This document shows positions 1-64,000 of a stretch of 64,000 bases of DNA, piece by piece (within the stretch, counting starts at the first letter, position 1; the number at the start of each line of letters is the position of its first letter). Source of the stretch: Siphonodentalium dalli (lineage: Eukaryota; Mollusca; Scaphopoda; Gadilida; Siphonodentaliidae); the NCBI GenBank assembly GCA_032622095.1, contig CP136061.1, positions 169,761,107 through 169,825,106 of the forward strand, read 5' to 3'. Both the position numbers and the translations under genes were made by a program. The notes below the pieces were generated by a model, which saw only the letters and a program-made list of their open reading frames with translations, made no database searches and was not told the DNA's origin.

Positions 1-1080
1 TTTTGCCAACCTGGGAGAGGGTACTGTACTTCAAATCAATGATGAGCCATTATCTTTGGCATAGGTCCCATCAAGCATGTTTTAATTTCGACAGAAATTT
101 TAGGTGTAATCATTTGTCTGTACTTTAGCTTCTTCGTACAATTTGTTATTGAGTTATGCCCCTTGGTTTGTACACACTAAACGCTCAATTTTACCAATTT
201 TTGGACTCAAATTGACCATTTTCAACCCAAAAACAGACCATGATAGAGCGAATGTCAGTAAATAAGCTTCTTCCCCCTGATAGAGCTATGTTAGAGCTGA
301 GCAATATTTGAAATAGAAAAAAAGTTATCTTATCAATTTGAAAAAAATGTCTTGCGAGCCCAGATGACAGAATTCAGGGGAGAGAAATCGGGCTATTTTC
401 CTGTAACCAATAACACAGAGTTGGTCTCCACTGAATACGAAAACCCTGTTGTGTATCCAAATTTTTCATTTTTTGGAGAACTTTCCCAGTTTTGTAAAAT
501 AATTAATTAAACATTCAAACCAGTAAATACACATTATGCCCCCCAGATACTTATTTTTCTATATTCAGACCCCCTACAACCCGTGAAATCGTGTACTGCC
601 ACCTAAGCTCTATGATAATCATGTCCCAATTGTCAGTTGAGATCCAGTTGCTCAACATCAACATTACAATTCGTTCAGGCAAAAGAAATTTCATCGGATA
701 ACAAGAACTATCTTTTTTATTTAGTCATGTATGTTATTGCCAAAGGAGACATTTCTGTCCTGGGCAACTTACTGTAAACTAACAGAGCTGTTTCATGTAT
801 GCTTTTAATAGCAGTATACATGATATGAACTTAGCGATGAGTCGACTTCATGAAATAGAACATGTGCTGATGTAGTCATTGTCAAACTGGCCAGCTATGT
901 CAAATTTTGTAACGTGATTCCTATCACTGAATTTAGAGACGACATTAGTTGATAAAAAAACGCAGATTTTTTAACAAATTGCGCGGCGCAGACTATGAAA
1001 CGAAAAGTTTCTGTGCGTATGTACTAAATATTATTACGACCGTCATGTAACATTTTTATATTGAAAACAATTATTGTAAT
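1..1080. other. Unannotated AT-rich sequence
   Basis: No supportable coding region, RNA gene or transposon end is visible here. Stop codons are frequent in all frames. The first 60 bases loosely resemble the end of a small repeat (GAGGGTACTGTACTTC), but no partner end is seen. Confidence 0.5.
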
Positions 1081-1088
1081 TGTTGTTA

Positions 1089-1210
1089 GTGTGAACATGA
1101 CCATAAAGTTGCCGCATTCATTACCTAACGGGTGATGTAGTGGTTGCTAGTGTGAACATGACCGTAAAGTTGCCGCATTCATTACCTAACGGGTGATGTA
1201 GTGGTTGCTA
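1089..1210. repeat. Two-copy tandem duplication, 61-bp unit
   Basis: The block beginning GTGTGAACATGACC and ending GTAGTGGTTGCTA occurs twice in direct tandem, offset by 61 bases, with one visible difference (CCATAAAG versus CCGTAAAG). It looks like a simple local duplication with no coding sense. Confidence 0.85.
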
Positions 1211-2205
1211 TGGACATATCCACCTTTGAAAACATACCATATGTATGAGTTTCTGATAATTTAACTGATATAACCGTTTCATAATATGGTATGAGTTTCG
1301 GGCAATTTACATGATAATTTTTTTTTAGAATATGCCATATTATGCTTATATTGACAATAATGCATCACTAAAGGTTGTTGAGGTTTCAATGTTGCTAGGT
1401 AACCACCTACCATTGACAACTCTACTTAAAACTGACAGACCATTCAGTTATTTTTATCAGAATGTCAGAATGACGTACCAATCGATCGTTGGAATACATT
1501 TTAATGAGACATGTAAAAATATTGACCCACATTTATGTAGATACCACCTGACCCTCCCCCCACCCCCCATGGAATCCGACACTCGCACCGACACTCGACA
1601 ATGGCATCCATGCAGAACACTCTATCACAGTGTGATAGCATCCACATACTAGTTGCTATACGGTAGGAACTTGTGTCCTTCCAATCCATGCCATAACTAC
1701 ATATATGTCAATACATAGGCATGGGTCATTTACAAGTCTACAGGAGCTCAAACATGAGCATGACCTATATATTTCAGACTGAGATATCATGAACTACCTT
1801 TAGGAACCGGTGCCAATTTCCTATTGGGCAGCCATGGGCCCATTACCAACCCATAGTTCATGACCTATCTATGAGGGGGGGGCCACCCCACCCCCTCTGG
1901 CATCCGGCATAAAATGGGGGGGGGGGGTGGCATCGGGAATACTCCATAACAGAGGATGGCATCCGGAATACTATTTATACCAATTTAACCCATTGTTGCA
2001 AAACGTTTATAGCTAAAACAACGCATTGGTAGTATCAAATGTGCAATTCATTCTACATACAAGAAAACTAAGATGCATGCATCAGGTCGGCCGTGAACTA
2101 TCTACCATAGAATTGTTGTAGCTATCGATTATACATTTTGGAACACCTGTCTGTATGTATGTGTGTATGCATGAATGCATGTGTGTATGTGTTATAGACT
2201 CTAAC
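1211..2205. other. Non-coding interval with short GC-rich direct repeats
   Basis: No gene is supported. Around 1860-1975 a G/C-homopolymer stretch is interspersed with near-identical copies of TGGCATCCGGAATA. Around 2150-2190 there is a TGTATG-rich simple repeat. A short perfect palindrome, CTATCACAGTGTGATAG, lies near 1620-1640. Confidence 0.5.
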
Positions 2206-2209
2206 ACTG

Positions 2210-2790
2210 CTCGACTGATCCGACTCGGATTTGGTATTTAACGTGTCAACTTGACCTCGCTCATAGGCATGTTTCTGGACCTTGACCGATCCGACTAAAA
2301 ATTTGTGTGTAGGACTACTTCGATCCCGGGAGCAATATGGACGGGTCCAATTTCACGTGGGACCATGTTCTCGAACGTGCTGATGTAGGCATGTTTCTGG
2401 ACTATTTGGACGGGTCAAATCTTGATCCCGACCTGACTTTGACATTCAAAAAGATCAATTCAAGGTCAAATCTGGTAAAACGGAAGTATTTCAACGAAAT
2501 ATAATACCTACTGTTACTTTTGTCCCAGGAGTGTTTCGGGTGGGTCAAATTATGACCCTGACCTGATCTTGACATTCAAAATTGTCAATTCAAGGTCAAA
2601 TCGGGTAAAGCCGGGCGGATTTCGACGGGTACTTTTGTCGTGACTTTTGTCCGGGGAGTGTTTTGGACGGATCAAATCGTGACCCGACATGACGTTCACC
2701 TTTAAAATGGTCAATTCAAGGTTAAATCGCGCAATTCTCCGAAAATCAGAGGGGAACATCCCGGACGAAGTAGGGTCCACCAGCTACTAT
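2210..2790. repeat. Degenerate tandem repeat, unit about 110-130 bp
   Basis: Blocks containing GACCTGA-CTTGACATTCAAAA followed by TCAATTCAAGGTCAAATC recur near 2420-2480, 2550-2610 and 2675-2730, each preceded by a variant of GGACGGGTCAAAT. The copies are diverged. Short open frames here are by-products of the repeat and show no protein family signal. Confidence 0.6.
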
Positions 2791-2929
2791 TATATATTTC
2801 TAGATTTAGTTACAAACTAAATACCTGTATATTGTACAAAGAAATGTTTGACAAATATATCTGTATCAATATTACCATACGGGTCATTAAAATAGATACG
2901 ACGAAACAAATTTTGAAGGGTGCATGGTA

Positions 2930-4335
2930 TCAGGTAAATTTTTATATTTCAAATGATGACAGGAATGCGGAAAGTTGAAGTACCTACGTAATACTGGCTA
3001 TCCGAATGAAGAGATATGTACATGTATATAAAAACCAAAATAGAAGATGACTGCTGGCGACAATGTTTTCCACAAAAATTCAAAGCATTCGATAGCTCCC
3101 ATCTAGTTGTCAGCCCGAAGATCAATATAAAGTGTGGTGACTATCAGATGAGGGATATGACTGTACAGTTGCTAAACAATTCAGTCACGTAAAAGAGGAT
3201 CAAACAGTAAGATACCAAATTGCTGCCTGTGGTAATGTTTTTTAACGAAATTCGGGAAAATTAGATTACTCTCACCCTGGTTATCCAGAAGATCATTATG
3301 GAATCTGGTGACGATCGGACAAGGGGTGTCGTCTGTAGGATCAACCAAATTATTTAGCCATAAAAATAGTAAAATTCAAGATCACCGCTGGCAGTGATGT
3401 CTTCACAAGGACAGCTTGAGAACAAAACATGGCTCACATCTAGCGGTGACCCAAACTATCCACATGAGAAAAAGTTCTCCAATAAAAGCTGGCTGCAGGG
3501 TGCGCCAATTGATTCAAATTCGAAATTTAACAGGGTGTACTGGTTGTGGCCATGTTTTCCCCTCAAATTTGATAGACTGATGGACAAAACCACTGAATCC
3601 GTTGAATCAATATACATGTATACATGGATTAATTTATATGCATTGTTATACACAGTATTGGTATATAAAGGTACTGAAAATAACAATATTACTAGTATAC
3701 ACAAAATAAACCATATATCATGGCTATGGGTTCTAATATCCGAATATGACAGCTGATAACTTGGTGTGAATTGAAGAGTGGTGGTGTCTCAAGCATATCT
3801 AACCCTCCACGTTAGAAACATGCCATTAAATGTCATAAGTATAATCTAGCTTGAGGACAGAAGTTTTCCAAAAAAAAACCCTTAATTCAACCAGGTCCTC
3901 GCGCGATGTATGGTCGATCACATGATGATCTAGGGGGGATTAGAATTGTTGTATAAAAACAGCACTGCATGTGAATATAAAATAAAATAGTGCTACATCT
4001 TATTACAGATTATTGCCATATATAATCAGTGACTATACAGACAGTCTGACAAAATAAAGTTTCAGTGACACTCTATCCGAAGAGGGGAATAATTCCATCT
4101 GTTACAGCCAATGGAGCAATTATGAATCTGGAAAGGTGAAATTTCTAAGTAATACTAGATATCGACATGACGCGATAACATATAACGTAAATGCAATATG
4201 GCCGCTGGCGACCATTTTTTCCTATAAAATTAAAAAAATATTTGATAGCTCTCATCTGATAGATGAATATCAAGATAAATATGAAGTTTAGTGATGATCG
4301 GATGAGTGAAGTGGACTGTGCTAAACGGTTTAGTA
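2930..4335 (+). repeat. Decayed relatives of the 160-bp monomer element
   Basis: Several stretches (about 2950-3120, 3190-3330, 3360-3600, 4080-4330) resemble the array that starts at 5603. Shared traits are a GAGGGGAATAATT start, AAATGG-CCGCTGGCGACC-type segments, 'GATAGCTCCCATCTAGTTGTCA', and a GTGATGATCGGATGAG-type end. They are much more diverged than the main array and probably represent older insertions of the same or a sister family. The family link was judged by eye. Confidence 0.45.
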
Positions 4336-4339
4336 ATGC

Positions 4340-4630
4340 TTAAAAAGATTTTTACCTTAATATTTTTATGTTCACTTTATAAACTTCACTGAGTCATCTT
4401 TGTCATGTATTGAGTTTGATATCTTTTGTTAACAGTTTATAAATCACGTATGTCTCATGTTTTTATTTTAATTTATGTGTTTATTATCATTAAATAAAGT
4501 TGCATTCCTTAAAAAGATTCTTACCTCAATGTTTTTATGTTCACTTTATAAACTCCACTGAGTCATCTTTGTCATATATTGAATTTGATATCTTTTGTTA
4601 ACAGTTTATAAATTATGTATGTCTCGTGTT
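4340..4630. repeat. Tandem duplication, 169-bp offset
   Basis: The block starting TTAAAAAGATT and running through GTTCACTTTATAAAC, GAGTCATCTTTGTCAT and AACAGTTTATAAAT occurs at 4340 and again at 4509. The second copy is partial, ending near 4630. Divergence is low. No coding function is evident. Confidence 0.75.
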
Positions 4631-5602
4631 CGTTATTATATTATATACACTTTATAGTGTGTTTCAGAACGAAAACAAAATGAACAAAATCAACAAATTT
4701 GTAAATTTAAAAACAATTCAAACGTTGTTGTATTCCATGTCCCAGCCCGGACATATACACCAAATTTCAATAATATTCATTGAGAAACAACGGACCAAAC
4801 GCCATATAACACCCCGTATGCATCTTTTATTCCGAGTTGGCCTTTTATTCCGAGTTGGCACGCGCCATTGGAGCGAGTTAGCCCTGGGGCGAGTACGCCG
4901 ATTCCGACACCTTTTCTATTTGCAGCAGGTTAAGTTTACGCGTAATTTAATTTACAAAGTTCCCCAATTGGTATCGTAAATAGAGCGACCTTATTTGACA
5001 GAGAACGCCTCTGTTATTGATTATAAAGTTGCTATACATTAAAAACGACAATTCACATGCTCGTTCAAGCGCAGTAGTCTATTTTCCCCATGTTAAAGGA
5101 CATCCACAAATACTAAATAACGCTAACTTACTGCCGAATGTTTTACACGACAACTGTTAACATATTTGGGCTGAATTCATCTGACGCGGTATTATTCCTC
5201 AAAATAAACAACACAACCATCGTTACTTGGAAATGTAGTTTGGGCTAACATTTACATAAATCCTCCATATCATTATTCCGACACACACGTCAGATGAAAA
5301 ACGCACATGAAGTAACCGGCCAAATTGGCCGAAATGACCATATATACCCAAAGAAAGAATGAGACGTGGGAGTGCTATGCAACTATCCCTTTACGTTGCT
5401 ATATTCCGTTTCCGTGTCACAGCATAAAAACCTTCCATGGGGGATTCTGGGTCGGGTTTTAGCCTCTTCAATGATATTTTTGTTTTGAAATTCACCACAC
5501 CCAACGATGCGGCCAACTGAGTATTAACACCGTACTCATTGATGAGGAGGGTTTTTAGCTCCGATAATGAAATATTGGTTCCATTTGACAGAGACAAACA
5601 AT
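4631..5602. other. Non-coding interval
   Basis: No recognised gene. There is a direct repeat of TTTTATTCCGAGTTGGC near 4826-4860. A 68-codon minus-strand open frame at 5391-5597 has mixed composition but no recognised family and no visible partner exon, so it is not called as a gene. Confidence 0.4.
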
Positions 5603-7905
5603 GAAAGTGTCAATGACACTGTAGCTCAACTTAGGTAGGGGAATAATTTAATGGTCGACAGTAAATGGAGGAATAGGAAAAGTGCTAATTGAAATGTCTA
5701 AGAAAGACTAGATGTACATGTCAATATCAACATTCATAACAGGTTTCATAATGATCGGATCAGGGATGTGGTGATTATGGTGTGCCAAAGGATTTATTGA
5801 TGCAAAGAGTAAATTCTAAAATGGCCACCGGCAGCCATGTTTTTTTCCGAATTACCTCAAAATGACTTGTTCCCATCTACAGCCTTTACAAATCTCATAA
5901 TGATCTGATAAAAGGTATGACCTGTAGCCTATGCCAATGGATTTAGTCATGCAAAGAGTAAAATCCAAGATGGCTGCTGGCGGCCATGTTTTTCGGCTGA
6001 ACGACCCCAAAATGACTCGTTTCCCATCTACATGTCATTGTAAACATACATGACAAATTTCATGAAGTTCCGACCAAAGCTACGACCTGTAGCCCGCGCC
6101 AAAGGATTTAGTCATGCAAAGAGCAAAATCCAAGATGGCTGCTGGCGGCCATGTTTTTTGGCCGAACGACCCCAAAATGACTCGTTCCCATCTACATCTT
6201 ATTGTTAACATCCATGACAAATTTCATGAAGTTCTGACCAAAGCTACAACCTGTAGCCCGCGCCAAAGGATTTAGTCATGCAAAGAGTAAAATCCAAGAT
6301 GGCTGCTGACGGCCAGGTTTTTTGGCCGAACGACCCCAAAATCACTCGTTCCCATCTACATGTCAATATTAACATCCATGACAAATTTCATGATGATCAA
6401 ACGAACAGTACGACCTGTAGCCCGCGCCAATGGATTGAATTTTGAAATCCAAGATGGCCACCAGCGGCCATGTTTTTTTGCCGAATGACCCCAAAATGAC
6501 TCGTTCCCATTTACATGTCAATGGCAACATTCATGACAAACTTCATAAACATCGGACCAAAGGTACGACCTGTAGCCCGCGGCAAAGGATTTAGTCATGC
6601 AAAGAGTAAAATCCAAGATGGCTGCTGGCGGCCATGTTTTTTGGCCAAACGACCCCAAAATGACTCGTTCCCATCTACATCTTATTGTTAACATCCATGA
6701 CAAATTTCATGAAGTTCTGACCAAAGCTACAACCTGTAACCCGCGCCAAAGAATTTAGTCATGCAAAGAGTAAAATCCAAGATGGCTGCTGGCGGCCATG
6801 TTTTTTGGCTGAACGACCCCAAAATCACTCGTTCCCATCTACATGTCAATATTAACATCCATGACAAATTTCATGATGATCAGACAAACAGCACGACCTG
6901 TAGCCCGCGCCAATGGATTGAATTTTGAAATCCAAGATGGCCACCAGCGGCCATGTTTTTTTGCCGAATGACCCCAAAATGACTCGTTCCCATTTACATG
7001 TCAATGGCAACATTCATGACAAACTTCATAAACATCGGACCAAAGGTACGACCTGTAGCCACAGGTCCCCAGAACAAAAATTTACCCCACCCCCAATAAT
7101 ACTATAGGATTAAGTATTATTGGGGGTGGGGTCAATTTTTGTTCTGGGGACCTGTGCCTGTAGCCCGCTGCAAAGGATTTAGTCATGCAAAGAGTAAAAT
7201 CCAAGATGGCTGCTGGCGGCCATGTTTTTTGGCCAAACGACCCCAAAATGACTCGTTCCCATCTACATGTCAATGTCAACATTCATGACAAAATTCATAA
7301 AGATCAGACCATAGGTACGACCTGTAGCCCACGCCAAAGGATTTAGTCATGCAAAGAGTAAAATCCATGATGGCTGCTGGCGGCCATGTTTTTTGGCCGA
7401 ACAACCCCAAAATCACTCGTTCCCATCTACATGTCATTGTTAACATCCATGACAAATTTCATGAAGTTCTGATAAAAACTACGACCTGTAGCCTGCGCCA
7501 AAGGATTTAGTCATGCAAAGAGTAAAATCCAAGATGGCTGCCAGCGGCCATGTTTTTTGGCCGAACGACCCCAAAATGACTCGTTCCCAACTACATGTCA
7601 ATATTAACATCCATGACAAATTTCATAATGATCAGACGAACAGTACGACCTGTAGCCCGCGCCAATGGATTGAATTTTGAAATCCAAAATGGCCACCAGC
7701 GGCCATGTTTTTTGGCCGAATGACCCCAAAATGACTCGTTCCCATCTACATGTCAATGTCAACATTCATGACAAATTTCATAAAGATCAGACCAAAGGTA
7801 CGACCTGTAGCCCGCGCCAAAGGAAATTGTTGACGGACACACGCACACACGGACGACGGACGCCAAACCATGGCAATAGCTCAAACTTACAAAACTCAAC
7901 AAAAA
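5603..7905 (+). mobile_element. Non-autonomous element with about 160-bp tandem core (family A, plus copy)
   Basis: The element begins with a small palindrome (AGTGTCAATGACACT) and TAGCTCAACTT at 5622-5632. It then carries about a dozen monomers of roughly 160 bp, each containing CAAGATGGC-GC, GGCGGCCATG-TTTTTTGGCC, GACCCCAAAATGACTCG, CATGACAAATTTCAT and GACCTGTAGCCCGCGCCAA. It ends in GGAAATTGTTGACGGACAC, a GGAC-rich stretch and CCATGGCAATAGCTCAAAC. No protein is encoded; open frames inside are repeat artefacts. A related copy lies inverted at 57457-59232 and a short 3' end at 41291-41475. The end structure and tandem core resemble bivalve pearl/HINE (Helentron-associated) elements, but that assignment is inference. 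Confidence 0.75.
7060..7156. mobile_element. 97-bp hairpin MITE with 8-bp target duplication
   Basis: A near-perfect palindrome with ends CACAGGTCCCCAGAAC / GTTCTGGGGACCTGTG interrupts one monomer of the array. It is flanked on both sides by CCTGTAGC (7052-7059 and 7157-7164), an 8-bp duplication of the target. Removing it would leave a normal monomer. The 8-bp duplication is typical of hAT-type insertion; no transposase is present. Confidence 0.88.
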
Positions 7906-8431
7906 AGATTTTTAACTTTAAAGAAAAATTCGGACTAATAATATCGATATGGTGTCACAAGAAGCTTGTACAGAAAAAATTATTCAAATCGGTTCATATT
8001 TGTTAAAGTTATTAAGTCAAAATAAGTCGAAAATGAAGTGTAATATTACGAAAAACAGTCTGAGCCAATCCCTAGCCGCATCATGTAGAGAGGGTATTGT
8101 GAGAAGCATGTATACCAAAAATTATTGAAATCGGTTCATATTTGTTAAAGTTATTAAGTTGGACAGAATTTTCTGAGTCAAAACAAGTCGAAAAAGAGGC
8201 GTAACTTGAAAAAGAAAAGTCGGACCGAACCGCAATTAGCATCATGCGGAGAGACCGTCCTACGGAGATTGCATACAAAAAATTATTGAAATCGGTTAAT
8301 AGTTGTTCGAGTTATGAGGTCGGACGGACGGACGGAAGGACACACGGATGGAGAAAGCGTGACGGACAGATGGACGGATGGACGTAGTCAATCCAGTATA
8401 CCCCCCATTTTCTTCGAAAGAGGGGGTATAA
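7906..8431 (+). mobile_element. Second tandem-core element (family B) with palindromic end
   Basis: Three diverged units of about 130 bp contain AAAAATTATTGAAATCGGTT and CATATTTGTTAAAGTTATTAAG (near 7970, 8125 and 8278). They are followed by a GGACGGACGG-type tail and a hairpin, TATACCCCCC...GGGGGTATA, at about 8396-8431. The architecture parallels family A but the sequence is different. It is non-coding and directly abuts the family A element. Confidence 0.6.
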
Positions 8432-8526
8432 AAAAGATGAATAACTCTAGAATGGAAAATCAGAACAAAACGATGGTACCCTCTATTTAATGTCCTCATA
8501 GTAGTGAACATTCGAGATATGAGAAC

Positions 8527-8529
8527 TCA
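8527..8529. other. Target-site duplication TCA, left of foldback copy 1
   Basis: TCA at 8527-8529 is repeated at 14576-14578, exactly outside the inverted termini TAGTTAGGG...CCAACTA. Confidence 0.7.
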
Positions 8530-10484
8530 TAGTTAGGGAGCCCGCATATGTTCTATTTACACTTTTGCGTACAAAAGGTTTGACCCCCTAAAGTTGGTAC
8601 CAATAATGGAACATTCTGAAAAACCGATTTCTTAAGTTGCGCATTCCTGGGGTTTAGGGGCCGCTGAACCCCAAAAAGTGCCAAAAATCACTTCTATTTA
8701 CACTTCCGCGTACATCGATGAATTTTGGTTTGATGATACTCCTAAGTGTACTGATTAAGAAAACACAACTTAAGAAAGGGATTTTCCTGGGGTTTTCAGA
8801 TAAGAAAGTGGGTCCCATGCTGAACCCCAAAACGTGATTTTTCACTTTTTGTTATACTTTCGCGTACATCCATAATTTTTGGTCTCAAAGTACTTTGATA
8901 TATACTAATTATAAAAACACAACTTAAGAAGCAACTTTTCCTGGGGTTTTAAGATAAGAAGGGGGTCATCGGGTCACCCCTCAAAACGTAAAAAATCACT
9001 TTTATTTACATGATTGCATTCGTCCAACGTGTGTGTATGTGCGTACACCCCTGGAACGTTGCACTATTACAACCAATACATCCCTAAATCGATACGATCA
9101 ACTTAAGAAATATATATTCATGTCGTTTTCTGATAATGGTAAATATTGCCCCAGTGTGTCCTGCAATCGCTTACAAGTTGTGGTTGATGTACACAATTGA
9201 CTAATCTGTTTTCTATACATTGCATACTAACATGTCTGATGCACCATGGATCATTTTTACTATTGTCACCACTGACATCACCAGAAATATTGAATTTTTC
9301 TCTCACAAACTTGACATAAATATCGGCAAAAATTCACTTTTCAGGGTTCGATCATTTGTTCAAGTAAAATGTAACTATCTTTGGATTGAAAGGTATTTAT
9401 TGTTTTGGTCTATCTTAAATGTATCACACTACGGTGTTTATAGACTAAATTGCTCAAGATGGCTTCCAAAATGGCAACCAAATTTGTAAAAAGTTAAAAG
9501 TTAACATATCCCGAACATTATTCTCTGCATTATCCGAAAAAAGGTGGCAAATTGTGACTCACTTGGTTATTGTACGTGTTAGTTACAATGTAATTAACTG
9601 ACAACTACGTTCTATTATGTTTGTCCCAGTTCCGTGTGGGGCATGACAAATTCATTTTAAAGTTGCAGTATGGAATTTTGCGGAAAACCTCTTTTGTGCT
9701 TCTGGCCATATTATTGAAAGGGAATGGGCAGAACTTTGAGACGGAACTGAGATGAGCCATGATATGTGGGTATTCTGGCCCATTATGATAAAAAAATTAT
9801 CAACTGGATACAGGGTGGAAGTTAAGATGGCATCCAGGGAGTTACTCAATGATCATAGATGATGATAATAGGTATACACGGAGTTATTGTATGGTCATGA
9901 ATGATGTGTGGGTATAAAGGGAGTGCCCTGTTTGTAACGGTGGGACGTATATTTATATATGTTGTGGATGTGTTATCATTGGTGGTGTATGGGGAGTAGA
10001 TTTATTATCATGGATGGCGTGTATGAGTATGGCAAGTATGGAACCTGTGAGTGGTCGTATGTGCGGATATTGGTATATCTGGAGGGATCACCATTGGTGG
10101 TGTGCATATGTATACTTGGATTGACTCTATGGTCATGTGTACGGCGAATAGGTATACATGTAGTGGCTGTATGGTCCATCATGGTGAGGTGAATATGTAT
10201 ACAATGAGTGATTGTATGATCGTGAATGTAGTGAATGTGTATACATAGAGTGACTATATGGTCATGTGTCGGGTGTAGGTGTATACCTGGTGTTCATGCA
10301 TGGTGACTCGTGGCTGTATCGTCATTTGTGGTATGTACGGGTATAACCAAGTATAGGGCTGTACGATCAGGTGTACTAGTACATGTACGTGTATAAAGTG
10401 GGTGACTGTGTTGTCATTTGTGTGGTGTTTATGTACATATGGAGTGACTGGGGTAATGGGTGGGTTGTACATGTGTACCTTGGG

Positions 10485-10562
10485 CGGCTATCGCTTTCCA
10501 CAATAACTCAAGGATATGTTAATCAATAGAGAGGTCATGTCATATCGTGGAAAGCGATAGCC
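10485..10562. repeat. Central 78-bp hairpin of foldback copy 1
   Basis: CGGCTATCGCTTTCCAC at 10485-10501 pairs with GTGGAAAGCGATAGCC at 10547-10562 around a non-palindromic spacer. It sits where the minisatellite flips strand. The same hairpin occurs inverted in copy 3 and is missing in copy 2. Confidence 0.85.
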
Positions 10563-11350
10563 ACCCATTATCACACAGTCATTACATATATACATAAACA
10601 CCACAGACATAACAATATAGTGACCCACTGTATACATGTATACCTGACCCATGACCACGAATGACCATACAGCCACGCGTCACAATGCAGGCACACCGGG
10701 TATACTCCTAAACATGACACATAACCATATAGTCACTCCTTGTATATCCATTCATCTCACCATTGGCCATAAGGTCATCCCCTGTATACCTATTCTCCAA
10801 ACGCATGGTCAAATATACAATCAATATAAACATCAACACCACAACAATGACAATAAAGTCACTCCGGTATACATATGCACATCACCAATGGCCATATAGC
10901 CACTCGCTTCATACACATACCCTCACCCATGTTACCTGGTATACTCCTTCACCTGACCTATGGCCATATAGTCACCCCGTGTGTACCTATTCAAAACATT
11001 CATACACGATCATGGTCAATCCTTGTATACATATTCACCTCAACATTGGACATGTCAATACCTGTATCCCTATTTGTCACACCATAGCCGAATAGCCACT
11101 CAAGATATACTAATACACCCCAGCCATGACATGTCAGTATAGTCACTCCATGTATGCATATGCACCTCATCCATGACCATATAGCCACTCGCTATATACA
11201 CATGTCCCTCGCCAATGACAATAAAGCAACACGTGTGTGTACTGGTATAACCTACACATGACGATACCGACACGAGTCACCAAACAGAAACACCAGGTAC
11301 ATGTATACTCATACGCCTGTCACCCCCTGTATATATGTTCATTACATTTA

Positions 11351-12388
11351 TGATCATACAGTCACTACTTGTATACCTACATGTAACCATATCACCATTA
11401 ACCATACGGTCACTACATGTATACCTATTCGACACTCATAGTCACATAACCACTCGATATACATATGCAGCCCACCCTAGACCATAAATTCACTCCAGGT
11501 ATACATGTAAACCTCACGAATGGCCATTCAGCCCTTCCAGATATACAAAAAAAACGCACATACGACCACTCAAACAATCCATACTTGCATATACACCTCA
11601 CGCATGACAATTCAGCAATTCACTGTATAATCATACACGCCATCCATGATAATACAGCTAAGCCATATACACCCACCAATGATAATACATACACGAGATA
11701 TATAAATATACATCCCACCCGTTACCACAAGGACACTCACTATGTACCCACACGCTCGATAATGTCCACCCAGCTTACTCCAGGTATTCATATTCAATCA
11801 TGACCGTACAGTCATTCCATGTATACCTATACACATTACCCGTAACCATAACATCACACACCCCATCCATGATCATACAGTCACTACTTGTATACCTACA
11901 TGTAACCATATCACCATTAACCATACGGTCACTACATGTATACCTATTCGACACTCATAGTCACATAACCACTCGATATACATATGCAGCCCACCCTAGA
12001 CCATAAATTCACTCCAGGTATACATGTAAACCTCACGAATGGCCATTCAGCCCTTCCAGATATACAAAAAAAACGCACATACGACCACTCAAACAATCCA
12101 TACTTGCATATACACCTCACGCATGACAATTCAGCAATTCACTGTATAATCATACACGCCATCCATGATAATACAGCTAAGCCATATACACCCACCAATG
12201 ATAATACATACACGAGATATATAAATATACATCCCACCCGTTACCACAAGGACACTCACTATGTACCCACACGCTCGATAATGTCCACCCAGCTTACTCC
12301 AGGTATTCATATTCAATCATGACCGTACAGTCATTCCATGTATACCTATACACATTACCCGTAACCATAACATCACACACCCCATCCA
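11351..12388. repeat. Exact-looking 519-bp tandem duplication in the core
   Basis: The block starting TGATCATACAGTCACTAC at 11351 is repeated at 11870 with an offset of 519 bases. The repeated open frames translate identically, so the two blocks are essentially identical. Copies 2 and 3 have the corresponding segment once. It may be a recent duplication or an assembly artefact. Confidence 0.85.
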
Positions 12389-14578
12389 TGATCATACAGA
12401 CAACGCATGTACATCCCACCCATGACCTTACAGTCACTCCATATATACATAATCAACACATATATGACCATGTAGCTATATACATACACCACACCAATGA
12501 CCATACAGGCACACCGGGTGCACCCGTACTGGATATACACAATAATACACCATACAGTCACTCCATGCATACCGATTCACCTCACATCTGACCATGACCT
12601 CTCCCTGTATACCTAGATGCATCTTACCATGGACAACCCACTCATAACCATATAGTCACTCATTGTATACCTACTCACATCAGTCATGACATACAATAAC
12701 TCCCTGTATACCTATTCACCTCACATATGATCACAGAGTAACTCCCTGGCTACGATCTTGGCATCCACACTGTATCCTGTTGACATTTTTTTTATCATAA
12801 TGGACCAGAATAGCCAAAGATTATGGTCCATCTCAGTTCTGTCTCAAAGTTCTGCCCATTTCCTTTCAATAGATATGGCCAAAATCACAAAAGAGGTTCT
12901 CGGCAAAATTACATACATTAAAATGAATTTGTCATGCTCCATACGGAACTGGGACAACTGGGAATAGAACATGTAGTTGTCAGTTAATTAACTAACACGT
13001 ATAATAACCAAGTGAGTCACAATTTGCTACCTTTTCGGATAATGCAGAGAATGTTCGGGATATATGTAAAAAAAATTACATTTTGGAAGCCATCTTGAGC
13101 AATTTGGTCTATAAACACTGTAGTGCGACACATTTAAGATAGACCAAAGCAATAAACACCTTTCAATCCAAAGATAGTTATATTTTACCTGAAAAAATTG
13201 TCCAAACCTGAAAACTTAATTTTTGCCAATATTTATGTCAAGTTATTTAGAGAAAAGTCCAATATTTTTGACGATGTCATTGGTGAAAATAGTAACAATT
13301 AACCATGGTGCATCAGACATGTTAGTATTCAATGTATAGAATGCAGAATAGCCCATTTTATACATCAAAATACAACTTGTAAGCGATTGCAAGACACGCT
13401 GTGTAATATTTACCATTTTCCATATTTTGGCGGCCATATTGGCAGCCATTTTGAGCCAAAGTAAGAATTTTGGTTCCAGTGATTTGGAATATTCATAGGT
13501 AATGATATGCCTCACTTACATTACAAAGTTCTGCTCATTTCTTGTTGAAATATGAATAGAATCCCAATTGTATTTTTTTGTGAAATTTTATACCGCATTC
13601 TGTACAATCGAATTTTTGAGGGATCGGACCCCAATAATTACATATTTAATTGCTCCAATAATCAGTTAACATACAAAACACAAAATAAAGTTGCATTACT
13701 CAACCAGTTCCAAACAGCATGAACTGATCTAGAAGATATTTGTGAAAAAATGTCATATTTTCAACTTCCGGCGGCCATTTTGGTGGCCATCTTGGATGGT
13801 GAGTTTCAATTTTGGCCCAAAAAAGTGTCATTATGTCTTAGCTTCACGAAAATATATACATTTGTATACATTTTACTAGATTTTCGGCTATAATTTTCAT
13901 AAAACTGGCTCACTTATAGTTCTAGAAAATGGATCGGGTTGGGGGGGGGGGGGGGGTAACAAGTCTCGTTCTTATCAGAAAACGACATGAATATATATTT
14001 CTTGAGTTGATCGTATCGATTTAGGGATGTATTGGTTGTAATAGTGCAACGTTCCAGGGGTGTACGCACATACACACACGTTGGACGAATGCAATCATGT
14101 AAATAAAAGTGATTTTTTTACGTTTTGGGGGGTGACCCGATGACCCCCTTCTTATCTTAAAAGCCCAGGAAAAGTTGCTTCTTAAGTTGTGTTTTTATAA
14201 TTAGTATATATCAAAGTACTTTGAGACCAAAAATTATGGATGTACGCGAAAGTATAAAAAAAGGTTAAAAATCACGTTTTGGGGTTCAGCATGGGACCCA
14301 CTTTCTTATCTGAAAACCCCAGGAAAATCCCTTTCTTAAGTTGTGTTTTCTTTATCGGTACACTTAGGAGTATCATCAAACCAAAATTCATCGATGTACG
14401 CGGAAGTGTAAATAGAAGTGATTTTTGGCACTTTTTGGGGTTCAGCGGCCCCTAAACCCCAGGAATACGCAACTTAAGAAATCGTTTTTTCAGAATGTTC
14501 CATTATTGGTACCAACTTTAGGGGGTCAAACATTTTGTACGCAAAAGTGTAAATGGAACATATGCTCCCCAACTATCA

Positions 14579-16447
14579 GACAATTCAGAACAAGTGCCAC
14601 GGTATTGATCAAATCCAGCTGTTATATATGAATCACACTCACGCTAACAAATGATACCGGGCGCATTCCATAATTGGCTGAACAATTCATTAACGGAAAA
14701 CGACAGCCAACATATGAACTCTACAGCCATGTCGCATGATAACTGTTATCCGCAGCCTGAAGTTTACATTGACCCTGCAACAGGTGCAACGTTTGCGGAA
14801 CTTATATCGTCGGCTTCCCCTGATAATATGTATTTGGACCAAAGCCTGACATATTATCAGCAACCAATAAACTTGAATATGGCCCCATCAGACTTACAAA
14901 TGGCCATCAGCCAATTGAAGGATGTTTCAACTAATTTTGACTCAAATGAGGCATCGATGTCATCATCCGTGGCCGTTTCAGCCATCCTGATATTCCTGAA
15001 CTCAGATCCAAAGGATGTGATAATCGAATCAATAAAACAATCTGTCATACTCGATGGTGATATTGATGAAATCATATTAAGTAATATGAGAGATGTTGTT
15101 TTTTCCGAAGTAAAGGCCGATGCTTCATACATGTACGAGAATTCAAGTGTTCTAAAAAAAAGCGCCGTGATACCAGCACGAAAGGTGGCTCATCGCCATG
15201 CGACAAACTCGCCGACGATATTCACACTCTGCTGTTGTTTCTGGTAGACAGTTCCACATCAGTGACATCACTAACAGAATTAATAAGCAGCAGGAAAAAC
15301 AATTCACTTCCGTCATCAAAACACATTGATATTACTGCAACTACCACTGCCGTAAACTCTAAAGATTCAAAATGCAACGATGAATTCCGTTCAGACATCA
15401 TTGCCATCCTAAAGCAAAGTCAGGAAGTCACCGTCCTGATCCTTGGAAAATTGTCTTCTGTGGAAAATTCAATAACTAAGTTTGATCGGCAAATTGTTAG
15501 TATTGAGACAAAAATTGATGCCAAAAAATCGACGGAACATGATGATGTTGAATCCGAGCTGATTGAGATCAAGCAAACATTGTTCGAAGTGAGTGAAATT
15601 GTAACTCAAAATTCGCATCAAAATTCGCAAAAAATGGAAAATAATGATACTAAAATGCAGCGCTGCTTAGATGAAAAGCGTGACGGCTTAACAAATCTGC
15701 GTGTCCAAATTCTAACATTGGAAAGCGATATAGCAGAAACAATTGAAAAAGCACAAGGATTAGTTAACAGTGAATCGAAATAGTGGTTCAATTGGTACAC
15801 TGAAGGACAACTACAGACGCATGGCCGACAAGTCTGAATTCCAAGAAACTGAACACTTCGACTCACTAAAAGAAACTATAATTGAGTTTGGTCGATGTTT
15901 GTGCTGTCACCATGCGCTAGATGAACTAAGAGAAGAATTCCGTAATATGACGCGAAACACATATCCCGAACCACACAGGCCTACCCTAAATGGTGATATT
16001 TACAGTGTGATATCTGATGACGTTGACGAGTACGATAACCGATCAAAGAGCAATAACTCTAATTACCAGCATCGTAACACAACACCTCACACCAGTAACT
16101 CAAACTCAAACGGGCAGAACAGAAACGCTTATTCCTCTGGTATACACGACAATCATGACGTGTACAGAACACGGAATCGGCACCCCATTCAAACAACCAG
16201 ACTTTTTGTTGGAAATATTCCAGCAGACCATAGTGCAAAAATCATTGCCAATATACTATTCGACCAAAAGGTGAAATTATCCATTGTTCACCTATTCGGA
16301 CTCAGAAAAGATGGTACGAGAACTGCCCGTATTAATGTTCAGTGCTCAGATGCTGCCTTCTGCAAAGGTCCGGACTGTTGGCCCCGATATATTACCTGTT
16401 CAGACTGGGTACCATATGAAGACTTCATTGCGAGAAAACAGCTATAA
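14579..16447 (+). pseudogene. Non-LTR retrotransposon ORF1-like region, frameshifted
   Basis: Three open segments in successive frames (14651-15247, a segment running to 15783, and one running to 16447) read as one protein broken by at least two frameshifts, near 15175-15205 and near 15770-15783. The middle part is rich in Glu, Lys, Ser and Ile with a coiled-coil-like pattern. The last part has a low-complexity Asn/Ser/Thr stretch, then a compact domain beginning RLFVGNIP and ending near CWPRYITCSDW, like the RRM-like C-terminal domain of CR1/L2-type ORF1 proteins (family resemblance recalled, not searched). Such proteins bind element RNA. The stop codon TAA at 16445-16447 is also the target duplication of foldback copy 2. 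An endonuclease ORF resumes beyond that insertion, which supports the LINE assignment. The 5' untranslated part may continue left of 8530. Confidence 0.7.
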
Positions 16448-19400
16448 TAGTTAGGGAGCCCGCATATGTTCCATTTACACTTTTGCGTACAAAAGGTTTG
16501 ACCCCCTAAAGTTGGTACCAATAATGGAACATTCTGAAAAACCGATTTCTTAAGTTGCGCATTCCTGGGGTCTGCTGAACCCCAAAAAGTGCCAAAAATC
16601 ACTTCTATTTACACTTCCGCGTACATCGATGAATTTTGGTTTGATGATACTCCTAAGTGTACTGATTAAGAAAACACAACTTAAGAAAGGGATTTTCCTG
16701 GGGTTTTCAGATAAGAAAGGGGGTCCCATGCTGAACCCCAAAACGTGATTTTTCCCTTTTTTTTACACTTTCGCGTACATCCATAATTTTTGGTCTCAAA
16801 GTACTTAGATATATACTAATTATAAAAACACAACTTAAGAAGCAACTTTTCCTGGGGTTTTAAGATAAGAAGGGGGTCATCGGGTCACCCCTCAAAACGT
16901 AAAAAATCACTTTTATTTACATGATTGCATTCGTCCAACGTGTGTGTATGTGCGTACACCCCTGGAACGTTGCACTATTACAACCAATACATCCCTAAAT
17001 CGATACGATCAACTTAAGAAATATGTATTCATGTCGTTTTCTGATAAGAACGAGACTTGTTACCCCCCCCCCCCCCCCCCCCCCCCCCCACACAACACGA
17101 TCCATTTTCTAGAACTATAAGTGAGCCAGTTTTATGAAAATTATAGCGGGAAAATCTAGTAAAATGTATACAAATGGATATATTTTCGTGAAGCTAAGAC
17201 ATAATGACACTTTTTTGGGCCAAAATTGAAACTCACCATCCAAGATGGCCGCCGGAAGTTGAAAATATGACATTTTTTCACAAATATCTTCTAGATCAAT
17301 TCATGCTGCTTGGAACTGGTTGAGTAATGCAACTTTATTTTGTATTTTGTATATTAAACTGATCATTGGAGCAATTAAATATGCATTTATTGGGGTCCTA
17401 ACCCCTTCCGATCCCTCAAAAATTTGATTGTACAGAATGCGGTATAAAATTTCACACACAAAAATCACAATTGGGATTCTAGTCATATTTCAACAAGAAA
17501 TGTACAGAACTTTGTAATGTGAGTGAGGCATATCATTGCCTATGCATATTCCAAATCACTGGAACCAAAATTCTTACTTTGGCTCAACATGGCTGCCAAT
17601 ATGGCCGCCAAAATATGGAAAATGGTAAATATTACACCAGCGTGTCCTGCAATCGCTTACAAGTTGTGTTGATGTATAAAATTGGCCATTCTGCATTCTA
17701 TACATTGAATACTAACATGTCTGATGCACCATGGTTAATTGTTACTATTTTCACCACTGACATCGTCAAAAATATTGGACTTTTCTCTAAAAAAACTTGA
17801 CATAAATATTGGCAAAAATTCAGTTTTCAGGTTTGGACCATTTTTTCAGGTAAAATATAACTATCTTTGGATTGAAAGGTGTTTATTGTTTTGGTCTATC
17901 TTAAATGTGTCACACTACGGTGTTTATAGACCAAATTGCTCAAGATGGCTTCCAAAATGGCAACCAAATTTGTAAAATGCTAATTTTTTACATATATCCC
18001 GAACATTCTCTGCATTATCCGAAAAGGTAGCAAATTGTGACTCACTTGGTTATTATACGTGTTAGTTAATTAACTGACAACTACATGTTCTATTCCGAGT
18101 TGTCCCAGCTCCGTATGGGGCATGACAAATTCATTTTAATGTATGTAATTTTGCCGAGAACCTCTTTTGTGATTTTGGCCATATTTATTGAAAGGAAATG
18201 GGCAAACTTTGAGACAGAACTGAGATGGACCATAATCTTTGGCTATTCTGGTCCATTATGATAAAAAAAATGTCTACAGGATACAGTGTGGATGCCAAGA
18301 TCGTAGCCAGGGAGTTACTCTGTGATCATATGTGAGGTGAATAGGTCTGCAGGGAGTTATTGTATGTCATGACTGATGTGAGTAGGTATACAATGAGTGA
18401 CTATATGGTTATAAGTGGGTTGTCCATGGTAAGATGCATCTATGTATACAGGGAGAGGTCATGGTCAGGTGTGAGGTGAATCGGTATGCATGGGGTGACT
18501 GTATGGTGTATGATTGTGTATATCCAGTACGGGTGCATCCGGTGTGCCTGTATGGTCATTGGTGTGGTGTATGGATATAGCTACATGTTCATGTATGTGT
18601 TGATTATGTATATATGGAGTGAATGTAAGGTCATGGGTGGGATGTACATGTGTTGTCTGTATGATCATGGATGGGTTGTGTGGATAAATAGGTAGTGATT
18701 TTATGGTTACGGGTAATGTGTATAGGTATACATGGAATGACTGTACGGTCATGATTGAATATGAATACCTGGAGTAAGCTGGGTGGACATTATCGATCGT
18801 GTGGGTACATAGGAAGTGTCCTTGTGGTAACGGGTGGGATGTATATTTATATATATCGTGGATGTATTACCATTGGTGGGTGTATAGGACTTAGCTGTAT
18901 TATCATGGATGGCGTGTATGATTATACAGTGAATTGCTGAATTGTCATGTGTGAGGTGTATATGCAAGGATGGGTTGTTTGAGTGGTCGTATGTGCGGGT
19001 TTTTTTTTGTATATCTGGAAGGGCTGAATGGCCATTAGTGAGGGTTACATGTATACCTGGAGTGAATCTATGGTCTAGGGTGGGCTGCATATGTATATCG
19101 AGTGGTTATATGACTATGTGTGTCGAATAGGTATACAGGTAGTGAATGTATGGTTAATGGTGAGATGAGTACATGTAGGTATACAAGTAGTGACTGTATG
19201 ATCATAAATGTAATGCAAATCTATACAGGGGATGCCAGGCGTATGAGTATACATGTACCTGGTGTTCCTGTTTGGTGACTCGTGTCGGTATCGCCATGTG
19301 TATACCAGTACACACACGTGTTGCTTTATTGTCATGGGCGAGGGATATGTGTATATAGCGAGTGGCTATATGGTCATGGATGAGGTGCATATGCATACAT

Positions 19401-21909
19401 GGAGTGACTATACTGACATGGCTGGGTGTATTAGTATATATTGAGTGGCTATTCGGATATGGTGTGACAAATAGGGATACAGGGATTGCCATGGCCAATG
19501 TTGGGGTGAATATGAATACAAGGATTGACCACGATCGTGTATGAATGTTTTGAATAGGTACACACGGGGTGACTATATGGCCATAGGTCAGGTGAAGGAA
19601 TATACCAGGTAACATGTGTGAGGGTATGCGTATGAAGCGAGTGGCTATATGGCCATTGGTGATGTGCATATGTATACCGGAATGACTTTATGGTCATTGT
19701 TGTGGTGTTGATGTATATATTGATTGTCCATTTGACCATGCGTTTGGAGAATAGGTATACAGGGGATGACCTTATGGCCAATGGTGAGATGAATGGGTAT
19801 ACATGGAGTGACTATATGGTGAGCCCTTCCAGATATACCAATATCCGCACATACGACCACTCATAAGTTCCATACTTGCCATACTCATACACACCATCCA
19901 TGATAATAAACCTACTCTCCATACACCACCAATGATAACACATCCAAAACATATATAAATATACGTCCCACCGTTACCAACAGGGAACTCCCTATATACC
20001 AACACATCATTCATGACCATAGAATAACTCCCTGTATACCTATTATCCTCATCTATGATCATAACTCCCTGGCTACCATCTTGGCTTCCACCCTGTATCC
20101 AGTTGATAAATTGTTATCATAATGGGCCAGAATACCCACATATCATGGTTCATCTCAGTTCAGTCTCAAAGTTCTGCCCATTTCCTTTCAATGATATGGT
20201 TCTCCGCAAAATTCCATACTGCAACTTTAAAATGAATTGGTCATGCCCCATACGGAACTGGGACAAACATAATAGAACGTAGTTGTCAGTTAATTACATT
20301 GTAACTAACACGTACAATAACCAAGTGAGTCACAATTTGCCACTTTTTTCGGATAACGCAGAGAATAATATTCGGGATATGTTAACTTTTAACTTTTTAC
20401 AAATTTGGTTGCCATTTTGGAAGCCATCTTGAGCAATTTAGTCTATAAACACCGTAGTGTGACACATTTAAGATAGACCAAAACAATAAACACCTTTCAA
20501 TCCAAAGATAGTTACATTTTACTTGAACAAATGGTCGAACCCTGAAAAGTGAATTCTTGCCGATATTTGTGTCCAATATTTCTGGTAAATGTCAGTGGTG
20601 ACAATAGTAAAAATGATCCGTGGTGCATCAGACATGTTAGTATGCAATGTATAGAAAAGAGATTAGCCAATTGTGTACATCAACCACAACTTGTAAGCGA
20701 TTGCAGGACACCCTGGGGCAATATTTACCATTTTCCATATTTTAGCGGCCATTTTCGCAGCCATTTTGAGCCAAGGTAAGATTTATGGTTCCAGAGATTT
20801 GGAATATTCATAGGTAATGATATGCCTCACTTACATTACAATGTTCTTTTCATTTCTTGTTGAAATATGACTAGAATCCCAATTGTGATTTTTTGTAAAA
20901 GTTTGTACTGCGTTCTGTAAAATCGATTTTTTTAGGGATTGGAAGGGGTTAGGACCCCAATAAATGCATATTTAATTGCTCCAATGATCAGTTAATATAA
21001 AAAACACAAAATAAAGTTGCATTACTCAACCAGTTCCAAACAGCATGAATTGATCTAGAAGATATTTGTGAAAAAATGTCATATTTTCAACATTCGGCGG
21101 CCATTTTGGCGGCCATCTTGGATGGTGAGTTTCAATTTTGGCCCAAAAAAGTGTCATTATGTCTTAGCTTCACGAAAATATATACATTTGTATACATTTT
21201 AATAGATTTTCGCGCTATAATTTTCATAAAACTGGCTCACTTACAGTTCTAGAAAATGGATCGTGTTGTGGTTTGGGGGGGGGGGGGGTAACAAGTCTCG
21301 TTCTTATCAGAAAACGACATGAATATATATTTCTTAAGTTGATCGTATCGATTTAGGGATCTATTGGTTGTAATAGTGCAACGTTCCAGGGGTGTACGCA
21401 CATACACACACGTTGGACGAATGCAATCATGTAAATGAAAGTGATTTTTTACGTTTTGAGGGGTGACCCGATGACCCCCTTCTTATCTTAAAACCCCAGG
21501 AAAAGTTGCTTCTTAAGTTGTGTTTTTATAATTAGTATATATCAAAGTACTTTGAGACCAAAAATTATGGATGTACGCGAAAGTGTAAAAAAAAGGGAAA
21601 AATCACGTTTTGGGGTTCAGCATGGGACCCCCTTTCTTATCTGAAAACCCCAGGAAAATCCCTTTCTTAAGTTGTGTTTCTTAATCAGTACACTTAGGAG
21701 TATCATCAAACCAAAATTCATCGATGTACGCGGAAGTGTAAATAGAAGTGATTTTTGGCACTTTTTGGGGTTCAGCGGCCCCTAAACCCCAGGAATGCGC
21801 AACTTAAGAAATCGGTTTTTCAGAATGTTCCATTATTGGTACCAACTTTAGGGGGTCAAACCTTTTGTACGCAAAAGTGTAAATGGAACATATGCGGGCT
21901 CCCTAACTA
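16448..21909. mobile_element. Foldback element, copy 2 (about 5.5 kb, most complete arms)
   Basis: It starts TAGTTAGGGAGCCCGC and ends GCGGGCTCCCTAACTA, a perfect inverted pair. The left arm 16448 to about 18320 matches the right arm from about 20060 to 21909 in reverse complement with few differences. A TAA at 16445-16447 and 21910-21912 is the 3-bp target duplication. A poly-C tract (17065-17089) and the matching poly-G tract (21275-21288) sit at mirrored positions. No transposase is encoded. The host sequence on the two sides belongs to one LINE, so the insertion is younger than that LINE. Confidence 0.9.
18320..20060. repeat. Minisatellite core of foldback copy 2
   Basis: Units of about 55-60 bp with GTATACATGGAGTGACT and ATGGTCATGGGTG-type segments run in one sense to about 19820. 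They then flip at GGTGAGCCCTTCCAGATATACC and run inverted to about 20060. The central hairpin of copies 1 and 3 is deleted here. Open frames inside are repeat by-products. Confidence 0.8.
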
Positions 21910-22002
21910 TAACGTTTCGTGCACATTGCTAACCTCCCGTATATGCCAAACTTATCACTTTGGCTTGCACGTATCCGTTATCTGTTGAATTAATTCTATC
22001 CT

Positions 22003-22018
22003 ATATATATATATATAA
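22003..22018. repeat. (TA)n microsatellite
   Basis: A short run of alternating T and A upstream of the LINE ORF2 start. Confidence 0.8.
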
Positions 22019-23013
22019 TATGTATTATTATTCTGCATTCTATGTCTAACGTTGTATCACTTGATACTGATAACCATGTTAAACATAGCTACGTGGAACT
22101 GTACCGGCCTGGTGTCTAGTAGCGCATACCTGAATACATTATTGTCTGACCATGATCTCGATATTTGTGGAATAGCCGAACATTGGCTTCACTCACATAA
22201 CGTGCACTTTCTTGAGCTTGTAAACGATTTGTATACTCATCATGCAGTGTGCAACTCCTCCCAACGATTGCCATTTCAGAGGGGGAGATACAAGGGTGGT
22301 GTATGCTTGATGTGGAAGAAATCTATTAGTGATAGAGTAACCGTTCTTGACATTGATGACGATAGAATATGCGGTATACAACTTCAACTGGGACCAGGCG
22401 TCTTCTTATATTTTTTTCAAGTATACCTACCCTCAACAAATTACACGACAAAACACTATGAATAATATATACAAAAACTGAATGATTTAATGTCCATATT
22501 CAAATCCCTTGGCCATTTAATGCTGATGGGAGATTTCAATGGAAACCTTGAAAAGCACGACGCGAGGAATAGAGCGTTGGCACAACTGCTAGATATGGTA
22601 AAATTATCATCTGTGCACTGCAAATCAGAATCTATAGGTGTCAAGACCACATTTGTCCCCGCGGACGGTGGCCCGGGTACGATCATATCCTTATACCCTC
22701 CGCGGAACTTCATAGAGTTGAGCACATTGAAGTCCTGGACGACTCTGTCACCAATGTATCAAATCATCGCCCTATATTTTTGAAAATCCTATATGATGGT
22801 GCAACGTCAACTAGTAGAACTACACCCATGCCAAAGATAGACTGGAAACGTGCCATACATTCCGCTCATTCCATAGATGCATATCAGCTCTATATACGTA
22901 CACAACAACTTAGAATTTCGTACAATTAATAACAAAAACGAAATCGATGCGTATTACAACGAAATAGTCACAATTGTATCAGACGCAGCTCGCATATCAA
23001 TTCCACCCAAGAA

Positions 23014-23022
23014 ATTCAATCG
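23014..23022. other. Target-site duplication ATTCAATCG, left copy
   Basis: ATTCAATCG at 23014-23022 recurs at 23536-23544 on the other side of the 513-bp insert. Dropping one copy and the insert makes the LINE reading frame continuous. Confidence 0.8.
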
Positions 23023-23535
23023 AATACAGGAGAAGTCGGCCCCGCGCGAAGTCGGCCCCGCGCGAAGTCGGCCCCATTTATAACAGAACTATTGTTTAAA
23101 ATCATTCATTTATTTTATGATATGAAATATGAAACTGACAATATGACAAATTTCAATTAACAGATTCAAACAATGTCGTCGTCGCTATCGCTGTCGTCTG
23201 TGATGGGCCAGATGGGTTTCTTTCATTGTATATCGGCAACCATCGTTGTTTTTATAACTGAGCCGCTGTCAGTGACTGTCCATAAGTGAAGTTCATTTTG
23301 TTATTACAACTAAGAAAATATTGCGGACTTCACTATTAGCCTACACAAACACGACCCTAAATCAATCAAATTAAGTTGGGGACCTCATAATTAGCCTAAT
23401 TAAACACTATATCAATCAAATTAAGCCGATTTAATCCCTTCTAATTAATGGGCCCGACTTCGCGTGGGGCCGACTTCGCGTGGGGCCGTCTTCGTATGGG
23501 GCCGACTTCGCGCGGGGCCGACTTCTCCAGATACC
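23023..23535. mobile_element. 513-bp MITE with GC-rich inverted ends and 9-bp target duplication
   Basis: The ends share GGAGAAGTCGGCCCCGCGCG in inverted orientation (from 23029 and to 23528). The motif CGCGCGAAGTCGGCCCC is iterated at both ends. The interior is AT-rich and non-coding apart from a GTCGTCGTCGCTATCG stretch. A 9-bp direct repeat, ATTCAATCG, flanks it. A 9-bp duplication fits a Mutator-like transposase, but no sequence proof of that superfamily is available. Confidence 0.8.
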
Positions 23536-23771
23536 ATTCAATCGTCACCTCAGACCATTTTGGAATGATGTTCTGAAGGAGCTCCACAACGAAATGGTCC
23601 TGAGGCGACGTGAGTGGATTTCTTATGCCAGACCTCGGGATCAGTCACACCCTGCATACCGCGCATACAAGGAATCTAAATGTTTATTTCGTCGTGAATA
23701 CATCCGAACGGACCCTGCGCGCATCAAATACAGATACAGAATAAGCCATGTAGACATTCCGCAGCGAATTT

Positions 23772-24156
23772 GAGGTCAGAGGTCAAGTGAGATAATATCC
23801 GCTGAACTTGTGCGTCGTCAGTGTAAATAATCGGCTGTCAAAACGATTTAGCTGTCACTATTTTACGCAATATCGTGACTTTTTAGCCTTAGATACAAAA
23901 ATGAATAGAAGATGTGTGCTGCCGTTGCATCTTGTCGGCTTCTAGTCATGCAGTAAAAGCGAAAATTGCGTTTTTATTGGGTAAATCTCGGCAAAAATCG
24001 AATGATTTCTACGATGCCACCGGGCCCGATGGTTGACAGTCAAAATTCAATGGCTGTCGCATTCTCTATCTTTTTGCAAAAAAGCTTGGAACTTGATATA
24101 TAACTGCCCAAAGTAATTAACAATTATTTGGCTGGGCAAACTGATTATTAATAATC
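23772..24156. other. Non-coding junction after the LINE fragment
   Basis: Sequence beyond the LINE linker with no recognised feature. The precise break between the LINE and the following mosaic block cannot be fixed by eye. Confidence 0.4.
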
Positions 24157-24459
24157 ATGGCTGATAAAGAATTCTTTAAAACATGGCGAATTGATATCTT
24201 AAAAGATTATCTCAGAAAAAGGAGTCTTAACAAAGTGGAACTGGTGAATCTGTGCTACGTAACGAATGTAGCTTGCTCGTTAGGTCTGCCAGAGGTAGTG
24301 GACATAGATCCTGATGAGAAAAAAACCTCAGAAAATAATGACATTGTAGCTTACAATTCATGAAAAAAAGATTGCCAGACCCTTTATCAGATCTGACCAC
24401 AGGATGGAAAGGCGAGTCGGAGGGAATTACCAAATCGCCACCCACAATGATTCACGTGA
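24157..24459 (+). pseudogene. SAP-like N-terminal fragment of a transposon protein
   Basis: The ATG at 24157 opens a 68-codon segment with FFKTWRIDILKDYLRKRSLN and KVELVNLCYV, a helix-extended-helix pattern like SAP DNA-binding domains. It is followed by an acidic stretch. An in-frame TGA at 24361-24363 is followed by KKRLPDPLSDLTTGW in the same frame, which resembles the PDP-containing region after the SAP domain in YqaJ-type transposon proteins of invertebrates (recalled, not searched). The frame closes near 24459, beside a possible splice donor (GTACGTA). No continuation is found nearby, so this is a fragment or one exon of a decayed gene. Confidence 0.45.
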
Positions 24460-25396
24460 CAATGTACGTACCATGATATTGTTAATTTCTTGAACTCAAA
24501 AGCGGGAATAAACCAAGAACACCAAGAGTTGATAATCTTGCTCACCATCTATGAAATGTAGAGAACACACTCTGCTGGAACTAACAGGCCTCCAAATATC
24601 ACCTTTGAACGGTTAGACTTTCTATTGACTTTGTGAAGTTTGTCAACCTCAACCTGCTACTTGGATCTTTTCTTTCCGTGGGGAATACAAGCAACAAAAA
24701 ACATCCATTTGGTATTCCATCGCCCTCAACGTGCTGAGGATTTTGTGGAGGTGACATACATGTGCATGTATATTTGTCGAAACCATTCTTGCATTTATGA
24801 ATTTCACAGATTTTCTCCTTCCATTTATCCAAATGGTATATGCGCCACACCATATATGTAATTTGGCACGATTATCACCAATGAGCTTCACGCGGAGTGG
24901 TAAACAGCTTACACAAAGGAGCTTTGTTCTACATGATGCCGCTCCAGGGTGAGAATAAGACACCATTGAGCCTTATTGTTTATACACGCTCAAATTGCTA
25001 TAGGGATTTTACTAAATGAGCGCGACTGTCTTTCATTACGACCGCCTCTGGACATGAAGGGAAATGTGATATGCTTTCACTTACGCGCGCACGTCAACAC
25101 GATGGGGTCGCTCTGACACAAATGAGCGTTGCGCGCATTTGGAAACACATTACACAATAGAGCTTAGTTTTTAAGCGAAAATGTGATACATTGTTGCTAA
25201 TCCGCGCTACCCATTATATGTGTAATTATGTCACCACACCGCGCAAATCTCATTAGTGACAACATGACCATTCAGCGCTCACATATATCTAGTTCCAAAA
25301 TAGTGGTGTAATGGGTATTGACAAACAAACTACATATGTATGTATGAAAACATTTTATATTTAAATAAAATATACAAATAACAATAACAAAAAGTT
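24460..25396. other. Non-coding interval
   Basis: No supported gene. There are no clear inverted ends. The sequence just before 25397 (minus-strand AATAAATAAAA) could serve as the polyadenylation signal of the minus-strand transposase pseudogene. Confidence 0.4.
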
Positions 25397-26857
25397 TTAT
25401 TTATTTCTGACTGCCTTCTCCATGTTCCTGATGGCAAGGAAAACTGCTGCGTGCACTATTAAGTTTTCCGGTGCCATATACGTTAGTTGAGTTTGTATTC
25501 GGCGGAGCCCACTATTTGCCTGTTCTACTACTTGGCTGTTTGTATCTCTTATTATAGTGTCACTTTTATACGTCTGCATATCGTATCCAAAAGTACACCC
25601 GATGTGTCCAACACGGAAGTGCAGCCGATCGACAAAAAACTTAGAGTTTTTGAACCTAGCTGGTTCCCTTAAGAGTCAATACAAATGCAATTTGCAACAG
25701 TTGTCATAAATTATTTGACTCGGAATAACACGGAATCTCCTCATCAGAATGTCAAAGGCAGTTTGTGGTGATTCGCATGATAACATTACTTGGAATCCCA
25801 AGCAAATTCCGTGTTTGCAAAACATTGTGAACAGACCTGGCGTTAGTTTTTGATGGCTTTCTGTCATTTTACGACAACCAGAAGATGTGTCCCTTGTCGT
25901 GGTTTCATAATGACCAGATCCCCTGATCAGTGGATGGTTGGGGAAGAATTCCATCTGCTTGTGTGTAGCGGTTGGTGGTGGATAATTATTCTCATCAGGA
26001 ACGCTGTGATCGTAGGTATTGTCAATCGACAAAAGCATGTCAGATAGAACACGCCTGACATCGGGACTCACTGTCTTACTCTTTAGAATGTATTTTAACA
26101 AAGGGCATGTCTTCATTATGAAACCTAAATCTTGCTGGTTAGATGGATCTGTAAGATTAAAATTTCCGTCGATTACATTACGCAATAACGATCGAAAGCG
26201 TTCATCGCCTCCGAACTGAAGTATTGCACATGTTGGGCTACCACGAGAAAGCTCTCCGAGAATAACTCTTATGTACTCGGGACATTTTCTTCCTGATGCA
26301 AAAACAAGAGACTGAACGCTTTTACAACACTTGAGTTCATCGCAAAATGTCTTGTGATCAGCCGATGTCATTTCATTAACTTCTTTCGAATAACGTCCAC
26401 GCTCCAAGCATGTATATTTTGAAAGCAGACGTCGAGCCTTGGCACTTGTAACCAAAATTCGATCGTTCCGAGAACTGCCCTTAATGACTGGCATCGAAGA
26501 AGTTTCAACCTCCTGGCTAAATGCGGTAACTAAATCACGACGACAACCCATCATCACAGCATCCATGATCACACAATCGACATTAGGACCACATAATTCA
26601 CACGAGAATGCATCATAGTAATCCACATCAAGAAGTCTAATAAAGGCATTGTATGATCTCCGTAGAATATTATAGTCCGTTATTCCAGACCCACCGCAAG
26701 TTGTCATTGTCTGCTTCGAGGCTATGGGGTAAACATCAGTTCGCTGTCTTATTATATTCTGAAAGTATGTCTCTGCGTAAACGTGAAATCGACAGACTGC
26801 TAGCCCGAATATACGAAGGGACTGACAAGTTGCTAACAGCAGGTTATCCGGCAGCAT
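25397..26857 (-). pseudogene. KDZ-like (CxC-type) transposase, one in-frame stop
   Basis: A 393-codon open frame ends at a TGA (25676-25678). The same frame then continues for about 90 sense codons to a TAA at 25397. Recognisable features are a CELCGP zinc-like motif followed by a hydrophobic strand with Asp (CVIMDAVMMGCRRD), then PGLFTMFCKHGICLGFQ and IIYDNCCKLHLY near the first stop, and after the stop REPARFKN, FFVDRLHF and LNQ-like NSQVVEQANSGL. These match, from memory, large invertebrate proteins assigned to the Kyakuja-Dileera-Zisupton transposase group and the related HMGXB3-like proteins. A single stop inside an otherwise continuous frame suggests recent inactivation or readthrough. 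The N-terminal part beyond about residue 35 of the frame overlaps the oppositely oriented gene at 26767, so the true start is uncertain. Confidence 0.55.
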
Positions 26858-27494
26858 TCGTGTACATGACTAAGGATGGTATGTTGAAGATGCATGGCAA
26901 TTCTTCAATTACCAGAGTGAATTTTGAAAACAGGGTCCAGATTATGGAATGTCCAGCCACGGGTGCCACCGTTGATGCCTTCGCGTTCAAAACATTTGCC
27001 GACCCAGATGAATTTGAGAGTCTGCCAATACAGACTCTGAGAAGGGTAGTCACAGGCCTAGTTCGGTTTGACCAGGGTGGATTCGGACAACCGAATTGGG
27101 GAGAGCCTGATTCAAAACCATCATGGTGGGGGCATGATATTCCTTGGACCTCAAACAGGGAGTTACTGTTCCTGAGCTCAGAACACTTGTCACCCTAGCT
27201 TACAACCATCACCGGCACCCACTCTATCAGGACGGAGAGCCTATTCAATTCGACCGGGAAGACAGCGACGTCAATACACAGTCACCCGGTGACGTCCCAG
27301 ATCCGATCAGATCTACGTCGACTCCAAAGAATACGTCGACTGCTGATTTCGAAATAGAATTGTCCAGTTGTATAGAACAGATAGATGAACTGGAAGTGAG
27401 CGTTTCAGAACACGACATTGTGCGAGAAGAAACGCCGATTCAAAGAGAAAAGAGACAACGGCGTCCGCGTGTGGTGTTTTCCCCAAACCAATAA
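26767..27494 (+). pseudogene. NRF1/EWG-like DNA-binding domain gene, one frameshift
   Basis: From the ATG at 26767 the protein begins MSLRKREIDRLLARIYEG. It later contains GGFGQPNWGEPDSKPSWWG and HDIPW, then in the next frame TVPELRTLVTLAYNHHR. This order matches the dimerisation and DNA-binding domain of nuclear respiratory factor 1, where a GWG-x-KP-x-WW-PxDIPW block precedes a helix ending in a Tyr-x-x-His segment (recalled similarity). The frame changes near 27150-27180, either a one-base frameshift or a missed small intron. The C-terminal tail is acidic and ends with KRQRRPRVVF, a basic patch, before TAA at 27492-27494. AATAAA at 27562 is a plausible polyadenylation signal. It lies head-to-head with the transposase pseudogene. 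It is much shorter than animal NRF1 (about 500 residues), so it is more likely a transposon-associated or retrocopied domain than the host NRF1. Confidence 0.5.
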
Positions 27495-27561
27495 GACAAT
27501 AATTATTGTGAAATTTATTGTGTATAATGTATGATGTCTTAATGTTTAAATAGTTAAGTGA

Positions 27562-27567
27562 AATAAA
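27562..27567 (+). promoter_or_regulatory. Possible polyadenylation signal AATAAA
   Basis: AATAAA lies 68 bases after the stop of the NRF1-like frame. Such hexamers are frequent in AT-rich DNA, so support is modest. Confidence 0.3.
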
Positions 27568-28270
27568 TTTGTTTGTATTTCTTTGAATTATTATTATGCA
27601 TTTATTATAAGACCCGCCACACCCTTTAATTGCACATATTCTGCTAGTGATACTAGTACTGCCATGAAAAGAGAAAGAAGAGGTATGCATACCTGCCATA
27701 AGAACAGAGAAACCGAGACTGGTAGTGGAATATAACAGTGAAGAAATTCTGGGGCAACTGCCAAACAGGTGATTTGATAGAAGTACAATGAATATATCTG
27801 GCATTAACTGGAAAAGAGGCAAAAGCAAATAGAAGACCAATGAAGAAACTCACAAGTAACTGAACAAAATGCATAAAATTTAATAAAAAAGTTGAACTGA
27901 AATTCAAAAGAATGAAAAATTCTGTCCTGCAACTGAAAAGTGAAGCAACCTTGGGAGGATATATACATTGCATAAGGATGAAGTATAAAATTTATTATTT
28001 ATGATTAAAAATTATTTGATATGGTATCATCCATATGCATGAAATTTGTTGGTGTCAATTTATCAAGCTTTATATGATTTATATTTTAAAAGTAAAATAA
28101 TGGCTAAAATTAGCCAAGTGTCAAAATTTCAAATGGATCATGAGAAAACACTGATATTTTCATGGTATATTCAAATGAGAGGCAATATGAAGGGTTACCT
28201 CACCTTTTAATGCACAATGAGCTCAAGATTCCCTTCCCTGTAGTGCTCCAACAACTTGAGCATGTATTAA
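27568..28270. other. Non-coding AT-rich interval
   Basis: No supported gene. Overlapping minus-strand open frames here show no family signal and a hydrophobic, repetitive composition typical of chance frames in AT-rich DNA. Confidence 0.4.
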
Positions 28271-28357
28271 ATCATGTCATGAATCTCTACGCTGGATGAC
28301 GCCCGCCCTGGCAATACGTCTACGGGCGTCAGCCAGAGTAGAGATTCATGGCATGAT
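28271..28357. repeat. 87-bp hairpin, 35-bp arms
   Basis: ATCATGTCATGAATCTCTAC at 28271 and onward pairs with the inverted segment 28323-28357 (three mismatches over 35 bp) around a 17-base loop. The inner arm, GACGCCCG / CGGGCGTC, is GC-rich against an AT-rich background. It could be a tiny MITE or the palindromic end of a larger element. No target duplication was identified. Confidence 0.8.
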
Positions 28358-29150
28358 CTAGAGCATGTATATACATTGCCTAATCTCCGGAATATTTGAT
28401 ATGGGTTTATACTATTCAATAAGAAAAATAGATCAACTTTCTGGCATGCCCAACATTTATACATATGTTCACTGTGTTAGTTGGATTCTCGGTAGGCAGA
28501 ACTTCCTTCTCGGGGAGCTGGCCATATGTACCACAGCAGTGAAATTGAAAATTATGGCAGAAATCCCACCCGCAATCTGCCGCAATCCAAATTAAATTGA
28601 AAGTTTGGGTAGATAATTCACCCCCATTTTCAATTTAGAAAAAACTTCCCCTGTATGCAACCAAATCCTTGATTAGACCTCTGCAATTTTAAATTTTAAT
28701 TCGATCTATGTTGTGTTCCATCAAGATGGCTATAACAAATTCAGCTATTTTAATGGTCATTGGACGTGAGAAGCATATATCAATGTTTTTTGTTTGACCC
28801 AATGCATATATATTATTACCCCATTAATTATTGTAAACAGAAAGTAGATATTTTGAAAATACTGTGCACCAAAATTGGTGACAACAACAAACCACTATTA
28901 CAGGGAGATGAAGATAAATATGAGCAAATGGAGTATAAGAATACTTAAAATAGTAATTAGAATAATAGTTGCTAGTAAAAAATATTGTGAAAAGGGCAAT
29001 GATTAATAGAATACATTGAGTTGTTAGCTGTGAAAAGTCTCCGAATTAGCACATGTCCACATTTCATATGAGGATCGGAAACGAGAACGAGGAAGTGAGG
29101 TTGCTAATGGTAGACTAGAGTATGAACTAAAGCATTATTTTAATTAATGC
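28358..29150. other. Non-coding interval
   Basis: AT-rich sequence with no recognised gene, RNA or transposon end. Confidence 0.4.
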
Positions 29151-29154
29151 TTAA

Positions 29155-29725
29155 AGGGGTACTGTACGCCAAATGTTGTTGTTGGTTTCTATAGTCTCCG
29201 AGTCTGAGAATAAGGTAACACTTTTTTCATTATTTGAAAGTCTGTTGAGTACGAAGTAGTGTTACGGATGACAAATTTACCGGAATGCAAAAATACAAAT
29301 TGTCGTTGTCGAGTAATTTTTGTACAGTTTTCAACCAAATGAATCAAATAAAAGTTATATTATAGGCATACTAGTCCCATATAATCATTTAAGTTATTGT
29401 ATCGTCGCTAGTCAGTGAGTGGCTTGAGTGTTCTCCCCGTATCATCATAATATTTTAAGCGATCGGTTTAACAAGCCAGTATCCCTCATTTACTTTATTT
29501 GATTACGCAAATTCGTAATTTAATTGACACCATTTTATGGCTCCAGTCATAAATTCAATTTATATCAAATTATTAACTTTTAAATTATTAAATTTTAAGA
29601 TAGCCTATTAACCTGAGCGTTTACAGAATACATCTTCGACTCAAATTACTTATGTTTCTATATATTATCGATATTAGATCGTTGTTGTCACCGGAAATTT
29701 AATGAAAATGGCGTACAGTACCCCT
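29155..29725. mobile_element. 571-bp MITE flanked by TTAA
   Basis: AGGGGTACTGTACGCC starts at 29155 and its inverse, GGCGTACAGTACCCCT, ends at 29725. Each is bordered by TTAA (29151-29154 and 29726-29729). TTAA duplication with short inverted ends is the hallmark of piggyBac-type insertion. The interior is AT-rich and non-coding. Confidence 0.85.
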
Positions 29726-29729
29726 TTAA

Positions 29730-30269
29730 ATTTCCAGTGGGGGGGGGGGGGGGGGCTGATGTGACTGATTTCCTCTAGCATCCTTAACACTAAATTTTGT
29801 TAAATAAATAAATAATAAGGAAGCTGGCTGTCATGGCTTCATGAATTTCAAACAAACTTTGAATCTACTTTTAATCACACGTTTGCTTCTTCAAGATTAT
29901 GGACCATATGGCACATATTGTACCTTATTTTAACAGCTAAATAATAGTGCAATTCACCAAAGTGATCACCTATCATTATTAATTACAGGATGATCTCAGG
30001 TATCTATCCGTTGTCAGTGTTGACAATCGCTTGAATCACTGACGAAGCCAAAATCACCAGATCACGGCAAACGATCGAAGCAAAAAAAAGAGGTTATTTT
30101 CTACAATTTAAATATTAAAAGATTCATATAAACTGGCTGAGTCATGACAAATAGTTTATATAACATTGCTTCTTTCTTTAATTTGAAGCTAACCTCGTTA
30201 AAACGCATGGTAATGATCGTTAATCGTATTCGTTTTCATTTCATTTCATGGACATGCGGTAGTTAGTTT
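29730..30269. other. Non-coding interval with poly-G tract
   Basis: A G-homopolymer lies at about 29739-29755. An inverted pairing around ACTGACGAAG near 30040 is too weak to call. No gene is seen. Confidence 0.4.
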
Positions 30270-32716
30270 GTTTATCACACTTGACCCCTGACCTGAAAAA
30301 TTCCGCGCATGCGTACTTGAAACATCTACTTGGCTTATTTCGGAAATCAAACGAAAAACACATCCAACAACTTGATGATCGTCTTGATAGATTAGCAGAA
30401 ATGGATATTAACGCCTTTTTTAGAATCTTCAATAAAGATAGAGGTATCACGTCAAATTATCTATTTGAAGTAAATAGTTCCACACTAAGAGAACCAAGTG
30501 ACGTGATACAAGCATGGGCATCTTACTTTGAAAATTAACCTCTATTCCCCATTAGTCAGCGATGACTTCGACGAAAACCACCATACATATGTCAATAACC
30601 AAGTCGAAGAACTATCGCAGCTTCTCGAAACATCAGACCTTGATACCGAACTATGCTATGAAATTTCTTTAGAAGAACTTAAAAACGTACTGAAATCCGC
30701 CAAAAAAGGCAAAGCTCCCGGATTCGATTCATTGTGTTATGAGCACATTGTACATGGTGGTGATTTCCTCCAGCTCTCAATAGTTAGGCTCTTGTCGAAA
30801 ATGCTAAAATTCAATCACGTACCCGCACAAGCAAAAGTTGGCATGATAATTCCTCTATATAAAGGAGGAAACAAACCCAAAAATCAGTTTGACAGTTACC
30901 GCGCCATCACATTGCTTCCTGATATATCCTATACAAGATATTTGAGAAAATAATTCTCGTGCGCCTTGAAACCAATACCCCCCCCCCCCCCAACTCATGA
31001 AAGTGCACCCTCTTCAACATGGTTTCCAAAAAGGAATTAGCTGTTTAAACTCCTCATTTATAATACATGAATCAATATCGTTCACAGCCGAAAATCATAG
31101 TACCTTATTTGTATGTTTCTTAGATGTCCATAAAGCCTTTGATACGGTTTGGACTAACAGACTTCTTCTCAAACTATATCAGCGTGGCTTCCAAGGGAAA
31201 ATTTGGCACATCGTCAACTCCCTCTTATGTGGATTAAAGTGCTCTGTCCGGTTCAATGGCTGTGTTTCTCACCTTTTCGAAATACAACAGGGAACCAGAC
31301 AGGGCAGTATCTTGTCCCCTCTGTTCTACATGATATTCATTGACGACCTTATACACTCTTGAACAGAGCAAATATGGCTTGCGCTTTGGCTCCTCATTTT
31401 GTGTATCACCAACCCAAGCAGATGACATGACTCTACTGACTTTAACCGCTCCGGGTCTACAACTACTGTGTAACATATGTAGTTCATTCAGTCAAAAATG
31501 GAGATTCAAATATAACCAAGACAAATGTAAAATAATAGTGTTCAATGAGAGCACATCCGTTCAAACATCTAGAAGTACAAAATCGTGGCTTATAAATGGA
31601 AAACCTATTCATGAGTCGAACCAAGTTACGCATCTTGGTATTCCCCTCAATAACAAGGATCAGATGGAAAACCTCACTAATCACATTTGTCAGAAACTTA
31701 GAGCATCATATTTCATGCTGAGCAATGTGGGTATTTATGCTGGGGGAAGAACTCCACTTAGTTCAAACATGTTATATAACACAATTGTCGTACCAAGAGG
31801 CCTATATGGGAGCGAATTTCTTTGCGGCATATCCACAACGAACGAAAATTCATTGGAAAAAACCCATCGATTTTGCCTAAAACAAATTCAAGGGCTCCCA
31901 TATAGGACCCAAACTGATGTTGCACTGGGCCTCCTAGGCACATTCCCCATTACGGCCCTCATTGACAAACGCAAACTCGTACTACTCGGAAGTCTTTGTA
32001 GAACATCCCTGATCAAATCTTCAAAAGAAATTTTCATGTCGTTTAGACACCGCCATCAGAGGGGACGCTTTAAGCGAGCATTCATTTATATCAGATATAA
32101 TTTTAATCTTGGAGAAATACAATCTCAAATCACATTTAATTGCCTTCGTTGAAAACGAGAATTTCCCACCGAAGGAAGCATGGAAGCAGCTAGTCTGCCA
32201 GGGAGTATCACACTTCCAGGAAGCGGCATGGAAAGCGCGTCTTCATAGAAAAGTTCACTTCAACACTTTTCAGATAGCTATAGCTCACTGGCTGTTTCGC
32301 CCTTATGGTTCACATGTAGAGCTTATCCACAATACAAAGTTCAATTCCTTGAAATAGCGAAGCTCTTAGCAAAATCCGTGATTCCCGAAAACAGAAAGTG
32401 TTTGCTCTGTAATAAACAATACAGCAACAAAGTTGAACACAGCATCATTGTCTGTCCAGACATATCTGCCGCAAGGTACGACATGTGGTTCACACTTCTT
32501 GAACATTTTGACATCCCTTGCTTCATAGAAATCGACAAGCTCACCACCTACGAGCAGATGATGATATTTCTGTCATGCATCCCACCACATGTTAGGGAAA
32601 AAATAACAGATATTAACAAATTTATTATATTTATAACAAGGAGTACGCCCCGCATGTGGAACGATTATCACGAGCTGCTCCGGGCATATGATGATATCAT
32701 ACCTGTTATTCCATGA
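30270..32716 (+). pseudogene. Non-LTR retrotransposon ORF2, reverse transcriptase and C-terminus (5'-truncated)
   Basis: Successive open segments in shifting frames encode the reverse transcriptase of a second LINE copy. In order: the linker (YLKHLLGLFRKSNEKHIQQL, 30281-30535); KKGKAPGFDSLCYEHI and MIIPLYKGGNKPKN (30528-30953); HPLQHGFQKGIS, FLDVHKAFDTVW with the catalytic Asp, and GTRQGSILSPLFY (30997-31362); QADDM carrying the catalytic Asp pair (31340-32152); then a thumb region and a C-terminal CLLCNKQ...H...C zinc-knuckle-like motif (32378-32716). Frameshifts lie near 30530, 30955-30997 (where a poly-C run has grown), 31350, 32110-32150 and 32360. The enzyme would copy element RNA at the nicked target. 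Clade looks CR1/L2-like, by eye. The linker duplicates the one at 23600-23770, so this is not the missing half of the first LINE in a simple sense. Confidence 0.85.
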
Positions 32717-33085
32717 TTATATTATAGCAATGTAGTGCAAATAATGCATGCACCCGTCCGAGTATCCCAACTACAATATATTATGGTGCGTATCATCGAT
32801 TTAGTTTTGTCAATATAGCATCTTATCCCAATATTCCGAAACCCCATACTCTCGTGCTAAACAGGTACATCGTCTATACACTTGTGCCTGAATTCTCACA
32901 ATATATTATTGAATAATTGATAAAATTAAAACCGTAGATATTATTATCATGAATGTCCTTCTGTGCTTGACTTACTGTACATACTCACTTGATGTATTCT
33001 TTCTTGTGTTATTGTTCATTTGTATCGTTATTTGTATACATTTATTCTAAGCTCTCCGTTACATGGAGGAAATAAAGGATTATAT
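32717..33085 (+). mobile_element. 3' untranslated region and AT-repeat tail of the second LINE
   Basis: After the last open segment comes AT-rich sequence with GGAGGAAATAAAGGATT followed by an (AT)n run at about 33076-33090. A 3' end made of a short tandem repeat is common in CR1/L2-type LINEs. It abuts the interior of foldback copy 3 directly. Confidence 0.6.
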
Positions 33086-33859
33086 ATATATAATTTTTGG
33101 TCTCAAAGTACTTTGATATATACTAATTATAAAAACACAACTTAAGAAGCAACTTTTCCTGGGGTTTTAAGATAAGTAGGGGGTCATCGGGTCACCCCTC
33201 AAAACGTAAAAAATCACTTTTATTTACATGATTGCATTCGTCCAACGTGTGTGTATGTGCGTACACCCCCTGGAACGTTGCACTATTACACCCAATACAT
33301 CCCTAAATCAATACGATCAACTTAAGAAATATATATTCATGTCGTTTTCTGATAAGAACGAGACTTGTTACCCCCCCCCCCCCCCACAACCCGATCCATT
33401 TTCTAGAACTATAAGTGAGCCAGTTTTATGAAAATTATAGCGGGAAAATCTAGTAAAATGTATACAAATGTATATATTTTTGTGAAGCTAAGACATAATG
33501 ACACTTTTTTGGCATATCATTACCTATGAATATTCCAAATCACTGGAACCAAAATTCTTACTTTGGCTCAAAATGGCTGCCAATATGGCCGACAAAATAT
33601 GGAAAATGGTAAATATTACACCAGCGTGTCCTGCAATCGCTTACAAGTTGTGTTGATGTATAAAATTGACTATTCTGCATTCTATACATTGAATACTAAC
33701 CTGTCTGATGCACCATGGTTAATTGTTACTATTTTCACCACTGACATCGTCAAAAATATTGGACTTTTCTCTCACAAACTTGACATAAATATTGGCAAAA
33801 ATTCAGTTTTCAGGTTTGGACCATTTTTTCAGGTAAAATATAACTATCTTTGGATTGAA

Positions 33860-35475
33860 CAGGGGGGGGGGGAGGGTCTGGAAAAAAATTGCACATATAT
33901 ATAAGGCCCAAAAAGTTTTTTCCCGACCTCTAGGGACCCACCACCCCATTTTTGCAAAAAAAATATTTTTTTTCCTCCAAAATTTTTCCTCCTATGCATT
34001 GTTCGACTTTATGTTTCTCATGTTTTTATAAAAATTTCAGAGGTTTTTTTTAGCCGTTCTTCAATAACTGTGTTAACTGCCTTACTAATTGGTAAACACA
34101 TACCAGAAAAACGAAAAATATACTGTATTTCCATGTGTTTCCTGCATGGTGTTTTCAGTATCTAACAACAATATTAATTAAGCATTGCAGGCTGTTGCAG
34201 GTACACTACATGTCACAAATTGCCCTAGACCCCATTATAGCCTTAATATATCGAGTGTGTTGTGTCTGACAGAGAACACTGGCCAGTGTAAATAGTGGTA
34301 AACAGGTCAGGGGTTCCACAATTATATATGCATGATCAAAGAACTCTTTAGTCTTATCCAACGGGATGGGGTGGGAGGGGAATTGTTGTTTGGTTATGTA
34401 TACACATAGATATATGGTTATTATACTGCTCGATATTAGTCGGCGGATATATAGTTGACGTCTCGAGCCGTCTGTCCGTACAAACATTTTGAATTTTAAC
34501 TCAAGAGTCAGTTGTCATAATTGATGACCTATGGCATGGTGACGGACCAGAAATGGGGGACGAATATGCATAATATCGCGGGTTGTGACCACCAATGCCT
34601 ACCAGAGTTATGGGCCTTGTTCGACTTTATGAAATTCAGTCCATACAAAGTTTTTGCAATATAAGTTAAGTGTCGGTTGTCATTTCTCAATGCATCTGAA
34701 TGCATCACATTATTTCAGTTCATCTATTTGTAAGTGATAACAGTATACAATCAGTATTTTAGTTTCGTCTTGTTGAGCAGTAAAGCTCCCAGATGAAGTT
34801 CGGAAATTCAATGAGAATAGCGTCACCTTAGTTGGGATTGTCTGAGCAGTAAACAGTTAACGGTCATTCATCATAACCAATTCAGTTTTATTTGGATAAT
34901 TGTTGCAAATTAACATTACTTGCAATCATTCAAGATGAGAAATAACCAGAAGGAATGAATTTGATTACATGCCAGAACAAGACAGTATTTCAGACATTAG
35001 AAATTTAAGAGATACCCTTTTCAATTTCATGTTATGCAACAATCAGGTTAATGATATCTACTAGTAGTCATCATTGAGTATTCACCATGTAGTATCCAAT
35101 TAGTGATAGAGTTTTTTTGTTTTATTACTTTTATTCAGATAATATATTAATTTTGTTACTAAATATTTCTTCCGTTGATCATAAGTTTCCTGAACGTTAA
35201 TACGGTGGTCCACTGTGAAGTGGTCCGGGATACTGTGAAATCCAGAATGTTGCTAAATCTGAGGCTAAAGAGTCACTTTAGCTGCCTATATAGCCCTATA
35301 CCAACAAGCATGGTACTAACATGCTTACAAACAACATTACATGGTCAGTACTTGTAAATTGTTTGAAAAAAACCCATTTTGGAAAAAAATTACAAGCACC
35401 ATTTTTTCCGCCTCTGGACCACCCACCCACCCCGGGCCCTATATACGGAATTTTTTTGCAAACCCCCCCCCCCTG
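33860..35475. mobile_element. hAT-like non-autonomous element (1.6 kb) nested in foldback copy 3
   Basis: The ends are imperfect inverted repeats of about 50 bp: CAGGGGGGGGGG then GGGTCTGGAAAAAAATTGC on the left, and the inverse of GGGTTTGCAAAAAAATTCCG on the right. GATTGAA flanks both sides (33853-33859 and 35476-35482); counting a shared G gives the 8-bp GGATTGAA. The uninterrupted target is seen in copy 2 (CTTTGGATTGAAAGGTG). CAGGG ends with a 7-8 bp duplication fit hAT. No transposase frame is visible. Confidence 0.8.
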
Positions 35476-35947
35476 GATTGAAAGGTGTTTATTGTTTTGG
35501 TCTATCTTAAATGTGTCACACTACTGTGTTTATAGACCAAATTGCTCAAGATGGCTTCGAAAATGGCAACCAAATTTGTAAAATGCTAATTTTTTACATA
35601 TATCCCGAACATTCTCTGCATTATCCGAAAAGGTAGCAAATTGTGACTCACTTGGTTATTATACGTGTTAGTTAATTAACTGACAACTACATGTTCTATT
35701 CCCAGTTGTCCCAGTTCCGTATGGGGCATGACAAATTCATTTTAAAGTATGTAATTTTGCCGAGAACCTCTTTTGTGATTTTGGCCATATTTATTGAAAG
35801 GAAATGGGCAGAACTTTGAGACAGAACTGAGATGGACCATAATCTTTGATAAAAAAAATGTCAACAGGATAGTGTGGATGCCAAGATCGTAGCCAGGGAG
35901 TTACTCTGTGATCATATGTGAGGTGAATAGGTATACAGGGAGTTATT

Positions 35948-36520
35948 TTATTATCCATCCCTTAACTAACACCATTTCCGATTGGGAAAAAGCCGCCACG
36001 TGATAGTACTGGAAAAAGTCATATTGGACTCCCGAAAGTCATATTGGACTCCCGACTGTACAATATGACTTTTCATATTGGACTCCGTGACGTCACGAAT
36101 TAACTCTATTGCGAAATGAATCGGTGAAATTGTGATGCGCGCGCAACATTGATGGATTTTAGCAGACGTTTCACTTCCGCATTGAGTTATTTCTCACTTC
36201 CGTGTTTACTTTTCCAAATCATGCTTTCTGATGATCAATATACGGTACAGGATTTTATAGAGAATTAAGTGCCGACAAATACCAAAAATAACCACAAACG
36301 TTTTATTTCCAAAATTTGGATAAACATACAGATGGATAATAAAAATGTCATTATACAATGTTGTGTACAGTATGAGTTTTTCTTGTACTCGTCCAGGTTG
36401 TGGTGAAAAGTCATATTGGACTCGACACTGGCGTGTCTCGTCCAATATGACTTTTCACCACAACCTGAACTCATACAAGAAAAACACATACTGTACACAA
36501 CATTGTATAATGACTTTATA
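35948..36520. mobile_element. 573-bp insert with a 78-bp-armed inverted repeat
   Basis: Comparison with copy 2 (GGGAGTTATTGTATGTCATG) shows that 35948-36520 is an insertion. It contains an inverted repeat at 36347-36514 (GTCATTATACAATG ... CATTGTATAATGAC). The motif CATATTGGACTC or its inverse occurs at least five times, three of them clustered near 36020-36090. A possible TTAT target duplication is not exact. It is non-coding. Confidence 0.7.
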
Positions 36521-38880
36521 GTATGTCATGACTGATGTGGGTAGGTATACAATGAGTGACTGTATGGTTATGAGTGGGTTGTCCATGGTAAGATGCATCT
36601 AGGTATGCAGGGAGAGGTCATGGTCTGGGGTGAATCGGTATGCATGTAGTGACTGTATGGTGTATGAATGTGTATATCCAGTTTGGGTGCACCCGGTGTG
36701 CCTGTATGGCCATTGGTGTGGTGTATGGATATAGCTACATGGTCATCTATGTGTTGATTATGTATATATGGAGTGACTAAGGTCATGGGTGGGATGTACT
36801 GTGTACATGTGTTGTCTGTATGATCATGGATGGGGTGTGTGGATAAATAGGTAGTGATTTTATGGTTAGGGTAATGTGTATATGTATACATGGAATGACT
36901 GTACGGTCATGATTGAATATGAATACCTGGAATAAGCTGGGTGGACATTATCGAACGTGTGGGTACATAGGGAGTGTCCTTGTGGTAACGGGTGGGATGT
37001 ATATTTATATATCTCGTGGATGTATTATCATTGGTGGGTGTATAGGGCTTAGCTGTATTACCATGGATGGCGTGTATGTTTATACAGTGAATTGCTGAAT
37101 TGTCATGTGTGAGGTGTATATGCAAGTATGGATTGTTTGAATGGTCGTATGTGCGGGTTTTTTGTATATCTGGAAGGGGTGAATGGCCATTAGTGAGGTT
37201 TACATGTATACCTGGAGTGAATCTATGGTCTTAGGGTGGGCTGCATATGTATATCGAGTGGTTGTATGACTATGTGTGTCAAATAGGTATACAGGTAGTG
37301 ACTGTATGTTTAATGGTGATATGAGTACATGTAGGTATACAAGTAGTGACTGTATGATCATAAATGTAATGAACATCTATACAGGGGTTGACAGGCGTAT
37401 GAGTATACATGTACCTGGTGTTCCTGTTTGGTGACTCGTGTCGGTATCGTCATGTGTAGGTTATACCAGTACACACACGTGTTGCTTTATTGTCATGGGC
37501 GAGGGATATGTGTATATAGCGAGTGGCTATATGGCCAAGGATGAGGTGCATATGCATACATGGAGTGACTATACTGACATGGCTGGGTGTATTAGTATAT
37601 CTTGAGTGGCTATTCGGCTATGGTGTGACAAATAGGGATACAGGGATTGACATGGCCAATTTTGAGGTGAATATGTATACAAGGATTGACCATGATCGTG
37701 TATGAATGTTTTGAATAGGTACACATGGGGTGACTATATGGCCATAGGTCAGGTGAAGGAGTATACCAGGTATTAAACATGGGTGAGGGTATGTGTATGA
37801 AGCGAGTGGCTATATGGCGATGTGCATATGTATACCGGAGTGACTTTATGGTCATTGTTGTGGTGTTGATGTATATATTGATTGTATATTTGACCATGCG
37901 TTTGGAAAATAGGTATACATGGATGATGACCTTATGGCCAATGGTGAGATGAATGGGTATACAAGGAGCGACTATATGGTTATGGGTCATGTTTAGGAGT
38001 ATACCCGGTGTGCCTGCATTGTGACGCGTGGCTGTATGGTCATCCGTGGTCATGGGTCAGGTGTACATGTATACAGTGGGTCACTATATTGTTATGTCTG
38101 TGGTGTTTATGTATATATGTAATGACTGTGTGCTAATGGGTGGCTATCGCTTTCCACGATATGACATGACCTCTCTATTGATTAACATATCCTTGAGTTA
38201 TTGTGGAAAGCGATAGCCACCCAAGGTACACATGTACAACCCACACATTACCCCAGTCATATGTACATAAACACCACACAAATGACAACATAGTCACCCA
38301 CTTTATACATGTACATGTACTAGTACACCTGATCATACAGCCATACTTGGTTATACCCGTACATACCACAAATGACGATACAGCCACGAGTCACCATGCA
38401 TGAACACCAGGTATATACCTACACCCAACACATGACCATATAGTCACTCTATGTATACATATTCACTACATTCACGATCATACAGTCACTCATTGTATAC
38501 ATATTCACATCACCATGGACCATACAGCCACTACATGTATACCTATTCGCCATACCCATGACTATAGAGTCAATCCAGGTATACATATGCACATCACCAA
38601 TGGTGAGCCCTTCCAGATATACCAATATCTGCACATACGACCACTCATAAGTTCCATACTTGCCATACTCATACACGCCATCCATGATAATAAATCTACT
38701 TCCCATACACCACCAATGATAACACATCCACAACATATATAAATATACGTCCCACCATTACCAACAGGGCACTCCCTATATACCCACACATCATTCATGA
38801 CCATACAATAACTCCCTGTATTATCTATTACCTATTATCCTCATCTATGATCATAGAGTAACTCCCTGTATAAACTCATC
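36521..38880. repeat. Minisatellite core of foldback copy 3 with central hairpin
   Basis: The same degenerate 55-60 bp units as in copies 1 and 2 run in one sense to about 38140 and inverted from about 38221. Between them is the hairpin GGCTATCGCTTTCCAC ... GTGGAAAGCGATAGCC (38142-38218). Open frames in this segment are repeat by-products. Confidence 0.8.
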
Positions 38881-40739
38881 TTGGCTTCCACCCTGTATCC
38901 AGTTGATAAATTTTTATCATAATGGGCCAGAATACCCACATATCATGGTTCATCTCAGTTCCGTCTCAAAGTTCTGCCCATTTCCTTTCAATAATATGGC
39001 CAGAATCACAAAAGAGGTTCTCCGCAAAATTCCATACTGCAACTTTAAAATGAATTTGTCATGCCCCATACGGAACTGGGACAAACATAATAGAACGTAG
39101 TTGTCAGTTAATTACATTGTAACTAACACGTACAATAACCAAGTGAGTCACAATTTGCCACCTTTTTCGGATAACGCAGAGAATAATGTTCGGGATATGT
39201 TAACTTTTAACTTTTTACAAATTTGGTTGCCATTTTGGAAGCCATCTTGAGCAATTGAGTCTATAAACACCGTAGTGTGACACATTTAAGATAGACCAAA
39301 ACAATAAACACCTTTCAATCCAAAGATAGTTACATTTTACTTGAACAAATGGTCGAACCCTGAAAAGTGAATTTTTGCCGATATTTATGTCAAGTTTGTG
39401 AGAGAAAAATCCAATATTTCTGGTGATATCAGTGGTGACAATAGTAAAAATGATCCATGGTGCATCAGACATGTTAGTATGCAATGTATAGAAAACAGAT
39501 TAGCCAATTGTGTACATCAACCACAACTTGTAAGCGATTGCAGGACACCCTGGGGCATATATTTACCATTTTCCATATTTTGGCGGCCATTTTCGCAGCC
39601 ATTTTGAGCCAAGGTAAGATTTATGGTTCCAGAGATTTGGAATATTCATAGGTAATGATATGCCTCACTTTACAGTACAATGTTCTTTTCATTTCTTGTT
39701 GAAATATGACTAGAATCCCAATTGTGATTTTTTTTTAAAGTTTGTACTGCGTTCTGTAAAATCAAATTTTTGAGGGATCGGAAGGGGTTAGGACCCCAAT
39801 AATTGCATATTTAATTGCTCCAATGATCAGTTAATATACAAAACACAAAATAAAGTTGCATTACTCAACCAGTTCCAAACAGCATGAATTGATCTAGAAG
39901 ATATTTGTGAAAAAAATGTCATATTTTCAACTTCCGGCAGCCATCTTGGATGGTGAGTTTCAATTTTGGCCCAAAAAAGTGTCATGTCTTAGCTTCACGA
40001 AAATATATACATTTGTATACATTTTATTAGATTTTCCCGCTATAATTTTCATAAAACTGGCTCACTTATAGTTCTAGAAAATGGATCGGGTTGTGGGAGG
40101 GGGGGGGTTACAAGTCTCGTTCTTATCAGAAAAGACATGAATATATATTTCTTAAGTTGATCGTATCGATTTAGGGATGTATTGGTTGTAATAGTGCAAC
40201 GTTCCAGGGGTGTGCGTACATACGCACACGTTGGACGAATGCAATCATGTAAATAAAAGTGATTTTACGTTTTGAGGGGTGACCCGATGACACCCTTCTT
40301 ATCTTAAAACCCCAGGAAAAGTTGCTTCTTAAGTTGTGTTTTTATAATTAGTATATATCAAAAGTACTTTGAGACAAAAATTATGGATGTACGCGAAAGT
40401 GTAAAAAAAAAGGTGAAAAATCACGTTTTGGGGTTCAGCATGGGACCCCTCTTTCTTATCTGAAAACCCCAGGAAAATCCCTTTCTTAAGTTGTGTTTTC
40501 TTAATCAGTACACTTAGGAGTATCATCAAACCAAAATTCATCGATGTACGCAGAAGTGTAAATAGAAGTGGCATTTTTTGGAGTTCAGAGGCCCCTAAAC
40601 CCCAGGAATGCGCAACTTAAGAAATTGGTTTTTCAGAATGTTCCATTATTGGTACCAACTTTAGGGGGTCAAACCTTTTGTATGCAAAAGTGTAAATAGA
40701 ACATATGCAGGCTCCCTAACTAATAGAGCTCTGAGTATC

Positions 40740-41290
40740 TGATGTTTGCATGTTCTTGAATTTAGACGGATTTAAACCAAATTTGGTTGAGTCACCATGG
40801 TGGATGTTATAATGGTGTTATTTTTTTTTAAATTGAGCAAGAAATTAATCTTAATTAAAATATCAAAAACGATTTTGAAAAAAAAACACAATTTCAAATC
40901 AATTTTGTGTTTGCTTTTTTTTTTAGTTGTGTCCATGGCATGGCCCCTATTTGACCCAGTGATCCCATTTGAACAAATCTGAATCCCAGTCACCCAAGGA
41001 CCCTACATACCAAATATAAGCTAAATCGGCCCAATCGTTCTTGAGAAGAAGTCTTTCTAAGGATTACTATGGAGAAATAGAGTTATGGCCCTGCTTTCAC
41101 AACTATTTGACCCAGTGACCTCATTGGAACAAATCTGAATGCGAGTCATCCAGGGAACATCAACAGCAAATATGAACCCATTCGGTTTTATGGTTCCGAA
41201 AAAGATGTTTAAAGATTTGTTGATGGACGGATGGACGGACGGAGGAGTGATGACAATAGGAGCTATTCGTCTCAGGTGAGCTAAAAATGG
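40740..41290 (+). mobile_element. Tandem-core element (family E), two units
   Basis: Two diverged units contain ATTTGACCCAGTGA and GAACAAATCTGAATCCCAGTC / GAACAAATCTGAATGCGAGTC, offset by about 155 bp. A GGACGGATGGACGGACGG tail and TATTCGTCTCAGGTGAGCTA follow. The plan (tandem units, GGAC tail, GAGCTAAAA end) is the same as in family A. Poly-A and poly-T stretches near 40820-40930 lie in its first half. It is non-coding. Confidence 0.6.
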
Positions 41291-41475
41291 AACAAATTTC
41301 AGAATTTTTTTATGGCTCCCATCTAGAGGTCACCCCGAAGATCCATTCAAAGTTTGGTGATGATCAGATGAGTGATGTGGCCTTGTAGGGTGAGCCAAAG
41401 GAAATTGTTGACAGATGGACGGACGACCCATGGTAATAGCTCAAACTTTACAAAGTAAAGTTGAGCTAAAAATGT
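41291..41475 (+). mobile_element. Solo 3' end of family A
   Basis: GGCTCCCATCTAGAGGTCAC, CATTCAAAGTTTGGTGATGATC, GCCAAAGGAAATTGTTGAC, a GGACGGACG stretch, CCATGGTAATAGCTCAAAC and the palindrome AACTTTACAAAGTAAAGTT end in GAGCTAAAA. This is the 3' terminal structure of the family with barely one monomer. Confidence 0.7.
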
Positions 41476-42418
41476 TGTTTCACATTCAATTATATGATTT
41501 AATCGCTCGTGTCATGTGTATAAATCTCAGAATAATCATTCAGATCTTAATATTAACTCCGATAATAGTTATCTTCCACATAAATATTCGAGATTTACGA
41601 TCGAAAACTTGGAAAGTTTGTGCTGATTGCTAGCGTGTGCAGGGCGTTTTTTATTGTGTGCACAAGAATCTTGATTTTTACAACAGATATAAAACACAAA
41701 ATGAAGCCTATGGAATAACTTTGAATGAACATGATGTTGTATGGTAAGATATATTACATATAAAATATGTCACATACTATGCATGATGAGATACAACTAA
41801 CTGATAAGCTACATACATATAGATACCAACACTTAAATAGTAATCAAAAGATAACCGACCTGCCACAAAATGTTTAACTGGACATCAAAAGCAGAACCGG
41901 ATTGTAGCCTGTGAATAAGCAGTGATATATGATGAACATGTTGTCATGCTGTGACCAGTTATTGATCACTTCTAAACAAAATTTTCAGTTTTGAAGTTAA
42001 AATATTAAATTTCCATCTTTACTTTATGTTTGTGAATTTATGTCATTATGATATTTTAAAGAATATAAAGATAACCTGTACATTGTTATTAATAATTTCT
42101 TGTGATTTTAATCAGATTAACCTTTTGTACAACTACTAGCAGCTGGCTACTAAATGAAATTTTGTCAGGATATAGAATTTCATAATAGTTTTTAAATAAT
42201 GACTAAATTATGTTTGCTCCAATTCAAACGATACATGGCTTCACAATTCTGGCTGTCATCATTCAGATTTAAAAACAAAATCTATTGGGAATGCTAGGTT
42301 ACTTCAACATTGTCAGGAAATTGGTTGAATATGGGATTATTAAAGATAGAAAACTGACAAAATTCTAAGCTGATAATAAAGTCTTAACAAGTCAAGCAAC
42401 CTATTAAAGTCTAATGCA
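41476..42418. other. Non-coding AT-rich interval
   Basis: No gene, RNA or transposon terminus recognised. Confidence 0.4.
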
Positions 42419-42424
42419 GTAATG
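42419..42424. other. Target-site duplication GTAATG, left copy
   Basis: GTAATG at 42419-42424 recurs at 45239-45244, directly outside the inverted termini of the 2.8-kb element. With one terminal base reassigned, the duplication could be 7 bp (AGTAATG). Confidence 0.7.
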
Positions 42425-42459
42425 TATGGGAGGCCAAATTCACATTTATTAATAATTGA

Positions 42460-42770
42460 GCTGAAGCGCAATTCAATTGCGCTGAAGTGCAATTCAATTG
42501 CGCTGAAGCGCAATTCAATTGCACTGAAGTGCAATTCATAATTAATTGCGCTGAAGCGCAATTGAATTGCGCTGAAGCGTTATTAATTTTTCATATATGG
42601 CTAAACCCCCCAGTTAATTAATGAATAAATCCAATAGAAAAATAATTGCGCTTCAGAGCAATTCAATTGCGCTTCAGCGCAATTATTTTCCCAACTAAAA
42701 CAGAAGGTACCACCGGTATGAATAAATCCAATAGAAAAATAATTGCGCTTCAGCGCAATTATTTTCCGAA
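42460..42770. repeat. Cluster of 20-bp palindromes (left)
   Basis: AATTGCGCTGAAGCGCAATT and variants occur about nine times. The CTGAAG sense comes first (42460-42580), then the CTTCAG sense (42640-42770). Each can form a hairpin with an 8-bp stem. Confidence 0.85.
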
Positions 42771-42774
42771 CTAA

Positions 42775-44470
42775 AACAGAAGGTACTGGTATTGCGAGTC
42801 GCCCCAACTAATACAGAAGCTAATGCTATTGCAAGTCGCCCTGACTGAAACAGAAGATAATTATATTGTGAGTCTATCCGACTAAAACAGAAGTCGAAAG
42901 TCACCCTGAAGTATACAGAATATAATGCTATCGCATGTATAATTTTTATTTGAGTGCAGGACAAAATGTCAGGTACCAGATGAGTGGTGCCTGACATTTG
43001 AAAATGGCACCTGACATATTATTTCTCTGTATGCTATTGCCCAAACTTACTAGTAATAGTCTATCATCTGATTTACATGGAAAAAATCTTGTTTGCTTGT
43101 ACGTCTGTATTATCAGTGCTATCTTCTGTAATTTTTGTGTGAACAGAACTGAAGAAATCTGTCAATTATTTCGACATGACAACATCACCGGAATTTCCAA
43201 AACCTACATCGTACAACAGAAACCGAAACGAAATGCTGAAGTATGACACTGCCTGTTATTAGTTTCACGATCCACTGTGAGGAATGGAGAAAAATACTAC
43301 ACCTATGGCTGATAAACACAAGTTTTACGCAACAAAATTCATTTGATAAGATTTTCAGACAATGCCACGACATTAATTCCGATCGAAAAATATCTATTAC
43401 CTTCCGCCATATTCCGGTGCTAGTTTTTAGAACAACTATTTTTTCCAGATATTATTTTTATCGCCGGGGAAACCCAGCGCCCACACAGAAAAATAATTTT
43501 GATTAGTGCCGGTATTCTTGCAAAAAGAAGTCGCCCAACGCGACAATAAAGGCTACCCAAACAACCACATATAGAAACTGTTCAAATATAACAGACGAGC
43601 ATCACGACCAGCGTATTCAGATTTGCGTCGGGGGAAATAATAATGCCAATATTATGTACAGTGCTTAGCCAATGCAATTTTCGTACCGGACAAAACAGAA
43701 GGTACAGGTATTGCAAGTCACCCCGACTAATACAGAAGGTAATGCTATTGCGAGTCTCCACAATTTATAGATAACATAAAGAATAAAACAGAAGGAAATG
43801 CTATCGTGAATTGCCCTTATCACTAATACATAAGGCAATGGCAATGCCATCAGGAGCCGCCCCGATTCATACAGATGTTAATGGTATCATGAGTCACCCT
43901 GACTAAAACAGAAAGTATATACCGGTATCGCAAGTTACCCCGACTAATACAGAAGGTAATGCTATCGCGAGTCGCCCTGATTAAAACAGAACATAATGCT
44001 ATTGCAAGTCGCCATGACACTGACTAATCAATCCTATCGAGAGTACCCCAAACAAATAAAGAAGATAATCCAAAAGTGAATCACCCCGAATAATACAAAG
44101 ATAATGCTATCGCGAGTCGGCCCAACTAAAACAGAAGATAATGCTATTACGAGTAGCCCCGACTAAAACAGAAGCTAATTCTATTGCGAGTCTTCACGAT
44201 TAATAGAGAATGTAATGCTATCACGAGTAGCACCGACTAAAACAGAAGGAAACATGCTATTGTGAGTCCCCCTGATTAATACAGAAGGCATGCTATCACG
44301 AGTCAGCCCGATTCATACAGATTATAATGCTATCATGAGTTGCCCCGACTAAAACAGAAGGTACCGGTGTCGCAAGTTACCCCGACTAATACATAAGGTA
44401 ATGCTATCGAGAGTCACACCGACTAAAACAGAAGGAAATGTTTTGTGAGTCGCCCTGAAGGGAACGCTAT
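42775..44470. repeat. Minisatellite of about 37-bp units
   Basis: Units with the pattern CCCGACTAAAACAGAAGGTA, ATGCTATTGCGAGTCG recur from 42775 to about 42910 and from about 43660 to 44470, with substitutions in each unit. A unique segment of about 740 bp separates the two blocks. Confidence 0.8.
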
Positions 44471-44964
44471 TACATGTATGTGGTGCGGCAGGGGAAACTT
44501 AGTCTCCTTAATTGCCTTTATTCCTTCTGTATGTGACTGAAGACTTCTAAAGAATTTTCTGAGATGTGGATTTAAACGAATATAAAATGACTCAGTCCAT
44601 AAATCATTTGATATTATCCTCTCAGCCCTTAATGTAAAAGGTAGGGGGTGCTCTCATGATTGTTTACTGTCTTTAGTTAACTCATAATACTCATGATAAG
44701 AGGCAAGGAAGCAGTCTGAAGCGCAATTGGTTGGTATCGCATATGAATTTATGATAATGGAATAACCCACCTATTCAGGGAGCAAATTACTTTTGAAATT
44801 TTGATTAGCAAATAACTTCATAATGACATAATTAGATAGCATTGTTCTGAAATCATATAAAATTCATACCAAATTGCATAGCTATTATCCAAATTTGGGT
44901 AGCAAATTACGATGCGATACCAGTTAATTTTCTCCCTGCACCTATTCAACCCAACTTTAATAAT

Positions 44965-45215
44965 AATAATTGCGCTGAAGCGCAATTGAATTGTGCTGAA
45001 GCGCAATTGAATTGCTTGGGTAGTATTTGAAAAATTAATTGCGCTGAAGCGCAATTAATTTTGAATTGTGCTGAAGCGCAATTGGTGGATATCCCATATG
45101 AATTGATGATAATGGAATAACCTATCTATTCAGGGGTGTAAGCTTGTAACAATAATTGCGCTTCAGCGCAATTGATATGAATCAAGTTGGATTGCGCTTC
45201 AGCGCAATTATTAAT
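44965..45215. repeat. Cluster of 20-bp palindromes (right)
   Basis: Six or so copies of AATTGCGCTGAAGCGCAATT or the inverse, CTTCAG-centred, form. These lie within 270 bp of the right terminus of the element and mirror the left cluster. Confidence 0.85.
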
Positions 45216-45489
45216 AAATGTGAATTTGGCCTCCCATAGTAATGAAATCCTGCCAAAAGTATGGATGAAGCCTGGATAAAAAATGTGAACACAGGGCTTT
45301 TCAACCACTGAGGCAACCACCAAATATTGTTTAACTTTCTAGGAGACTCACACACTGGTGGCTAATAAAATACCCGAGAAAAAGGGAAAATAGCAATACA
45401 TAGAAAATAGTTTTTTGAAACTCTGATGCACCAGCCCAGTGTTTGTAATTTTTTTGCAGATTAACCCCTTGAAAAAATAGAAATAAAAG

Positions 45490-46215
45490 ACTGTCCGGCC
45501 ACAGTGTCCCCCGAAGAAGTGGCTTCATTGGGGGCATCGGTTTTTCTGAAAAAAATAACAAGGACCCTAAATCCGAAGCAACCAGACAGAAATGGGTGGA
45601 TCGTACCCATATTCAAACTTGATCTGTATTTCGAGCTGATAAACTCATATACCAAATTTGATTCAGATATGATCACACAAACTAAAGTTATCATCCGAAA
45701 ACCAGAAATTGACAGGATTCTAAGTCGTAAAAGGGCCATAACTGTCACAAAAATGGGGCGAGCAAACCCATATTCTAACCTGACCTGTATTTTGGGCTGA
45801 TAAACTATCATACTAAACTTGATACAGATATGATCACACAAACTAAAGTTATCATCCGAAACCAGAAATTGACAGGATTCGAAGTCGAAAAAGGGCCATA
45901 ACTCTAGCAAAAATGGGCAGATTGTACCCATATTCAAACTTGACATGTATTTCGAGCTGATAAACGCGCATTCCAAATTTGGTTAAGATATATCACACAA
46001 ACTGAAGTTATCAACCGGAATACCAGAAAATTACAAGATTCTAATTAAAAAAAGTGCCATAACTCTCGCAAAAATGACCTGTATTTTGGTCTGATAAACT
46101 CACCTATGAAATTTGCTTTTGATCTAATAACCGAAACTAAAGTTATCATCCGGAAACCATTTCCGGACGCACGGACGCACAGACACAGGCTATTTTAATA
46201 GTCCCCCAAAAAAAA
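45490..46215 (+). mobile_element. Tandem-core element (family C), first copy
   Basis: It starts GACTGTCCGGCCACAGTGTC and GTGGCTTCATT. Four units follow, containing AACTAAAGTTATCATCCG at 45681, 45841, 46001 and 46137 (spacing about 160, 160 and 136). It ends with a GGACGCACGGACGCAC tail and CTATTTTAATAGTCCCCC. It is non-coding. A second copy is at 55305-56285. Confidence 0.75.
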
Positions 46216-47028
46216 ATCGGTGGAAAAAAAGACTGACAGAAACAAACCTGTGAGCCAATGAACTGTTAGTAACAGTCTGTTACACAAGATATGAGCATAA
46301 TATTAATGCAATGAAAAACATTGTAGTAGAGTGAATGAAAAATAAATAAAGTATTGCACAGTTGGTTTAATAATGGCCTTTGTTGTAATTTGTTTGTATG
46401 ATGCTTATTTATACATATCAGATTTAACCCTTCCATGACTGGAGCTTCCTGGAATTTTGCAAAAACACTGTGCCAATACATTTTCTTTTATATGGGAGTT
46501 TCCCATATGGAGCCTCACATATATAAGAGAACACATTGGCATATTAAACAATATTTACATTGACCTTGTAAGCCAGTGCATTATCTTATGTATGCAAGGC
46601 TCCCTATAAGATAATGCACTGGCACAGACCGGATCTTTAATGCTGCACCAGCACAGCTCCCATCATGAACGGGTTAAGAGTAAAAAGCTTGATCATTCCA
46701 GGAACAGACACTTCATTCAGCACTGGATGGATTTATTGTAGAGATCACAGTTGGGGCACATATATGTCCAGACCTCTCAATAATGAAGGTTCCAGTGTAA
46801 TGGAGAACTCTTTAAGAGTGTCAAGGATGTGTACTGTGAAGTTGAGTAATGTACTGTCCCTAAGAAAGGAGGTCTCCTCAAACATCTGCTGTGTTACGGG
46901 AGTGTCTGCTATTAGAGGAAGCCATCTCTGTAAGCAATGATCTCTGCAACAATAAATAAATCTTATTGAAAATGAGAAACTACTCACAAAATCTTTAAGT
47001 AATCAAGACGTCCATAGCCTACTCTCAT
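46216..47028. other. Non-coding interval including a short hairpin
   Basis: No gene is supported. GCCAGTGCATTATCTTAT (46572-46589) and its exact inverse (46606-46623) form an 18-bp stem with a 16-base loop. Confidence 0.5.
46572..46623. repeat. Hairpin with perfect 18-bp stem
   Basis: Perfect inverted repeat around TGTATGCAAGGCTCCC-like loop sequence. No T-run follows and no target duplication is visible, so it is probably a relic palindrome. Confidence 0.8.
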
Positions 47029-47174
47029 GTGCCTAATAATCGTGATGGGTGGAGATTTTGGCTGAAATTAATAATAGTGATGGCAATTTCACTCTATGTC
47101 TCAATGCCAAATAATAGTGATAATTGGGAATTTTCTACAAAATTAATAATCATGCTGACACTATTATTAGGCAC
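47029..47174. mobile_element. 146-bp MITE-like unit with two internal repeats
   Basis: GTGCCTAATAAT at 47029 is mirrored by ATTATTAGGCAC ending 47174. The interior is two diverged copies of about 72 bp with AATAATAGTGAT. Flanking duplication is not evident. Confidence 0.55.
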
Positions 47175-47594
47175 CTGGGAGTATTCCAAGACTAAACAAG
47201 GTCACAACTTAGGCAAAATTTATCATACTGAACCTAAATTCAAAATAAGCTGCTTTCCCTTGGGGGCAGCCGAGAGAGAGACGATACTCACTGGAACAGG
47301 GTTTATATAGTTCTCCTGCTGGGACGAAGAGGTGATGAACATTTTCTAAGACGAAAAGACTTGTGGCTTACCCACGCATTCTGCTAATTGGAACCATAAT
47401 TTCTTGTCCTAACATTAATATTCAAAGAAAAGAATGCCATTTCCAAAGCTATCATCTGGAAATCAACAAGTGCACTGCACATGTACACTGAAGGGTTTTA
47501 ATTTTCTGCTGTGGATTAAATCGAAAGATGTCTCAATCCAACCTTAGATGACTTTTAATAATAAACAAGACGTTAGTAGTTGCTATTTCACACA
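47175..47594. other. Non-coding interval
   Basis: No feature recognised. Confidence 0.4.
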
Positions 47595-49285
47595 TTTTAA
47601 TCAATCAATCTTTATTTCAATACAAGTCATTTGACTTTAATATGGTTCCGCTGATTTCCATTAATATAATACAATAAACAATTTAATTGTATAATGTAAC
47701 GATAATAATTCAGTCGTCATTTAGATATTTCCTGTCATAGCAATAAGCATCAAGTATAGTTTTAAATTCTTCAAAGAATATGCTTCTACTACGAGGTCAG
47801 GTAATTTATTCCACTCAGTGACGACTTGGTATAAAGTGAAAAAGTATTTATGGCATTTTTGTCAGATCCTGGTACCTGCTTCTTGTCTGTCCCCCTCGTT
47901 GTGGTATAGAATGCTCTTAGATAGAATTGTTGTGAGTCTACGTTGTACATGATATTTAATAGTTTTTATGTCTCAATCATGTCCCCATGATATTAGCGAT
48001 AATTAGCAGACATCAAATTGAAATGAATGAGATCTTGCAGTCAGTAGGGCTCGTATGTCAATTTCTGCAGTTGAGGAACACATTTTGAGGCCCTACGCTG
48101 TACGTCTTTGTGAGCTTTGCCCTGGTACCGAAGATGCGGATTCAATTCAGCAATACCATACCCTATGATAGGCCTTTAAAACCATGGTGACGTAGAGTGT
48201 TCTGAACATTTCTTAATCCAAATGTGAGAAAGTTCTTTTAATGATGCAGAGAGTTTTCTGTAAGCCTTAACTAGTAACAACATGGACGTCAAAATTAATT
48301 TTTTCGTCAATGTTAATACCAAGTTCCTTAATTCTCACATGTGCATACGGACATTGGCGGATTGCTGGGGACATTTTCCATGACTTAAGGTGTATGACGA
48401 TTATTATGCCCGAAGAGATAACGTTTATTTTCTAACTATTAAATCTCAATTGCCAATCAATTGACCACTTACATACCACACTTATGTCATTCTGAATGTT
48501 TTCTGTATGTGGATTCCCAATCAATTTGGTGTCATCAGCGAAGATCTTGTTTACTCCAAAAACGCAATCCCCTGAGGCACCCCACTAGTACTGGGGCCCA
48601 TTGTGGATAAGTGGAATTAACACTTTGCTCTGTTTTCTAAGAAAAAATTGCCAATCCAATTTAAGATATTTCCTGTTATTCAATACGAACTCACTTTGTT
48701 GAGAAGTTTAACATGGGGAAACTGTGTCAAGCGCCTTCCGGAAGTCTAAATATACTGGGTCTACTGGTTCGTTCTTATCTAATGCATTGATGACGTACAT
48801 GAGGTATTCCAGTAGCTTGAGTGGAGCATGGTCTGCCACTCCTGAATCTGTGTTGACAATTTGTTATTAAATTGTGTTGATCCATATCTGAGAAAAACAT
48901 CATATATAATAACAGCATCGGTGATGACTCTAGCATTTTACATGACACACCCATGAGACTATGTGGATGATAATTACTGGGATCCGATTTTGAACCTTTC
49001 TTGAAAATAGTGGTAACTAGCTTTCTTCCAAACAGCAGAGAATTTTCCTTCGGACAATGATCTGTTGAATAAAATAGTAAAAGGATGACCGATTTCCTGC
49101 ACTGTTTCTTTCAGTAATTTTGAATGAATTTCATCAGGTCCGCAGCTTTTGAAAGGGTTCAGTGTTAGTAATTTAGTTTCTACAGCTTCTCGCGTAACTT
49201 GTATAGCAGACAGAAATTTGCCATAGACGAAAAGAATTTTGTACTTATTTAGAATTCCAGCTTTCCCTCGCACTCGCTTCTTTCT
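47595..49285 (-). pseudogene. Decayed non-LTR retrotransposon (reverse transcriptase to 3' end)
   Basis: Reading the minus strand from 49273, the first segment carries LNPFKSCGPDEIHSKLLKE and FTILFNRSLSEGKFSAVWK, the classic start of a jockey/CR1/Rex-type reverse transcriptase. Further fragments in shifting frames give SDPSNYHP, NLITNCQHRFR and VYLDFRKALDTV, then ADDTKLIG. Near the end is EWNKLPDLVVEAYSLKNFK, the usual C-terminus of these elements. Stops and frameshifts are many. The 3' end is marked by AATAAAGATTGATTGATT (complement at about 47599-47617), a tail of ATTG repeats. It belongs to a different lineage from the two plus-strand LINEs. Confidence 0.8.
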
Positions 49286-50189
49286 TCAGATCTCCTTTTT
49301 CGGATTTTCCTTTTAAATGCTATTTTCGCCTATTTTATTGCATTATTTGCTTGTTCTCTGCACTTTTTAAATATCACATAGTCCATATGGTTATGTGATC
49401 TTTTATGCCACCCTTTTCTCTCTATATAATGTTAGATATGGTATCCTTCACCCATAGATTTTTCTGTTTCTAATTCGTACATGTATATACATTTGTCCTA
49501 GCTTTGGAACATGTTCTTTTGTCACTTGTTTAGAGTATTGTTAAAGGTGACATGCAATGGTTTTCATCATTTGGCTAAACATGAATTTAATTGATCGCCG
49601 GTTTGGTCAGAAAACATATCCCGCAAACAAGATATTTTTCCGACGTGCCTATCTGCCGATATGCGGCTTTAACGTTTCAGCATTTTGGGATCAGTATCCC
49701 GTTTCAGAGGATACACATTATTTCACTCCATCTGTCACAAAAATAAAACATGAAAGGCAAACTCCGACTCAACAAATTTAGTATACAAGACAGTCAATTG
49801 CTGTGGGTCGCTCACCAGACTATAAAAACTTAGAAGACTACAACAGTCAGTACTTGTCTAATTTAGTTCAAAATAATTAGTTAGAACTATACACTCAGCT
49901 TAGAAATTAAGGTGTTCACAGTGACATACATACACATTCTTATTTCAATTAATTTGAAGGCAGAGTATTAACTCTGCAAGAACTGCCCCTTCTTGAATAA
50001 CTAACTCAATTTGAGCAAACCTGATATGAGATTCAGATGTTGACATTTAATATGTGCACCATATGTGTACATGTGTTGGAAGACAAAAATTGTATTACAC
50101 TAACATTCATCAGAAGATTTATTTGAATCTGAAAAGTGAATGTTATCAGGAACTAAATTCTACAGGTAGTTCATACTCAAATTTAAATG
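49286..50189. other. Non-coding interval
   Basis: No gene is supported. The 5' truncation point of the LINE relic lies around 49280. Confidence 0.4.
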
Positions 50190-50193
50190 TTAA

Positions 50194-50666
50194 AGGTACT
50201 CAACCCGTAAAGAGGGTCCCCATCTCAACAGATTCCAACAACAACAATCCGATCAGAGGGTCCTATATTACTATTTCTTTGGCTTTGGGGGTAAAAAATA
50301 TTTGATTCGAGTCGAGGAACCCATCAAACAAAGCTCAGAGTTATTAGATATTGATTTTTCAAATTTGTTATGCTCTCGAGATGCGTACTATTAAATAACT
50401 GCCGTAATCTGCTCTGGATGTGTACTCCAAATCTATTCAAACAGACAAGGATGAATAACTCTAAAATCAAGTGGTAATTTTAACGCAATTTTGACTGAGT
50501 TCTGGGCCAGATAGTATTCCCGATAATGAAAAATAATAGATTTCTAAAATCGATATCTAACAAATCTGAGCTTTGATGGGTGACTTCCTCGACTCGAATC
50601 AAATATTTTTGACCCCTGAAGCCATTGAAATAGTAATTGAGAGGAGTTTTATCGGGTTGAGTACCT
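50194..50666. mobile_element. 473-bp MITE flanked by TTAA with long inverted repeats
   Basis: AGGTACTCAACCCG at 50194 is mirrored by CGGGTTGAGTACCT ending at 50666. TTAA borders both (50190-50193 and 50667-50670). The inverted similarity extends about 170 bp inward, including AAATATTTGATTCGAGTCGA and its mirror. TTAA suggests piggyBac-type mobilisation, as for the element at 29155, although the ends differ. Confidence 0.85.
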
Positions 50667-50670
50667 TTAA

Positions 50671-52340
50671 AATAGTAGGATAATAGGGTATGAAAGGTTT
50701 TAGATAACCATACCAGTCAGGTAAGCTTAATGAAACTGTTCAATTTTGTCCTCATCAGACGCCGAACCCACCCCATGATGTGTTACAAAATAATAAATAT
50801 TGGGTAAAATATTACCACTGCCTCTTCACTTGATTTATATTGGTCTATAAATTTATATTCATTTTGGTATTTATAATTGATTTTGGAAAAAAAAAATTAA
50901 ATATCATTGAAAAGATATGCAACCAACTCGCCACCCCCCTCCCCTCCTGTTGGCATATCCCTGCGAGAATAGGACATGTGGGATGATTTATTTGGATGCC
51001 TGACTATTAAACTCAGACAGGCAATTCAAAACCAACCCTCATGTTCTATTTGAGTAAATACATGTCGCGACCTGATTTCCAGGTTGTCCTATTAAAGTGA
51101 CCTTTTTGGTGAAAATGAGATATTGGTATCATTGAAAGCAGAATTTCATAGCACTTCTAATGTTGGAAACGGGAAGTTCGTATTTTCACTTCTCGCGAAG
51201 ATATCCTGAAGGCATTCTTTTCTGTCCGTTGTACTTGAAATACAATGTATTTAACTTCCAGGTTGTCACATCTCATATTAAGCATTATAGCCTTAAATTA
51301 TTTCCACTTTGAACTGGAATTAATTGAATACTATTTTAGAGACATAGGACATTGTGGAATTTAAGATATGCTTGGAACAAATAGAATTTTCCGAATTGCA
51401 TGTGATGGGTAAGCACATTATTGCATAACTATAGGACAACATGGAATTGAATTGGGTTGTTATAACTAACGTATATATTTATATAATATCAGCATATACA
51501 TGTAGTATGATTAACATCATTCTGTCTAATTATAAATTATCCATACGTGCCATGGGCTGGGATGACTGCAGCCCTCCAAGACATTTTGCAAGTTTGAAAT
51601 TTGGGGATTTTCGGAAAATATTAAGTAAAAAGTCGGGCAATTTGTATGGTGATTCGGCGGGGAAATTGTGGTAATTTCAGGATTGTTTTTCATATTTCTG
51701 GCCGAAATATACACAATTTTGCATGTTTTTAATATATGTAACAAATATAGGATACATACCACATAGTTAATTGATCTAGTAGATTGGATCTACATAATAT
51801 AGTGGACCCATAATACAACTTAGTTCGTCGGCAGGGGTATGCCGAAGGTGTCCTGAATTTGGAGGGGATTCCCAACTTCCCACGTAAGAAATTCCGATTG
51901 AACCACCAGTCATAGCTTCCCAATGTGTACCCCTCTCATGTCCCCATTTTTCATAAGTATTGAAATTATATGGATATTGATATTTGGTAAATGTAGAGCA
52001 CAGTAGCATGTTATGTATACTTGTCTCCGAGACTTGTCGAGCGTTGCCCTTTGTGTATGTACCTGGGACTAAAAAAATATCCAGGAGAAATTGCTCTTTG
52101 TAGATACCTGGGACTAAAAAGATGAATCTATACTATGGCTAATGCCCGTAGATATCATATTCCACCAGTACAAAACCTGGGAACTTTTTGATGTTCTGAC
52201 GGGGAACTTTATAACATTGAACAAACATGACGGTAAATGTATTCTTTGTGAATACTTGTTCCTCAATAATTTACTTCACATTAGGGGGTGGTCCCAGCTC
52301 AAGATTGTTGTCGGTCGGCTCGTCGAATATTGGGACAAAT
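50671..52340. other. Non-coding interval
   Basis: No gene is recognised. A small direct repeat of TACCTGGGACTAAAAA occurs at about 52059 and 52105. Confidence 0.4.
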
Positions 52341-52344
52341 TGCA

Positions 52345-52480
52345 GATTCAAAAATCGATATCTAATAACTCTGAGCTTTGATGGGTGGGTTCCTCGACTG
52401 GAATCAAATATTTTGCCCCCCTCCAAACCAAAGAAATAGTAGTTTAGGAGATTTAATTCGGATTATGTATCTTTAAACTA
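52345..52480. mobile_element. Relic right half of the TTAA MITE
   Basis: AAAATCGATATCTAATAACT, GAGCTTTGATGGGTG, TTCCTCGACTGGAATCAAAT and a decayed end, GTATCTTTAAAC, parallel 50550-50670. The left half is not present. Confidence 0.65.
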
Positions 52481-52545
52481 ATTTCAAAATAACTTCTACG
52501 TGTACGGTATATTAAAAACAAACATTCACAGAACATTCATCATAC

Positions 52546-52606
52546 ATTTTATGTTTATATAGATTTAAATAATTAAATTATTTAAATATATTTAAACATA
52601 AAATGT
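52546..52606. repeat. AT-rich palindrome
   Basis: ACATTTTATGTTTA ... TAAACATAAAATGT forms a hairpin with arms of about 30 bp, imperfect at the centre. It lies about 80 bp upstream of the transposase frame and might be a subterminal palindrome of that transposon. Confidence 0.7.
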
Positions 52607-52687
52607 AAATGTAAATGTTCATCACGAGGAAGAGGTATACTGTGATGATAAGCCAGTGTCTCTGAATACAACACGCAGCACACAACT

Positions 52688-53629
52688 GTGAAATCAGCAA
52701 GCACTTCTGTACAGTGTGATGTTATATTAAAATTCGGAATTGAGCGTTTCATGATGGAACCTGACCATATACAGTACTATACATCTTTTGATGATTATGA
52801 CCATTTCTGTCTGTTTTATTATGCCCTTGGACCAGCTGTGGATGACTTAAATTACAAGTGTCAGGTCATGTCAACAATGGACCAACTATTCATGACACTC
52901 ATGAAGCTACGACAGGACAAAGAGGACATAGAATTGGGAATCTTGTTCGGTGTAAGCATAAGTGTAGTCAGCAAGGTTGTGTTAACATGGATAAACTTTA
53001 TGTTCTTTCAGCTTAAGGAACTTAACATTGGCCTCGAAATGAAGAGGTCAACATGTATATGCCTCTTGATTTCAAGAGACTTTTTCCCAAACACCAGCAT
53101 TATCCTTGATGCAACTGAGGTACCAACTCAGAAGTCCTCAAATCCGGATATTCAACAAAGTACATTTTCAAATTATAAAAACACTAACACTGTCAAGACA
53201 ATGATTGGTTGTACACCCAGAGGACTTGTGAGTTACATCAGTGATAGTTATGGTGGAAGTGTGTCTGATCGTCAAATAATTGAGCGATCAGAACTTTGTA
53301 CACATGTTTCAGAAATGTTTTCCGCTGGTGATGGAATAATGGCTGACCGTGGGATAATGGTGCAGGACTTATTTGCATCATCTGATGTAACAGTAAATAC
53401 GCCCACGATGTTGAAAGGGAAAAGCCAACTTGAACCAACCGAAGTTGTTCATGATAGGAAGGTGGCATCCAAACGAATTCAAATTGAACGAGTCATTGGA
53501 CTGAGCAAAACATTTAAAATCTTGAAAAACAGGATGCCCATATGCAAATTTCATCTCGCATTGTTTTTGTTTGTTTTATGATTAGTAGTTTCAGAACATC
53601 GATAGTGAATAAATTATGCTAATTTGATT
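52688..53629 (+). CDS. ISL2EU-type DDE transposase (HTH_Tnp_4 + DDE_Tnp_4-like)
   Basis: The open frame of 297 codons starts after a possible splice acceptor; the first ATG is at 52751. An N-terminal block (IQYYTSFDDYDHFCLFYYAL) and a helix-turn-helix stretch with LFGVSISVVSKVVLTWINF match the HTH found in ISL2EU/DDE_Tnp_4 transposases. The catalytic triad is plausible: Asp in ILDATEVPTQ (residue 141), Asp in MADRGIMVQDL (residue 220) and Glu in IQIERVIG (residue 267). QQSTFSNYKNTNTVK and the SDSYGGSVSDRQI block are family hallmarks. It would cut and paste its transposon. The frame closes at 53581, but family-like C-terminal sequence (VCFMISSFRTS) continues in the next frame to about 53629, suggesting a one-base frameshift. 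No THAP exon is recognised upstream. A YqaJ gene converges from the other side. Confidence 0.82.
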
Positions 53630-54133
53630 GAAAATGCATACAATCTTTATATATCAATATTGAAACAAAGATTACCAAGTCTGGAAATACAGTGTGTCAT
53701 TTGCAGAATGAGGTCCCCAGATGGTGGATTTAGTGAATATATTGTCACCAAATTCACCCTCTGGGAACAGTTATTCTGCTTAGGCCTCAATTGGTATGGG
53801 AGAGCTACATGTAGGAGCATATTGAAGTTCCCTAGTTGATTATGCATTTTATATTCTGCAGACTTTGAGTTTACATGTAATAGTTGATCAATATGTACAT
53901 GTTTACATTACAAGAAGTGATGGGGATGTATATATTTGTATTAAAGACATCCGTTAAACTCATATTACATACATGTACATGTAATAGGTGTTTGTTGTAT
54001 GTCCTTCAAATTAATTAATAATAAATGTACATGTAGTACTTATACACACATCAATTAAATTATATTAACTTGTGAACAAGACAAAATGTTGCATACTAAT
54101 ATATTGTTCTCAATACTGATTACTAATTATTTC
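53630..54133. other. Intergenic segment between the convergent transposon genes
   Basis: AT-rich with TACATGTACATGTA-type simple repeats near 53870-54030. A plus-strand frame at 53624-53839 is unrecognised. This would be the shared 3' region of both genes. Confidence 0.45.
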
Positions 54134-54995
54134 TCAAAATGTACTTGCAACATATTCCCTGTAGCAGTTCTCATAGAAAAGTTCAAGTTTTGGAAGAAGA
54201 GAACCTTTACAATATTCTTCATCATAGTATATATGCTGCACAAACATATCAACAAATGTCCACACAACATATGCACATTCTTTTCGCTTACTGATATGAA
54301 GCTGTTCCTGTATTTGTGCGTAATATTTATGGTTCTGTTTTAACACCATTTTCCCATCCTCAATTAATTTTAGAAAGGGAAATTCATCTGATGTTGTTAT
54401 CATTGAATTCTTTCCTGTATATGGGCATTTCACTTCGATGAGGGTTCCGTCTGTTGTAATTCCATCTGGCGCAGCTCCTAAGTATGGCAGTGCAGGAAGT
54501 ATGTGCAGGCCACACTTTAAAACTTTCTTATGGAAGGTCTGCTCAAACTGTTTGATCGCCCTATGCTCAGAGAGCTTCCCATGATTGACTGCTGGATTAA
54601 ATAGCGGCTTAGTACTATATATTGATTCACACAGTTTGAGCTTATCTCGCCTCATGGTCATACTGACAATGTCACCAAATCGCGATGCCGTAATCCTTAG
54701 CGCATGTTCATTGTGCCACTTTTGCGACTTGGATTGATTTCTTGTGCGATATTCGATATCAGTTGCTTCACTGACATCTAAATTGTTAGAATTTTCCACT
54801 AGATGTTCCGTCAGTGGCAAATCAAGGTAGTCGTGGTCTATAGATGCTTTTTGGAGATCTGCCCTCGGATATAAATATCGCATTGAGATGTCCTTTGAAT
54901 TAGTGCCACAATTGAATTTCAATTTTTCACATGGTCATTGTAGCCAGGTTGGTTTCTGTAATTGAGTGGTCGTGGGTCATCCATGGGAACGGTTA
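54134..54995 (-). CDS. YqaJ-type nuclease of the ISL2EU transposon
   Basis: A 262-codon frame (54922 to 54134) contains a YqaJ exonuclease-like domain. WHNEHALRITASRFGDIV is the family's typical lead-in. Next come GKLSEHRAIKQFE (Glu 119), PYLGAAPDGI (Asp 153), LIEVKCPYTG (the E-x-K pair at 163-165) and YYAQIQEQLHI (Gln 203). This is the PD-(D/E)XK nuclease pattern with every expected residue present. Upstream, in another frame, the minus strand reads MANKVTVPMDDPRPLNYRN (about 54995-54935), probably the preceding part of the protein before a frameshift or splice. ISL2EU elements are known to carry such a nuclease next to their transposase; its role in transposition is unproven. Confidence 0.85.
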
Positions 54996-55304
54996 CTTTA
55001 TTTGCCATTTTTTCTACTTTAACTGGAGAACCTGAAAGCAGAATAAATTATACATGTATAGTCTGTAACCCTACCAAGGCATGAATAATATTTGTGTACA
55101 TTCTCCCTAAAGCAAATAAATAGAATATCACTGGACCTATCCATAGGGACCGACCCAATTTCAATTATAGCCAATGAGCCGATAGCTCAAACCCGGAAGT
55201 GACATATACGCCTGCATAGTGATATGAATCGCACCACAAGCGGCTGCCTAGATACCATAGTAAGCTATAGGGAAATTACGAACACGAGAGCAAAATATGT
55301 CTTA
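54996..55304. other. Non-coding interval
   Basis: No transposon terminus could be fixed, although the left side of the ISL2EU element's nuclease gene ends here. No other gene is recognised. Confidence 0.4.
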
Positions 55305-56285
55305 AAAAAAGACCGCTCGGCCAGTGTCCCCCGAACCGGTGGCTTCATTTGGAGCGGAGGCTTTGTAGAAATATACTATATGGATAAGACACTTGTGCAT
55401 TGTCTCTTTACTGACATGCATACAAATAACCAAATCTTAAAAAAACTCTGAAGTTATCATCCGGAAACCAGAAAATTACAAGATTCTAAGTAAAATAAAA
55501 GGTCGGTAGACCTCATGTCCGCCTCTAAGTGTCGGCTTGATACGACCGTTGTTTGCGCATAAAAACCTGTCTTTAGTGCTAGTAAACCTACATACCAAAT
55601 TTAATTTCATTCAGTACACATTTACTAAAGTTATCATCTGGAAACCTCAAATTGGCAATAATTCTAAGTCAAAAATGGACATAACTCTGGTGAAAATTGG
55701 CGGACGGAACCCGAATTCGAACTTGACCTGTGTTTTGCTGGGAAATAGACACATACCAAATTTGGTTGAAATCTGAAATTCGAACTTGAGCTGTATTTTG
55801 ATATAGGTAATCCACAAAAAAAACGGGTTTTGCATATAAACAATCCAAAATCAAGTTATAATCCGGAAACCAAAAAACAGAAGAAAAACTGAATTTTCTA
55901 TGTCAAAAAAGGAGAATAACTCTGCCAAAAATGGTCGGGCAGAACCCAAGTTCGAACTTGACCTGTGTTTTGCTGGGAGAAAGTAATATACCAAATTTGG
56001 TTTGAATCCGATTAACTCTACTAAAGTTATCATCCGGAAACCAACTTTCAGGGGTTTTCTAAGTAAAAAAAAGGGGCATAACTCTGGTGAAAATTGGCAG
56101 ACGGAACCAGAATTCGAGCTTGACCTGTCTTTTCTGCTAGTAAACCCACATACCAACTTTAATTTAATTTGGTTCACTCTAACTAAAGTTATCATCCGGA
56201 AACCGCCGACGCACGGAACGACGCACAGACGGACGGACACCGGCTATTTTAATAGTCCCCCGAATTTTTTTTTCCGGGGAACAAA
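55305..56285 (+). mobile_element. Tandem-core element (family C), second copy
   Basis: It begins GACCGCTCGGCCAGTGTCCC and GGTGGCTTCATTT. Five units are marked by ACTAAAGTTATCATCCGGAA or variants (about 55448, 55624, 55848, 56018 and 56181). It ends with a GACGCACGGACGGACACCGG tail, CTATTTTAATAGTCCCCC and a CCCCCG/CCGGGG palindrome. It is the same family as 45490-46215 with more units. It is non-coding. Confidence 0.78.
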
Positions 56286-57456
56286 AAGCTACAATGGTGT
56301 TGAAATGTGCACGGGGAACATGTCCGGTTGACGAACGATATTTATACAAATATCCCGGAGTGTTTTTAGTTCGGTTTCCTAAACCAGGACGTACTAAAGA
56401 CAGCATATAATCAACGGGGTATCTTCGAGTTGTTTCAATTTTTCAATCTCCTGACACAACACTTTTGAAATTCTGTAAATAAATAGAAGCTCATTTAGTA
56501 TTTAATTTGTTGAACAGATGTGTCCATGAGTAATATATATGTTGTGTTACTTTATGAAAACATTTTATCACCTTGCGATAATGTTATAACTTGCCATAGG
56601 GGGAATGGGAAGTTAGCAAAACAAACCATAAAACCTCAGCTAGGGGCTCGATTACTAAATACAAACAGCCCCTTAAATGTTCACACTTCCTATACTGAAT
56701 GGGGTATGTTGTTTCACAATGCTTTGCCAGTATGATAAAGGTGATGACAGGAAGTATGATACTATTAATTTCACTGTGTGCTTGCGTAAATACTAATCAC
56801 TGGTAATAAAATTGAACAATGACAACAAATGGTCATTTAATGATACTTGAATAAACTAGTTGTATTTTCGTTTGTCATGGGACATGCCGTTGTTGAGGAA
56901 CACTTGTGCAACTAAGATGTTCGGGAGCAGATGGAATGTTGTGTAACTTCAAACCCTGAAGTGTTTTATCAATCCAATAACATGAGAGCACATTCCAACT
57001 AACCTAAAATAAAAGAGACAGAGATATCCACTGTAACATTCTGTAATAACAAAATAAATAAGGATAAATTTTACCGATAATCGAAGGACATGTTCATGTG
57101 AGTATTAATTCTATACTTTTCGGAAATACTTGCATGTGCACTAATATTATTCAAAAAATCATCAATGCATGTTAAATTTGTCTATTGCGTTGTTCATTGA
57201 CTACATTTACACATGTAGCGTACATGTATGGGACCCTGGACGGACCAAATCATTCGAAAATACTGGGAGCACCAATTTAACACGAATATTATCCATTTTA
57301 TTTAGAAAAAAACAACAAAACAAACATGGCAACGATTAACATGATTTTGTCAAGTGAAACTAGATGGCGTGTGACTGATTAGAAATAATATTACATGTAT
57401 AGTTCTCATTCTAATGTCATGAATATATCCCTGGGTATAATAATTAAGCCCCTTTT
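56286..57456. other. Non-coding interval
   Basis: No gene or transposon end recognised. AT-rich with scattered short frames only. Confidence 0.4.
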
Positions 57457-59232
57457 TAGCTCAACTTTACTTTGTAAAGTTTGAGCTATTACCATGGCTT
57501 TGTCGTCTGTAGTCTGTGTGTACGTAAGGCGTCAACAATGCAGGATACAGGTCGTACCTTTGGTCGGATCATTATGAAATTTGTCATAGCTGTTGACATC
57601 AACATTTAGACCAGAATGATTCATTTTGGGGTCATTCGGAAAAAACACATGGCCGCCAGTGGCCATATTGGATTTCAAAATTCAATCCATTAGCACGGGC
57701 TACAGGCCGTACTGTTTGTATGATCATCATGAAATTTGTCATGGATGTTAATATTGACATGTAGATGGGAACGTGTAATTTTGGGGTCATTCGGCCAAAA
57801 ACATGGCCGCCAGCAGCCATCTTCGATTTTACTCTTTGTATGACTAAATTCTTTAGCACGGGCTACAGGTCGTACCCTTAGTCTGATCATCATAAAATTT
57901 GTCATGGATATTAACAATGACTTGTAGATGGAACGAGTAATTTTGGGGTCATTCGGGCCAAAAAACATGGTCGCCAGCAGCCATCTTGGATTTTACTCTT
58001 TGTATGACTAAATCCTTTAGCACGGGCTACAGGTCGTACCTTTAGCCTGATCATCATAAAATTTGTTATGGTTGTTGAAATTGGAATGTAGATGGGAACG
58101 AGTCATTTTGGGGTCATTCGGACAAAAAACATGGCCGCCAGTGGCCATCTGGGATTTAAATATTTAATCCATTAGCACGGGCCACAGGTCGTACTGTTCG
58201 TCTGATCATCATGAAATTTGTCATGGATGATAATATTGACATGTAGATAGGAACGAGTAATTTTGGGGTCATTCGGCCAAAAAACATGGCCGCAAGCAGC
58301 CATCTTGGATTTTACTCTTTGTATGACTAAATTCTTTAGCACGGGCTACAGGTTGTACCTTTAGTCTGATCATCATGAAATTTGTCATGAATGTTAATAA
58401 TGACATGTAGATGGGAACGAGTCATTTTGGGGTCATTCGGTCGAAAAACATGGCCGCCAGCAGCCATCTTGGATTTTACTCTTTGTATGACTAAATCCTT
58501 TAGCATGGGCTGCAGGTCGTACCTTTAGTCTGATCATCATAAAATTTGTCATGGCTGTTGAAATTGGAATGTAAATGGGAACGAGTCATTTTGGGGTCAT
58601 TCGGACAAAAAACATGGCCGCCAGCGGCCATCTTGGATTTCAAAATTTAATCCATTAGCATGGGCCACAGGTCGTACTGTTCGTCTGATCATCATGAAAT
58701 TTGTCATGGATGTTAATATTGACATGTAGATGGGAACGAGTAATTTTAGGGTCATTTGGCCAAAAAACATGGCCGCCAGTAGCCATCTTGGATTTTACTC
58801 TTTGTATGACTAAATTCTTTAGCACGGGCTACATGTCATACCTTTAGTCTGATCATCATAAAATTTGTCATGAATGTTAATAATGACATGTAGATGGGAG
58901 CGAGTCATTTTGGGATCATTCGGACCAAAAAACATGGCCGCCAGCAGCCATCTTGGATTTTACTCTTTGTATGACTAAATTCTTTAGCATGGGCTACAGG
59001 TCGTACCTTTAGTCTGATCGTCATAAAATTTGTCATGGATGTTAACGATGACATGTAGATGGGAACGACTCATTTTGGGGTCAATCGGCCGAAAACATGA
59101 CCGCCAGCAGCCATCTTGGATTTTACTTTTCTCTTCATGTCTATAAACTAGTATTAGACATTCAACTTTCCACATTCCTAATCGCTTCATTGACTGTAAT
59201 ACATTAAATTATTCCCTTTCCAAGTTGAGCTA
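57457..59232 (-). mobile_element. Family A element, inverted copy with about ten 160-bp monomers
   Basis: Read on the minus strand, it starts TAGCTCAACTT (complement at 59222-59232) with the AGTGTCAATGACACT palindrome outside. It runs through about ten monomers of 157-160 bp and ends with CCATGGTAATAGCTCAAAC and the AACTTTACAAAGTAAAGTT palindrome at 57457. The same landmarks in the same order occur at 5603-7905 in the opposite orientation. Alternating monomer variants (ending ...CTTTGTATGACTAAATTC versus ...AAAATTTAATCC on the plus strand) suggest a two-type pattern. It is non-coding. Confidence 0.8.
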
Positions 59233-59425
59233 CAGTGTCATTGACACTTTCATCTTGTGCCCTTTTTGATAATTTATCAATGTCGGGTAAATAACAAACA
59301 TTGATATTGTCTGGAACATTTAAAAGAGAACTTGAAACACAAGATCCGTTCTCATCGGAAGCCATTTCAGCACTGAAGATATAGCGAAATTGAGATGGCT
59401 TGTGGTGCGTAGTAACAGTAACCAT
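59204..59425 (-). other. Short open frame of unknown meaning overlapping the element end
   Basis: A 73-codon frame begins at an ATG at 59425 and ends inside the family A terminus. Composition is not repetitive over the first 50 residues. No family is recognised. It could be a captured exon or chance. Confidence 0.2.
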
Positions 59426-59628
59426 GCAGACTACAGGTGGGGCGGGACGTACGGATAGGTCCCTTTAATATGCCTCTTCTGCTTCACATGCCAAAATATG
59501 GTCTCATATTATGCATGTAATTGACCAATCAAATTGCTAGATTCTGAACATACAATGTAGGTGTACAAGTAATACTATTTTGATTTGTTGACCTTTTAGT
59601 TATTTTATTACAGGTGTGCTACGACATC
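59233..59628. other. Non-coding interval
   Basis: Apart from the short frame noted above, nothing is recognised. Confidence 0.35.
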
Positions 59629-60103
59629 TCCCCCCCCCCTGCGCATCTTCCCCCCCGGGGGGGGGGGGGGGGGGTAAGATAAACTGGTTTTACCTAGGTT
59701 ATCTTCCCCCCCGCCCTGATCATCTTCCCCCCCCCCCCCCCCCCCCCCCGCCTGAATTTTCCATACCTTAACATCTATTGGCGTGATAGTCTCATTTTAT
59801 CATTCACTATGACTATGTGACTTAGAAAAACTATCATTGGTGGCAAGGAAGCATGTCTTTTCTTCGGCAGAGACATTATTGTTCAGATTTTTTTTACTGA
59901 AAATCACCCAGTTTATCTCCCCCCGCCGACTGAATTTCCATACCTTAACATCTATTGGCGAGTTAGTCTCATTTTATCGTTCACTATCACTATGTGACTA
60001 AGAAAAACTATCATAGGTCATAGGTGACAAGGAAGCATGATTTTTCTGTAAAAGAGACAATAATTATAGTTCGGAGAATTTTCATTACCTAGTTTATCTT
60101 CCG

Positions 60104-60134
<31 letters not shown>

Positions 60135-60491
60135 CCTGGATTTTCCATACCTTAACATCTATTGGCGTGATAGTCTCATTTTATCATTCACTATGACTAT
60201 GTGACTTAGAAAAACTATCATTGGTGGCAAAGAAGCATGTCTTTTCTTCAGCAGAGACATTATTGTTCAGATTTTATTTTATTGAAAATCACCCAGTTTA
60301 TCTCCCCCCCCCCCCCCCCGCCTGAATTATTTTGACCTCAACATCTAATGGCGAGTTGGTCTCATTTTATCGTTCACTATCACTATGTGACTAAGAAAAA
60401 CTATCATTGGTGACAAGGAAGCATGATTTTTCTGTAAAAGAGACAATAATTATAGTTCAGAGAATTTCATTGGAATTTACCTAGTTTATCT

Positions 60492-60526
<35 letters not shown>

Positions 60527-61058
60527 TGTGTGAATTATTTTTACCTCAACATCTAATGGCGAGTTAGTCTCATTTTATCGTACTATCATTGGTGGCAAGG
60601 AAGCATGTCTTTTCTTCGGCAGAGACATTATTGTTCAGAATTTTTGTTATTGAAAATCACCCAGTTTATCTCCCCCCCCCCCCCGCCTGAATTATTTTTA
60701 CCTCAACATCTAATGGCGAGTTAGTCTCATTTTATCGTTCACTATCACTATGTGACTAAGAAAAACTATCATAGGTGACAAGGAAGCATGATTTTTCTGT
60801 AAAAAGAGACAATAATTATAGTTCGGAGAATTTTCATTGAAATTTACCTAGGTTATCTCCCCCCCCCCCCCCCCCCCCCGCATGGATTTTTCATACCTTA
60901 ACATCTATTGGCGAGATAGTCTCATTTTATCGTTCACTATCACTATGTGACTAAGAAAAACTATCATTGGTGACAAGGAAGCATGATTTTTCTGTAAAAG
61001 AGACAATAATTATAGTTCAGAGAATTTCATTGGAATTTACCTAGTTTATCTCCCCCCC

Positions 61059-61090
<32 letters not shown>

Positions 61091-61202
61091 TGTATGAATT
61101 ATTTTTACCTCAACATCTAATGGCGAGTTAGTCTCATTTTATCGTTCACTATCACTATGTGACTAAGAAAAACTATCATTGGTGGCAAGGAAGCATGTCT
61201 TT
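59629..61202. repeat. Satellite with two alternating monomer types separated by poly-C tracts
   Basis: Monomers of about 160-210 bp share CTCATTTTATCGTTCACTAT, GTGACTAAGAAAAACTATCA and CAAGGAAGCATG. Each begins after a C-homopolymer (for example about 59727, 60103, 60304, 60493, 60672, 60860 and 61051) that varies from about 5 to nearly 40 bases. Type A reads GTCTTTTCTTCGGCAGAGAC and type B reads ATTTTTCTGTAAAAGAGAC. The order is A B A B A B B A up to the gap. Just before the array is an adjoining poly-C/poly-G inverted pair (59651-59674). Confidence 0.9.
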
Positions 61203-61302
61203 NNNNNNNNNNNNNNNNNNNNNNNNNNNNNNNNNNNNNNNNNNNNNNNNNNNNNNNNNNNNNNNNNNNNNNNNNNNNNNNNNNNNNNNNNNNNNNNNNN
61301 NN
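61203..61302. other. Assembly gap (100 N)
   Basis: Exactly 100 unresolved bases, so the gap length is probably nominal. It separates the poly-C satellite from the 1,247-bp tandem repeat. Confidence 0.98.
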
Positions 61303-64000
61303 TCACCGATTCCAACCATTTTTACTGTCGTGTATCTATACGACGTACTGATGCTACTCGTGAAAGAATTTTGTAAATCGATTGAGAAATGGCCAAGTTA
61401 TAACACATCGAAAAATGTACTAATAAAGTCCATGTGTAGAAAGTGCTTGTGCCCAGATCTTCTCCTAGACGAAGCGCAACAGCTGGATTTGGTCTATGTG
61501 AGCGTCTTAAACATAGACAGAAGACCAAACCAGGAAATGCTGACAAAGGTCCGCTCAAATTTTTCCGGGCTAGGGGAGGGGCAAAATTTTTCAATTTTGT
61601 TTTTGTCGCCGATTTGAACCAAAATGGTTGTGAAGTATCTATATGATGTACTGAGTGTCATTGTGAGTGAATTTTATGAATCGGTTGACAAATGTAGAAA
61701 TTGTGACCCCTTCCTTTTGTTCAAGTTTACAGAAAATGCACTATGAATTTAAATTCCTTCAACCGATCGTCACGTGTTTGGTGTCATTCGATGGGGAATT
61801 TCTAGTACTTCAAAACGATTACCTACTTGCGGTATTATGACGATGGAGGCCGGAGATATTCGAAAAGTATGTACTGAACAACATACATATTGGCCTACAT
61901 AGTAGAATATCGCCACAATACCTTACCAAAACCCTGCTAAATATTAAAGGGGCATCGAATATGAACACAATGACGCAAAAATTATCTCGATATCGCGAAA
62001 ATTGGCCGAGATATGGCGAATTTTCTACCCGCGTCACCAAATTTCGAGGCATGGGTGGGGGTCACACCAGAACGTTCCAACTGAACACAGAAATGTCAAT
62101 AAACTATACTATAGACATTCCAATCAATTCCGCGCGATTCCCTTATTATACTTCCATATTTTAATATGGATGTATATTGTTATTCAATTTTTTATTTTTA
62201 TTTTTCATTATTTATTCTACTTCTTAATATATTTTGTAACCCTTATATCTCAGAAAGTTAAAAAGATAAATCATTGAAATTTGGTAGGTATATGCACCTT
62301 GCCAAGTTACAACTGAATGAAACATTTAGGTTTATGTCCTAACTTGCTTTCCAGAGTTATGGCCCTTAATCAAAAATTTTGGAAAAAGTTTGTGCCCAGA
62401 TCTTCTCCTATAAGAAGCCAAGCAGCTGAATTCGGGTTACGTAACCGTGTTAACTGACGAAAGGGTACGAATCGGGGAAATTTTCACCAAGGTCCGAAAT
62501 CAATTTGTTGAACTGGGGAGGGGTGCAAAATTTGTCAATTTTTTTCTTGTCACCGATTCCAACCATTTTTACTGTCGTGTATCTATACGACGTACTGATG
62601 CTACTCGTGAAAGAATTTTGTAAATCGATTGAGAAATGGCCAAGTTATAACACATCGAAAAATGTACTAATAAAGTCCATGTGTAGAAAGTGCTTGTGCC
62701 CAGATCTTCTCCTAGACGAAGCGCAACAGCTGGATTTGGTCTATGTGAGCGTCTTAAACATAGACAGAAGACCAAACCAGGAAATGCTGACAAAGGTCCG
62801 CTCAAATTTTTCCGGGCTAGGGGAGGGGCAAAATTTTTCAATTTTGTTTTTGTCGCCGATTTGAACCAAAATGGTTGTGAAGTATCTATATGATGTACTG
62901 AGTGTCATTGTGAGTGAATTTTATGAATCGGTTGACAAATGTAGAAATTGTGACCCCTTCCTTTTGTTCAAGTTTACAGAAAATGCACTATGAATTTAAA
63001 TTCCTTCAACCGATCGTCACGTGTTTGGTGTCATTCGATGGGGAATTTCTAGTACTTCAAAACGATTACCTACTTGCGGTATTATGACGATGGAGGCCGG
63101 AGATATTCGAAAAGTATGTACTGAACAACATACATATTGGCCTACATAGTAGAATATCGCCACAATACCTTACCAAAACCCTGCTAAATATTAAAGGGGC
63201 ATCGAATATGAACACAATGACGCAAAAATTATCTCGATATCGCGAAAATTGGCCGAGATATGGCGAATTTTCTACCCGCGTCACCAAATTTCGAGGCATG
63301 GGTGGGGGTCACACCAGAACGTTCCAACTGAACACAGAAATGTCAATAAACTATACTATAGACATTCCAATCAATTCCGCGCGATTCCCTTATTATACTT
63401 CCATATTTTAATATGGATGTATATTGTTATTCAATTTTTTATTTTTATTTTTCATTATTTATTCTACTTCTTAATATATTTTGTAACCCTTATATCTCAG
63501 AAAGTTAAAAAGATAAATCATTGAAATTTGGTAGGTATATGCACCTTGCCAAGTTACAACTGAATGAAACATTTAGGTTTATGTCCTAACTTGCTTTCCA
63601 GAGTTATGGCCCTTAATCAAAAATTTTGGAAAAAGTTTGTGCCCAGATCTTCTCCTATAAGAAGCCAAGCAGCTGAATTCGGGTTACGTAACCGTGTTAA
63701 CTGACGAAAGGGTACGAATCGGGGAAATTTTCACCAAGGTCCGAAATCAATTTGTTGAACTGGGGAGGGGTGCAAAATTTGTCAATTTTTTTCTTGTCAC
63801 CGATTCCAACCATTTTTACTGTCGTGTATCTATACGACGTACTGATGCTACTCGTGAAAGAATTTTGTAAATCGATTGAGAAATGGCCAAGTTATAACAC
63901 ATCGAAAAATGTACTAATAAAGTCCATGTGTAGAAAGTGCTTGTGCCCAGATCTTCTCCTAGACGAAGCGCAACAGCTGGATTTGGTCTATGTGAGCGTC
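61303..64000. repeat. 1,247-bp tandem repeat, two full units plus a partial third
   Basis: TCACCGATTCCAACC starts at 61303, 62550 and 63797, an exact offset of 1,247 each time, and all landmarks compared between units are identical. Each unit contains two diverged versions of a shorter segment beginning GTGCCCAGATCTTCTCCTA. No protein family is recognised in any frame. The array touches the assembly gap on the left and runs off the window on the right, so its true copy number is unknown. Confidence 0.92.

What the first reader, a model, noticed from the sequence alone, without database searches (positions are those of the whole stretch)
8530..40722. A family of giant foldback elements with minisatellite cores and 3-bp target duplications
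Three copies share inverted termini TAGTTAGGGAGCCCGC, arms of about 1.3-1.9 kb, and a core that is itself an inverted minisatellite. Target duplications are TCA and TAA for copies 1 and 2; copy 3 has a right flank of ATA with the left end lost. No copy encodes a transposase. The combination of near-palindromic architecture, multi-kilobase arms and a 3-bp duplication does not fit an element type I can name. The sequence structure is directly visible; novelty is inference.
Basis: partly seen in the sequence, partly recalled or inferred. Interest (0 to 1): 0.78.

Follow-up and report, generated by a model that had tools for sequence, protein, structure and literature searches.

The report
Giant non-coding foldback DNA transposon family
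The window holds three copies of a 6.1-kb mobile DNA element that is almost a giant palindrome and encodes no protein; it has spread to well over a thousand places in this animal-like 2.2-Gb genome, so it is a real and rather unusual selfish element, but of an already known general kind (foldback, non-autonomous DNA transposons).

Summary
The terminus TAGTTAGGGAGCCCGC occurs 1,163 times in the source genome (reversed control: 4). Full copies are about 6.1 kb: 1.95-kb terminal inverted repeats and a core of diverged 42-bp minisatellite units in opposite orientations around a small hairpin. Nineteen of 24 paired copies have exact 3-bp target duplications. The TAA duplication of window copy 2 is proved by 22 uninterrupted copies of the host LINE; three were read and carry a single TAA. 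Two subfamilies are 0.4-1.0% diverged internally, so transposition was recent. No copy read, including the long pairs, carries a transposase, and the ORFs show no coding signature. Relatives diverged by about 15% and 30% keep the same arms and core: an old, persistently non-coding lineage with about 1,900 core copies. The outer 600 bp (four 154-bp units) hardly changed between subfamilies (0.5% versus 3.8% inside; p=8e-12), although post-insertion mutations fall evenly, so the ends are the working, probably transposase-binding, part. Best reading: a giant foldback-type non-autonomous TIR transposon moved in trans by an unidentified transposase. Architecture resembles FB, Galileo and Tetris, but duplication length and termini differ, so superfamily membership is open. 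New variant of a known kind.

The parts
8527..8529 (.). copy 1 left target duplication TCA
   Evidence: sequence
8530..14575 (-). foldback element copy 1 (6046 bp; minus relative to reference copy L014), internally rearranged, direct internal duplication 11350-11880/11869-12399
14576..14578 (.). copy 1 right target duplication TCA
   Evidence: sequence
16445..16447 (.). copy 2 left target duplication TAA (empty site present in 22 other LINE copies)
16448..21909 (+). foldback element copy 2 (5462 bp; young subfamily A, 0.4% from L015; about 0.6 kb of core deleted)
16448..17047 (+). outer arm of copy 2: four diverged 154-bp tandem units, left
21304..21909 (-). outer arm of copy 2: four diverged 154-bp tandem units, right
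18390..19995 (.). minisatellite core of copy 2 (42-bp period, inverted halves)
21910..21912 (.). copy 2 right target duplication TAA
33090..40722 (+). foldback element copy 3, left 342 bp lost against a LINE 3' end, interrupted at 33864-35473 and 35952-36515, internal deletion of arm positions 770-1089
40723..40725 (.). copy 3 right flank ATA (left partner lost)

Best explanation
The three features are copies of one family of non-autonomous cut-and-paste DNA transposons of foldback architecture. An unidentified transposase, encoded elsewhere, recognises the outer 600 bp of both ends (terminus TAGTTAGGGAGCCC plus four 154-bp units), excises the element and inserts it with a 3-bp staggered cut at mostly A/T-rich targets. 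The inner arms and the 42-bp minisatellite core are non-coding cargo that is carried along because each new burst starts from a full-length copy. Shown: mobility, exact ends, 3-bp duplications, an empty site, recent bursts, lack of coding, constraint or homogenisation of the ends. Inferred: a DDE-type transposase acting in trans, binding to the 154-bp units, and the core being passive cargo.
For: 1,163 termini in the genome versus 4 for the reversed control. Paired full copies of 5.85-6.12 kb with identical ends. Exact 3-bp duplications in 19 of 24 pairs: TAA x5, ATA x4, TTA x2, and ACT, TAT, TTT, CAT, TCT, CCA, TTG, TCA once each. 22 full-length hits to the joined copy 2 flanks, three of which were read and hold a single TAA at the site. 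Nine copies within 0.4-1.0% of each other and a second group within 0.5-0.7%. ORFs are not conserved and show no third-position excess. Outer 600 bp: 6/1200 differences between subfamily consensuses versus 184/4846 inside (Fisher p=8e-12), while within-subfamily mutations are even (33/10628 versus 154/43132, p=0.52). Older relatives share terminus, 154-bp units, inner arms and core.
Against: No transposase-bearing copy with these ends was found. The search for one was incomplete: only about 300 kb of the 2.2-Gb genome could be read, and a partner sharing fewer than 14 terminal bases would be missed. Five of 24 pairs lack a matching duplication; two of these are compound or nested structures.
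Confidence: 0.88

Rival explanations
1. The element is autonomous: the repetitive core encodes a low-complexity protein (repeats such as THDHTVTPCIHIHP) needed for its own movement.
For: The 42-bp period is 14 codons, so open frames up to 161 aa exist in the core.
Against: The frames lie in several phases and on both strands; the longest are open in 1 to 10 of 16 copies; differences show no third-position excess; the Pfam scan of window ORFs found no transposase domain (the purely repetitive core ORFs were not scanned).
Confidence: 0.03
2. The copies are not transposons but palindromes or segmental duplications made by foldback repair or template switching.
For: One genomic copy (L011) has about 205 bp of its flank duplicated in inverted orientation, and another locus is a compound of two elements, so foldback rearrangement does happen.
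Against: Unrelated flanks, exact ends, 3-bp duplications in 19 of 24 pairs, and a TSD-collapsed empty site.
Confidence: 0.02
3. The element is a non-autonomous member of a particular known superfamily that makes 3-bp duplications: PIF/Harbinger, EnSpm/CACTA, Academ or Zator. (A refinement of the best explanation rather than its opposite.)
For: These superfamilies make duplications of about 3 bp (own knowledge; PIF/Harbinger: PMC2213677). CACTA-type Transposase_21 domains are plentiful in this genome (78 matches).
Against: Targets are not the TWA of Harbinger (TAA or TTA in only 7 of 19). Ends are not CACTA/CACTG. The motif is absent from the eight Transposase_21 loci read, 3.6 kb each, element ends not reached. 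No ISAzo13-type DDE (the Zator relative) matched, but that search also rang in no control.
Confidence: 0.4

Closest known systems
Tetris (Drosophila virilis foldback element, PMC4079207)
   Same: Long TIRs (up to 1,735 bp) with internal tandem repeats (about 220 bp), middle domain without coding capacity, apparently non-autonomous
   Different: 8-10 bp target duplications, few structurally complete copies, different sequence; here 3 bp, a tight 6.1-kb length class, more than a thousand copies and a 42-bp inverted minisatellite core
Galileo (P superfamily, PMC3573991, PMC3688188)
   Same: Long, internally repetitive TIRs (up to 1.25 kb); many non-autonomous TIR-TIR copies; the tandem units carry multiple transposase THAP binding sites, the model applied here to the 154-bp units
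   Different: 7-bp duplications, transposase-bearing copies known; none found here
Tm1 (Mutator/foldback, Meloidogyne, PMC3169594)
   Same: Composite foldback TIRs, groups without transposase
   Different: 9-bp duplications and a known transposase-encoding group; low copy number
Classical Foldback FB of Drosophila melanogaster
   Same: Giant inverted repeats made of short tandem repeats
   Different: 9-bp duplications (own knowledge) and, as far as known to me, unrelated ends

Membership tests
Foldback-type non-autonomous TIR DNA transposon (architectural class) | Long inverted repeats with internal tandem repeats | tested here: met
   1.95-kb arms at 88-92% in most full copies, outer 600 bp = four 154-bp units
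Foldback-type non-autonomous TIR DNA transposon (architectural class) | Mobile: dispersed copies with exact ends and target duplication, empty site | tested here: met
   19 of 24 pairs with 3-bp duplications; 22 uninterrupted LINE copies, single TAA read in three
Foldback-type non-autonomous TIR DNA transposon (architectural class) | No own transposase; an autonomous partner with the same ends exists | tested here: inconclusive
   No coding found; no partner found in the part of the genome that could be read
FB / Galileo / Tm1 / Tetris | 7 to 10 bp target duplication | tested here: not met
   Duplication is 3 bp
PIF/Harbinger | 3-bp TWA duplication | tested here: not met
   TAA or TTA in only 7 of 19 duplications; ATA, TCT, CCA, TTG, ACT and others occur
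EnSpm/CACTA | CACTA/CACTG-type termini | tested here: not met
   Termini are TAGTTAGGG
EnSpm/CACTA | Partner element with Transposase_21 and the same ends | tested here: inconclusive
   78 Transposase_21 matches in the genome; motif absent from the eight loci read, but the ends of those elements were not reached
Zator | Transposase related to ISAzo13-type DDE | tested here: inconclusive
   No match to PF07592, but it rang in no control genome either
Academ | Academ-type transposase with shared TIR ends | not tested
   No model or library entry available here

The most novel reading that the evidence does not exclude
The TAGTTAGGGAGCCC ends with 3-bp duplications belong to an undescribed DNA-transposon superfamily, and the non-coding 6-kb foldback with its minisatellite core has persisted as a lineage in its own right through several rounds of amplification because its architecture is itself selected, for example for synapsis of many transposase molecules or for escape from silencing.
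Probability: 0.2. Interest if true: 0.65.

Novelty: new variant of a known kind. Interest (0 to 1): 0.42.

Why it matters
It is a well-defined, recently active and abundant giant non-coding foldback family with 3-bp target duplications. Members of different age all keep the same arms and minisatellite core, so the question why some transposons keep kilobase-long repetitive inverted ends can be addressed by comparison. The contrast between conserved outer ends and evenly mutated copies points directly to the functional end region.

Tried and rejected
Long pairs of termini (9.2 kb L035, the 12.3-kb L009+L010 pair, and L036, L037) were read in the hope of a transposase-bearing copy: all are nested insertions or compound copies. 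Patterns for the terminus followed by non-family sequence gave only family variants and older relatives. The related end at C8:126027156 (L041) had no recognisable transposase among its ORFs, by inspection only. The transposase-like 397-aa ORF at window 25676-26869 lies in a different transposon with ends AGGTCAGRGGTCAAGTGTGATAA, not this family.

Full report
Observation. The terminus TAGTTAGGGAGCCCGC is found at 8530+, 16448+, 21894- and 40707- of the window (0.11 expected). Copy 1 is 8530-14575 with target duplication TCA; copy 2 is 16448-21909 with TAA; copy 3 ends at 40722 with right flank ATA. Copy 3 begins at arm position 343 at base 33090, directly against the 3' end of a LINE, and is split by two later insertions.

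Genome-wide anatomy. The window lies in a 2.23-Gb genome of nine contigs, where the terminus occurs 1,163 times with at most one mismatch, against 4 for the reversed control. Fifteen paired loci were fetched in full. Simple copies are 5.85-6.12 kb, with arms of about 1.95 kb, 88-92% identical between left and right in most copies. From the tip inward: the terminus; four diverged 154-bp tandem units (outer 600 bp); a poly-C tract; an inner arm; then a core of diverged 42-bp units, in opposite orientation in the two halves, around a small hairpin with stem GGCTATCGCTTTCCAC.

Target duplications and empty site. Nineteen of 24 copies with both ends read have identical 3-bp flanks: TAA 5, ATA 4, TTA 2, and ACT, TAT, TTT, CAT, TCT, CCA, TTG, TCA once each. 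Copy 2 sits between ORF1 and ORF2 of a LINE. The joined flanks with one TAA match 22 other LINE copies over their full length, and three of these were read and show ...GCTATAACGT... with a single TAA. This is a TSD-collapsed empty site.

Age and activity. Nine copies, including window copy 2, differ pairwise by 0.4-1.0% (subfamily A), three others by 0.5-0.7% (subfamily B), and A and B by 3.2-3.9%. This star-like pattern means recent bursts. A core marker 20-mer occurs 1,924 times (reversed control 0). Of 100 exact cores on contig 1, only 28 have an exact terminus nearby. Four cores without ends were probed at the expected end positions: none shows the family's own end, and one shows a related end TAGTCGGGGAGCC. 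One core without ends was read and is an older copy, 83-86% identical to the same inner arm and core, cut by another insertion. A still older group with ends TAGTTAGGGAGCCCAGCAAG shares 154-bp units and inner arms at 65-76%, and one member (L063) also the minisatellite core at 70-73%. The same non-coding architecture has therefore persisted through several rounds of amplification.

Which part works. Between subfamilies A and B the outer 600 bp differ at 0.5% of sites and the rest at 3.8% (6/1200 versus 184/4846, Fisher p=8e-12), although mutations acquired after insertion are even (33/10628 versus 154/43132, p=0.52). Left and right arms are almost identical in the outer 600 bp and diverge inwards, to more than 30% at the core edge. 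Either selection in the source copies or end-biased conversion keeps the ends uniform; in both cases the outer arm is the likely functional unit. By analogy with Galileo, whose tandem units carry multiple transposase binding sites (PMC3688188), the 154-bp units are the likely binding array. This step is inference.

No coding. The longest frames in the element are about 100-160 aa in the repetitive core, on both strands, not conserved between copies, without the third-position excess that coding would give. Pairs of termini further apart than usual turned out to be nested or compound copies. Patterns for ends followed by foreign sequence returned only this family and its older relatives.

Mechanism. 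The best account is a non-autonomous cut-and-paste element mobilised in trans by a transposase that makes 3-bp staggered cuts. The source transposase was not found. The genome has many CACTA-type transposases, but the ends of those elements could not be read, their terminal motif would be expected to be CACTA/CACTG, and the eight loci read do not contain this motif. PIF/Harbinger is disfavoured by non-TWA targets. Zator was tested without a working control; Academ could not be tested.

Comparison. FB, Galileo, Tm1 and Tetris share the long, internally repeated inverted ends and many non-autonomous copies, but their duplications are 7 to 10 bp and their sequences differ. The element works like these and belongs to the foldback architectural class; it is not a member of any of those families. 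Within what could be tested it is a new variant of a known kind. Repbase and Dfam were not available, so an existing unclassified entry cannot be excluded.

Noticed in passing
window 23770-30298: A separate, probably once autonomous DNA transposon (27-bp ends with AGGTCAGRGGTCAAGTGTGATAA, a SAP-like ORF at 24145+ and a 397-aa transposase-like ORF at 25676-26869-, no Pfam match) inserted in the RT region of the LINE.
   Followed up: partly
window 14648-33089: A full-length-like LINE (ORF1, APE endonuclease, RT) that has been hit by three different elements, including foldback copy 2, and whose 3' end truncates foldback copy 3.
   Followed up: partly
window 23030-23528: A roughly 0.5-kb insertion with inverted arrays of a 16-bp unit GGGGCCGACTTCGCGC at both ends, MITE-like, inside LINE ORF2.
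   Followed up: no
window 5888-7824 and 57546-59127: Two arrays of the same 164-bp minisatellite in inverted orientation 50 kb apart, containing CAAGATGGC motifs that also occur in the foldback arms.
   Followed up: no
L001/L002 (G000:C1:10683785-10690037): A foldback copy whose 205-bp left flank is repeated in inverted orientation at its right side, next to a 183-bp terminal fragment of another copy: a foldback rearrangement product.
   Followed up: partly
G000:C5:35.57-35.78 Mb and 42.04-42.40 Mb (L058, L059, L061): Clusters of short elements (about 1.5-1.8 kb) with related ends TAGTTAGGGAGCCCAGAAAG, apparently in a larger duplicated array.
   Followed up: partly
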